A stretch of DNA of 64,000 nt from Metarhizium brunneum. Taxonomy: Eukaryota > Ascomycota > Sordariomycetes > Hypocreales > Clavicipitaceae. Under the pieces are notes generated by a model. The model made no database searches, was not told where the DNA came from, and saw only the letters and a list, made by a program, of their open reading frames with translations. Within the stretch, counting starts at the first letter, position 1. Every line of letters starts with the position of its first letter. A program made the position numbers and the translations under genes. Positions 1-64,000 of this stretch are shown here, one piece after another. Location of the stretch: NCBI RefSeq assembly GCF_013426205.1, contig NC_089426.1, forward strand, positions 2,728,001 through 2,792,000, given 5' to 3'.

Positions 1-244
1 AAAGTAAATTTAGGGGTTCTTATATATTATAATAATTATTACCCTAGATATAAGTAATAGTATTACTTATATTAATCTTATTATAATTACTTATATTACT
101 TACTTTATATATAATAAGCACCTTCTTACTAATAGCTTATATTAACTATTATTTTATAGTTCCTCTTACTTATATTATATAGTAGCTTATATAGTTTAGC
201 CTACTTTTATAACTTATACTATAGCTTATAGCTAAGTTATAATA
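1..244 (-). repeat. 3' LTR of element C (partial, reverse)
   Basis: The reversed LTR ends at 244 and is followed at once by a reversed polypurine tract (taatatcccctct, 245 on), as in the other copies. It matches the right-hand LTR piece 35715-35942 over 228 nt without gaps, but is more heavily RIP-mutated at its inner edge. About 200 nt lie outside the window. Confidence 0.75.
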
Positions 245-3200
245 TAATATCCCCTCTTTTATAGTCTTATCCTTAAGACCTAAGTTTATTTTATAAATAG
301 CTTTATATTTTACTTCTTTTATTAATAAGTTTTCCTTTTTTTATCTTTTATAATATCCTTTTAATATTATGTCTAGTTATCCTTTTAGAGTCTAAAAATC
401 AAAACTAAGGTTAAATTCTATATATTATTAAGATACCCTAATAATATATATAAATTCCTATAGTATTAATATTATATTATATTCTTTTTATTTTACCTAT
501 AGTTTTTATTATAAGATAATTAAGCATTCTTTAAAATATAAAAAGTATATATAATAAGGGCGTTCTTATAATACCTTTAGTATTATAATTAATTTATATA
601 AGTACCTTTCTTATATATTATTACTTTTTACTAATAAATATCTTTTAATTAATTAAATTATTTTTAAGTTAAAATATTTAAACTAAAAAAAGAAGTCTAT
701 TAAAGAACTTTTTACCTTTTATTATAAAGTATTATATTAAGCGTAAGCTGATTTAAATAAATCCTTAAATTATTTAAAGTAATTATATAAATAAAAGTAT
801 TAATTACTCTTAAAAGGGAATAAGATAACTTATTTAGGTTTATAGTTATTAAATAAGTTAAATAAGAAGAAGTATTATAAATTTAAGGCTATTATTAATA
901 TATAGTTTTTAGGTGCTATTAACGTGTTAAATTAAAACATTATATTTAGGGATACTTTACTAAATATTACTGGTGATATTACTATAATAAGTACTAGTAA
1001 TTCTTTAGATACTTTATAGGCTCTTATATATTTTCCTTGTTTTTATAGCTTTTTTATTTAATAAGATATTAATATATTTTATTTTTTATTCTTATATTTA
1101 GGATTTATTTTACTTTATATTTTATTTTATTTATAATTTTAATATTTTTTTTTATTAATATATTACTTAATACTTTTTTAAGAAGTAAAATATATATTAT
1201 AAGATAATTTCTTATAGTTTTTAATAATAAAAGTTTATAATTATTTATTAATATTTATTTTTTAATAATAAATAATCCTAATTTTTTATAATTTAATTTA
1301 TTACTTAGTTATATTATTTTAATATTTTATTAGAGTAAATAAACCATATTTTCCTTCTTAAAGATTAATCCCTTTAATTTTTTTTAATTATAATATTATA
1401 TTATTTTATTTTATATAAATTTTAATTTATATTATATTTCTTTATATAATTTCTTTAATTTATTTACTTATAATATTACTTATTTTATTTATAGTCTTTT
1501 ATATTATATTTAAAATACTTTAGAATTAAATTTATAATTAATATAAGCTAGTATTTACTTTATTAATTTAAATATTAAGCTATTATAAGCTAATTATATT
1601 ATAAGTAATTATTTTACTTAATTATCCTATTAATAATTAATATAGTATTATAAATACTATTTAAGTGTTTAATTTAATCTTTTTATTTATTTATTTATTT
1701 ATAAATAATATATAATACTTAACTTATAATTTATTTTAAGTTATATTATAAGTACTTATTAAAACTTAAAAGTAAATATACTTTTTTTATTTAATATAAT
1801 ATTCTTTAATAGCTTATAATTACTTATTATTATTTATAAGAATATATATATAAGTTCTTTTATATTACTTATTTTTTTATATAATAAAAAGTATTTATAT
1901 TTTATAAGTTTATTTATAATTATAAATATATTATTATATTTTATATTAATTATTAGTTCTTTTAATATTAATAGCTTTATAATATAATTAAAAGCTATTA
2001 ATTCTTATAATTATATTAATATTAATAATAGTTATAATTCTTTATATAGCTTATATTATAAAGCCTTACTTTTTTTATATTATATATATTTATTAATAAC
2101 CTTTTTAATTATTTTCTTAATTTTTAAGAAATTATATTATTATTATATTTTATTTAGTATTTTATAGATTCCTTAATATTTATAAACTAAGTATTTATAT
2201 ATTTTTTTAATATATTCTTCTTATAATTCTAGTAATATTTAGATTTTTTTTTTATATATTAATACTTCTCTTAGGTAATATATATATCTTATTAGTATAT
2301 TTTTAATATATTATATATTATTTATTACTTATTAGTATATTTTTTTATATATTAGGTTTTTTTTTTATACTTTTAGTATAATATTAAGTTACTTTTATTA
2401 AAAGTTATTATTTTTATTAACTTTAAGAAGTTATTTTATTATTATAAGTACTCTTATATTATAATTACTTTTTTAACTTAAAGTATTTACTTATTTATTC
2501 TTAGATTCTTTTTAATAAATAATTTTATAATTAAATTCTAAAAGATATTTAACTTATTAAATTTATTTTTTATTTAATTATTATATTATTATAAAATAAG
2601 AAATATTCTTATAATTAATATATACCTTAACTTTATATTTATTTCTTATAAGATAATATTTAAATTCCTTAAAAGTATTAATAATTACTAAGAATTCTTT
2701 ATTATAAATAAGATAATTAAGTTTTATTTTATAAAGTTTTTTTAAATAAAATATAATAAGATATAATTTCTTATTATTATCTTATTATTTAACTTATATT
2801 CTTAAAGTAAAGTCTAATAAATTAGTTTTTAATTTTATTTTTTTTTTAAGTTAAAGGTTCTTAAAATAAGTTTAAATATAATAAGTTCTTTAATTTTATT
2901 AAAGGTATATTATACCTTATTATTTTAATTCTATTACTTATCTTTTTTAATAAGTTTATTTAAGGGTATTATAATTTTATTATAGCTTTTAATAAATTTC
3001 TTATAATAATTTATAAAGCTTTTAAAGCTTTATATATCCTTAATATTTTTTAGTATTAGCTAGTTTCTTATTACTTTTATCTTAGTTTTTTTTATTTATA
3101 TTTTATTTAATTATATTATATATCCTAAAAAGTCTACTTCTTATATATAAAACTTATATTTTATTAGTTTAATTAATAGCTTAGTATTTTATAGTATTTT

Positions 3201-6200
3201 TAGTATTATATATATATATTCCTTATAGTTTTTTAGGGTTTTTAAGAAAATTAATATATTATTAAAATATACTATTATAAAGTTATTTAAATATTCTTAT
3301 AATATACTATTAATTATTCTTTAAAATATTATTAGTATATTAATAAGCCTTATTAATATTATTAAGTATTTAAATAATTTAAGTTTTATTTTAAAGGCTA
3401 TTATTTATTTATAACCCTTCTTTATTTAAATTAAGTTATATACTCCTTTTAGGTTTATTATAATAAACTAATTTATATTATATAATTAATCTTATAGTTC
3501 TAATATTAGTAGTAATAATATTTTATTTTTTATAGTAATTATATTTAATTACTAATAATCTATTATTAATTATAATTTCTTATTTTTTTTTAGAATAAAT
3601 ATAACTAGGTATCTAGCTTTTAATATAAATATTTTAATATAGCCTTTTATTAATATCTTATTAATATATTCTTATAATATTTTAAGTTTTTTTATATTTA
3701 AGTTATAGATTTTATAAAATATTATTAACTTTTTATTTATTAGTTTAATTTAATAATCCTATTAATTATATTCTAATAATCTAGTTTTTAGTTTTTTTAT
3801 AAATAACTTCTTATATTTTTAGTATTTTTTAGGGATATTTTTAAGTTTTTTTTCTTTTATTATTAGGCTTTTATTATCTTTATTATTTTTATTCTTTTTT
3901 TTTTTTTTAAATCTTTTATTTATATTTATAAGGTCTTTTCTTAAGGTAATAATAACCTTTTAGATCTTAGCTTTTATCTTTTTATTATTTATTATTATTT
4001 ATATTTTAGTTTGTAGTATTATTAAGGTTATTATAATAGATCTAATTATTTTTTTCTTTATATTTATTATTTTTATATTATTTATTTATTATTATTAGTC
4101 CTTAAATAACTTACTTAAAGGTTCTTTTTCTTTAAAACTTTATTTATAAGCTAAGTTATAATAAAATTTTATTTTTTCTTTTAAATTTTATTAATTTTAT
4201 TAGCTTAAAATCTTATTTTACTTTAATTAGCTTATCCTTTAGTTAATTAATAGGTTACTCTCTTATAATTATAGGTACCTTAATACTAGGTTATATTTTA
4301 ATATATTTATAATATTAAGTTAAATTACTTTTAAATAACCTTAAATCTATACTTTAAAATAATTAATCTCTTAGTTAATAATTCTATTATTATAAGTAAA
4401 AAGCTTTCCTTTAATATTAGTTAACTTATATAATACTTTTTTATATTTTTATAGTAGTTAATAATAATTTATAACTTTAAGTAAGATATAATTACTTATT
4501 ATATTATTATTTATAAGTATATGAACGTAATATCCCTTAACTTTAGCTTTTAATATTATCTTACCTTTATAATATCTTATTATTATATAAAAGGTTATTA
4601 GTTTCTTTCTTTTTATACTAGTTTATAGCCCTTTTATAAATAATATACTTTATTTTTTAATTTATTTAGAATAGTTTTTTTGGTTATTTATCTTTATAAT
4701 TCTAGGTATTATTTTATAGGTCTTATTTTATTTAATATATGTTTATAGCACTTATCTTTATATATTATAGTTTAAAGTTTATTATATATAACTTACTTTA
4801 TATTTATATATTATTTATAATATATATTTTTATAATTAATTATATACTTTTATTAATATATCTTTATTTTATTATTTTTATATTATATATTAAGTATCCT
4901 TTTATTTTAGTTTACTTATTATTAGACTTTTATAGGCTTTTTTTATAATATATTATATAAAGCCTTCTATGCTTTTTTATAAAGTAATAGCGTCTTATTA
5001 TTTTACTTATACTATTTTTTAGCTTTTTATAGTATATAATCTAAGTAATTAATCTTTTTATATATAAATTAATTATTACCCTTATATGGTTATAAAACTT
5101 CTTGTTTTTATATAGGTCTTATTTTTTTATTAATTATATACTTATATTATTTTTATAACTTTATAAGCTAATAAAGTCTATATAATTCTAATTTATATAT
5201 TATATTTAAGGATAAGTTATTCTTATATTTTAAGGGTATATTTAGATCTGGTTTAATAATTATAACTTTTTTTATTAGGTTTTATAGTATTACTTTTTAT
5301 TTAAGTAGCTTTTCTTTTAAGTATAATAATATAATTATATATTCTTATAATTATATTAAGAAGATATTAAGTCTTACCTTTACCTTAAAGTATATTATAT
5401 ACTTTAAATATATATATAATACCTATAAGGTCTATAAATAATATTAATATATTAGTAGTAATTATAGGTTATTTATGTATTCTTATATAGGTTTTATTAT
5501 TCTACTTATAATTACTTTAAATCCTTCTACTAAGATTAAAATTACTAAGCTTAATCCTTTTAATATAGGTATATATCTTTATATTATTTTCTTTTATATA
5601 TTTATAAGTATTATAATTATATTTAATATATTTTTATTTTTTAATATGCTTTTTATTATATTTAATAAATACTTATTATTTTTATACTTAATTTTAAAAT
5701 TATTATTAGGAATTTCTTTTAATTATTTATTTAGTATCTTTTATTCTTTTTTATATTATAATACCTCCCTTTTAGATTATTACTTAATTTAGTTAAGAAA
5801 GTCTTATTATTCTTCTTCTTATTTTATATTTTTAGGATTAGGTAATTTATAATTATAAGCCTATTATCTTATTATTATAAGAGTCTATATAATACTAAGT
5901 TATAATTAAACCTATTTTAAGGCTTCTTAGAATCTTTATTTTTTTAATTCTTTTTATATTATTTAGCTATTTTTACCTTTTATATAGATCTTTATATTTT
6001 TAACTTATTATTATTTAGCTTTATATTACCTAAGCCTTACTAGCTTTTTATATATTAATATTTTATTATAATCTGGTTATTTTACTTTCTTAGCTTTTAG
6101 TAGTTATTTTTCTTATATTATTTTAAGTAGTAGTATAATCTAAGCCTTCTTTAGTTTTTATACGCTAAATAATAGTATTTTAATTCTTAGTACCTAATTT

Positions 6201-7461
6201 ATTTACCTTTATATTTTTATAATAGTTTTTGGTTTTTATTATTATAGTTTTATATTATTTATAGCCTTAATTAGTTATTTTTTTATTATAATAAAGGTTT
6301 TTTTTTCCCCTTTTAGTTTCTTTAGGAATTATCCATAGTCTTACTTATTATTAAGGTAAATATAATAATTATTATTATAATAAAAGGTCTAGTTTAGGTT
6401 TTTATATTCTACTTTTAGTTCAGAGATTTTTATTTTTTATTAATTAGTAGTATTAAACTATTTCTTACCTCTTTTTAGTATTAACTTTTATTTTTTCTTA
6501 GGTTTCTTATATTTTTTAGTAAAGTATTTAAACTTCTTATAATTAAAGTATTTTTTTCTTTTCTTATCTTTATTTTATTTAGTAATATTAAGCTTTATTT
6601 ACCCTAGGTTTAGTATATATTTATAGGTAATAGGTTTATTATACTTTTAGCATTAATTAGCTTAATAGCTTTATCTTTTATTAGGATTTTAAGTACCTTT
6701 ATATTACTTTTTTTATAAGCGTTACTAATACTACCTATTATTAATTTATACTACCTTAGTAATATAATCTAATAAGTTATTAGGTCTATTTTTTTTATAA
6801 AGTTTATCTTTAACTTTTTCTTTAAGTCCTTTATAAAAAGCTGATATAAAGGGTTTATCTTCTTAGTCTAGTTATAATGCTAATAGTCTAAAGTAAGCAA
6901 TATAATCTGATATTAATCCTTTTTATTTAAGCCTATTAATATTATATTTAGTAGCCTTAGCTTTATTAACTATTCTAAATACCTTCTTAATAGCTTTCTT
7001 AAATTTCTTATAATTAAAAAAAATAGTATTAGTTTTATTATTATAATTATCTTTTTTATTATTAAGGTAATCTCTTATAATAGGTTTAAACTATATAAGT
7101 ATAATCTTAGTTATATATCCTTTAATATAAAGTATTTTTATATAATATTTTAATATTTTATTAAAGAAAAATTAATAATATACCTTAAGTTAGGTAAGAA
7201 ATCCTTAAAGTACACCTAGAGCTTTATTATAAGGTCTTAATAACTTAGGCTTAGTAATTTCTTTTAAATCCCTTTAAGGTATAGCTTATTAAGCCTAATA
7301 TATTTATTAAATTTATTAATATAATTAATTAATCTCTTATATTATTTATTATTTATTATTAGGTAATTTAAATAAAGTTAGTATTTAAGGTACTATTTTA
7401 AGATAGTTATTAGATATTACTTAGAGTAATATAGTAGTAGTCTAAATAAAAGCTTTTAATA
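245..7461 (-). pseudogene. gag-pol remnant of C/F chimera (reverse)
   Basis: Internal region of a chromovirus read on the minus strand, from polypurine tract (right after 244) to gag (ending at 7461). Recognisable remnants are a chromodomain (about 1018-1135), an RT active-site segment reading I-V-Y-F-N-N-I-L-I-F (about 3248-3278), the RT L-D-L-K-G-A-Y-N-type segment (about 3420-3480) and a gag zinc-knuckle segment with the cysteines lost (about 6499-6552). Stops are everywhere, mostly TAA/TAG at former Gln and Trp codons. The 3' part is flanked by a C-type LTR and the 5' part by a B/F-type LTR, so this stretch is probably a recombinant of two elements. The 245-1000 part carries no recognised domain. 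Confidence 0.7.
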
Positions 7462-7908
7462 TATAATAATTAAGGTTCTTAAGGGATAAATTAGTTATAG
7501 TTTATATTAATAAAGCTATTAAGGTAATTAATTTAAGTAATTAGGTATTATATTAGTAATAGGTTATAAACTATAACTAAGTAATTAGAGTTAAAGAGTT
7601 TATAAGTAAAGCTTAAGTTAATATAATAATTATATTAAAAGCTAAGAAGCTAAAGTTTATTTATAAAGTAAATTTAAGGGTCTTTATATATTATAAAGTT
7701 TATCTTTTATTTATTAAAGTCTTAATAAACTATAGTTATATATATATTATTAGTTTATTTAGAGTTTATTAAATAATTAATAAACTCTTTCTTATTAGTA
7801 GCTTATCTTAACTATTAATCTATTACTTATTATGCCTAAGCTACTAGGTGGCTTATATAGCCGGCCTAACCTGCGACCTACGCTACAGCTTGTGACTGGG
7901 TTGTAATA
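7462..7908 (-). repeat. 5' LTR of element F (reverse)
   Basis: Reversed LTR of 447 nt. Its central U3 matches element B's LTR (the Cys-free AT part with inverted repeat agtttacta/tagtaaact) and not the C-type LTR at 1-244. The outer edge (about 7840-7908) is nearly free of RIP, with several CpG and CpA left. The next bases, ACTAC at 7909-7913, align to ACTAT at 3271-3275 and are the likely target duplication in element C next to the RT active-site codons. Confidence 0.75.
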
Positions 7909-10659
7909 ACTACCATAAAAATATCTAAATATTTTTATAATATATTATTAATTATTTTTTAGAATATTATTAATATATTAATAAGCTTAAATAATATTAC
8001 TAAGTATTTAAATAGTTTAAACTTTATTTTAAAGGCTATTTTTTATTTATAGCTTTTCTTTATTTAAATTAGATTATATACTCCTTTTAGGTCTAATATA
8101 GTAAACTAATTTATTTTATATAATTAATCTTATAGTTTAGAGATAAGTAATAATAATATTTAATCTTTTATAATAATTATATTTAATTACTAATAATCTA
8201 TTATTAACCATAATTTTTTATTTTTTTTTAAAATAAATATAATTAGGTATTTAGCTTTTAATATTAATACTTTAATATAACCTTTTATTAATATCTTATT
8301 AATATATTTTTATAGTATTTTAAGTTTTTTTATATTTAAGTTATAAATTTTATAAAATATTATTAACTTTTTATTTATTAGTTTAATTTAATAATCTTAT
8401 TAATTATATTTTAATAATTTAGTTTTTAATTCTTTTATAAATAACTTTTTATATTTTTAATATTTTTTAGGGATATTTTTAAGTTTTTTTTCTTTTATTA
8501 TTAAGCTTTTATTATTTTTATTATTCTTATTTTTTTTTTTTTTTTAAGTTTTTTATTTATATTTATAAGGTTTTTTCTTAAGGTAATAATAACCTTTTAG
8601 ATTTTAGCTTTTATTTTTTTATTACTTATTATTATTTATATCTTAGTTTATAGTATTATTAAGGTTATTATAGTAAATCTAATTATTTTTTTTTTTATAC
8701 TTATTATCTTTATATTATTTATTTATTATTATTAGTTCTTAAATAACTTACTTAAAGGTTCCTTTTCTTTAGAACTTTATTTATAAGCTAAGTTATAATA
8801 AAATTTTTTTTTTTTTTTTAAATTTTATTAATTTTATTAGCTTAAAGTCTTATTTTACTTTAATTAGCTTATCTTTTAGTTAATTAATAGGTTACTTTCT
8901 TATAACTATAAGTATTTTAATATTAGGTTATATTTTAATATATTTATAATATTAAGTTAAATTACTTTTAAATAACCTTAAATTTATACTTTAAAATAAT
9001 TAATTTTTTAGTTAATAATTTTATTATTATAAATAAAAAGTTTTCTTTTAATATTAATTAATTTATATAATACCTTTTTATATTTTTATAATAATTAATA
9101 ATAATTAATAACTCTAAGTAAAATATAATTACTTATTATATTATTATTTATAAGTATATAAACATAATATTTTATAACTTTAGCGTTTAATATTATTTTA
9201 TTACTTTATTTATCTTAGATTATATTAAGGGTTATTAGTATCTTTCTTTTTATATTAGTTTATAGCCCTTTTATAAATAATATATTTTATTTTTTAAGTT
9301 TTTTAGAATAAATTCTTTTATAATTTATTATTTTATTTCTTAGTATTATTTTATAAGTTTAATTTTATTTTATAGGTACTTAAAGTAAAACTTATTATTA
9401 AATATTTAATATAAATAATTATAAATTTAATCTTTTATTTTTTTATGCTTTTTATATTTTAAGTTATTATAATTTATTATATATTTCTTATTATATTTAG
9501 GATTAAACTTTTATTTATTATATTACTTATTTAACTTTTACTTATTATAATATATTAATTTTATAATTTTCTTAGGATTTTTTTATTTAAGTATATCTAA
9601 TACTTATTATATTTATTTATATATTATTAATATTTTATATTATTACTTATATTATTTCTTAGCCTTATTTATTATATATTTTAAATAATTTAATAATAAG
9701 TATATTATATAGTTTTTTATTTTATATTAAGGTAACTTAAGTAATAACTTTTTTTTATATATTAGGATTTTTTTTTTATATATATATTAATATTATTACT
9801 TATTTTTTATATATTTATATAATTAATATATATTTAATTTATATATATTTATAAGATTTATATAAGCTTAATATTTAATAAGTATATTTAAATTAGGTTC
9901 TAAGATTATTATTTAATTATTATTAATTATTTTTACTTTTTATTTTAAAAGTTCTTATTTAAAGTATAATACTTTAATTAAATATCCTTTTATTTTAATT
10001 AAAAATATATTTAATTATACCTTAATTTAAAAATATACTTAATATATTATAAATATATATAATACTTATATTAAATATATATATTTTATATATCTTAATA
10101 AGAGTCTAAGATTATTTTTTTTTTTCTTTTAAAAACTATAATATTTAGTTTTTTATTATTATAATAATATTTATTATTAAAATAAAAATTATAAAATATT
10201 TTCTTATTAATATAAGGAAATATTATTATATAGCTTATTCTTATATAATTATTAGCCTTATAAGTATTTCTCTCTTATTTTACTTATTTTTAAATACTTT
10301 TAAAGTATTTAAGATTATATTATTATTATTAATACTTATTTCTTTTACTTTATTTTTTAGTTTATTAAAGGTAATAAGAATTTATATATTTTACTTCTTT
10401 TTATATTATTATTCCCTTTAAACCTTTTTTACTTTTACTTATTATTATACTTAATTAAGGATTTTTTAATATAAGTTTTTATTTAAATATTTTAATAACT
10501 TTAGTTTATAAAGTTCTTTTTATCTTATTATTATAAGAGTCCTTTTTTTTATTACTTATTTATTTAGGTCTTTTTATATTAGTTATTTAATTATTTATAG
10601 CTTATTTCTTATAAAGTTTATAGTTTTTTTTCTTAGTTTTCTTAGCTCTTTTAGAAACT
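7909..10659 (-). pseudogene. RT-to-protease/gag remnant of element C (reverse)
   Basis: Reverse-strand chromovirus interior that resumes C after the F insertion. It starts immediately beside the RT active-site codons, carries the RT L-D-L-K-G-type segment (about 8081-8100 reversed), and runs toward gag until element A interrupts it. The last five bases, AAACT at 10655-10659, recur at 26463-26467 after A and are A's target duplication. The sequence is full of stops and almost lacks CA/TG. Confidence 0.75.
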
Positions 10660-11132
10660 TATTACGACCTAGTTGTATACAAGAAGCAGGCTGCAGGTTA
10701 GGCCGGCTATATAAGCTACAAGGCGGCATAAACAGGGCAGATAATAGATTAATAGTCAGAGCAACCATTATATTTAGATCGTAGAAGGAACTATGATCTG
10801 TATAAGCAGGATTATAAGAGGAACCGTAATCTATATAAGTAGGATTATAATTATAATAATAATCTAAAAGGAAATATTATAATAAGAGAAGTAATCTATT
10901 ATAATATATAAAGACCCTTAATTTTACTTTATAAATAAACTTTAACTTCTTAGCTTTTAATATAAATTATTATATTAAATAAGCTTTACTTATAACTCTT
11001 TAACTCTAATTACTTAGTTATAGTTTATAACCTATTATTAATATAATACCTAATTACTTAAATTAATTACCTTAATAGCTTTATTAATATAAATTATAAT
11101 TAGTTTATTCTTTAAGAATCTTAGCTATTATA
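10660..11132 (+). repeat. 5' LTR of element A
   Basis: 473 nt, starting TATTACGACC (RIP form of TGTTACGACC) and ending GTTATA (RIP form of GTTACA). It holds a tandem duplication of about 33 bp in U3 (units starting at 10787 and 10820) that element D's LTR lacks, which accounts for its greater length. The left (outer) edge keeps many CpG/CpA; the right (inner) edge does not. Confidence 0.85.
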
Positions 11133-12921
11133 TATTAAAAGCTTTTATTTAGATTATTATTATATTACTTTAAGTAATACCTAATAACTATTAATATAAT
11201 ATTATATAAAACTATTATTATATTTAAATTAAATAAAACCTAAGAAGAATTAATAATTATTTTTACTTATAAAATACTTATTAAAATTATATACTTTTAA
11301 GAATAAATCTAATAAATAAAAAAAAAATAATAAGAATAAGTTATAATTATTATTATAATTAAAAAGAACTTAAGAGAAATTCTTAGACCTAGAGTATTAG
11401 AATTATATAATAAATTCTTAAGTATACTTTAAGGATTCCTTACTTAATTTAAGGCTTATTATTAATAATTTTTAAATAAAATAAAAGAATTTTTTATTAA
11501 GGTATTATATATAAGAGAATATATAATAAAAGTAATACTTATATAATTTAAACTTATTATAAGGGATTATTTTAATAAAGAAAAAAATAATTATAAAGAA
11601 GAAACTAATACTATTTTTAAAAGTTATAATAAATTTAAAAAAGCTATTAAAAGGCCTTTAAAATAGTTAATAAAGCTAAAGCTATTAAATATTATATTAA
11701 TAAGCTTAAGTAAAAAAAATTAGCCTTTAATTATATTATTTACTTTAAATAACTTATATCTTAGCTTAACTAAGAGGATAAACCTCTTATATTAACCTTT
11801 TATAAGGGACTTAAAAAAGAAGTTAAGAATAAACTTTATAAAGAAAATAAACTATATAACTTATTAGATTATATTATTATAATAATATAAATTAATAATA
11901 AATAATATTAATAATATATATAAAAGAAATAAGGTAAAAGAACCTAAAGCCTTATTAAAAGAAAGAGTTATTAAGCTAATTAATATAAAAAGTATAATAA
12001 ACCTATTACTTATAGTTATACTTTTAATTTTAAATAAATAAAGCTTAATATTACTAAGAAAAATAATAAAAAGGAAAAGAAATATTATAATTATAAAAAA
12101 CTAAGATATTTTACTAATAAATATAAGAAACCTAAAAAAAAATAAAAGCTAATATTAAAAGGAGGTAAGAAATAACTTAATTTTATTAATTAATAAAAAA
12201 TTAAAGTTATTAAATTAAAGGTAAAATATAAGAACCTTAACTAGACCTTTTATTATAATAATAATTATTATATTTATATAAGTAATAAATAAGAAAAAGA
12301 ATAGTTTTTAAAAGAACTAAGAAAACTAAAAAAAGAAATTATAAACTTTATAAGAAATAAGCTATAAATAGCTAAATAATTAGTATAAAAAGACCTAAAT
12401 AAATAATTATTAAAGAAGAAAACTCTTATAATAATAAGATAAAAAGAACTTTATAAACTAAAATTATTAAAATATTTAAATAAAAACTTATATTAAGAAA
12501 TTCTTAATTAGGTATAATAATAAGTAAAAGTAAGAAAGATTTAAAAGAAATAATAATATAAAAAGAAATAAGATATATAAATCCTTATTACCTTTAATAA
12601 ACTAAAAGATAAAGTAAAAGAAATAAGTATTAATAATAATAATATAATTTTAAATACTTTAAAAGTATTTAAAAATAAATAAAGTAAAAAAGAAATACTT
12701 ATAAGGCTAATAGCTATATAAGAATAAGTTATATAATAATATTTCCTTATATTAATAAGAAGATATTTTATAATTCTTATTTTAATAATAAATATTATTA
12801 TAATAATAAAAAACTAAATATTATAGTTTTTAGAAAAAGAAAAGGAAAATAATCCTAGACTCTTACTAAAATACGTAGAGTATATATATTTAGCATGGGT
12901 ATTATACACGTTTATAATATA
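11133..12921 (+). pseudogene. gag remnant of element A, 5' part
   Basis: Starts right after the 5' LTR and runs through gag to the insertion site of element B. The segment at about 12080-12130 reads K-Y-Y-N-Y-K-K-L-R-Y-F-T-N-K-Y-K-K-P, the shape of a CCHC zinc knuckle whose Cys codons have become Tyr or other codons. Many in-frame stops. Continues at 20790. Confidence 0.75.
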
Positions 12922-12926
12922 TTAGG

Positions 12927-13372
12927 TGTTATAACCCAGTTATAAGCTGCAGCGTAGGTCGTAGGTTAGGCTAGCTATATAAGCCACCTAGTAGCTCAGA
13001 CATAGTAAGTAATAAATTAATAGTTAAAATAAGCCACTAATAAGAAAGAGTTTACTAATTATTTAGTAAACTTTAAATAAATTAATAATATATATATAAT
13101 TATAGTTTACTAAGACTTTAATAAATAAAGGGTAAATATTATAATATATAAGGACCCTTAAATTTACTTTATAGATAGACTTTAACTCCTTAGCTTTTAA
13201 TATAAATTATTATATTAAATAAGCTTTACTTATAACTCTTTAACTCTAATTACTTAGTTATAATCTATAACCTATTACTAATATAATAACTAACCGCTTA
13301 AATTAACTACCTTAATTATTTTATTAATATAAACTATAATTAGTTTATCCTTTAAGAACCTTAGTTATTATA
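12927..13372 (+). repeat. 5' LTR of element B
   Basis: 446 nt. U3 has an inverted repeat with arms agtttacta and tagtaaact, shared with element F's LTR but absent from A, D, C and E. Left edge is well preserved, right edge heavily mutated. Confidence 0.85.
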
Positions 13373-16300
13373 TATTAAAAGCTCTTATTTAAATTATTAT
13401 TATATTACTTTAAGTAATACCTAATAATTATTAATATAGTATTATATAAAACTATTATTATATCTAGATTAAATAAAACCTAAGAAGGATTAATTATTAT
13501 TTTTACTTATAATATACTTATTAAGATTATATACTTTTAAGAATAAGTCTAATAAATAAAAAAAAAATAATAAGAATAAGTTATAATTATTATTATAATT
13601 AAAAAGAACTTAAAAGAAATTCTTAGACTTAAAATATTAAGATTATATAATAAATCCCTAGGTATACTTTAAGGATTCCTTACTTAACTTAAGGCTTATT
13701 ATTAATAATTCTTAAATAAAATAAAAGAATTTTTTATTAAGGTACTTTATATAAAAAAATATATAATAAGAGTAGTACTTATATAATTTAAACCTATTAT
13801 AAGGGACTACCTTAATAAAAAAAAAGATAATTATAAAGAAGAAATTAATATTATTTTTAAAAGTTATAATAAATTTAAAAAAGCTATTAAAAAGGCCTTT
13901 AAAATAATTAATAAAGCTAAAGCTATTAAGTATTATATTAATAGGCTTAAGTAAAAGGGATTAATATTTAATTATATTACTTACTTTAAATAACTTATAT
14001 TTTAGCTTAACTAAGAGGATAAACCTTTTATATTAGCCTTTTATAAGGGACTTAAAGAAGAAGTTAAGAATAAACTTTATAAAAAGAATAAACTAAATAA
14101 CTTATTAGATTATATTATTATAATAATATAAATTAATAATAAATAATATTAATAATATATATAAAAGAAATAAGGTAAAGGAACTTAAAGCCTTATTAAA
14201 GGAAAGAGTTATTAAGTTAATTAATATAAAAAGTATAATAAACTTATTACTTATAATTATACTTTTAATCCTAAATAAATAAAGCTTAATATTATTAAGA
14301 AAAATAATAAAAAAGAAAAGAAATATTATAATTATAAAAAAATAAGATATTTTACTAATAAATATAAGAAACCTAAGAAAAAATAAAAGCTAGTACTAAA
14401 AGGAGGTAAAAAATAACTTAATTTTATTAACTAATAAAAAATTAAAGTTATTAAACTAGAGGTAGAATATAAGAACCTTAATTAGACCTTTTATTATAAT
14501 AATAATTATTATATTTATATAAGTAATAAATAAGAAAAAGGATAATTTCTAAAAAAACTAAGAAAACTAAAGAAAAAAATTATAAACTTTATAAGAAATA
14601 AGCTATAAGTAACTAAATAATTAGTATAAGAAAACCTAAATAAATAATTATTAAAAAAGAAAACTTTTATAATAATAAGATAAAAAGAACTTTATAAACT
14701 AAAATTATTAAAATATTTAAATAAAAACTTATATTAAGAAATTCTTAATTAGGTATAATAATAAGTAAAAGTAAGGAAAATTTAAAAGAAATAATAATAT
14801 AAAAAGGAGTAAAATATATAAATTTTTATTACCTTTAATAAACTAAAAAATAAAGTAAAAAAAATAAGTATTAATAATAATAATATAATTTTAAATATTT
14901 TAAAAATATTTAAAAATAAATAAAGTAAAAAAAAAACGCTTATAAGGCTAATAATTATATAAGAATAAGCTATATAATAATATTTTCTTATATTAATAAA
15001 AAAATATTTTATAATTCTTATTTTAATAATAAATATTATTATAATAATAAAAAACTAAATATTATAGTTTTTAAAAAAAAAGAAGAAAAATAATTCTAAA
15101 CTCTTATTAAAACATATAAAATATATACGTTTAATATAAGTATTATATACGTTTATAATATACTAAGTATACTTTTAAATTAAGGTATAATTAAATATAT
15201 TTTTAATTAAGATAAAAAGATATTTAATTAAAGTATTATACTTTAAATAAAAACTTTTAAAATAAAAAGTAAAAATAATTAATAATAATTAAATAATAAT
15301 CTTAGAACCTAATTTAAATATACTTATTAAATATTAAGTATATATAGATTTTATAAATATATATAAATTAAATATATATTAATTATATATATATATAAAG
15401 AATAAGTAATAATATTAATATATATATAAGGGAAAAATCTTAATATATAAAAAAAAATTATTACTTAAATTACCTTAATATAAAATAAAAAACTATATAA
15501 TATACTTATTATTAAATTACTTAAAATATATAATAAATAAGGCTAAAAAGTAATATAAATAATAATATAAAATATTAATAATATATAAATAAATATAATA
15601 AGTATTAAATATACTTAAATAAAAAAACCCTAAAAGAACTATAAAATTAATATATTATAATAAATAAAATTTAAATAAGTGGCATAATAAATAAAAGTTT
15701 AAACCTAAATATAATAAGAAATATATAATAAATTATAATAACTTAAAATATAAAAAGTATAAAGAAATAAAAAACTAAATTTATAATTACTTATATTAAA
15801 TATTTAATAATAGGTTTTACTTTAAGTACTTATAAAATAAAATAAAACCTATAAAATAATACTAAGAAATAAAATAATAAATTATAAAAGAATTTATTCT
15901 AAAAAACTTAAAAAATAAGGTATATTATTTATAAAAGAGCTATAAGCTAATATAAAAAAAAAAATACTAATAACCCTTAATATAATTAAAAGTAAATAAA
16001 GTAATAAGATAATATTAAATATTAAAGTCATAGAATATTATATTTATATACTTATAAATAATAATATAATAGGTAATTATATTTTACTTAAAGTTATAAA
16101 TTATTATTAACTATTATAAAAACATAAAAAGATATTATATAAGTTAATTAATATTAAAGAAAAACTTTTTACTTATAATAATAAAATTATTAACTAAGAA
16201 ATTAATTATCTTAAAGTATAAATTTAAGGTTATTTAAAAGTAATTTAACTTAATATTATAAATATATTAAAATATAACTTAATATTAAGGTACTTATAAT

Positions 16301-19300
16301 TATAAGAGAGTAACCTATTAATTAATTAAAGGATAGGTTAATTAAAGTAAAATAAGATTTTAAGCTAATAAAATTAATAAAATTTAAAAGAAAAAATAAA
16401 ATTTTATTATAACTTAGCTTATAAATAAAGTTCTAAAAAAAAAAAAAAACCTTTAAGTAAGTTATCTAAGGACTAATAATAATAAATAAGTAATAAAAAA
16501 GTAGTTAAAATAATTAGATCTATTATAATAACCTTAATAGTATTATAAATTAAAATATAAATAATAATAAGTAATAAGAAAATAAAAGCTAAGATTTAAA
16601 AGGTTATTATTACCTTAAGAAAAGACCTTATAAATATAAATAAGAAACTTAAAGGAGAAAAAAAAAATAAAAATAATAAAAATAATAAAAGCTTAATAAT
16701 AAAAAAAAAAAAACTTAAAAATATCCCTAAGAAATACTAAAAATATAAAAAATTATTTATAAAAGAATTAAAAATTAGATTATTTAAATATAATTAATAG
16801 GATTATAAAATTAAATTAATAAATAAAAAGTTAATAATATTTTATAAGATTTATAACTTAAATATAAAAGAACTTAAAATATTATAAGAATATATTAATA
16901 AGATATTAATAAAAGGTTATATTAAAGTATTAATATTAAAAGCTAAATACCTAGTTATATTTATTCTAAAAAAAAATAAAAAATTATAGTTAATAATAAA
17001 TTATTAATAATTAAATATAATTATTATAAAAGATAGAATATTATTACTATTAATATTAGAATTATAGAACTAATTATATAGTATAAATTAGTTTATTATA
17101 ATAAACCTAAAAGGAGTATATAACTTAATTTAAATAAAGAAGGGTTATAAATAAATAATAGCTTTTAGAATAAAGTTCAGATTATTTAAATATTTAATAA
17201 TATTAATAAGGCTTATTAATATATTAATAATATTTTAAAGAATAATTAATAATATATTATAAGAATATTTAAATAACTTTATAATAATATATCTTAATAA
17301 TATATTAATCTTCTTAAAAACCCTAAAAAACTATAAGGAATATATATATATAATATTAAGAATATTATAAGATATTAAATTATTACTTAAACTAATAAAA
17401 TATAAGTTTTATATATAAGAAGTAAACTTCTTAGGATATATAATATAATTAAATAAAATATAAATAAAAAAAATAAAAATTAAAGTAATAAAAAACTAGT
17501 TAATATTAAAAAATATTAAGGATATATAAAGCTTTAAAGGCTTTATAAACTATTATAAAAGATTTATTAAAAGTTATAATAAAATTATAATACCTTTAAA
17601 TAAACTTATTAAGAAGAATAAATAATAGAATTAAAATAATAAGGTATAATATACTTTTAATAAGATTAAAGAACTTATTATATTTAAACTTATTTTAAGA
17701 ACTTTTAACTTAAAAAAGGAAATAAAATTAAAAATTAACTTATTAGATTTTACTTTAAGAGTATAAATTAAATAAAAAAATAATAATAAAAAATTATACC
17801 TTATTATATTTTACTTAAAAAAACTTTATAAAATAAAACTTAATTATCTTATTTATAATAAAAAATTCCTAGTAATTATTAATATTTTTAAGGAATTTAG
17901 ATATTATTTTATAAGAAGTAAATATAAAGTTAAGGTATATATTAATTATAAAAATATCTCTTATTTTATAATAATATAATAATTAAATAAATAATAAATT
18001 TAATAAGTTAAATATTTTTTAGAATTTAATTATAAAATTATTTATTAAAAAGAATCTAAGAATAAATAAGTAAATACTTTAAGTTAAAAAAGTAATTATA
18101 ATATAAGAGTACTTATAATAATAAGATAACTTCTTAAGATTAATAAAAATAATAATTTTTAATAAAAATAACTAAATATTATATTAAAAGTATAAAAAAA
18201 AAACCTAATATATAATAAAATATACTAATAAATAATAAATAATATCTAATATATTAAAAATATATTAATAAAATATATATATTATTTAAGAGAAGTACTA
18301 ATATATAAAGAAAAAATTTAAATATTATTAGACTTATAAGAAAAATATATTAAAGAAATATATAAATACTTAGTTTATAAATATTAAGGAATTTATAAAA
18401 TATTAAATAAGATATAATAATAATATAATTTCTTAGGAATTAAGAAAGTAATTAAAAAGGTTATTAATAAATATATATAATATAAAAAAAGTAAGGCTTT
18501 ATAATATAAGCTATATAAAGAATTATAATTATTACTAGTACTAATATAATTATAAGAATTAATAGCTTTTAATTATATTATAAAGCTATTAATATTAAAA
18601 GAACTAATAATTAATATAAAATATAATAATATATTTATAGTTATAAATAAACTTATAAAGTATAAATACTTTTTATTATATAAAAAAGTAAGTAATATAA
18701 AAGAACTTATATATATATTCTTATAAATAATAATAAGTAATTATAAATTATTAAAAAAAATTATATTAAATAAAGGAAATATATTTACTTCTAAGTTTTA
18801 ATAAGTACTTATAATATAACTTAAAATAAATTATAAGTTAAGTATTATATATTATTTATAAATAAATAAATAAATAAAAAAATTAAACCAGATACTTAAA
18901 TAATATTTATAATATTATATTAATTATTAATAGGATAATTAGGTTAAATAGTTACTTATAGTATAATTAGCTTATAATAGCTTAATATTAGAATTAATAA
19001 AGTAAATACTAGCTTATATTAATTATAGATTTAATCTTAAAGTATTTTAAATATAATATAAAGGATTATAAGTAAAATAAGTAATATTATAAGTAAATAA
19101 ACTAAAGAAATTATATAAAGAAATATAATATAAATTAGAATTTATATAAAAAAAAATAATATAATATTATAATTAAAAAAGATTAAAGAAATTAATTTTT
19201 AAGGAGGGAAATATAGTTTACTTACTTTAATAAAATATTAAAATAATATAACTAAGTAATAAATTAGATTATAAAAAATTAAGATTATTTATTATTAAAA

Positions 19301-19580
19301 AATAAATATTAATAAATAACTATAAACTTTTATTATTAAAAACTATAAGGAATTATCTTATAATATATATTTTACTTCTTAATAAAGTATTAAATAATAT
19401 ATTAATAAAGAAAAATATTAAAGTTATAAATAAAATAAAGTATAAAGTAAAATAAATTCTAGATATAAGAATAAAGAATAAAGTATATTAATATTTTATT
19501 AAATAAAAAAACTATAAAGATAAAGAAAATATATAAGAACCTATAAAATACTTAAAGAATTATTAGTACTTATTATAATA
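13373..19580 (+). pseudogene. gag-pol remnant of element B
   Basis: Gag, protease/RT/RNase H, integrase and chromodomain in that order, all broken by stops. The RT active site reads Y-L-N-N instead of the family's Y-[LV]-D-D, because GA[CT] codons became AA[CT]. The chromodomain keeps the shape L-I-K-stop-K-x-Y with stops where Trp is expected. The stretch 19580-20338 after the chromodomain is not explained by gag-pol (see the finding on the 3' module). Confidence 0.75.
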
Positions 19581-20338
19581 ATATTATTAATAGCTTATAA
19601 CTTAATACTAAGTAAAGCGCCCTAGTCTAAAATATTAAAAGTACCTTAGTCTTAAGTATCTTAAATAGCCTTAGACTTTTATTATTAAACTTGCTTTAAT
19701 TTATGCTTTTAAGCTTTTTTCTTCTTCTTCTTTTAATTTATATCTTTTATTTTCTTTAAAGAAGTAAAGTTATAATAAGTTATTTTTAGACTTTTCTTAC
19801 ATAAATAATAATATATATATTAAAGATATATTAAATAATTTAAGGCCTTATTTATTTTTAGCTAAGCCTTATAATACCTTTTAATTAATAGTTTCTTTAT
19901 TAATTTCTCCTCCTTTTTAAGCTAATAAAGTTCCTTAATAATATAGTTTATTAGAATATATTAATAGTATATATTATAGTAAGAAAACCTTATATATATA
20001 GTTTACTATAAGAGTATAAGAATTATTATAAAAATAACCTAAAAAATAATAAAAAATATAATAATTAGTACTCTTAATAACCTAATAAGAACTCTTCTTT
20101 TTAAAATAATAATTATAAGGTAATACCTTAAAACCTTATTTATAAATAAAGGTAACAGTTATAATATAATTAATAGTAGAATAAAATCTCTTAGGTTTTT
20201 TTATATAATTAAATATAATAAAGGAAGGATATTATAAGGAAATAAAATACTTATAACTAATAAAAGAAAAGGTAAATAAGATTATTTATAAAATAAGGCT
20301 TAGGTCTTAAAGGTAAAACTATAAGAGAGAGAATATTA

Positions 20339-20784
20339 TATTATAACCTAGTTATAAGCTATAATATAAGTTATAGATTAGGCCGGCTATATAAGCTACC
20401 TAGTAGCTTAGATATAATAAGTAATAAATTAATAGTTAAAATAGGCTGCTAATAAAAAAGAGTTTACTAATTATTTAGTAAACTTTAAATAAACTAATAA
20501 TATATATATAATTATAGTTTACTAGGACTTTAATAAATAAAAGGTAAATATTATAGTATATAAGGACCTTTAAATTTACTTTATAAATAAACTTTAGTTT
20601 CTTAGCTTTTAATATAGATTATTATATTAAATAAGCTTTACTTATAACTCTTTAACTTTAATTACTTAGTTATAGTCTATAATTTATTACCAGCGTAATA
20701 ACTAACCGCTTAGATTAATTACCCTAGTTATTCTGCTAATATAAATTACGACTAGTTTATCCCTTAGGAACCTTAGCCGTTATA
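20339..20784 (+). repeat. 3' LTR of element B
   Basis: 446 nt, same length as the 5' copy, preceded by a polypurine tract (ataagagagagaat, about 20321-20334). The right (outer) edge, about 20690-20784, keeps CpG and CpA sites that are lost in the 5' copy. Confidence 0.85.
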
Positions 20785-20789
20785 TTAGG

Positions 20790-23700
20790 CATACTTTTAA
20801 ACTAAGGCATAACTAAATACATTTCTAATTAGGATAAAAGGATATTTAATTAAAGCATTATACTTTAGATAAGAACTCCTAAAATAAAGAGTAAAAATAA
20901 TTAATAATAATTAAATAATAATCTTAGAACCTAATTTAAATATACTTATTAAATATTAAGCTTATATAAATCTTATAAATATATATAAATTAAATATATA
21001 TTAGTTATATATATATATAAAAAATAAGTAATAATATTAATATATATATAAGGGAAAAATCCTAATATATAAAAGAGAGTTATTACTTAAGTTACCTTAA
21101 TATAAAATAAAAGATTATATAATATACTTACTATTAAATTACTTAAAATATATAATAAATAAGGCTAAAAAATAATATAAGTAATAATATAAGATATTAA
21201 TAATATATAAATAAATATAATAAGTATTAAATATACTTAAATAAAAAGATTTTAAGGGAACTATAAAATTAATATATTATAATAAATAAAGGTTAAATAA
21301 GTAGTATTATAAACAGAAGTTTAACCCTAGATATAATAAGAAATATATAATAAACTATAATAACTTAAGATATAAAAAGTATAAAAAAATAAAAGATTAA
21401 ATTTATAATTACTTATATTAAATATTTAATAATAGGTTTTACTTTAAGTACTTATAAAATAGAACTAGACTTATAAAATAATACTAAGAAATAAAATAAT
21501 AAATTATAAAGGAATTTATTCTAAAAAACTTAAAAAATAAGGCATATTATTTATAAAAGGGCTATAAGCTAGTATAAAAAGAAAAATACTAATAACCCTT
21601 AATATAATCTAAGATAAATAAAGTAATAAAATAATATTAAACATTAAAGTTATAAGATATTATATTTATATACTTATAAATAATAGTATAATAAGTAATT
21701 ATATTTTACTTAAAGTTATAAATTATTATTAATTATTATAAAAATATAAAAAGGTATTATATAAGTTAATTAATATTAAAAAAAAACTTTTTACTTATAA
21801 TAATAAAATTATTAACTAAGAGATTAATTATCTTAAAGTATAAATTTAAGGTTATTTAAAAGTGATTTAACTTAATATTATAAATATATTAAAATATAAC
21901 TTAGTATTAAGGTACTTATAATTATAAGGGAGTAACCTATTAATTAACTAAAGGATAGGCTAATTAAAGTAAAATAAGACTTTAAGCTAATAAAATTAAT
22001 AAAATTTAAAAAAAAAATAAAATTTTATTATAACTTAGCTTATAAATAAAGTTCTAAAGAAAAGAAACCTTTAAGTAAGTTATTTAAGAACTAATAATAA
22101 TAAATAAATAATATAAAGATAATAAATATAAAAAAGAGAATAATTAGATGTATTATAATAACCTTAATAGTACTATAAACTAGAATATAAATAATAATAA
22201 ATAATAAGAAAATAAAAGCTAAGATCTAAAAGGTTATTATTATTTTAAGAAAAGACCTTATAAATATAAATAAAAAACTTAAAAAAGAAAAGAAGAATAA
22301 GAATAATAAAAATAATAAAAGCTTAATAATAAAAGAAAAAAAACTTAAAAATATTCCTAAGAAATACTAAAAATATAAAAAATTATTTATAAAAAAATTA
22401 AAAATTAAATTACTTAAATATAATTAATAAAATTATAAAATTAAATTAATAAATAAAAAGTTAATAATATTTTATAAGATTTATAACTTAAATATAAAAA
22501 AACTTAAAATATTATAAGAATATATTAATAAGATATTAATAAAAAGTTATATTAAAGTATTAATATTAAAAGCTAAATACTTAGTTATATTTATTCTAAA
22601 GAAAAATAAAAAATTATAGTTAATAGTAGATTATTAGTAATTAAATATAATTACTATAAAAAATAGAATATTATTACTATTAATATTAGAATTATAGGAC
22701 TAATTACATAGTATAAATTAGTTTATTATAATAGACCTAAAAGGAGTATATAACTTAATTTAAATAAAGAAGGATTATAAATAAATAATAGCTTTTAAAA
22801 TAAAGTTTAGATTATTTAAATATTTAGTAATACTAATAAGGTTTATTAATATATTAGTAATATTCTAAAAAATAATTAATAATATATTATAAGAATATTT
22901 AAATAACTTTATAATAATATATCTTAATAATATATTAATTTTCTTAAAAACCTTAAAAGACTATAAGGAATATATATATATAATACTAAGAATATTATAA
23001 GATATTAAACTATTACTTAAACTAATAAAATATAAATTTTATATATAAGAAATAGACTTTTTAGGATATATAATATAATTAAATAAGATATAAATAAAAA
23101 AAATAAAAATTAAGATAATAAGGAATTAATTAATATTAAAGAATATTAAGGATATATAAAGCTTTAAAGGCTTTATAAATTATTATAAAAGATTTATTAA
23201 AAGCTATAATAAAATTATAATACTCTTAAATAAACTTATTAAGAAAGATAAGTAATAAAATTAAAATAATAAAGTATAATATACTTTTAATAAGATTAAA
23301 AAACTTATTATATTTAAACCTATTTTAAGAACTTTTAACCTAAAAAAAAAATAAAATTAAAAACTAACTTATTAAATTTTACTTTAAGAGTATAAGTTAA
23401 ATAAAAAAATAATAATAAAAAATTATATCTTATTATATTTTACTTAAAGAAACTTTATAAAATAAAACTTAATTATCTTATTTATAATAAAAAATTCCTA
23501 GTAATTATTAATACTTTTAAGGAATTTAAATATTATTTTATAAGAAGTAAATATAAAGTTAAGGTATATATTAATTATAAGAATATCTTTTATTTTATAA
23601 TAATATAATAATTAAATAAATAATAAATTTAATAGGCTAAATATTTTTTAAAATTTAATTATAAAATTATTTATTAAAAAAAATCTAAGAATAAATAAGT

Positions 23701-25200
23701 AAATACTTTAAGTTAAAAAAGTAATTATAATATAAAAGTACTTATAATAATAAAATAACTCTTTAAAGTTAATAAAAATAATAATTTTTAATAAAAATAA
23801 TTAAATATTATATTAAAAGTATAAAAAAAAAACCTAATATATAATAAAATATACTAATAAGTAATAAATAATATCTAATATATTAAAGATATATTAATAA
23901 GATATATATATTACTTAAAAAAAGTACTAATATATAAAGAAAAAATCTAAATATTACTAGACTTATAAGAAGAATATATTAAAAAAATATATAAATACTT
24001 AGTTTATAAATATTAAGGAATCTATAAAATACTAAATAAAATATAATAATAATATAATTTCTTAGGAATTAAGAAAGTAATTAAAAAGGTTATTAATAAA
24101 TATATATAATATAAAAAAAGTAAAGCTTTATAATATAAGCTATATAAAGAATTATAATTATTATTAATATTAATATAATTATAAGAATTAATAGCTTTTA
24201 ATTATATTATAAAGCTATTAATATTAAAAAAACTAATAATTAATATAAAATATAATAGTATATTTATAATTATAAATAAACTTATAAAGTATAAATACTT
24301 TTTATTATATAAAGAAGTAAGTAATATAAAAGAACTTATATATATATTCTTATAAATAATAATAAGTAACCATAAATTACTAAAAGAAATTATATTAGAT
24401 AAAAGAAGTATATTTACCTTTAAGTTTTAATAAGTACTTATAATATAACTTAAAATAAATTATAAGTTAAGTATTATATATTATTTATAAATAAATAAAT
24501 AAATAAAAAAATTAAATTAAATACTTAAATAATATTTATAATATTATATTAATTATTAATAAGATAATTAAGTAAAATAATTACTTATAGTATAATTAGC
24601 TTATAATAGCTTAATATTAGAATTAATAAAGTAAATACTAGCTTATATTAATTATAAATTTAATCCTAAAATATTTTAAATATAATATAAAGGACTATAA
24701 GTAAAATAAGTAATATTATAAGTAAATAAACTAAAAATATTATATAAAAAAATATAATATAAATTAGAATTTATATAAAATAAAATAATATAATATTATA
24801 ATTATAAGAAATTAAAGGGATTAATTTTTAAGAAGAAGAATATAGTTTACTTACTCTAATAAAATATTAAAATAATATAACTAAGTAATAAATTAAATTA
24901 TAAAAAATTAAGATTATTTACTATTAAAAAATAAATATTAATAAATAATTATAAGCTTTTATTATTAAAAACTATAAGGAATTATCTTATAATATATATT
25001 TTACTTCTTAAGAAAGTATTAAATAATATATTAATAAAAAAAAATATTAAAATTTTAAATAATAAAAAATATAAAATAAAATAAATCTTAAATATAAAAA
25101 TAAAAAATAAAATATATTAATACCTTATTAAGTAAAAAGACTTTAAATATAAAAAAAATATATAAGAATTTATAAAGCACTTAAGAAAGTATTAGTACTT
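20790..25200 (+). pseudogene. pol remnant of element A, 3' part
   Basis: Continuation of element A after B. Carries RT (L-D-L-K-G-type near 22731, I-I-Y-L-N-N-I-L-I-F at about 22918-22950), the integrase segment from about 24479 and a chromodomain at about 25055-25185. Closely collinear with elements B and D, with many stops. The first 30 bases still carry less RIP than the rest. Confidence 0.75.
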
Positions 25201-25989
25201 ATTAAGGTAGTTTTACTAAAAGATATAAAAGGTATAAAAGAACTTAAATCTAAGAACTTCTTACTTAAACTAAAAGTAGACTAGTTACTCTTTTTAGGAA
25301 TACCTATTATACCTAAGTTATTTACCACCTAATACTTATAAGTATCTAAAGTAAGTAAAATTCTATTCTTAGTATTTAACTTTATTATATTATAATAAAA
25401 TAATTCTAAACTCTTATTTTTAATATGATTTTAGATTTTTTATATTTAAGTTAATTAATTTATAGCTATAAAAAGCTAAGATTAAAAGTTAACTAGCTAT
25501 ATATAAAGCTTTAATAGCTTATTACTTACTTTTTTCTTCTTTAACTTTAGTTTTTTTTATTACTTTAATAAGTATATTACTAAGAAATATTATTAATAAA
25601 AGGATATAAATAAAATAAAAGCTATAATAATACTTATAAGAAAAAGCTATTAAAATATTATTATATAAGTAATTATATTATATATACTTATTATATTATA
25701 ATTTCTTATTTATTATATAATAAGATTTATTATTTTTAAAATAATAAGTATAAGGTATATTTATAAGGTAACTAAATAAATTTATAATATTAATAAAATT
25801 AATATATTTATAATTATTATTTTTCTTTATATTTAATTTTAGCTTAAAAATATAATTAAATATAATATTAATAAAATATCCTAAAGAATAAAAGAAAAAG
25901 GGAACTTATTAATAAAAGAAAAGGCTATAAAGCTATTTATAAAATAAGACTTAGGTTTTAAGGATAAAACTATAAGAGAGAGAATATCG

Positions 25990-26462
25990 TATTATAACCT
26001 AGTTATATATAAGAAGCAGGCTATAGGTTAGGCTAGTTATATAAGCTATAAGGCGGCATAGGTAAGGCAGATAATAGATTAATAGTCAGAGTAACTATTA
26101 TATTTAAATTATAAGAGAAACCGTGATTTATATAAGTAGGATTATAAGAGGAACTATAATTTATATAAGTAAGATTATAACTATAATAATAATCTAAAAG
26201 GAAATATTATAATAAAAAAAGTAATCTATTATAGTATATAAGGACCCTTAATTTTACTTTATAAATAGATTTTAGCTTCTTAGCTTTTAATATAAATTAT
26301 TATATTAAATAAGCTTTACTTATAACTCTTTAACTCTAATTACTTAGTTATAGTCTATAACCTATTACTAATATAATACCTAACTACTTAGATTAACTGC
26401 CCTAGTAGCTCTGCTAATATAAATTATAACTAGTTTATCCCTTAGGAACCTTAGCCGTTATA
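25990..26462 (+). repeat. 3' LTR of element A
   Basis: 473 nt, same length as the 5' LTR, including the tandem duplication in U3. Preceded by a polypurine-type tract (ataagagagagaatat). The left inner edge is more mutated than the 5' copy, the right outer edge less so. Confidence 0.85.
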
Positions 26463-26467
26463 AAACT

Positions 26468-27629
26468 ATCCTTTTTCTTATTTATTACTTATATAAATAT
26501 AATAGTTATTATTATAGTAAAAGGTCTAGTTAAGGTTCTTATATTTTACCTTTAGTTTAATAACTTTAGTTTTTTATTAATTAGTAGTATTAAGTTATTT
26601 CTTATCTCCTTTTAATATTAGCTTTTATTTTTTCTTAGGTTTCTTATATTTATTAGTAAAATATCTTAGTTTTTTATAATTATAGTATTTCTTTTTCTTT
26701 TTATTATTTTTCTTAATAATATTAAGCTTTATTTATTTAAGGTTAAGAGCATAACTATAAGTAATAGGTTCTTTTTACCTTCTCTTTTAGTTTATTTATT
26801 ATTCTCTTCTTCTTATAAGGTTTTAGGTTCTTTTTCCTTATTACTTTTATATATATTACTAATATTATCTATTATTAATTTAAATTATTATTATTATATA
26901 GTCTAAGAAGTTATTTAATATGTTTTTTTTATATAGTTTATTCTTAATTTCTTCTTTTAGTCCTTTAAAAAAAGCTAATATAAGTGGCTTATCTTCTTAG
27001 TCTAGTACTAAGGTAACTTATTTAAAACGTGCTATATAATCTAATATAAACCCTTTTTATTTAAGTTAATTTATATAAATAATTATAGTCCTTACTTTAT
27101 TAATTAATTTAAATATTTTTTTAATTATTTTTTTAAATTTCTTATAATTAATAAATATTTCTTTTATTTTATTTTCTTAATTATCTCTTATATTAATAAG
27201 ATAATCGTATATAATTAGTTTAAATTATATAAGTATAATACTTATTATATATTTTTTAGTATATAATACTTTTACTTATATATTAATTAACTTATTTAAG
27301 TAGAATTAATAATATACTCTAAGCTAAGTTAAGAATCCTTAAAGTATTCTTAGGTTATTATTATAAGGTCTTAGTACCTTAGGCTTAATAATCTCTTTTA
27401 AGTCTTTTTATTTTAATATAAGTATTTAATATTTAAGGCTAAATTACTTAACCTATTAGTATAGTTATATAAGTTTATTTATAATATCTTAGGGTCTAAG
27501 GCTTTAAGGTTCCTAAGGTGCTAGTAATACGGTTACCTTAGATAAAGTAGGTGTTATAGGTGTTATCTTAATAGTTATTAGATATTACTTAGAGTAACAC
27601 GGTAATTATTTAAATAAGAGCTTTTAATG
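26468..27629 (-). pseudogene. gag remnant of element C (reverse)
   Basis: Resumes element C after A. The reversed zinc-knuckle segment lies at about 26636-26690 and matches the gag regions of A, B and D read on the other strand. Runs to the inner edge of C's 5' LTR at 27630. Numerous stops; a few CpG remain near 27,520-27,600. Confidence 0.7.
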
Positions 27630-27852
27630 TATAATAGCTAAGGTTTTTAAGGAATAAACTAGTTATAGTTTATATTAATAAAATAATTAGGGTAATTAAT
27701 CTAAGTAGTTAGGTATTATATTAGTAATAAGTTATAAACTATAATTAAGTAATTAGAGTTAAAGAGTTATAAGTAAAGCTTAGGTTAATATAATAATTAT
27801 ATTAAAAGCTAAGAAGCTAAAGTTTATTTATAAAGTAAATTTAGGGGTCTTT
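27630..27852 (-). repeat. 5' LTR of element C, left piece
   Basis: First 223 nt (as placed on the + strand) of C's reversed 5' LTR, ended by element D. The last five bases TCTTT (27848-27852) are the RIP-changed copy of D's target duplication TCCTT at 35715-35719. Confidence 0.8.
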
Positions 27853-28293
27853 TGTTACGACCCAGTCGTATACAGGAAGCAGGCTGCAGGTTAGGCCGGC
27901 TATATAAGCCACAAGGCGGTACAAGCAAGGCAAATAACAGATTAATAGTTAGAGTAACTATTATATTTAAATTATAAAGGGAACTATGATTTATGTAAGC
28001 AGGATTATAGTTATAATAGTAATTTAAAGGGAAATATTATAATAAGAGAAGTAATTTATTATAATATATAAGGACTTTTAATTTTACTTTATAAATAAAC
28101 TTTAACTCTTTAGCTTTTAATAATAATTATTATATTAACCTAAGCTTTACTTATAACTCTTTAACTTTAATTACTTAGTTATAGTTTATAACTTATTATT
28201 AATATAATACCTAATTACTTAAATTAACTACCTTAGTAGCTTTACTAATATAAACTATAATTAGTTTATCCCTTAAGAACCTTAGCTATTATA
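27853..28293 (+). repeat. 5' LTR of element D
   Basis: 441 nt. The first 110 nt are the best preserved retroelement sequence in the window, beginning with the unmutated TGTTACGACCC. The inner (right) edge is RIP-mutated. Confidence 0.88.
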
Positions 28294-31200
28294 TATTAAA
28301 AGCTTTTATTTAGATTATTATTATATTACTTTAAGTAATACTTAATAACTATTAATATAATATTATATAAGACTACTATTATATTTAAATTAAATAAAAT
28401 CTAAGAAGGACTAATAATTATTTCTACTTATAAAATACTTATTAAAATTATATACTTTTAAGAATAGGTCTAATAAATAAAGAAAGAATAATAAGAATAA
28501 GCTATAATTATTATTATAATTAAAAGGGACTTAAGAGAAATTCTTAGACTTAAGGTATTAAAACTATATAATAGATTCTTAGATATACTTTAAGGATTCC
28601 TTACTTAACTTAAAGCTTATTATTAATAATTCTTAATTAAAATAAAAGAATCCTTTATTAAGGTATTATATATAAGAGAATATATAATAAGAGTAATACT
28701 TATATAGTTTAAACTTATTATAAGGGATTACTTTAATAAAAAAAAAGATAATTATAAAAAAGAAATTAATATTATTTTTAAAAGTTATAATAAGTTTAAA
28801 AAAGCTATTAAAAAAGCTTTTAAAATAATTAATAAAGCTAAAGCTATTAAGTATTATATTAATAGGCTTAAATAAAAGGGATTAATATCTGATTATATTA
28901 CTTACTTTTAATAACTTATATTTTAGCTTAACTAAAAAAATAAACCTTTTATATTAACTTTTTATAAGGGACTTAAGGAAGAAGTTAAGGATAAATTTTA
29001 TAAAAAAAATAAACTAAATAACTTATTAGATTATATTATTATAATAATATAAATTAATAATAAATAATATTAATAATATATATAAAAGAAATAAGATAAA
29101 AAAACCTAAAACCTTATTAAAAAAAAGAGTTATTAAGTTAATTAATATAAAAAGCATAATAAACCTATTACTTATAATTATACTTTTAACCTTAAATAAA
29201 TAAAGCTTAATATTACTAAGAAAAATAATAAAAAAGAAAAGAAATACTATAATTATAAAAAACTAAGATATTTTATTAATAAATATAAGAAACCTAAGAA
29301 AAAATAAAAGCTAGTATTAAAAAAAGGTAAAAAATAACTTAATTTTATTAACTAATAAAAAATTAAAGTTATTAAATTAAAGGTAGAATATAAGAACCTT
29401 AATTAGACCTTTTATTATAATAATAACTATTATATTTATATAAGTAATAAATAAGAAAAAGGATAGTTTTTAAAAGAACTAAGAAAACTAAAAAAAAAAA
29501 TTATAAACTTTATAAGAAATAAATTATAAGTAATTAAATAATTAATATAAGAAAACCTAAATAAATAATTAATAAAAAAGAGAATACTTATAATAATAAG
29601 ATAAAAGAAACTTTATAAATTAAAATTATTAAAATATTTAAATAAAAACTCATATTAAGAAATTCTTAATTAAGTATAATAATAAGTAAAAGTAAAAAAA
29701 ATTTAAAGGGAATAATAATATAAGAAGAAGTAAAATATATAAATTCTTATTACTTTTAATAAACTAAAAAATAAAATAAGGGAAATAAGTATTAATAATA
29801 ATAATATAATCTTAAATACTTTAGAAGTATTTAAAAATAAATAAAATAAAGAAAAAATACTTATAAGGCTAATAATTATATAAGAATAAATTATATAATA
29901 ATATTTTCTTATATTAATAAGAAAATATTTTATAATTCTTATTTTAATAGTAAATATTATTATAATAATAAAAAACTAAATACTATAGTTTTTAAAAGGA
30001 GAAAAGGAAAATAATCTTAGACTTTTATTAAGATATATAAAATATATATATTTAATATAAGTATTATATATATTTATAATATATTAGGTATATTTTTAAA
30101 TTAAGGTATAATTAAATATATTTTTAATTAAGATAAAAGGATATTTAATTAAAGTATTATACTTTAAATAAGAACTTTTAAAATAAAAAGTAAAAATAAT
30201 TAATAATAATTAAATAATAATTTTAAAACCTAATTTAAATATACTTATTAAATACTAAGCTTATATAAATTTTATAAATATATATAAATTAAATATATAC
30301 TAGTTATATATATATATAAAAAATAAGTAATAATATTAATATATATATAAAGGAAAAATCTTAATATATAAAAGAAAGTTATTACTTAAATTATCTTAAT
30401 ATAAAATAAAAAACTATATAATATATTTATTATTAAATTACTTAAAATATATAATAAATAAGGCTAAAAAGTAATATAAGTAATAATATAAAATACTAAT
30501 AATATATAAATAAATATAATAAGTATTAGATATACTTAAATAAAAAAACCTTAAGGGAATTATAAAATTAATATATTATAATAAATAAAATCTAAATAAG
30601 TAATATAATAAATAAAAGCTTAATCTTAGATATAATAAGAAATATATAGTAAATTATAATAACCTAAAATATAAAAAGTATAAAGAAATAAAAGATTAAA
30701 TTTATAATTACTTATATTAAATATTTAATAATAGGTTTTACTTTAAGTACTTATAAAATAAAATTAAATTTATAAAATAATACTAAGAAATAAAATAATA
30801 AATTATAAAGGAATTTATTTTAAAAAACTTAAAAAATAAGGTATATTATTTATAAAAGGGCTATAAGCTAGTATAAAAAAAAAACGCTAATAACCCTTAA
30901 TATAACTAAAAGTAAATAAAGTAATAAGATAGTATTAAATATTAAAGTTATAAGATATTATGTTTATATACTTATAGATAGTAATATGATAGGTAATTAT
31001 ATTTTACTTAAAGTTATAAATTATTATTAATTATTATAAAAACATAAAAAGATATTATATAAGTTAATTAATATTAAAGGAAAACTTTTTACTTATAATA
31101 ATAAAATTATTAATTAAAAGACTAATTATCTTAAAGTATAAATTTAAGGTTATTTAAAAGTAATTTAACTTAATATTATAAATATATTAAAATATAACCT

Positions 31201-34200
31201 AGTATTAAGGTACTTATAATTATAAAAGAGTAACCTATTAATTAACTAAAAGATAAGCTAATTAAAGTAAAATAAGATTTTAAGCTAATAAAATTAGTAA
31301 AATTTAAAAAAAAAAAAAATTTTATTATAACTTAGCTTATAAATAAAGTTCTAAAAAAAAAAAACTTTTAAGTAAGTTATTTAAGGACTAATAATAATAA
31401 ATAAGTAGTAAAAAAGTAGTTAAAATAATTAAATCTATTATAATAACCTTAATAATATTATAAATTAAGATATAAATAATAATAAGTAATAAGAAGATAA
31501 AAGCTAAGATCTAAAAGGTTATTATTACCTTAAAAAAAGATTTTATAAATATAAATAAGAAACTTAAAGGAGAAAAAAGGAATAAGAATAATAAAAATAA
31601 TAAAAGCCTAATAATAAAAAAAAAAAACTTAAAAATATCCTTAAGAAATATTAAAAATATAAAAAATTATTTATAAAAGAATTAAAAATTAAATTATTAA
31701 AATATAATTAATAAAATTATTAAATTAACTTAATAAATAAAAAATTAATAATATTTTATAAAATTTATAACTTAAATATAAAAAAACTTAAAATATTATA
31801 AGAATATATTAATAAAATATTAATAAAAGATTATATTAAAGTATTTATATTAAAAGCTAAATACCTAGTTATATTTATTTTAAAAAAAAATAAAAAATTA
31901 CGGTTAATAATAGATTATTAGTAATTAAATGTAATTATTATAAAGGATTAAATATTATTATTATTTATATTAAAATTATAAGATTAATTATATAAAATAA
32001 ATTAGTTTATTACTTTAAACCTAAAAGGAGTATATAATTTAATTTAAATAAAAAAAGGCTATAAATAAAAGATAGCCTTTAAAATAAAGTTTAAATTATT
32101 TAAATACCTAGTAATATTATTTAAGCTTATTAATATATTAGTAATATTTTAATAAATAATTAATAGTATATTATAAAAATATTTAAATAATTTTATAGTA
32201 GTATATTTAAATAATATATTAATCTTCTTAAAAACCCTAAAAAACTATAAAGAATATATATATAAGGTATTATAAGTACTATAAAATATAAAGTTATTAG
32301 TAGAATTAATAAAAAGTAAATTTTATACCTAAGAAGTAAACTTTTTAGGATATATAATATAATTAAATAAAATATAAATAAAAAAAATAAAGATTAAGGT
32401 AATAAGGAATTAGCTAATATTAAAAAATATTAAGAATATATAAAGCTTTAAGGGCTTTATAAACTATTATAAGAAATTTATTAAAAGCTATAATAAAATT
32501 ATAATACTTTTAAATAAACTTATTAAGAAAAATAAGTAATAAAATTAAAATAATAAGATATAATATACTTTTAATAAGATTAAAAAACTTATTATATTTA
32601 AACTTATTTTAAGAACTTTTAACTTAAAAAAAAAATAAAACTAAAAACTAATTTATTAAACTTTACTTTAAGAGTATAAGTAAAGTAATAAAATAATAAT
32701 AAAAAATTATATTTTATTATATTTTACTTAAAAAAACTTTATAAAATAAAACTTAATTATCTTATTTATAATAAGAAATTCTTAGTAATTATTAATACTT
32801 TTAAGGAATTTAAATATTATTTTATAAGAAATAAATATAAAATTAAGGTATATATTAATCATAAAAATATCTTTTATTTTATAATAATATAATAATTAAA
32901 TAAAAAATAAATTTAATAAGCTAAATATTTTTTAGAATTTAATTATAAAATAATCTATTAAAAAGGATCTAAGAATAAATAAGTAAATACTTTAAGTTAA
33001 AAAAGTAATTATAATATAAAAGTACTTATAATAATAAAATAACTTCTTAAAATTAATAAAAATAATAATTTTTAATAAAAATAATTAAATATTACATTAA
33101 AAGTATAAAAAAAAAATCTAATATATAATAAAATATACTAATAAGTAATAAATAATATATAATATATTAAGGATATATTAATAAGATATATATATTACCT
33201 AGGAGAAGTATTAATATATAAAAAAAAATCTAAATATTATTAAAGTTATAAAAAAAATATATTAAAGAAATATATAAATACTTAGTTTATAAATATTAAG
33301 AAATTTATAAAATATTAAATAAAATATAATAATAATATAATTTCTTAGAAATTAAGAAAATAATTAAAAAAGTTATTAATAAATATATATAATATAAAAA
33401 AAGTAAGGCTTTATAATATAAGCTATATAAAGAATTATAACTATTATTAATATTAATATAACTATAAGAATTAATAGCTTTTAATTATATTATAAAGCTA
33501 TTAATATTAAAAAAACTAATAATTAATATAGAATATAATAGTATATTTATAATTATAAATAAACTTATAAAGTATAAATACTTTTTATTATATAAAAAAG
33601 TAAGTAATATAAAAAAACTTATATATATATTCTTATAAATAATAATAAGTAATTATAAATTATTAAAAGAAATTATATTAGATAAAAAAAGTATATTTAC
33701 TTCTAAGTTTTAATAAGTACTTATAATATAACTTAGAATAAATTATAAGTTAAGTATTATATATTATTTATAAATAAATAAATAAATAAAAAGATTAAAC
33801 CAGATACTTAAATAGTATTTATAATATTATATTAATTATTAATAGGATAATTAGGTTAAATAGTTACTTATAGTATAATTAGCTTATAATAGCTTAATAT
33901 TAGAATTAATAAAGTAAATATTAGCTTATATTAATTATAGATTTAATCTTAAAGTATTTTAAATATAATATAAAGGACTATAAGTAAAATAAGTAATACT
34001 ATAAGTAAATAAACTAAAAAGATTATATAAAGAAATATAATATAAATTAAAATTTATATAAAATAAAATAATATAATATTATAATTATAAAAGATTAAAA
34101 GGATTAATTTTTAAGAAGGAAAATATAATTTACTTACTTTAATAAAATATTAAAATAATATAACTAAGTAATAAATTAAATTATAAAAAATTAAGATTAT

Positions 34201-34480
34201 TTATTATTAAAAAATAAATATTAATAAATAATTATGAACTTTTATTATTAAAGATTATAAGGAATTATTTTATAATATATATTTTACTTCTTAAGAAAAT
34301 ATTAAATAATATATTAATAAAAAAAGATATTAAAGTTTTAAATAATAAAAAATATAAAGTAAAATAAATTCTAAATATAAAAATAAAAAATAAAATATAT
34401 TAGTATCTTATTAAATAAAAAGGCTATAAATATAAAAAAAATATATAAAAACTTATAAAATATTTAAGAAAGTACTAATA
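28294..34480 (+). pseudogene. gag-pol remnant of element D
   Basis: Collinear with the interiors of A and B: gag with a lost zinc knuckle, RT with Y-L-N-N, integrase and chromodomain. Stops and lost catalytic codons throughout. D has slightly more changes in the RT region than A and B, for example around 31,690-32,300. Confidence 0.75.
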
Positions 34481-35273
34481 CTTATTAAGGTAATTTTATT
34501 AAAAAATATAAGAGATATAAAGGGACCTAGATTTAAGAACTTTTTATTTAACTTAAAAGTAGATTAATTACTCTTTTTAAGAATACCTATTATACTTAAA
34601 TTATTTATTACTTAATACTTATAAGCGTTTAAAGTAGGTAAAATCTTATTCTTAGTATTTAACTTTATTATATTATAATAAAATAATTCTAAACTTTTAT
34701 TTTTAATATAATTTTAGATTTTTTATATTTAAGTTAATTAATTTATAGCTATAAAAAGCTAAAATTAAAGGTTAACTAGCTATATATAAAGCTTTAATAG
34801 CTTATTACTTACTTTTTTTTCTTTTAACTTTAGTTTCTTTTATTACTTTAATAAGTATATTACTAAGAAATATTATTAATAAAAGGATATAAATAAAATA
34901 AGGGCTATAATAATACCTATAAGAAAAAGCTATTAAAATATTATTATATAAGTAATTATATTATATATACTTATTATATTATAATTTCTTATTTATTATA
35001 TAATAAGATTTATTATTTTTAAAATAATAAGTATAAAGTATATTTATAAGGTAATTAAATAAATTTATAATACTAATAAGATTAATATATTTATAATTAT
35101 TATTTTTCTTTATATTTAATTTTAGCTTAAAAATATAACCAAATATAATATTAATAAAATATCCTAAAGAATAAAAAAAGAAGGGAATTTACTAATAAAA
35201 AAAAAGGGCTATAAAGCTATTTATAAAATAAGACTTAGATTTTAAGGATAAAACTATAAGAAAGGGGATATTA

Positions 35274-35714
35274 TATTATAACCTAGTTATATATAAGAAG
35301 TAGGCTATAGGTTAGGCTAGCTATATAAGCTATAGGGTAGTATAGGCAGGGTAGATAATAGATTAATAGTTAAAGTAATTATTATATTTAAATTATAAAG
35401 GGAACCATAATTTATATAAGTAGGATTATAGTTATAATAATAATTTAAAGGGAAATATTATAATAAGAGAAGTAATTTATTATAGTATATAAGGACCCTT
35501 AATTTTACTTTATAAATAAACTTTAGCTTCTTAGCTTTTAATAATAATTATTATATTAACCTAAGCTTTACTTATAACTCTTTAACTTTAATTACTTAGT
35601 TATGGTTTATAATCTATTACTAATATAATACCTAATTACTTAGATTAACTGCCTTAATAGCTTTATTAATATAAACTACGACTAGTTTATCCCTTAGGAA
35701 CCTTAGCTGTTATA
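35274..35714 (+). repeat. 3' LTR of element D
   Basis: 441 nt, same length as the 5' copy, preceded by a polypurine tract (ataagaaaggggat, about 35256-35269). Outer right edge ends CTGTTATA next to the target duplication TCCTT. Confidence 0.88.
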
Positions 35715-35719
35715 TCCTT

Positions 35720-35942
35720 ATATATTATAATAATTATTACTTTAGATATAAGTAATAGTATTACTTATGTTAATCTTATTATAATTACTTATACTATTTA
35801 CTTTATATATAATAAGCACCTTTTTACTAGTAGCTTATGCTAACTATTATTTTATGGTCCTTTTTGCCTGTGCTGCGCGGCAGCTTATACAGTTTGGCCT
35901 ACTCTTATAACCTATATTGCAGCCTGCGGCTAGGTCGTAATA
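35720..35942 (-). repeat. 5' LTR of element C, right piece
   Basis: Remaining 223 nt of C's reversed 5' LTR. Its outer edge (about 35860-35942) is GC-rich and barely mutated, whereas the matching inner edge of the 3' LTR (about 165-244) is heavily mutated. Confidence 0.82.
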
Positions 35943-35947
35943 ATTAC

Positions 35948-36680
35948 TTATAAATAGATAGATAGATAGAAAGATTAAACCAGACGCTTAAATAATATTT
36001 ATAATACTATATTAATTATTAGTAGGATAATTAGGTAAAATAGTTACTTATAGTATAATTAGCTTATAATAACTTAATATTAGAATTAATAAAGTAAATA
36101 CTAGCTTATATTAATTATAAATTTAATCTTAAAGTATTTTAAATATAATATAAAGAACTATAAGTAAAATAAGTAATATTATAAGTAAATAAATTAAAAA
36201 AATTATATAAAAAAATATAATATAAATTAGAATTTATATAAAATAAAATAATATTATATTATAATTATAAAAGATTAAAAGGATTAATCTTTAAGGAGAA
36301 AAACATGGTTTATTTACTTTAATAAAATATTAAAATAATATAATTAAGTAATAAATTAAATTATAAAAAATTAGGATTATTTATTATTAAAAAATAAATA
36401 TTAATAAATAATTATAAACTTTTATTATTAAAAATTATAAGAAATCATCTTATAATATATATTTTACTTCTTAAGAAAGTATTAAATAATATACTAATAA
36501 AAAAAGATATTAAAGTCTTAAATAATAAAGAATATAAAGTAAAATAAATCTTAAATATAAGGATAAAAAATAAAATATATTAATATCTTATTAAGTAAAA
36601 AGATTATAAATATAAAAAAAACATATAAGAACCTATAAAGTACTTAAAGAAGTATTAATACTTATTAAGGTAATTTTATT
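35948..36680 (+). pseudogene. Integrase C-terminus and chromodomain remnant of element E
   Basis: Begins within the integrase segment preceding the R-I-N-Q-T-L motif and runs through the post-integrase region to a chromodomain at about 36525-36670 (E-Y-K-V-K-stop-I-L near the start, then Y-L-I-K-stop-K-D-Y and stop-E-P-I-K, with stops at expected Trp positions). A targeting chromodomain after integrase defines the chromovirus clade. Confidence 0.75.
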
Positions 36681-37368
36681 AAAAGTACTATTAAGATTAG
36701 TAAATCCTAGGTTTATAAGTAAAAAAGAAGATAATATAATATTTAAATATATATTATTTTAGACCCTTTTAAAATCAGTGTCTAATAAACTAAAAAAAAG
36801 AGAATAATTTTTAGCTATATAATACTTTTTATACTTAGCTTTTTTTTTTTTTATATATTTTAACTTCTTTATATTATTAATACCTTATAAGATTACTTAT
36901 ATTATTTTTTTAAATTATATTTTCTTTTATTTCTTAAGGTAAAGAATTTTCTTCTTTATAGCTTTTAACTTAGACTTAAGCTTAGTATATTAATTAATTA
37001 TTTTTTAAAGCTAAGTAAGGGTAATACTTAGGATATTATATTATAAGTATTTTAAGTAAATATACTTAAAATATTATAAGGAATTAATAAGTAATACCTT
37101 ATAAGAAGAAATACCTTAAAAGGAATAAGTAAAGTAAGATAATATATTAATTAAATAAGAGAAAATAGCTAAAAGAAGATTATTAGAATAAAGTAATAAC
37201 TTACTTTTTGATTTACTTTTAAAAATATAGCTAGATATAGTGTTAAGAGAATATTATAAAAGATAAAGAAAGATAAAAAAACTTATAATTAATATAAGTA
37301 AAGGAAAAAAGCTACTTATAATATAAGACTTAAGCTTTAAGGATAAAATTATAGGAGAGGGGATATTA

Positions 37369-37822
37369 TATTATAACCTAGCTATAAGCTATAATATAGG
37401 TTATAAAATAGGCCGCTTATATAAGCTACCTTATAGAGAGATAAGGCTTATATTAAAGAAATAATTAGAGTATATAAGGTAATTATAAGAGTTATTTTAT
37501 AATTAAAATAATTATTAGGTAAGTTAATATAATTACCTTATAATTAAAATAACTTATAATTAAAAGTTACTTTTAAGAAAGAGTAATTATCTTATATATA
37601 AAAACCTTAATTTTATTTTATAAATAAACTTTAGCTTTTTAGCTTTTAATAATAATTATTATATTAATTTAAGCTTTACTTATAACTCTTTAACTTTAAT
37701 TACTTAGTTATAATTTATAACCTATTACTAATATAATACTTAACTACTTAGATTAACTGCCCTAGTAGCTTTGCTAATATAAACTACGATTAGTTTATCC
37801 CTTGGGAACCTTAGCCGTTACA
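37369..37822 (+). repeat. 3' LTR of element E
   Basis: 454 nt. Right half matches the other LTRs; the U3 centre (about 37425-37590) is unique to E. It ends GCCGTTACA at 37822, unmutated. TATAA (37823-37827) would be the target duplication, the left copy being outside the window. Confidence 0.8.
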
Positions 37823-39895
37823 TATAAACACAAAAAAGAGGGTTCTATCTTACTTTCCTTAGTATAAACCTGTGGGAGCTTTAGCCTAGTTTTATAACTT
37901 TTACTATGTTAAGTTAATAATAGCCTATCTATATTACTTACTAAAGGAGTTACTTGCTATAAACAGGCAGTGGTTTAAGTCCTTTATTATAGCGTACTAG
38001 TACTACTAGTAATAACATTATTTCTATGAGAATAACTATTATAGGGAGGTGGGAATAGCTAAGCTTTAGGCAGAAGATAATAAGTTTAAGTAGGAGGTAT
38101 ATGATAAGCCTATCATAAAGGAGGATTAGTATAAACTTGCCTATATATTGCTAGATTAACCACTAAAGGAGGAAGATATTAATATGCTTAGCCGCCAAGA
38201 CATTAACGTGAATTATAACTAGACCCCTTATATTAGATAATATACTAATAAAAATATTCTTTGTAGTAACTACTAGAAGTAATATAAGGTAAAAAGCTCT
38301 TTTCTGCTTAATATAGAGTATTAGCCCTTATAAGCTTGCGATTCTTTAAATCTAGAGCAGCGCCTAGTATATAACATAGTAATAAACTACTTTTTAACCT
38401 AAGACTATTCCTAGTTATTACTTTATATAGATAGTAGTAGTAGTATAGGTAAGTCATATCTAATTAACCTGCTCTTAGCGCACCTTTAGGCCGTGATAAG
38501 GGGGAGAAGTATACCTGTCTAGCATGCCGTACTAATAGGCATTATAGGAAATCAGATATTAGGCACTACCTTATACTTACTACTTTACTTTCTGATTAAT
38601 AAGGACTTTAGGCCGCTCTTTGTTATTAATAAGGCCTAACTCTAAAAAAAGCTAAAGGATATTTAATACCTAATTATTAATAAGAAAAGCATGCTAGGAC
38701 TACGCTAATTATCCTAGATTAATAATTATTTTTATAAGGCATTTCCACATAAGAATAAGGAGTTCTTTAGCGGACTTAATATCCTTTTAGTAGGTAACTT
38801 CTTTTAGCTTTTTCTTATTTTATAAAAGCTGCTTTATTATAATAAAGAAGTACAGGAAGTAGAAATTAAAAGTAAGAACATGTATATATGCTTTAATAAG
38901 ACTATCTTTCTAAGCGTTATTTAGTGGTAGTATAGTAATAATTAGGCAGCCTTTTATAAGGCTCTTAGGGAGCTTTAGCTGCTTTAATTATCTTATAAGT
39001 CCTAGAAACTTCTCTTTGGCTATGTGTAAGTAAAGCTAGATAATTAAGAGGTTACTAGTTTTGCTGACGCCTTACAGGTATATACCATAAAAGACTAGGT
39101 AAATAAATATAACTATTACCACCTTAACCGCCTTAGCTAACTAATTATCCAGGTTATTGCCATGAATATTAGCCCTGGCGTGTCTACTACCCCGGATAAT
39201 AAGGCAGGTAACCTTATAAAATAAGTCCTTATATACATTAGCGCCTATTTAATACTTATATATAACCTTTAGTAATAAGTTAGTCTTTATAATAACGCTT
39301 ATAGCATAGTGTATAATATTAGCTAGGCACTAAAGGCTAACCTAATCTAAGACTAACCATGCGTAATCATGATAGAGTTTAATAAATATACTAGACCTAT
39401 ATTCCTTACCACTACAAATAGTAAGAAGATTATCCTAATTCTGCTAGTAAATAAGAACTTTCTTATTAAGACCATACTCTGTATTTATACTTAGTTTCCC
39501 CTAATTATATACTACGCTATTACGGTTTATAAGTCGTAAAGCATCATAAAAGACAAGATCATAATAAACCTATTATGCCGTGACTTTTAGACAGGGTTAA
39601 GCTATATGGCCATCTTATATATAAAAACGCTATAAGGTTTAATACTAAATGCCTTATTTAACCGTAATTATCTAATATATATATCCCCCCTAAAAGGCAT
39701 TAAGATAAAAATAAGGGATTAAAGGCTTAGGAGTTAGCAGGTTCTAACTTAGAATCTATATAAGAATGGCCACAAGGCTACATAAGTCTACTTAATGCTA
39801 CTAAGACGTAAAAGATATAATGAATATGTGGCTATAAATGCTTTATTATCTAGCTATTACCTTTTCATTTATTAGAGACTCGTAGCCTTAGCTGA
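37823..39895 (+). pseudogene. Helitron-type PIF1 helicase remnant
   Basis: One reading frame can be followed without frameshift from about 38187 to 39548, broken only by stops typical of RIP. Landmarks: L-S-R-Q-D-I-N upstream segment (38187 on), Walker A-like I-D-S-S-S-S-I-G-K-S-Y (38427-38459), Walker B region G-L-N-I-L-L-V-G-N-F (38772-38801, with Asp changed to Asn) and I-T-V-Y-K-S (39519-39536), matching the last PIF1 helicase motif. PIF1-family helicases with this upstream segment are usual in fungal Helitrons, so I infer a Helitron; no Rep domain or Helitron terminus is visible. A retired host PIF1 gene is less likely. Mutation is milder than in the LTR elements. Confidence 0.6.
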
Positions 39896-40173
39896 TTATA
39901 CGCCTTGTACCACCGCTCTCAAGTGCAAGGTGTCACGTAGTATTTTATCCGCCTCAGACGGGTATCTGTGGGGATCCCCCTCCTGATGGCACGGTCTGGT
40001 GGCCCGTGGCCCGTGGCACTCGGAACCCGGCTGGAGCCTTAAAGCCCAACACCCTCCCCCTCGTGCCTCAAGCTGCACCTGGTAACGTTCGACCCTTAAA
40101 GGACCAACACAAGCCCTGAAAACATGCAGGACAGGCATTTGTGGTTTGAGCACCGCAAATCCTCCGCACCAAA

Positions 40174-42315
40174 ATGTCTCGTTCGCAGATGACGACCGGC
40201 AAAGATTTACTCGCAATGAGCGACGCACAGCTCTGCGAATTTATGAAAAGAAACCGCCAACCTGACGGCTCATTCGACCTTTCTGTTGATTGTACCGTAT
40301 TATCCAAAGACGAGCGGGATTGTCTTGCTAGAAGACTACGGTGCGTTCTCTCTGTCTGTTTTTCTCTTTCTCTTTCTCTCTTACTCTCTCTCTTATTCTC
40401 TTTTTTGCTCTCTCTCTCTCTTACTCTCTTTTTTACTCTCTCTCTTACTTTCTCTTTTACTCTCTCTCTTTCTTTCTTTTTTTTTTTTTTTTCGTTTCCG
40501 GATATTTTCATCTACTTACGCCCGCGTAGATTGATACAACGAGAAGTGACCGACAAGCCCGCGGCGAACTCGCGTCCGCTTGACCTGGACAAGCTCGACG
40601 CGCTTCTGCGTGATGTGGCCAGCAGAGAAGATTCCCAATCTCGCGACCGACCGCGTGCAAGGGAAAGTGAAACCCAATCGCCGGATGAAAGTCCGCAAGA
40701 GACGTATAAGCGAGAAGAGATGGAAGCGTATAATAATCTTGTTAATGATGGTGGCCACCCACTGTACCAAATCGACCTCCTGGAATCTGTTTCAAAAGAC
40801 CCTGATGCGTACTGCGAGATGCTGACCCCATTTCGGCGACCGCCGCGATGGGGTAAATCAGAGATGGATACCTTTAACGTTCGAGACGCAATACGAAGAC
40901 AATGGCACCGGTGGCAGAATTTCCGAAAATGGCAACTTAATAACAGGGGGATTGATTACAAAGATGCTAATGATGAGGAGGTCTTTTCGGCTCATGTTGA
41001 GAAAACAAAGCGCCATTATAGAGAAGTAGGTTGGGATGAACAGGCAGCTAGGCTTGAGACCGACCCAACCTCTTTGAAGCAGCCAGGCAACTGGTGGCAT
41101 TATCTTCAAAGACACCATGACTGGCAGCGCCGATACCAGCGGGAGCTTGGATGCGAAAGCTTCTCTGATTACCAGGGCGCTGTGAAGGCGCGATTAGCTC
41201 GGCATGGCTTCACACGATCGTTCTATCTAGCGGAGGACCCCAAGCAACAAGATAAATTGACAACATGGATCGAATACCTATGCTTTGAGTACTGGTGGCT
41301 TGACCGTTATACTGCAACAAAAGAGCGCCTAAAGTCAAAGCACGATGATGCTTGGATTGAGGTAAAGAACCAGGGAGTGGTAAAAGAGGGCGAAACTCCG
41401 GGATTTATCCGCACGGACGAGTCTGCTATGCGACGTCAAGATGCTAAAGACCGTGCATCGAAGGCCATGAAAGACGCAGAATTGGAAGCAGAAAAGATTT
41501 ACCACGCAACGCAGACGGACCCCGATCGCTTTAGCATTCCTAAGGAACGGCGCGTGCGAATGTTAGTCAAGGCTAGGAGAAGACTCTCAAAAGCAAAAGA
41601 AACGGTTGAATTTCTTAAACGGCGAAGTCAGCTTCTCATTGGGTTCGTCCGTGGAACCTTTGGCTATGATGATGCCAACCAAGATGTAGTTAACCAGATG
41701 AATCTTTTGAAATGGGCTGTGGCGCAGACTCGCTCAATCGAGGACGAACAGAAAGCTGCGACCTTGGGGAGAGAGGCTACGAGGAAGAGGAGAGAATCAG
41801 CCGAAGACAGCTGCATAGTAGAGCCAAGTTCCAAAAAACAGAAGTCATGTGCTTCAGAGAATGGCTCACAACCAAGCAACAGCAGAATCGGCACGAGAGA
41901 CAGAAGATCATTACGCAGCAGGGATATCCCATCAGAAGACATCAACCGACAACTTGACCAAGAAGGCAATCACTGCACGGCGCAGGCTGTGCCTTTGACG
42001 GAAGCCGAGGCAGAACCTGTAACCTCGGGGCAGAGGAAAAAAGTCGCATTCCAAGATGACTCTTCAACGCCGCCAAGGCGTAGGAAATCGAAGTCAAATG
42101 CCAGTCGTCACGACTCGCAAACCAGCGACAGAGTCTCACGAGCACGGAATCGCCCAACAACAAGCGCAAGTCAGCACCCAGATCAGCACCAAACTCAACG
42201 CGTACAGGATGCAAAGTCCAGCAGCAAGTCACCCAAGCCCAAGGTGCCGTCTCAGGAATTAACCCAAGGATTACGTCGCAGCGCTCGACTCAAGGCATTA
42301 CGTCGCGGAGCATGA
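40174..42315 (+). CDS. Hypothetical protein, coiled-coil and basic C-terminus
   Basis: Two exons, 40174-40340 and 40530-42315, giving 650 aa. The intron (40341-40529, 189 nt) runs GTGCGT to CGTAG with a CTTAC branch-like site. The start has a good context (ccaaaATGtc). I recognise no catalytic domain. The centre (about residues 130-390) is rich in Trp, Arg and Glu, with repeated W-R/W-H pairs, and resembles uncharacterised fungal proteins of Hypocreales. A helical charged stretch follows (about 395-500), then a disordered Ser/Arg/Lys-rich tail with basic clusters (for example P-P-R-R-R-K-S-K, S-A-R-L-K-A-L-R-R) that could be nuclear signals. It is the first intact gene after the transposon block, 280 nt from its edge, yet shows no RIP-like damage. 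Confidence 0.8.
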   Translation: MSRSQMTTGKDLLAMSDAQLCEFMKRNRQPDGSFDLSVDCTVLSKDERDCLARRLRCVLSVCFSLSLSLLLSLLFSFLLSLSLTLFFTLSLTFSFTLSLSFFFFFFSFPDIFIYLRPRRLIQREVTDKPAANSRPLDLDKLDALLRDVASREDSQSRDRPRARESETQSPDESPQETYKREEMEAYNNLVNDGGHPLYQIDLLESVSKDPDAYCEMLTPFRRPPRWGKSEMDTFNVRDAIRRQWHRWQNFRKWQLNNRGIDYKDANDEEVFSAHVEKTKRHYREVGWDEQAARLETDPTSLKQPGNWWHYLQRHHDWQRRYQRELGCESFSDYQGAVKARLARHGFTRSFYLAEDPKQQDKLTTWIEYLCFEYWWLDRYTATKERLKSKHDDAWIEVKNQGVVKEGETPGFIRTDESAMRRQDAKDRASKAMKDAELEAEKIYHATQTDPDRFSIPKERRVRMLVKARRRLSKAKETVEFLKRRSQLLIGFVRGTFGYDDANQDVVNQMNLLKWAVAQTRSIEDEQKAATLGREATRKRRESAEDSCIVEPSSKKQKSCASENGSQPSNSRIGTRDRRSLRSRDIPSEDINRQLDQEGNHCTAQAVPLTEAEAEPVTSGQRKKVAFQDDSSTPPRRRKSKSNASRHDSQTSDRVSRARNRPTTSASQHPDQHQTQRVQDAKSSSKSPKPKVPSQELTQGLRRSARLKALRRGA
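40345..40495 (+). repeat. Low-complexity CT-rich tract in intron
   Basis: About 150 nt of almost pure pyrimidine on the + strand (tctctttctctc-type runs ending in a T-run) filling the intron of the hypothetical gene. It explains the long Lys/Arg/Glu-rich and Leu/Phe/Ser-rich frames seen on either strand here. Confidence 0.9.
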
Positions 42316-43449
42316 TTGATTCAGCAAGACGTAATCCACACGTCTCCGTGGAAAGAGATGGATTACAAAGAAGCACACTCGCAGGCGAGGGCATGTTGTT
42401 ACAGTTCAAGTGGGTGTAAAAGAGCGGCCAGCAGGCCAGGTCGCTATCTTTAGGGTTAATGAATTAATGACGTGGTAGATTAAATAATCAACTTGAGATA
42501 TTTTTTTTGGCTCTTCTCATAATGCACACCCAGATTTTGAAGAATACGCCACGGCATGCTAGCAAAGGTAAAACGCATGGCGAGAGTTCATCGCACAACA
42601 AGGCAGGTTCTACATCTACCACTGGCAAGCCAGGCTTATCCTATTGATGGAACCACATGGCCAAGCGATAAGGAACAAGTGAGCGTCTTAAGCAGGGCTT
42701 CTTTTTTCTAAATTTTGTTTGGGTTGGCAATATCAAGCTCAGAGTGGACCGCTGCGGGGAGCGGGTTACAGTAGCAATTGTGCTCATCTGTGCCGACCAA
42801 TTGCTGACTGACTGCTTTGGCCAGCAGCTTCAGACACGTCAACTGCTGTGCAGTCAAGACATGTCGTGCTCTGTCGCCGGCTATGGCATGCCGGTCGGCC
42901 GCTGACAAAGACCCGGCCAGGCACAGCAGCCCACCGGCATCTTCTCGAGGGACCAGCCATCTCCCCCTACGCTATTAATCATCACGGCGCGCGGCACTGG
43001 GGACAGATGAACCTGGCCGCATAGTGGGCTGTTGTGGAGCCACTAGACCCCAGTGCCCCCTTTTCGTTTTACCCTTCAATGTTCTCTTTCTAGTATCTTT
43101 GAACAATCGGCGCCGCAAAACGTGGCTTACGTACTTGATTTGTTATGTGGGTTCTCAAACGGCCTCGGAAATCAAGATACGGCTCCTATAATATTTCCGC
43201 AGTGGTGATTCCGTTTTGATCAGGGTATATATATTTCATCCCCGTATTCCACCACGGTCACTATTAGAACCATTTTGCAATTGCGCACGTCAGTAACACA
43301 TCGCGCCTTCCCCCACATAGAGAGCTTCATCATCACGACAAACCCCACAACAAGTCACTTACATACATACACACTGACCAGTGGCCACACACAAACACCC
43401 TCATCCTGCCTCTTCTATACCTTGATACAACAGCAAGAACAAAAAAAAA
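42316..43449. other. Intergenic region upstream of nitroreductase gene
   Basis: No supportable gene. Contains the 3' flank of the hypothetical gene and the promoter and leader of the nitroreductase. The last 230 nt are the likely core promoter and 5' leader, with a TATA-like box and an A-run immediately before the start codon. Confidence 0.6.
43224..43235 (+). promoter_or_regulatory. TATA-like box of nitroreductase gene
   Basis: GGTATATATATTT-type sequence about 215 nt before the ATG at 43450. Position and strength fit a core promoter for a highly expressed gene; the transcription start is not visible. Confidence 0.45.
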
Positions 43450-44070
43450 ATGTCTGCCGCCAAGCTCTCCGCCGACCTCCTCATCCAGATGGCCAAGGCC
43501 CGCCGCACCATCTACGCGCTGGACAAGAACCTCCCCGTCTCCACCACCCGCATCCAGGAGCTCGTCAACGAAACCACCCTCCACACGCCCTCGTCCTTCA
43601 ACTCGCAGTCCAACCGCGCCGTCGTGCTCCTGGGCCCCGAGCACGACAAGCTCTGGGACATGACGGCGTCGACGCTGCGCGCCATCGTCCCCGACGACAA
43701 GTGGAAGCACACCGAGGACCGCATGGCCATGTTCAAGAAGGCCGCCGGCACCGTCCTCTTCTTCGAGGACGACGACGTCGTCAAGGGCATGCAGGCCGCG
43801 TTCCCCTCCTACGCCGACCGCTTCCCCGCCTGGGCCACCCAGAGCGCCGGCATGCAGCAGCTGCTCCTCTGGACCGCCCTCGAGCTCGAGGGCCTCGGCG
43901 CCAACCTCCAGCACTACAACCCGCTCATCGACGACAAGGTCGCCGCCACCTGGAGCCTGCCCAGGTCTTGGAGGCTGAATGCCCAGCTGGTCTTTGGGGG
44001 CCGCGCCGGCGAGCCCGGCGACAAGGAGTTTAAGCCGCTCGAGGACCGTGTCAAGGTCTTTGGTGCGTGA
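43450..44070 (+). CDS. Nitroreductase family protein, Frm2/Hbn1-like
   Basis: Single exon, 206 aa. Shape of the fungal nitroreductase (FMN-dependent oxidoreductase) subfamily of yeast Frm2 and Hbn1: the early R-R-T-I-Y segment (about residues 18-22), the T-P-S-S-F-N-S-Q-S-N-R segment (about 46-56) that contacts FMN in the family, the W-xxH-T-E-D centre and a G-M-Q-Q-L-L-L-W-T-A-L-E motif (about 137-148). Length is close to the usual 190-210 aa. Frm2/Hbn1 proteins are linked to lipid signalling and oxidative stress in yeast. Codon use is strongly GC-ending, unlike neighbours, suggesting high expression. Predicted soluble; no signal peptide. Confidence 0.92.
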   Translation: MSAAKLSADLLIQMAKARRTIYALDKNLPVSTTRIQELVNETTLHTPSSFNSQSNRAVVLLGPEHDKLWDMTASTLRAIVPDDKWKHTEDRMAMFKKAAGTVLFFEDDDVVKGMQAAFPSYADRFPAWATQSAGMQQLLLWTALELEGLGANLQHYNPLIDDKVAATWSLPRSWRLNAQLVFGGRAGEPGDKEFKPLEDRVKVFGA

Positions 44071-44778
44071 AAAAAAAATGCGTACATACATACACACACA
44101 CACACGTCGGGTTGACCCCGCGAATGGGTTTCTGGGATTTCTGCATAGCGTGCTGTATAAAAAGAACGACCTATACGTTGGTGGCAGTTTGATTTTTTTT
44201 TTTTTTTTCGTTTTTCGTTTCTTTGTGTTTTGGACTCGGGGTAGTCGGATTGCGCGTCTACCTGCCTTTGAACAGGCTACTTGCTGTTTGTCGTGCTCGT
44301 AGAGCCCCATTGTCACAGTTTTTCCCCCAGTGTCTTCTCCGCGGCGCGAGTATAAAGATAGAGACAGAGACAGAGATAAAGAAATAGACAAGAGGTCTTT
44401 CCACAAGCCCTGGAGCCAGTTGTTAGTACATTGATATGTCAGAGTTCATATAGAAGCAGTCCCGTTGTTTCTTCACACTGCAAAAGAGAATCATAGATAT
44501 CAGTGTTGTTACATGAATATGTGAGTCTTCGCATCGCAGTAATTCCATTGACCCATCTCCACGGTGCAAAGACACTCATGGATAACAGTTGGAATCTTTC
44601 CACAAGCTCTACAACCCGGTGTAACTACGTTGATATGTGAGTGTTCGTACAGTAATACTTGAGTTGTGCTCCAATGCAATATACCTCCCCCTCCCCCTTA
44701 AAAAAAAGAAAAAACACCTCACGCAGAATAACCGCCTTATCCACAAGTATCATACAAATACACTCCAGTGTTCTCGAC
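44071..44778. other. Convergent 3' flanks of nitroreductase and PSD1
   Basis: No gene. Holds a CA repeat (44088-44105), a T-run (about 44193-44208), a GATA/GACA-like purine tract (about 44357-44393) and a degenerate repeat of about 70-100 nt units (44396-44667) described separately. Both neighbouring genes end here, so it should contain two polyadenylation regions. Confidence 0.6.
44396..44667. repeat. Degenerate direct repeat, three units
   Basis: Units near 44396-44468 and 44595-44667 both begin TCTTTCCACAAGC and share a GATATGT core (44433 and 44632); a partial middle unit lies near 44500-44550 (ATGAATATGTGAGT). A second shared block, TGCAAA..TCAT..GATA.CAGT, occurs at about 44479 and 44564. 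Units are about 60-70% alike by eye. Confidence 0.6.
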
Positions 44779-46530
44779 TTAGTCCTCCACGATTCGTCCA
44801 AGGGCTTGTCCCATCTTGATCGTCTGTCCTTTCTCCACTGCCCAGTGCCATCCGCTAATGGGCTTTCCCCCCTCCTCCTCCTTTTCAGAAGGCGCCTCGA
44901 ATACCAAGACGATGGTGCTGCCCAGCTGGAATCCACCCATCTCCTCGCCTCGACGGAGGGCGTGGCCATGAAGAACCGAGCTGGCCCCCTCGTACGTGGC
45001 CTCGGCAAAGCCCATGTACGGCTCGCCGTGTTTGGCCGCTTCCTCTGCGGCATGATCGGCAGCCGTGTCCGTCAACAAGCTGTTTGTTCGCAGCTCGCGG
45101 TCAAAGTTGATCTTGATGGAGCCAACATTTGTCGCCCCGACAGGCACGTAGCTGAAGAAGCCGTAGCGCCAGCGGCCCAGAAGCACCACGCGCTCGTTCA
45201 GGGTAAACAGACCGGGAAGGGTTCGCTGCAGGTATGGCGAAACACTGTACAGCTCTCCGGCAAAGTGGCGCCGTCGCTCGACGACCCAGTTTGTAGGCGA
45301 GTGGAATCTGTGATAGTCACCGGGAGCTAGATAGATGACGGCGTAGTAGAGTGATGTGCTCTTGTCCGCGGAGACGATGTCATACCAGGGCTTTTCCCCA
45401 AGGGCTAGCTCGGCCCGAACCTCGGATACGGCCCCGGCAGAGACTTCGGTCGACTCATCGGTTGTCGGGTGAGGCTTTTGAGCATCGGCCTGGCCGGATA
45501 GCAGATCAGGGAGGGTGTAGGAAATGCCATTCATCTTGGCGAATTCTTCCTCCTGCCTGACCACTTCCTCATCTCCGTGGGACACGCTGCCACCACTTCG
45601 AACAGATGCGGAGCTTTGGCCAGAGGCGATGCTGGCCGTGGGTGTGTTTTTGCCCAGCAATGCATCGACGCTATACGTCATTCCCTTGACCTGCTCGATA
45701 TCTCCGCCCTCAATTCGTCCATACTGCAGGATTTTACCGTCCGACGGGGAGAGCAGGGCGTGGCTGTCGGGATCGAGAGGTCTTGCGCCAGGCTTGAGTG
45801 TGCGGTAGAAGAATGCAGCCAGGTTTGGGTAGACGTGTAGGTCGGGTTCGGATACTTCGTCAAGGCTTTTTGGGCTGGTATTAGCCAAGGGCGACATTCA
45901 AATGGCGAAGTGAGGCCATCGAGAGAACTCACTTGACACCGAATATAAAAGAGTAGAGCTTGAATCCAGGCACACGCAGGTAGTACGGGATTGTCAGTTC
46001 GTTGAATTTCCCCCAAATCCGCGAGATGGCCTTCAGGGGCAAAGTTGACATTACTTGAACTTGCCTGGAGTGCAAATCCCGTTAGCCTGGCTCTGGAGGA
46101 GAGCGGGGATGCAGAGTGACGATTTTGCATACCATGGCCCATCGGGTCGAATCCTCTGGCGCCTTTTTGGCTGCTCGCTCGAGACACCAGCGTCTTCCTG
46201 CCGTCGCTTCTCCTGCTCTCTCGCAGTGACTTTGTAGAATTGCACCAGGCCGAGAAAACCGATGCCCACGCCGACAGGGATGTGGTACCAAGTTATCTTG
46301 CTGTTCCGCAGGGCCTCGCCCAGGCGCTGAGAGAACCCGGGGCGTCTGGCATACCGCGACGAGAAGTGCCGAGCAGCAATTGGCGTTTGGAGAGGGTATC
46401 GGAAGCTCAGCAGGGGGGTTGTCACACGCTGGTCTGCGCAGCTGGAGCATCGTCGGCGAATGTTGGCCAGGGCATGTCGTCGCAGGAGCTGGCCGGAGCC
46501 AACTCCCAGAGCTGCCATGACTGTGGTCAA
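44779..46530 (-). CDS. PSD1: Phosphatidylserine decarboxylase, mitochondrial
   Basis: Three exons on the minus strand: 46530-46133, 46064-45933 and 45865-44779, giving 538 aa; introns of 68 and 67 nt have GT-AG ends. Converts phosphatidylserine to phosphatidylethanolamine in the inner mitochondrial membrane. The first 60 residues are Arg-rich without acidic residues, a mitochondrial presequence; a membrane segment spans about residues 79-101. The decarboxylase body starts near residue 130, and the self-cleavage motif L-G-S-T is at 491-494, where Ser493 would give the pyruvoyl group of the alpha subunit. A Ser/Glu-rich linker (about 240-330) is an insert common in filamentous fungi. An alternative start is Met5. 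Convergent with the nitroreductase gene. Confidence 0.95.
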
Positions 46531-47172
46531 CCGGAGGTCGAGGTACGGAGAATGTCAGATACCGAGTGCGAAGCTATGCAGCTGGCATCGAGTTGGATTG
46601 GGGTCCCAGCGGCAATTCGCGAGGACTTGGGGGAGGTAGTCTTGAACAAATGCACCTGACGTAGTCACCAAACCTGGTGCTTGCGAGATGGAGGAAGAGA
46701 AGGGAAAGTGGAGGTGTATTGAATGTACCCCAGCAAAGCAGCCACTCAATACCAACAGCTGATGTCACTCGGGTGCTTGGAGAGGGTCAAGTGCCTCACG
46801 TCTTTAATTTAAAACAAACAGACAATCAATCAATTGATTTCCACTACTAGATATGCCGAGTCGACCAACACTCTAAATTCCAGATTCTACATTCACCTCG
46901 GCGGTGCAACAAAAAACAAAAAAGCAAACAAAATTCTAAAAACGGCATCAAATGGAGCAAGTGCTAGGAACCCAGGTACTTAGGTATGTAGGGTATTTAG
47001 AGGTAATGGTGAGCCGCGCCATGTGCTACAATGTAGCAGCACTCAATGGTCTCCATGCATGCCATTCCTCTCCTCGCCTGCCTACCTAGGTATCCAACCG
47101 TATTCGACCACGCAGCGCAGAGAGGCCATCTAGATTCGTGCCTGGCGCAGCATCAAGTTGTCTGGTATATAT
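46531..47172. other. Intergenic: PSD1 promoter and F-box gene 3' flank
   Basis: No supportable gene. AT-rich island at about 46800-46960 and CCTAGGTA-like motifs (near 46972-47000 and 47083-47092). The PSD1 promoter should lie in the first few hundred bases; no TATA box is obvious. Confidence 0.5.
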
Positions 47173-48597
47173 TCAGGCACGATGCCGCTGCAGTGCACGG
47201 GAAACCTCAAGCCTGGTCTCGTCAGGCATGCCAGCGGCACTGTATGTAAGCGTGACCTTCTCGGATAGATTGACTTTGTCAACAACGATGGCCTTCACTG
47301 GATCTGGGTACTGTACTTTAAAGTCTTTCCGTGGCACCCAGATAACGTGTATCTTTTCCAAAGCCGCTGCTCTCTCACCAGCAGCAACTGCCAATTCTCG
47401 ATGGAGTCGCTCACGAACAGAATGTGAGGACACGGACAGCGTCTTGAGCAGCCCAGGCTCGTTCTTGTAATGAAAAACCCAGGTAAGCCTCTTCAGTCTG
47501 GGACCCAAAATGCGCGCTGCAAATTGCTCGGCATCGTCACATGCAACGAACCCCAATCGGTCGGGGTATTTCAACTCCCCATAGTGCAAGCTAAGGTGTT
47601 CCAAAGCCGTACAGTCAGAGACGTTGAGTGTCGAAGGGACTCCAAATGCGGAAAATACCAGACTGAGGGCCCGGAGACTGTGCTTGTGTCCGTCGAAACG
47701 CATAGGGAAGGGGATGTGTGGCGTGGGTCGCGAGCAGTCCAGCAAGGTCAATTCCTCGAGGGCGTTGGGAAATCCTTCGAGTACGCTGGGGAAATCAAAC
47801 AAGTTTTGGGTGCCTGCTATGGAAAGTGATGTAATGTTGCACTCTCCCCGAAGCATCTGAATGCCGTTAGCATATATGCCCGTTGTTGAAAACCGAACCA
47901 CGCGTTTACTCACCGGCTGACCTTCGGCTCTCTCGCTCTCCTTCAAATTGCTCGTGATTCCTAGGTGCAACTTCCTGACTGACGATGGCCATTGCATGGA
48001 ATATAATGAATCGAGTTCCCTCATATGATCCACTGTCAAAATTGCAACCGTGACCAATCTTGACATGTCTTTGACAGGGTCTAACAATCTAGGATACAAG
48101 GTGTTCTGCATCTCCGTAGTCCTTTTGAAACTGCAAGCAATCCAAAGCTTTGTCATATTTGGGAGGTCAGGAACGATTTCTTCAAGACTCCGCAAGAACT
48201 CTTCGCGCCCAGCAAACTGGTCTCCTGTCAAGTTCACTCCAAGCTCGCGGCACTGGTTACCAAGTTCGCGATTTCGCTGAAGCGCATTGCGGAGGCCCCG
48301 GGGCCAGTTAACTGGATTTAGCATGAATCCGAATCGCTTCATGTCATCGGCTTTGAGGGGGAAAGCGTCGTATTGGAACAAATATCGGAACTTGACTTGT
48401 TCTACTACATCGCGGAAACGAGAACAAGTAAGTGCCAAGTTAAGGATTGCTGGGCCATCACCTGGGATCGCACAGGATGAAGTCTCAGGACTGTCATAAT
48501 CAGGATCCCGCATGGCGATGGCCAAGTCGAAGATTATCATCAGAATCTCGACTGTGAGATCTTGAATGCCTGCCATTATAGTCTTGTGCTTCGACAA
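47173..48597 (-). CDS. F-box-like protein
   Basis: Single exon, 474 aa. Residues about 10-75 (I-Q-D-L-T-V-E-I-L-M-I-I-F-D-L ... I-L-N-L-A-L-T-C-S-R-F-R-D-V-V) have the shape of a fungal F-box: the L-P-x-E-I-L-like helix and the L-x-L-x-x-x-C-x-x-F helix. The rest has Leu-rich spaced segments such as L-E-E-L-T-L-L-D-C-S and L-R-A-L-S-L-V-F that resemble irregular leucine-rich repeats. F-box proteins select substrates for SCF ubiquitin ligases; substrate unknown. Met8 (M-A-G-I-Q-D-L) is an equally plausible start. A reversed TATA-like box lies about 150 nt upstream. Confidence 0.8.
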   Translation of the reverse strand: MSKHKTIMAGIQDLTVEILMIIFDLAIAMRDPDYDSPETSSCAIPGDGPAILNLALTCSRFRDVVEQVKFRYLFQYDAFPLKADDMKRFGFMLNPVNWPRGLRNALQRNRELGNQCRELGVNLTGDQFAGREEFLRSLEEIVPDLPNMTKLWIACSFKRTTEMQNTLYPRLLDPVKDMSRLVTVAILTVDHMRELDSLYSMQWPSSVRKLHLGITSNLKESERAEGQPVSKRVVRFSTTGIYANGIQMLRGECNITSLSIAGTQNLFDFPSVLEGFPNALEELTLLDCSRPTPHIPFPMRFDGHKHSLRALSLVFSAFGVPSTLNVSDCTALEHLSLHYGELKYPDRLGFVACDDAEQFAARILGPRLKRLTWVFHYKNEPGLLKTLSVSSHSVRERLHRELAVAAGERAAALEKIHVIWVPRKDFKVQYPDPVKAIVVDKVNLSEKVTLTYSAAGMPDETRLEVSRALQRHRA

Positions 48598-48743
48598 CTT
48601 GTCAGACTAGCAGACTCGGGTGAAAAGGTCCTGGCAAGGTAGGCGAAGAGAGGGAGGCAAACGGAAAACTGGGAAAGAGATGTTGATAGTTGTGTCTTTA
48701 CTATTCTTGTTTTGCATATAACTAGAAACTGGCCGTGCCATCC

Positions 48744-48753
48744 TCTTTATATA
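48744..48753 (-). promoter_or_regulatory. TATA-like box of F-box gene
   Basis: TATATAAAGA on the minus strand, about 150 nt before the ATG at 48597. Spacing fits a fungal core promoter. Assigned from sequence and position only. Confidence 0.4.
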
Positions 48754-49445
48754 CTCCATGACGGACTCGTGAGACCATGAAATGAAGACTGAACACATGC
48801 AGTGAATACAGATGGCTTTTTGTGGCAATGTCTGTTGTCTCAAGAGCGATTTATAAAGGCCTGGTTCGATTTTCTTTGCTCGTGCCCTGAACACAAACAG
48901 GCCAGCCCCTTGGTTGGAAACAGCACTTGCTCTCCACAGTTAGTCTTTTGCTGAAAGATATTGGACTGGCCTCTCTGTCCAAGTATTCCTCTGAATGTTG
49001 GTACATAACTTAGTAGGCATGTTGTGTCGCGACTTGCGGAAACAAGGCTTGGAGTCCAACCGCCCGTCGTTACTTCGACGAGAGCAAAAAGGATGAAAGC
49101 GCATTGAACGTGTACCCGGGGGTCCGAGAACTGTGGCCGTGCCCTGTGTCTTTGTTGCCGAGGCGATTCTTCCCAAGAGCTCTGATTCAACATGTCAGAA
49201 TGTCACATTGAGCCAAATTCAAGTTCATTGGGCACAGGTTAGTCCCCGCGAGATGGTCCATGTACAAGGCACCACGTGACGAGTGCGTGAGTAAACGCAG
49301 CACCAAGTCATGGCACACAAGAGAGCGCTCTATTGTAGACTGGACGGGCTATATACATTATAGTAGTTGCCGGTGCAGAACCTGCTTCAGGTTTGGCTAT
49401 TTTAGTAGCCTTTTATAGACTAAGAGGAAGTATCGCAATAGAATA

Positions 49446-49469
49446 AAGTACTTAAGTACTTAAGTACTT
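49446..49469. repeat. Three tandem copies of palindrome AAGTACTT
   Basis: The 8-mer AAGTACTT, itself palindromic, occurs three times in a row, so the whole 24 bp is a perfect palindrome. Just upstream are hairpin-forming AACCTG-CTT-CAGGTT (49379-49393) and GGCTA-TTTTAG-TAGCC (49395-49410). Confidence 0.9.
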
Positions 49470-50012
49470 AGATACATAATGCAAGCAGGAGGCACCTGGG
49501 GCCTTTGCTGCGCCGGACATCGGGCAGGCAGTGGGTCACTGGGTCTTCTGTACATGGCTGGGCACAACAGTCCGGAGCCTCAACAGGTACCTGGCACCGC
49601 TAGCCAATCCCGAAAAAGCCACCGTGGAACTTTGGAACTCGACATTGAATGCTCCAGAGTACGACTCAGCACATCAACTACAAGCAGCATGTACCCAAGT
49701 GAGTGACTGGCATTTCATCACTTCACCACTACATGTGCATGTGCAGCTTGGCCTTTGCTCTTGGCCGGCGCCCCATTCCCATTCAGGGTACTTCTTCCTT
49801 GTGCTTTGCTTTTTTTTTCTTTTCTTTTTTTGCGACGACATCGTCTTGAATAGGGAAACACGACTCACTGCGCACCCCTCTGACCCTGGACATGATCTGA
49901 CACTCGACGGCCAACCTCGATCAATTCAACAGGTTGTGGCTGCTGTGAATAATCGTTGTTTCCTTCGAACCCTCGTCTCCATCCATTGTCTGCAAGACCG
50001 GGCAGCTGAAAG

Positions 50013-52254
50013 ATGGCGTCTGGACCATTGGACTCGCAGCCCGCCGAAGCCGCCGGCGCCGGAACTCCTGGGGAGCTTGTTGTCAACCTCCAGATTCTGT
50101 CCCCGTCCGTGGGCGTTAATCGCCCGCTTCTGTTTCCCGACCTGCCGGCTGTGACAACAATCAAGCAGCTTAAAGACAGAATTCGCCAAGCGCTTCCTCT
50201 GCGACCAGCCGATGAAAACCAGCGCCTGATCCACCGAGGGAGAGCTCTGTTGCGCGAGTCGGACAACTTGCTAGACGTCTTTGGCGCCGATGCTGTGAGT
50301 TCAGTGCCATTCATCATGCCTACTTCGACTCTTGAGTTGGCTTGCGTCGAGTTAACCAAAGTCCCCCTGATCACAGCTTCGAATCCCCGAACGGCAAACC
50401 ATTCACCTCGTCGTGCGGGAACTCACCGATAGCCATTCGTCGAGTCCTGCGCCTACAACCGCCCGAGGTCCGAGTCCTGCGTCCACCGCTCACACTCCAG
50501 TTCCAACGGCGCAGCATGCTGCTCAGATTTATTTCGGACCGCCACCTCCCCCTGGGCTTGCCAGGAGGACGCATTCCCAGCCTGCTACGCCCGGAGGCCA
50601 CAATGCCCGGATACCTTCCCCTGCCTTGGCCCAACAACAACAACAGCAACCTCCTCACGCCAACGCCGATCCCGCCGCTGTTTTCCAACAACACCACCAA
50701 AACATGAACAACTGGCTCAGCCACATGCAACGAGACGGCGCTGCGACCAGGGCTATAGTCCAGCAGCACCAACTAGGAAGGGCTCACATGGGGATGCGAG
50801 GCATTGGAGACTCGGCCGGAGCCCCCAGCCATTCTGGGGCCAACCCGGTAGCTCCCAATAGTGGCCGGGCTAGTCCGGCAGCAACTCAAACCGTCTACCG
50901 TGAGACGGTTGGGCCTAATGGGCATAGCTACCACCTTGAAACGGTCATCCGGTCTGGAACACCAGGCCAACAAAACGGGCTTTCCTTCGCCGATGTTCAA
51001 AATATCCTGCGAGGGGCAGACGCCAACCAAGCTACGGCTACAATAACAAATGCCATGCAGAGAAGTGCCTCCGGAGCCTCCATACACGGCAGGCCGTTGA
51101 ACCAGCCTGGCGTCACCACCCCTATACTTGGTCCCCGTGCCTCAACCACTGGCAGCGGACGTGCCACACCTGATTCGAGCACAAGATTTGGCTTGGGAGC
51201 CGGCCACTTCGCAGTTTCTACGGGAGCCCAGGGCGGCCCGTCGTGCCATGGTGCGGATCTCTATATGATTTCGTCGCCCCAAGGGCCTCGTGCCCTCTTG
51301 ATGAGAAACCATACTGCCGAGATGTACTACACTCCTAGTCGGACGGTATTCCAGAACAGTATGCCTCCCTTCCGGGTTCCGGCTGGCTACGCCAACCCCG
51401 TCTATCCTGCCATACAACATCAGACACCTCAGAGTAACTACCAGCAACACCCACCGCAACAACAACAGCAGGGGCCAGAACAGCAACACCGGGGCGACCA
51501 GGCCCACGCTCCGCCGGCCGGACAGGGCGCCATGCACCCAGCAAACCCTCCAGCCGCAGGTCTGCCGCCCCTCTTGTTGCAGGCCTGGCCCCATATATGG
51601 CTAGTTTTCCGCTTAGCCCTGTTTGTTTGGCTTTTCACGTCTCCAAACTCCAGCTGGTCGAGGTGGTTTACGGTTATATGCCTTGCCATTCTCGTGTTTC
51701 TCCTTAGCACAGGAATTTTAAATGGCGTTGCCGAGAATGCTTGGCGGCCTATTGGCAGACATTTGGAGAATCTTCTTCCTACTCCCGAACAACATGTCCG
51801 TAGACAGCAACTACCGGCTGGCCACGCAGGCCCTCCGGAGCAGCAGCCTCTTGTTCAGGCAGGTGAAACAAACCCAGCACAGATGGCAGCGAGGTTGATG
51901 GCTGAACGACGACGTCAATCTTGGTTTACGGCCCAAGTACGTCGAATTGAGAGGGCTGGACTTCTATTTCTCGCAAGCATTGCCCCAGGAGTGGCGGAAA
52001 GACACATAGCAAACTTGGAAGCAGAGACACGCGCCGAGGAAGCGCGGAGGCGTGAAGAAGAGGAGGCGGCGGCGGCGGCGGCGGCCACAGAAGCAGAAAA
52101 CAATGCCAGTCCAGGAGATACGAGCCAAACAATCACTGAGTCTGGTGTCGAGAACCAGACGCAGGAAGGGACCACGCATGGAAATGAAAGACAAGAGGAG
52201 CCTCGTGGTGATGTTGACGCGGATGGTGTCGGAGAAGACTTGATTGCTTTGTAG
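50013..52254 (+). CDS. Herp-like ubiquitin-domain membrane protein
   Basis: Two exons, 50013-50294 and 50377-52254 (82-nt intron, GTGAGT to CACAG), giving 719 aa; splicing makes the ubiquitin fold continuous (V-F-G-A-D-A / L-R-I-P-E-R-Q-T-I-H-L-V-V). Residues about 20-112 form a ubiquitin-like domain (L-K-D-R-I-R, Q-R-L-I-H-R-G-R). A Pro/Gln/Ala-rich disordered region follows, with Gln tracts from CAA/CAG runs. Two hydrophobic helices lie at about 495-515 and 522-545. The C-terminus has an acidic-then-Ala helix (GCG run near 52065). UBL plus a membrane hairpin resembles Herp, an ER-membrane ER-associated-degradation factor; this is inferred from architecture. Reads toward UCH37. Confidence 0.8.
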
Positions 52255-53080
52255 TAACGGGGTTGGTACGTGCATGGTTTTATAGACGGATGAATGAATG
52301 GTGGTGGAATATTGTTGGATGTACATCCTGCACACTACAGCAAGCGATTTTGAAAATAGCATTATCAGGGGTTCTGGCGCCATCATCAGACAGCCTGCTC
52401 AAGCGCCATCTTCTTCTTCTTCTTTCTTTTTTGATATTGTGGTGTCCATGAAACAAGTCACTACGGTAAGCTGCTACTATCTAAGGACCTAGGTAGGAAG
52501 CTCGCTCTGCCTGACGCCAAACCGCCCCGGGCCGATGACGGTCAAAATTTTGAAGCATCAAACTGCTCTCTGCTGGAGTTGAGCTGTTGCTTAGTTGATA
52601 GTGTAGGTGGCTTTGCTGACAACCAACCATGATTCCAACGGGGCGTTGGATTTAATCGATTTGAGAGCTAGTACTAAAGGAAGGAAACTGTGGTGTATTT
52701 TGGAGACATTCAATTTACCAGCACCGCCTTTTGTCGTTTTAAACCGTAAGAAAGACTTGGCCTTGATTTTCGCACATTCATCCGATGCTGGCATCTACAC
52801 AACGTCGTCAATGGGGTGGCTTGGTGGGAAAGTTCCTTGTGGCGCTTGCTCTTATCTTATCGCTGAGAGTCGGGACAAAGTATCCCGCCGCGTGAAGCTC
52901 GTCGCAGCCTGCCAGTTCCATCCACCGAGATATGCAAGAGCGTTTTGGCTGCTGCTCCGAGCACACACCAGAAATAATACCTTTGCCGTCTACTATCCCT
53001 CCAATCCATTTTTCACATTCGACAAGCCCATCGCCGAGTCCGGGGGACAGTCGCAAAACTAGCGTATCGCCGGCGCAGCA
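52255..53080. other. Intergenic region between Herp-like and UCH37 genes
   Basis: No supported gene. Contains the Herp-like 3' flank with a TTC-rich run (about 52408-52430), a CCTAGGTAGG motif near 52488, and the UCH37 promoter. A frame at 52607-53062 begins without ATG and lacks family features. Confidence 0.5.
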
Positions 53081-54169
53081 ATGAGCGGCGGGTGGAATAC
53101 AAGTACGTCGTTCCGGGCCTGCCACCTTTGTCAGTGTATTTCAGCTAACCCGAGCCTCCTCAACAGTCGAGTCTGATGCAGTATGGACACCAAAGTAAAT
53201 CCCACCGTAAATATATACCTCATACTGACGGGCCATATTTCCGTTGCTCCTAAATAGGGCGTCTTCACGTCTCTCATCGAGAACCTCGGCGTCAAAAACG
53301 TCCAGTTCGAGGAGCTGCTCACCCTCGACGCCGCCGAACTGGTGACTCTGCAGCCTCTGTACGGGGTGATTTTCCTCTTCAAATACCCGACCGACCGGCC
53401 GTATGCTACGCCAGACGGACCGCTCGACGGGTCGTTCGACCACGGCGCCTCGGAGCAGATGTTCTTTGCCGCCCAGACAATCCAGAATGCGTGCGCCACG
53501 CAGGCCCTCCTCAGCGTCTTGATGAACAAGACGGAGGATGTCGACATTGGACACCAGATGCGGGACTTTCGCGATTTCACCATGGTGCTGCCGCCCGAGT
53601 TCCGGGGCGAGGCGCTGAGCAATTCCGATTTGATCAGGGAGGTGCACAACAGCTTCGCGAGGAGCAGCCCGTTCGCCGACGAGACGCAAAAGACTGGCGA
53701 GGCCGAGGACGCCTTCCACTTCATTGCGTACACGCCCGTCAATGGCGCGCTGTACGAGCTCGACGGGCTGCAGCCTGCTCCTATATCCCACGGGCCGTGT
53801 ACCCTGGATTCATTCCCGGCCAAGGTGGTCGAGGTGCTACAACGACGCGTGGCCCGCTACGAGACGTCGGAAATTCGCTTCAACCTGCTCGCCATGTGCC
53901 GCGACCTGCGGGTCCGCGCTCGCGAGTTTGGCGACGATGAACTCTTGGCCAGGGAGGAGAGGAAGCGCCGGGACTGGCAGTTTGAGAACGCCCTCAGGCG
54001 ACATAATTTTGTTGGGTTCGCCGGCGAATTGCTCAAGGGGGTGGTGGATGCCAAGCTCAGGGAGGGCGGCGACGCTGCGGTGGACAAGTGGGTTGACGAA
54101 AGCTTGGAGCGACGAAAAGCGGCCGAGAAGGCGTTGCGGAGAGGGGATGGCGATGTCGATATGGAGTGA
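53081..54169 (+). CDS. uch2: Ubiquitin C-terminal hydrolase, UCH37/Uch2 type
   Basis: Three exons, 53081-53102, 53167-53180 (only 14 nt) and 53258-54169, giving 315 aa. Splicing reads M-S-G-G-W-N-T-I-E-S-D-A-G-V-F-T-S-L-I-E-N-L, the expected UCH start. Catalytic residues are visible: Cys91 in Q-T-I-Q-N-A-C-A-T-Q, His166 in D-A-F-H-F-I-A-Y and Asp181 in Y-E-L-D-G-L-Q; Gln85 fits the oxyanion position. The C-terminal helical extension with Lys/Arg/Glu (about 240-315) is the UCH37 tail that binds the proteasome receptor Rpn13 in other species. It trims ubiquitin chains at the 19S proteasome. Introns of 64 and 77 nt; the first has a GCTAACC branch-like site. Confidence 0.93.
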
Positions 54170-54437
54170 ATTATACTGACGTTGTATGGCTGATTGTGCT
54201 CAGGCTGATTCTTCGTTTTGTTACGTGGTATGATACCCTCCGCCATTTTCACCTTGTTGTATAAAATATGAAGAGCTCCTAGGTTTTGGCTACGTTGAAT
54301 ACCCAGGTGAGCTGCGAACTAATAGATCACACATGTCTGTTCTTTTAGACTAGATGGCTACATTGCTTGACAGTGCTTGCCCTCATAAATGACGATGTTG
54401 TCTCCGTTCGCATGACCTTGCGCCGTTTCCCGAAACC
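54170..54437. other. Convergent 3' flanks of UCH37 and azgA
   Basis: 268 nt between two genes that end toward each other. Nothing gene-like seen; moderately AT-rich, as expected of paired polyadenylation regions. Confidence 0.6.
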
Positions 54438-56749
54438 TTACAACTTTGCTTCAGCATTTGCGGAGTAGTCGTCGTTCGAGACGGGTTGGACTCGGGTCAT
54501 GGAAGAAGAGCCGTCCATGTCGTCAGTTCCATTGCCGCCTGATGCGGTGTCGCGATCTTCATTCTGGTCTTGACAGCGGTGCTTCAAAACTCTTACAAAC
54601 CAGGGTGGACGACCAACTCCCTTCCATGTCCAATACTCTTTGAGATCATACTCACGTGGTTCGATGCGCCCACCGCTTACATAGACAACAATTCCGACAA
54701 GCCCGTTTAGTATGGTGTACACAAATATACCTCTGGATCGATGGGTCAGTTGGGTATCGATTGCGATGGGGACACAGACTTACGCAATGAGACCGTATGC
54801 AACGCTGTAGGTGAACGGTATGAGGGCCATGACTACAAAAGAAGGCAGTACATCACCAATATAGTACCAGTTGACCTGTGTAATCTGACGAATCATCATA
54901 CAGCCGACCTGTCCCTCATCATTAGTCACAAGCTCAGCTTGCACACGACACGACGTTTGGACTTACCATGATCAATGTACAGCCAGTTGCCCATGGAGGC
55001 AGTGAGGCGAAAATAGGGGCGAAGAAGATGGAGACCAAGAAACACAACCCCGAAACGATGGCGGTGATTCCCGTTCGACCCCCCTCAGCAATGCCGGCTC
55101 CGCTTTCAATGAATGCCGTGACAGGAGAGGACCCAAACAAGGCACCGATGGAGATGAAAAAAGCATCAGTGCAGTATGCCAGGGTAGAACGACGAAAATC
55201 GCCGTCCTTGAGATCGTCGATGCCACAGAAACGAACCATGGAATACAACGTGGCTGTGGCGTCGATGATATCGACATAGAGAAACGTGAAGAGGGCGAGG
55301 GCGAATTGCGAACCACCGCGGCTGAAGGTCCAGTCGAGTTTATTGAGGGTCTTGTCCATAGGGTGCCAGGCAACGATCTGCTTGAAGAAGTCGAAGCGTA
55401 AGTTGCCGACCTCGTTGTCCGGGAAGTAGGTCACGGTTGTATTACGACTAATTTCCAGCCAAGTCAACTTTTGATGGCTACGTCCATGAGGGCGTATACG
55501 TGAGTAAGAGAACTTACGGCCAGGATATGACGGACACGAGAGCGATGCCGATGACGAGGGAGTATTTGATGCGGTATGCCATCAGGAAGGCCGTGACGAT
55601 ACCGCCGCAAAAGATGCCGAGCCACATCTACGGTTGCCCCCCTTTGGTTAGTTTGTCACAAAAAGAACAAAAAGAGAGAGAGAGAGAGAGAGTTATTGGT
55701 GTGAGACTTCGAACCTTGGGACTGGTCATTTGACCGGATGCACACATTCCTTTTTCATTGAGAAGTTCAGAGGGGCATCCTCCCAGGGCAAGTGGCGTCG
55801 CTGGGCCACCACCGGTGATGGCTCCGATGCCGACCGAGTAGGACAATCCAATTTCTGTCAGGAAAAATCCAATGCCGACACCAGTAGCGACCTTCAACGT
55901 GGAGGGGATTAGCTTAACCAGCCACTGTCTCATGCCGCTCAGTGCCAGCACTACGAAGATGATGCCTTCGATGAAGACGGCTGTGAGGGCGGTCTGATAT
56001 GGGATCTTTCCGCCTCCATTTACACCAACAACCTGGCCAGAGAGTTTTGCTTGTATTAGCTCCTGAGATATGCATGACATGCTTCAAGGGCGATATGGGT
56101 GAACGAGATACCTGGAAAGCAAAGTAGGCGTTGAGTCCCATGCCCGGCCTATATCGGCGTATCAGCTGGAGTATTTGAAGTTGTACCGTGTACGAAGTCA
56201 CTTACGCAAGGGCAACAGGGAGATTGGTTAGAATACCAAATACCAGGGACGATAGCCCGGCAATGGCGGCCGTGGCAGTGATCAGTTCTCGTCGAACATC
56301 TAGGCTCCATCAGTCAGGATGGTCTGGTGACTGAGGTACTGGTAACACTTTCACCAACCCTCTTTGCAGGCTTTGAATTCTGGGATGCCATCACACGTCT
56401 GCTTGTCCTCGAGATCACAAACACAAGGCCCACCAGTTGAAGAGAGTATAGATGCCTAAGAAATCGTTAAGACTCTGGCTTCCAGACAAAGGCCATAGGA
56501 GTACATGACGGACATTGACGGAAATAATGTACGCCATTGTCGCAAAGGTCGTCAACCCAGCTCGAATTTCCCGGCAGAAGCTTGCACTGTCTATCTTGTC
56601 TGGCTAGATGAGTACCAGATTAGCAAAGACGCAGGTTTCTTTCTGGGGGGTTGACACACATTAACGCTGTCCCCGAGGCGAAAGTAGCTCCCAACACGAG
56701 AGTTGGCTACCCAGAGGTCAACGGAGCGGAAGAATTTACGTAATTCCAT
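54438..56749 (-). CDS. azgA: Purine (hypoxanthine/adenine/guanine) permease, AzgA type
   Basis: Ten exons on the minus strand: 56749-56660, 56603-56514, 56455-56359, 56299-56206, 56148-56112, 56032-55715, 55627-55518, 55477-54967, 54908-54784, 54732-54438; total 588 aa, close to known AzgA proteins. The product is a plasma-membrane proton/purine symporter of the NCS2/NAT-related AzgA family. Motifs include S-R-V-G-S-Y-F-R-L-G (near the N-terminus), A-P-G-M-G-L-N-A-Y-F-A-F-Q, T-A-V-F-I-E-G-I-I-F-V, and S-S-P-V-T-A-F-I-E-S-G-A-G-I-A-E-G-G-R-T-G, the family signature. Multiple hydrophobic helices. The first ATG chosen matches the short family N-terminus; upstream in-frame ATGs exist. Intron 7 (55478-55517) is only 40 nt. 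Intron 6 contains a CT repeat. Confidence 0.92.
55670..55693. repeat. GA/CT dinucleotide repeat in azgA intron 6
   Basis: A run of AG units (CT on the azgA strand) that makes part of the pyrimidine tract before the acceptor at 55628-55629. Confidence 0.9.
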
Positions 56750-59181
56750 GATGATAGATGGCCTATCTTGTGAAAAGGGGCTTGGTACGATGGCAGACGG
56801 CAGTTGTTTTCCGTCATGTGTTGTAAGTGGCATTGCAAATGGTGGATCTGACAATGGTGCATTTACAAGACTTGAGGGGAAGAAGGGGGGAAAGAGGAAG
56901 GCGAGAGACGAAAGCAAGTTTCTAAATGTATCAAGATGAATTGAGCGAAATGTGAATTAAGGGCACGTGGACAACTCCAGCAGATCCGGCACTGCGAGAC
57001 AGCTGGCAGCTGGCAGCTGGCGACTTGGGAGCCGGATGAACGACTTGACATCCCAGTGCTGGGTGGGCTTCTTGAGCTGGGCAGATGGGGCGTCACAGAT
57101 ATCTGGGCTTCAGAGCAGATGATATGAATGGCTAAGGCTCGCCTACGCTGCGGACAGATGCAACTACCTAGGTAGGTTCCATCATGTTCATCAACTTACA
57201 ACATCGGACCCTGTTTGAGTCCGGCCCAGTGATCCACGAACTCTTACTGTACGCCTACGTGAGAAGAGAGCCTCCAAGGGGAATGGCACGAAACGCCGCG
57301 CTCATCCAGAATGAAGTTTATTGCATGCAGGGTAAACTAGATTTCTATGCTCGTTACTAATGAAGCGTGGCTTGATCTGTGCTCCGTTTCTCAAAATGCT
57401 GTGAATGCCGAGATGTATCCCGACCAAATGGCCCTGCCTTGCCAGGATCGAGGATCGGACGAAACAACGAGCAAGCATACTTTCATCTCATCATCTATCT
57501 GAAGACTGAGCTCGGGCAAACTGTGTTTTACAACTCTTAGGTTTCAGAGCTTGTTAACGAACGATGGGGGTAATTGACGCTCTGCGGCAACTCTGTGAGC
57601 CTGCCTACATGCTTCTTGTTGAAAGAAATGCCCAATTTTGGATGAAAGTGCCACCAGACGGTTCTGGGGGTTGTTTCAGGCTGCGAAAGGAATGCAATGT
57701 AATACAATCCCGAGTATGGGATTTAATTGGTCCGACCAAAGGGCAGAATATATCATCTGGACAGCACACAAAGGTCCTTTTGTTCTTTGGCCCGCTTGGC
57801 CCGGCCATAACCACGGCAACGTGGGCCGCGAACAATGGCGACACCAGCTAATGCAGAGGTATTGGTTGGCGTGGAATCGCGGGATACTCGGGGACTGATT
57901 TGTACACCTGCCTTGGGGAACATGGAGGTGGTCCAGCGTCTGCGGTGCGGCATCTGACTCGCCTCGATGCCATCATCTACTGCTCGTGTCACGGATGCAC
58001 ACGCTGCAGGCGGATGACAGATGGTAGCTGGGAACATGGAGCCCTTGACACTGTTTGTACGACTGTGAATAATGTTCGCTGCAGATAAAGGAAGAAGGAA
58101 GCTCGGACATAGCCGAGGATTATGACACGCACGACGGTCTAGTTGTACCAACACTAGGCATCAAAAAGCGAGCAACATTTTCTTTCCCATTTGTTTCACC
58201 ACCGCGCTTCGTTTCGTGGGAAACATAGCACCACGCCCGCCACGCTCTAAGCTTTGGTAATTCTTTTCTTTTCAGAAATAGCAACGTTTTTAGGTATGTG
58301 AAGATATTTGATTCTTTCGGTACTAAATGGCGTGGCGAGAAAACCGTCTGTCAACTGCCACGCCCCGGCTGCTGCTTTGCGGTGACATCAATTCTGTCCC
58401 AACTCATGCAGCATCTGCCCTCCACAAGCACCCATTCCTAACCAACAAGTCAGATTTAAGCTCGCTAATTAAGGCTGATGTGAAACTGAAAGAAATAACT
58501 GATTGGTCGTGCCGAGTCTGTGGATCAACACAGTTCACTGCTGTCTGGGGCCTCCCATCTTGATGCAAGCCAGAGAGCATCTGGGTCGCCACCGTCACAC
58601 ATCTCTCACCTCCTTTTGGTCTGGACTTGAACTCTTTGTTACACGGCAGCGGGTAATTGCATCTAATAATTCTCGTGCGACTGCTATTTCACGCTCTCCA
58701 TTGGATAGCAACACCACTCAGAGTTCACGCCAAACCTGATCTATCTGCCAGCATCGGCCAACCATCTAATCTCGACTAATATTCACCACAGTCATTCCAA
58801 CAAGAAATAAAGAAGAAAAAAACAGGCTGTGTGTCAACAACCTCAGGTGCGAAATCAAATCAAATCCAAAAGACCGATTCTGCGCTGGAAAAGATATTCC
58901 ATAGCCTGTTAATGGTGCCAACAACGACGCCCCCTTGCCATTGACTCGACTTATAACCTCGTCTCCAGACGCTGCCTGTCATACCTCAAGCTTCTATTCT
59001 AGCCTCAGCGTCTCGTCTTGTGGCACTTGGAATTGGAGCCTGCTACATGTATTGTTTAATGAAGCAGGGGTCTTGTCGTTTGATCCCGTCGAGAAAAGGC
59101 AGCGCCTAAAAGTCCCGCGTAGGCGGAATCGCACCAACTTTAACACAATCCGCCGAGTTGGCCAACTTGGCTCCCGTTGCC
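56750..59181. other. Divergent intergenic region, azgA and methyltransferase-like gene
   Basis: 2.4 kb with no convincing gene. Short frames on both strands (for example 57564-57851 + and 57753-58154 -) overlap and lack family features. Tandem CTGGCAG units occur near 57001-57020 and a CCTAGGTAGG palindrome near 57166. A noncoding RNA or an intron-rich small gene cannot be excluded without transcript data. Confidence 0.5.
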
Positions 59182-61225
59182 ATGTGGGATGTGGCCTGGA
59201 CAGACCCAAAACGAGAGCTAGTGGGCGAGCATCGCGGGAGAAAGGACAAAGACAGGAGTGTCAAGGACAAGAGCCTATCTCGAAACTCGGTCTCGACAAC
59301 AAGCTCAAAGACATCTACTCACTCTACGCTTTCTCGTCTTCGGGCCAGAGCGCTTCGATCCTCTTCAAAAGAGTCCCCTAGGCAGAATATATATCCGGAC
59401 TCTGGGCCTCAGACTCCCGATCGCTCCTTCAACAATCGCTCTCCATCGGTGATGTCAGATGCTGAGCAGAGACAAGTTAGTGGCCGCCCGATCCTCAGCT
59501 GCTCTGACTTGCAAGTAGAAGCTACATCACAGAATGGATTTAACTCAGTGGGGCGAAGCAAGTTTGCTGCCGTTAAAAATACCAAAAACAAAGGTGAATA
59601 AGGCATGTCTGTGCGCATTTTGACTATTTTTGCTCATGCCGTCGTGAAGGACTAGCTCCAGAAACATCAGCCACGATTGAGTCGTGCGCTAGGCAGTCAA
59701 ATGACAGTGACGTATTTTCGACAAAAAGAAGGGAGAAAGAGGAACCTAAATCTACAGGATACAGAAATGGAAATTCGAAGCAGCCTAATGGGGCCGGTAT
59801 CTGGCCGCAGCGCCCGCTTGATCTCCAAAGCCCTATAAGACAGTCGTTTGTAGCCAGTCCCTTGGTGTCGCCCAAGTCGCCATCCAGGTATGAATAGCAA
59901 AGTCCAGTTCGACAATAAACAAAGTATGGAGATTCTGACAAAGAGTATACAGAGTCCCTGGGTTAAGCCCAGCACTGCCGCAGGATGAGCCAGTAAAGGT
60001 GGTACCGCCCATGAGATCTCAAATACGACTACCACCCAAGCCAGCCCAGGAATTCTCTCCTATCAACGATTTATCCTTGTGGCGCAGCCCGAGAGAATGG
60101 AGTGCGGCGACAGAAATGGGAAACACAGTCCAAATGATAGAGACAGTGACCGGACTCAGAGCCAAGGAGCTAGAAACCACCTCCTTCGAGATGTCGCCCG
60201 AGTCGTGGGATCTACCGACAGAGGTGAAGCAGATGGCCCAAGCGAAGCCTTCAACCGCACTATCCAAGCTGAAAGCGTCGGCTGAGAACGCTTTAAGCTT
60301 GGAGGAGACCCAAAAAATCAATGGGGAGAAGAAAAGATGGATGCTCTCTGTCTTACACCATCTAGATTGTGGCAACAGACACGATTCGAATGATTCAAGC
60401 ACACTGAGGAACGGACTCGAAATACTAGAACAGGCCAAGTGTCGAAAGATTTTGGCGGCATATGATCCTAGATGTACTGACTGGTCATGTCAAGCGCAAC
60501 TTCTTCTAGATCAGCTGCTAACATTGACTGTAGTTTCGGCACGCTACTTGGCTGCGTTGTGGCCCGAAAACACAATTCATCACCTATCCGACAACCCACT
60601 CTCCTCCGACTCAGCATCCAATATTTGCGCTGTTTATAGTCCGGATGCAGTCTCGCCCTTCCCTGGGCCCCTCCGTAATTTTGACGCTGCTTATTCCATG
60701 ACACTGCCTTCTCTCTGCCGCGAGTCGGATATCCCGGCCGTTCTGAACAATATCAACAAATGCCTTAGGTCCGGAGGGGTCTATCATTTACTATTGATAG
60801 ACCCTATACCTAACACTGATGCGCTGGGAAAGAACATGAGAGCTTGGTTTAGGAATAACCTGCTACAAAAACTTAGGCAGCAGTCGCGATGTCTCAGTCC
60901 CAGCTACATCTTTCCAAAAGCCCTGGGGGAATCGTCACTGCGGGGGCATGGGAGCACCTTGACAACCACGAAGTTCTACGCGAACCCTCAGAATATCTGT
61001 CGTAGGCAGGACGAAACCGATGATGAAGCGAAGCGGGAGAGGGAAGGCAAAGAAACCAGGGCCGAGCTCAGGAGTATTGTTGGTCGTATGCTCTGGAGAG
61101 AAGTTTGGGGCGAGTTTGTTACGTCAGACACTTGGTGGTGGGAGGACCCGGATTGCATGCGGGAGTGCCTTGAACTGGGCACTTTCTGGGAATATTACTC
61201 AATCCAAGCTGTAAAATCAAATTGA
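59182..61225 (+). CDS. Methyltransferase-like protein with disordered N-terminus
   Basis: Three exons, 59182-59593, 59650-59887 and 59953-61225 (introns 56 and 65 nt), giving 640 aa. Start M-W-D-V-A-W-T-D-P. Residues 1 to about 250 are Ser/Arg/Lys/Pro-rich and disordered. Residues about 400-560 resemble the later half of a class I SAM methyltransferase of the LaeA-like fungal group: F-D-A-A-Y-S-M-T-L-P-S-L (about 460-471), then L-N-N-I-N-K-C-L-R-S-G-G-V-Y-H-L-L-L-I-D-P-I-P (about 481-503). The glycine-rich SAM loop (motif I) is not clear; the place it should occupy (about 395-420) reads L-L-T-L-T-V-V-S-A-R-Y-L-A-A-L-W-P, so activity is doubtful. Second-intron acceptor could be 59943 instead of 59952. 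Confidence 0.75.
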
Positions 61226-63128
61226 AACCTCGAAGGCGCCGTTGGGTTCTGTGTGTGAATCACCGCGCTTATCTACGGTCTGTTCGCTGTTTCTTGATTG
61301 AGCCCGAGCAGAGCCAGCACCACCGAACAAAACTCGTTGAGTCTCCCAATGGTTCTAGACCAAATAACGTATTTAAAATGATAATCAAAATAAAGCAGAT
61401 CTCAACTGCCGACTAGTAAACTTCTCCGAATAGAATTAATGCACCTTGTGAACTTGGTGGTGGAGTGCCACTTCCGTTGTGGCACAAGTCATGGTCAAGT
61501 TCAACATACTGGCCCAGACAACAGAGACAAGACAAGATAAACCTCAGCAATGCGACTTTGAAAGAGGGTCTGCAATTTTTTTTCTTGTGGTGATTGTCTG
61601 CGAGAGAGCTGAGACATGACGGTCATGGCAAACCGCTCTGACCTGCCTTCATTTCAGATAAGGACACCAAGGCGGAGGCAGCACATCGTGATTGGCAATC
61701 AACATCGTCTGCGTCTATTCTTAAGCCAAGGAACCCTAGATGAAGACAGCCCTCTTGCACACGCGACAAAATGTTCACGTTAATTAGGCGCCGCCACTCT
61801 CCAACTACGTACATACTCAATCAGGCAACCGCCGTTGCGGATCGGATCGTCAACGAGATGTCGTGATGTCAAGGCTCAACAAGCTCTACATCCCAACTAG
61901 TAGTACTACTGTCTGTATTCATGCAAGACCCGTCCCCAAGTCGTCGGTGGAGAAGTAATTTATCAAGGAACACGTGGGGACAGCTATTCTTCAGCCCGAA
62001 ATAGCGTACGGGGTCTATGACCAGACACATGGCGTTGAATCAACGCCAGGAACTAGACGAGAAAATGCCAAAATCTGTAGAGACAGACCCAGAAGGTGGG
62101 TGCCTTGTTTAAATCCTGACTGTGTTGCCATGCTTGACGCCCCGTCTCTCCGGATTCACCAGCATGTGGCTCCATCTTTCAAGGAACCCATGAATAAGAT
62201 TGAATGTTCAAATCTCGTGACGCCCCGAACGGCTGGGGCCTCGGCCAGCAATAGGAGGGGTGGGTGGCCTCGGGGCGCCTGACCTGTCATATTTGAATGA
62301 CAGCGGCATCGTATTCCGTACAGAAATTCAGCCACCAGAATTTGATGTCTCTACAGCTACACATTGTAACAAGGTCCAGGGGCAGGGGTGAGCTGGGGTA
62401 CAGGAGTCAAGGGCCATGACTCGATTCAGGCGGGAAGAGGCCAAAGCCACGCGTGTGGCCTTGTCTAGGGCGGAGCTGATGATTGCTGTCCTCACTGTCC
62501 ACAAGAGAACAGCAAAACATCACAGATAGTCAATACTGGCATCTGCATGGTTTGTCCCTGACACGAGCCGCAGACGGCCTGCTTCCACAAGAGCAGAAAC
62601 ATCATCTGTTGTGTCTCAATACAATCTAATTTCGCCATCGTACGCAATGAAGCTCTGATTTTTTTTATTCCGGCTAAATTCGCTGCAGCTTCACACATGT
62701 ATGATGTCCATACCCAAGATAGGCCATGTACAATACACGACACCAAAATCCAAAACAGCTTATCCAAAGCACACGCGGCTTTCATCAGAGGAGTAGCACG
62801 TGTTTCTGTGCTACAAAGGTATCTATCTCCAAGTACAGGAACCAGACTCCTGGATCCAAAAAAACTAAAAAAAAAAAAACTCCGATGAAATGGGACTTGA
62901 CGATCATAGAGCAAGCTCCCCGCTTTCTGTTTACCAGAAACAGACACTCTCCCCGGGATCATGCCAGAGAACGCATATTAGAATTTTGAGTCGAAGCAGG
63001 TCGTAAAAGTGGGAATAAACAGATAATAGTAGCTAATTACATCAACCATCAACCATAATGAAGAAGAATGAAGAATGATATTAAAATAGTGTCGGCGATT
63101 TCGTTTCGTATTATGGCGCTGCAACACC
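61226..63128. other. Convergent intergenic region, methyltransferase-like and GPCR genes
   Basis: 1.9 kb without a supportable gene. Short frames such as 61974-62282 (+) and 62492-62962 (-) lack recognisable motifs and conserved starts. A-runs at about 62860-62880 and T-runs at about 61576-61586. Because both flanking genes end here, most of this length is unexplained by promoters. Confidence 0.5.
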
Positions 63129-63969
63129 TCAGCAGTGACGGCTGCCATCAGCTGAATGAGCCCGAGCCTTGGCCAGCTCTGTCGTGCTGTCAGACGCAAA
63201 AGTCCTGGAGCTGCCGGGAGGGGACCTGAGCACGTTCCGGCTACGGGGGGGTGTTGCGGCATCCTTTTTGTCGCGACCGTTTCTCTCGTCAATTAACTCG
63301 GACACATGTGATCTTTTCTTCCACCGCAGATCCTCTAGGAGCTCTTGACACGCCGACCAGGACGTCACGGCGTAGATGACGGCGTTCCAGAACCCTTGGA
63401 GGGGAAGGACAAAGGCGCTCATGAACTCCAGAGTAACAGAGACATCCTTGTCATTCACAAAAGAATACACTCGGTTCGCGCTCGACGGGATCCACGTGAT
63501 GAGAATTGCTGTGAAGAAGAGAATAGAGCACTTGGTATATGACCAGGCGGCGTTGTTCAGCTCATGGTTGCGTCGACGACTAATGTTGGCTGGTCGTCGA
63601 GGAGCAAGTTGCACCGTAGATGTATGTTGCAGTGTCGTTCCTTGAATGGGCAGGGCATCTTCGTCATAGGCCTGGGCAGTGTTATTCAAGTCCGCTGAGA
63701 TGTGAACTGTGTACGCTCCGTTGGGACTCTTCGTGCTCGGCACAGAGTTGGAGTTTTGACGATTCATGCTGGCGAGCTGCATTCCCCTCTCTCCCGCTAC
63801 CTCGCTTGTGACGGTAATCTCCGTGGTCTTGACGGTGGAGATGGGGGCGTCGCCGTTGACTGAAAGAGGGTCAGGGTCGGACGAGTTAAAGCCTCGAAGC
63901 TGCTTGTGCTTTTCATAAATGGTACGCCCGGCTCGTATATAGATGAAAAATGTCATCAGAATCACAATC
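63129..63969 (-). CDS. G protein-coupled receptor, cAMP-receptor-like (C-terminal part)
   Basis: Last exon of a minus-strand gene that continues past the window end. The exon begins at 63969 after an acceptor CATCCAG; the intron reaches the window edge, with a TTAAT branch-like site. The exon codes about 280 aa: end of a membrane helix (I-V-I-L-M-T-F-F-I-Y-I), a long third intracellular loop (about 120 aa, Ser/Thr-rich), then two helices, I-L-F-F-T-A-I-L-I-T-W-I-P-S-S-A-N-R-V-Y and F-V-L-P-L-Q-G-F-W-N-A-V-I-Y-A-V-T-S-W, and a basic Ser-rich tail. The W-I-P..N-R-V and F-W-N-A-V-I-Y patterns fit the Dictyostelium cAMP-receptor-like family of fungi (GprH-type). Ligand unknown; probably signals through a heterotrimeric G protein. 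Confidence 0.8.
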
Positions 63970-64000
63970 CTGGATGGCTTGTATTAACGAGAGTGAAGTT

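What the first reader, a model, noticed from the sequence alone, without database searches (positions are those of the whole stretch)
10660..35942. RIP damage fades at the outer edge of every insertion
In A, B and D the outer edges of the two LTRs keep CpG and CpA sites that the matching inner edges have lost. A left outer has gcaggctgcaggttaggccg, inner copy gcaggctataggttaggcta. D left outer has cgacccagtcgtatacagga, inner taacctagttatatataaga. D right outer has aactacgactagtttatccc, inner aactataattagtttatccc. C and F show the same at 35860-35942 and 7840-7908. Three complete insertions give internal controls because each LTR pair was identical when inserted. This suggests RIP intensity depends on distance from the homology boundary (about 80-100 bp) and records that each element was mutated as a unit.
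Basis: partly seen in the sequence, partly recalled or inferred. Interest (0 to 1): 0.75.

Follow-up and report, generated by a model that had tools for sequence, protein, structure and literature searches.

The report
Mutation defence spares retrotransposon outer edges
In this fungus the genome-defence process that riddles repeated DNA with mutations (RIP) leaves the outermost 100 or so bases of a family of retrotransposons far less damaged than the inner copy of the same bases, which suggests that a base is mutated only if matching DNA extends well past it on both sides.

Summary
Confirmed, and general for this element family. In the window the outer LTR edges of A, B and D keep C/G where the identical-at-insertion inner edges lost it (0-39 bp, outer:inner 13:0, 19:1, 16:0). 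In the same genome 33 LTR pairs with matching 5-bp target duplications (B and D among them) were tested: in 66 of 66 ends the outer copy keeps more sites within 80 bp; from 120 bp inward there is no difference (32 vs 28, 6 ties). Relative RIP dose is about 5% in the first 30 bp, half near 90 bp, full somewhere between 135 and 190 bp. The effect is alike in GC-rich and AT-rich flanks, on both strands and at both ends of solo LTRs, so a chromatin border or LTR-end property is unlikely. Inner edges are not spared, so the paired unit was larger than the LTR. Host DNA beside an insertion is also spared at two junctions, but not significantly over the 24 flanks testable. One LTR (L056) is an exception. 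Best reading: RIP needs homology on both sides of a base. The process is known; I found no such natural dose curve in the papers searched.

The parts
10660..11132 (+). element A, left LTR; outer edge 10660 spared
   Evidence: target duplication AAACT at 10655-10659 and 26463-26467
25990..26462 (+). element A, right LTR; inner edge 25990 heavily mutated, outer edge 26462 spared
12927..13372 (+). element B (nested in A), left LTR; outer edge 12927
   Evidence: (L031); target duplication TTAGG
20339..20784 (+). element B, right LTR; outer edge 20784
   Evidence: (L036)
27853..28293 (+). element D, left LTR; outer edge 27853
   Evidence: (L001); target duplication TCTTT/TCCTT
35274..35714 (+). element D, right LTR; outer edge 35714
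   Evidence: (L013)
12847..12926 (+). A's own internal DNA left of the nested B: also spared (host side of a junction)
   Evidence: L031_5: 8 of 11 and 8 of 11 sites kept at 0-39 and 40-79 bp, means of 5 control copies 1.6 and 2.2
20785..20864 (+). A's own internal DNA right of the nested B: also spared
   Evidence: L036_3: 9 of 9 and 8 of 8 kept, means of 5 control copies 1.7 and 2.6
7462..7908 (-). F, left LTR on the minus strand, outer edge at 7908 spared
   Evidence: (L033: 19 of 22 sites kept at 0-39 bp)
35716..35942 (-). C, first half of an LTR on the minus strand, outer edge at 35942 spared; left limit approximate
   Evidence: aligns to LTR columns 1-227 of the B type, score 243 against a maximum of 74 in 200 shuffles
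35943..36022 (+). host internal DNA (E) right of the junction at 35942: spared
   Evidence: 13 of 14 variable sites kept at 0-79 bp against 3, 0 and 5 in three other copies (B, A, D); 4 of 12 at 120-319 bp against 9, 7 and 8
37369..37822 (+). right LTR following E; outer edge 37822 spared, inner edge 37369 mutated
   Evidence: ends only; no pair test

Best explanation
The element is a roughly 7.85-kb LTR retrotransposon family whose copies were mutated by RIP (C to T on both strands, CpA and CpG first, then CpT and CpC). RIP pairs one whole copy with another copy elsewhere. A base is mutated only if the match between the paired duplexes runs on for roughly 90 bp or more on both sides. The last 100 bp inside the element edge have matching DNA on one side only, because the flank differs between copies, so they receive almost no dose; the same LTR sequence on the inner side is continued by the internal region and receives the full dose. 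Shown: the outer/inner contrast, its length and rough shape, its independence of flank composition and strand, its presence at both ends of solo LTRs, its absence at inner edges. Inferred: that the cause is the end of homology, that pairing between element copies (not LTR with LTR) did the damage, and that the recognition unit is about 180 bp.
For: 66 of 66 ends in 33 pairs (18 D type, 15 B type), sign p 2.7e-20. Discordant sites outer:inner 277:3 (0-19 bp), 294:5, 171:15, 221:28, 63:12 (80-99), 73:41, 63:41, 36:23, 20:8 (160-179), 40:45, 22:27 (200-219). Relative dose 0.05-0.06 at 0-30 bp, 0.48 at 80-100, 0.70 at 100-120, 1.06 at 180-223, bootstrapped over elements. A logistic curve (midpoint 90 bp), a raised cosine (complete at 188 bp) and a quadratic ramp (complete at 134 bp) fit about equally (penalised minus log likelihood 3713.5, 3712.9, 3715.5) and better than a straight ramp 3734.6, an exponential 3760.4, a step 3797.2 or no edge term 4384.2. 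C sites and G sites alike, both ends and both LTR types alike. Same in 16 ends with GC-rich flanks (odds ratio 8.9 at 0-39 bp), 9 intermediate (7.3) and 41 under 20% GC (5.8). Three solo LTRs and one doubtful one (L065) keep high fractions at both ends. Host side of two junctions spared. Two C-5 cytosine methyltransferase genes with open frames, one with a BAH domain, the other with a relative named rid1 among the 120 listed.
Against: Host-side sparing is not general: of 88 outer flanks 24 had at least two control copies, and near excess exceeded far excess in 16 of 24, p 0.15; hosts already mutated before the insertion would explain it, but their order was not dated independently, and the two clear junctions were picked out after looking. 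L056 (left LTR, C2:5118830) shows no sparing at its outer edge (5 of 22 sites). Some ends are weakly spared (L011/L015 5' end 0.38 against 0.24 at 0-39 bp; L069/L073 5' end reversed at 40-79 bp, 0.25 against 0.43). A weak outer excess remains at 100-180 bp. No copy sharing a junction was found that would test whether homology across the junction abolishes the effect. Only one element family was tested.
Confidence: 0.82

Rival explanations
1. Chromatin border: methylation or heterochromatin fades where the element meets unique, open DNA, so deamination is lower there.
For: RIP at native Neurospora repeats, which lie in heterochromatin, falls by 81.8% without DIM-2 (PMC11969663, one section read). 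The outer-minus-inner difference correlates weakly with flank GC (Spearman 0.29, p 0.02).
Against: 41 ends lie in flanks of under 20% GC, some 2-5% GC, with the same outer retention (0.71) as 16 ends in GC-rich flanks (0.71); outer retention does not correlate with flank GC (Spearman -0.01, p 0.95). B lies wholly inside A and is spared as well.
Confidence: 0.05
2. A property of LTR ends themselves (bound protein, nucleosome phasing, selection for intact ends) protects the terminal bases.
For: The protected zone sits at the functional ends of the element.
Against: The inner LTR carries the same bases and is not spared (CpA-class sites 4 of 279 kept against 141 of 279). In LTR-element replication the inner U3 and U5 are the ones copied into the next generation (recalled knowledge), so selection would favour the opposite edge. 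Host DNA is spared at two junctions.
Confidence: 0.05
3. Processive mutation patches start inside the repeat and thin out toward its ends by chance, without a two-sided homology requirement.
For: Any patch process limited to the repeat gives lower edge density.
Against: By reasoning, patches free to cross the edge would leave about half the dose at the edge, and patches cut at the edge would give a rise that is steepest at the edge; the fitted dose is near 5% and flat for the first 30 bp, then rises faster. No patch model was fitted.
Confidence: 0.06
4. Cytidine deamination of retroelement cDNA (APOBEC-like) or LTR gene conversion produced the pattern.
For: Both can leave C-to-T differences in retroelements.
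Against: cDNA editing precedes insertion, when both LTRs are made identical, and is strand-biased (recalled knowledge); here the LTRs of a pair differ and C and G sites behave alike. Conversion has no reason to spare outer edges in 66 of 66 cases.
Confidence: 0.02

Closest known systems
Repeat-induced point mutation (RIP), Neurospora crassa and other Pezizomycotina
   Same: C-to-T on both strands in repeated DNA, CpA preferred, methyltransferase genes of two kinds in the genome; [quoted passage not shown]
   Different: Here CpG-class sites are lost as completely as CpA-class ones, and the mutated zone stops short of the edge of homology by roughly 90 bp. In Neurospora the 2:2 mutation rate within 400 bp outside duplicates is 129e-8 per site against 1810e-8 inside (PMC7296669, passages read); I could not measure the outside rate here.
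RIPCAL profiles of Stagonospora nodorum repeats (PMC2621366, passages and one section read)
   Different: No inner control or distance scale in what I read; in another family (X0) the authors saw slightly more RIP toward the ends.
Spatial distribution of RIP mutations in synthetic repeats (Mazur and Gladyshev 2018, recalled, not read)
   Same: Treats where mutations fall inside paired repeats as information on pairing.
   Different: Designed repeats in Neurospora, not natural transposon copies; what it says of edges was not checked (searches did not find it in the library).
crapaud LTR retrotransposons of Podospora under RIP (PMC10787394, 12 of 39 matching places read)
   Same: RIP-mutated LTR family with subfamilies differing in the 5' half of the LTR, as with the D and B types here.
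   Different: In the passages I saw, outer and inner LTR edges were not compared.

Membership tests
RIP | C:G to T:A transitions, both strands | tested here: met
   0 transversions among the mismatches of the three in-window LTR pairs; C and G sites alike in 33 pairs
RIP | CpA (or CpN) context preference | tested here: met
   at 0-39 bp inner edges keep 0 of 294 CpG-class and 4 of 279 CpA-class sites against 201 of 399 CpT-class and 150 of 312 CpC/T-class sites (only sites whose neighbour column could be classed)
RIP | confined to repeated DNA, high TpA/ApT | tested here: met
   TpA/ApT 1.2-1.6 at 9-21% GC in bases 1-38,000, 0.5-0.9 at 47-60% GC from 40,001 on; repeat content
RIP | RID-type (and DIM-2-type) methyltransferase in the genome | tested here: met
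   two PF00145 genes, no stops inside the matched frames; one with BAH domain; the other with 397 relatives at E<=0.001 among the capped candidates, 120 listed, one of them named rid1. The names RID-like and DIM-2-like rest on these features; no tree was built
RIP | occurs in the sexual cycle before meiosis | not testable with these tools
   needs crosses
LTR retrotransposon | two LTRs, 5-bp target duplication, TG..CA ends | tested here: met
   31 of 33 pairs with exact and 2 with one-transition 5-bp duplications; best-kept ends read TGTTACG (D left) and GTTACA (37822)
LTR retrotransposon | Gag-Pol coding region | not tested

The most novel reading that the evidence does not exclude
The spared margin is the footprint of the homology-sensing unit of RIP read from a natural genome: a base is mutated only when about 90 bp of matching duplex lie on each side, so the sensing unit is about 180 bp, mutation is set back inside the match, and repeats shorter than about 180 bp should escape. 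The margin also orders events: a nested insertion whose host flank is spared was there before the host was mutated.
Probability: 0.5. Interest if true: 0.75.

Novelty: new variant of a known kind. Interest (0 to 1): 0.62.

Why it matters
How RIP recognises homology between intact duplexes is an open question studied largely with synthetic repeats in Neurospora. LTR pairs give a natural, replicated control: the same sequence, same age, same locus, with and without homologous continuation. They yield a dose curve that a model of RIP pairing must reproduce, and the method can be run on other RIP-active genomes. Practical consequences: outer LTR edges remain well-kept landmarks for finding badly degraded elements; LTR-divergence dating in RIP genomes is distorted by an edge asymmetry; and the state of host flanks may give the order of nesting and mutation.

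Tried and rejected
Chromatin border, LTR-end protection, patch processes, cDNA editing and gene conversion were weighed (see rivals). A search among the fetched flanks for two copies sharing one junction, which would have been the sharpest test, found only a head-to-head LTR pair (L027/L030). The host-side test over nested flanks was inconclusive (24 of 88 flanks usable, 16 of 24, p 0.15). Leak of RIP into unique flanks could not be judged: 12 GC-rich flanks show TpA/ApT of 0.84-1.43 with no clear trend over 600 bp, and no related genome without the insertions was at hand. Comparing inner edges with LTR middles by context is biased by how sites were chosen (a site counts only if at least two copies keep it and two lost it), so I use it only to say that inner edges are not spared. 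Dispersed 5S rRNA genes (23 of 26 matches above cut-off, 47 of 1806 candidates scored) fit the idea that short repeats escape, but selection would explain them too. Paper searches; in their listings and in the passages read I saw no comparison of outer and inner LTR edges, but the library lacks most subscription papers (PMC1460768, cited in PMC4133081 as work on RIP of tandem duplications of various sizes, is not held). Other papers seen only as passages: PMC5496416, PMC12543289, PMC3017866, PMC4133081, PMC11969663 (plus section 22).

Rows dropped before counting: of 86 LTR loci, L074 and L075 (alignment score under 750); L065 was set to 'doubtful' by hand. 66 of the 84 LTRs formed the 33 pairs; the other 18 are listed. 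A's pair was not among the fetched loci and was tested from the window alone. First pairing attempts with LTR ends off by one to four bases were replaced; the retention table used those older ends and is not quoted. LTR place C2:1496-1942 was not fetched, C7:2096755-2097191 lies in L059 but was not counted as an LTR, and further partial LTR matches were not used. Searches score only the best 40 or so candidates, so copy counts are lower bounds.
Full report
What was claimed.

The window. Bases 1 to about 39,900 are AT-rich (9-34% GC per kb, TpA/ApT up to 1.65), the rest is gene-like (47-60% GC). Much of the AT-rich part is a nest of copies of one LTR element of about 7.85 kb, on both strands. 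Three insertions are complete: A (10660-26462), B inside A (12927-20784) and D (27853-35714), each with a 5-bp target duplication (AAACT, TTAGG, TCTTT/TCCTT). The LTRs of each pair differ by transitions only. Within 40 bp of the element edges the outer copy keeps the C or G at 13, 19 and 16 discordant sites and the inner copy at 0, 1 and 0 (A, B, D). Beyond 120 bp the counts are 17:5, 3:9 and 8:3.

Genome-wide test. The window lies in a 37.77-Mb genome of seven contigs. Searches with both LTR types gave some 85 LTRs; 86 loci were fetched and 84 used. Left, right and solo LTRs were told apart by whether the neighbouring DNA matches the internal region. 33 left-right pairs (18 D type, 15 B type) have the same 5-bp target duplication, 31 exactly and 2 with one transition. 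At columns that vary between C and T (or G and A) among copies, the outer copy keeps more than the inner copy within 80 bp in 66 of 66 ends (sign p 2.7e-20); from 120 bp inward it is 32 against 28 with 6 ties. Discordant sites fall from 277:3 in the first 20 bp to 63:12 at 80-99 bp and 40:45 at 180-199 bp. Random swapping of left and right labels within pairs never came near the observed 963 of 1014 (20,000 swaps, maximum 882). Each LTR type and each end shows it by itself: D 5' 295:25, D 3' 233:13, B 5' 230:7, B 3' 205:6.

Shape. With a model in which each site has its own susceptibility, each element its own exposure, and the outer edge a dose relative to the inner edge, the dose is 0.05-0.06 (0-30 bp), 0.14 (30-40), 0.11 (40-50), about 0.3 (50-80), 0.48 (80-100), 0.70 (100-120), 0.79 (120-150), 0.86 (150-180) and 1.06 (180-223) (10,129 observations, 100 bootstraps over elements). 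A logistic rise with midpoint 90 bp, a raised cosine complete at 188 bp and a quadratic ramp complete at 134 bp fit about equally and better than a straight ramp, an exponential or a step. So the start is flat and near zero, the midpoint near 90 bp, and the distance of full dose is uncertain between about 135 and 190 bp. Sites within one LTR are not independent, so the likelihood differences are a guide and not a test; the confidence limits come from resampling elements.

What kind of mutation. At 0-39 bp CpA-class and CpG-class sites are almost wiped out at inner edges (4 of 279 and 0 of 294 kept) and half kept at outer edges (141 of 279 and 147 of 294); CpT and CpC sites are mutated less but show the same contrast. 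C sites and G sites behave alike. The genome holds two C-5 methyltransferase genes: one with a BAH domain (C2:5985161, DIM-2-like) and one with an open frame of 692 codons (C5:3295007-3295882, RID-like), whose listed relatives include a protein named rid1 and whose nearest named relative is from Metarhizium acridum at 85% identity. The genome is therefore most likely a Metarhizium, an insect-pathogenic fungus; the species is not established here. RIP-like changes at CpA, in some families also CpT, and a rid homolog have been described for three Metarhizium species (PMC4133081, passages read).

Which boundary. Ends in GC-rich DNA (16) and ends in DNA of under 20% GC (41) show the same outer retention (0.71 and 0.71 at 0-39 bp) against inner values of 0.21 and 0.30; the 9 intermediate ends agree (0.74 against 0.28). 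So a heterochromatin border is not needed, though the outer-minus-inner difference does rise weakly with flank GC (Spearman 0.29, p 0.02). The three solo LTRs keep 18 of 21 and 16 of 17, 14 of 22 and 13 of 18, and 20 of 22 and 12 of 18 sites at their two ends, as expected if both ends are boundaries. Inner edges are not spared, so pairing of the two LTRs of one element with each other cannot have done most of the damage. At two junctions the host DNA beside the insertion is itself spared: A's internal sequence on both sides of B (8 of 11, 8 of 11, 9 of 9 and 8 of 8 sites kept in the four 40-bp bins, against control means of 1.6, 2.2, 1.7 and 2.6; A is also less mutated than the controls farther out) and the internal sequence right of 35942 (13 of 14 against 3, 0 and 5, Fisher p 1e-6 against the three pooled, and no excess beyond 120 bp). 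These two were picked out after looking. Over the 24 of 88 outer flanks that had controls the tendency is not significant (16 of 24, p 0.15); 12 of these hosts are more mutated than their controls even far from the junction, as if RIP had finished before the insertion.

Exceptions. L056, a left LTR at C2:5118830, has an unspared outer edge (5 of 22). Its flank is another repeat with at least seven good copies elsewhere (83-92% identity over 300 bases or more), but none of the listed matches runs across the junction by more than a few bases, so this is unexplained. Of the 14 unpaired left or right LTRs the other 13 keep a larger fraction at the outer than at the inner end (there different sites are compared).

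Relation to what is known. [quoted passage not shown] Weaker RIP near alignment ends was seen in rDNA-like repeats of Stagonospora, and a slight opposite tendency in another family (PMC2621366). In Neurospora some mutation falls outside duplicates (PMC7296669). I found no report of the outer/inner LTR comparison or of a dose curve at natural homology edges in the searches listed; the library lacks most subscription papers, including Neurospora work on mutation profiles that I know only from memory.

Verdict. What is added is the curve, the evidence against a chromatin border as main cause, the solo and host-side controls, and the exceptions.

Noticed in passing
G000:C3:4587852-4610238 (L034, L057, L035, L058): Two complete elements in inverted orientation have swapped target duplications (CCTTA on L034 and L058, AGTAT on L035 and L057), as left by an inversion through recombination between inverted copies.
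   Followed up: partly
L056 (C2:5118830, minus strand): Left LTR whose outer edge is as mutated as an inner edge; its flank is a different repeat with at least seven good copies elsewhere.
   Followed up: partly
37824-39900: A moderately AT-rich stretch (21-34% GC) right of the last LTR; bases 38150-39050 have four relatives in the genome at 66-74% identity: another, less mutated repeat.
   Followed up: partly
10660-11132 and 25990-26462: A's LTR carries about 32 extra bases relative to the D type, and no other full copy of that form was among the 40 scored candidates.
   Followed up: no
L065 (C4:4046075, minus strand): An LTR with both flanks GC-rich, spared at both ends but with a strongly mutated middle (9 of 62 sites kept); probably a solo LTR.
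   Followed up: no
G000, 23 places: Dispersed full-length 5S rRNA matches above cut-off.
   Followed up: no
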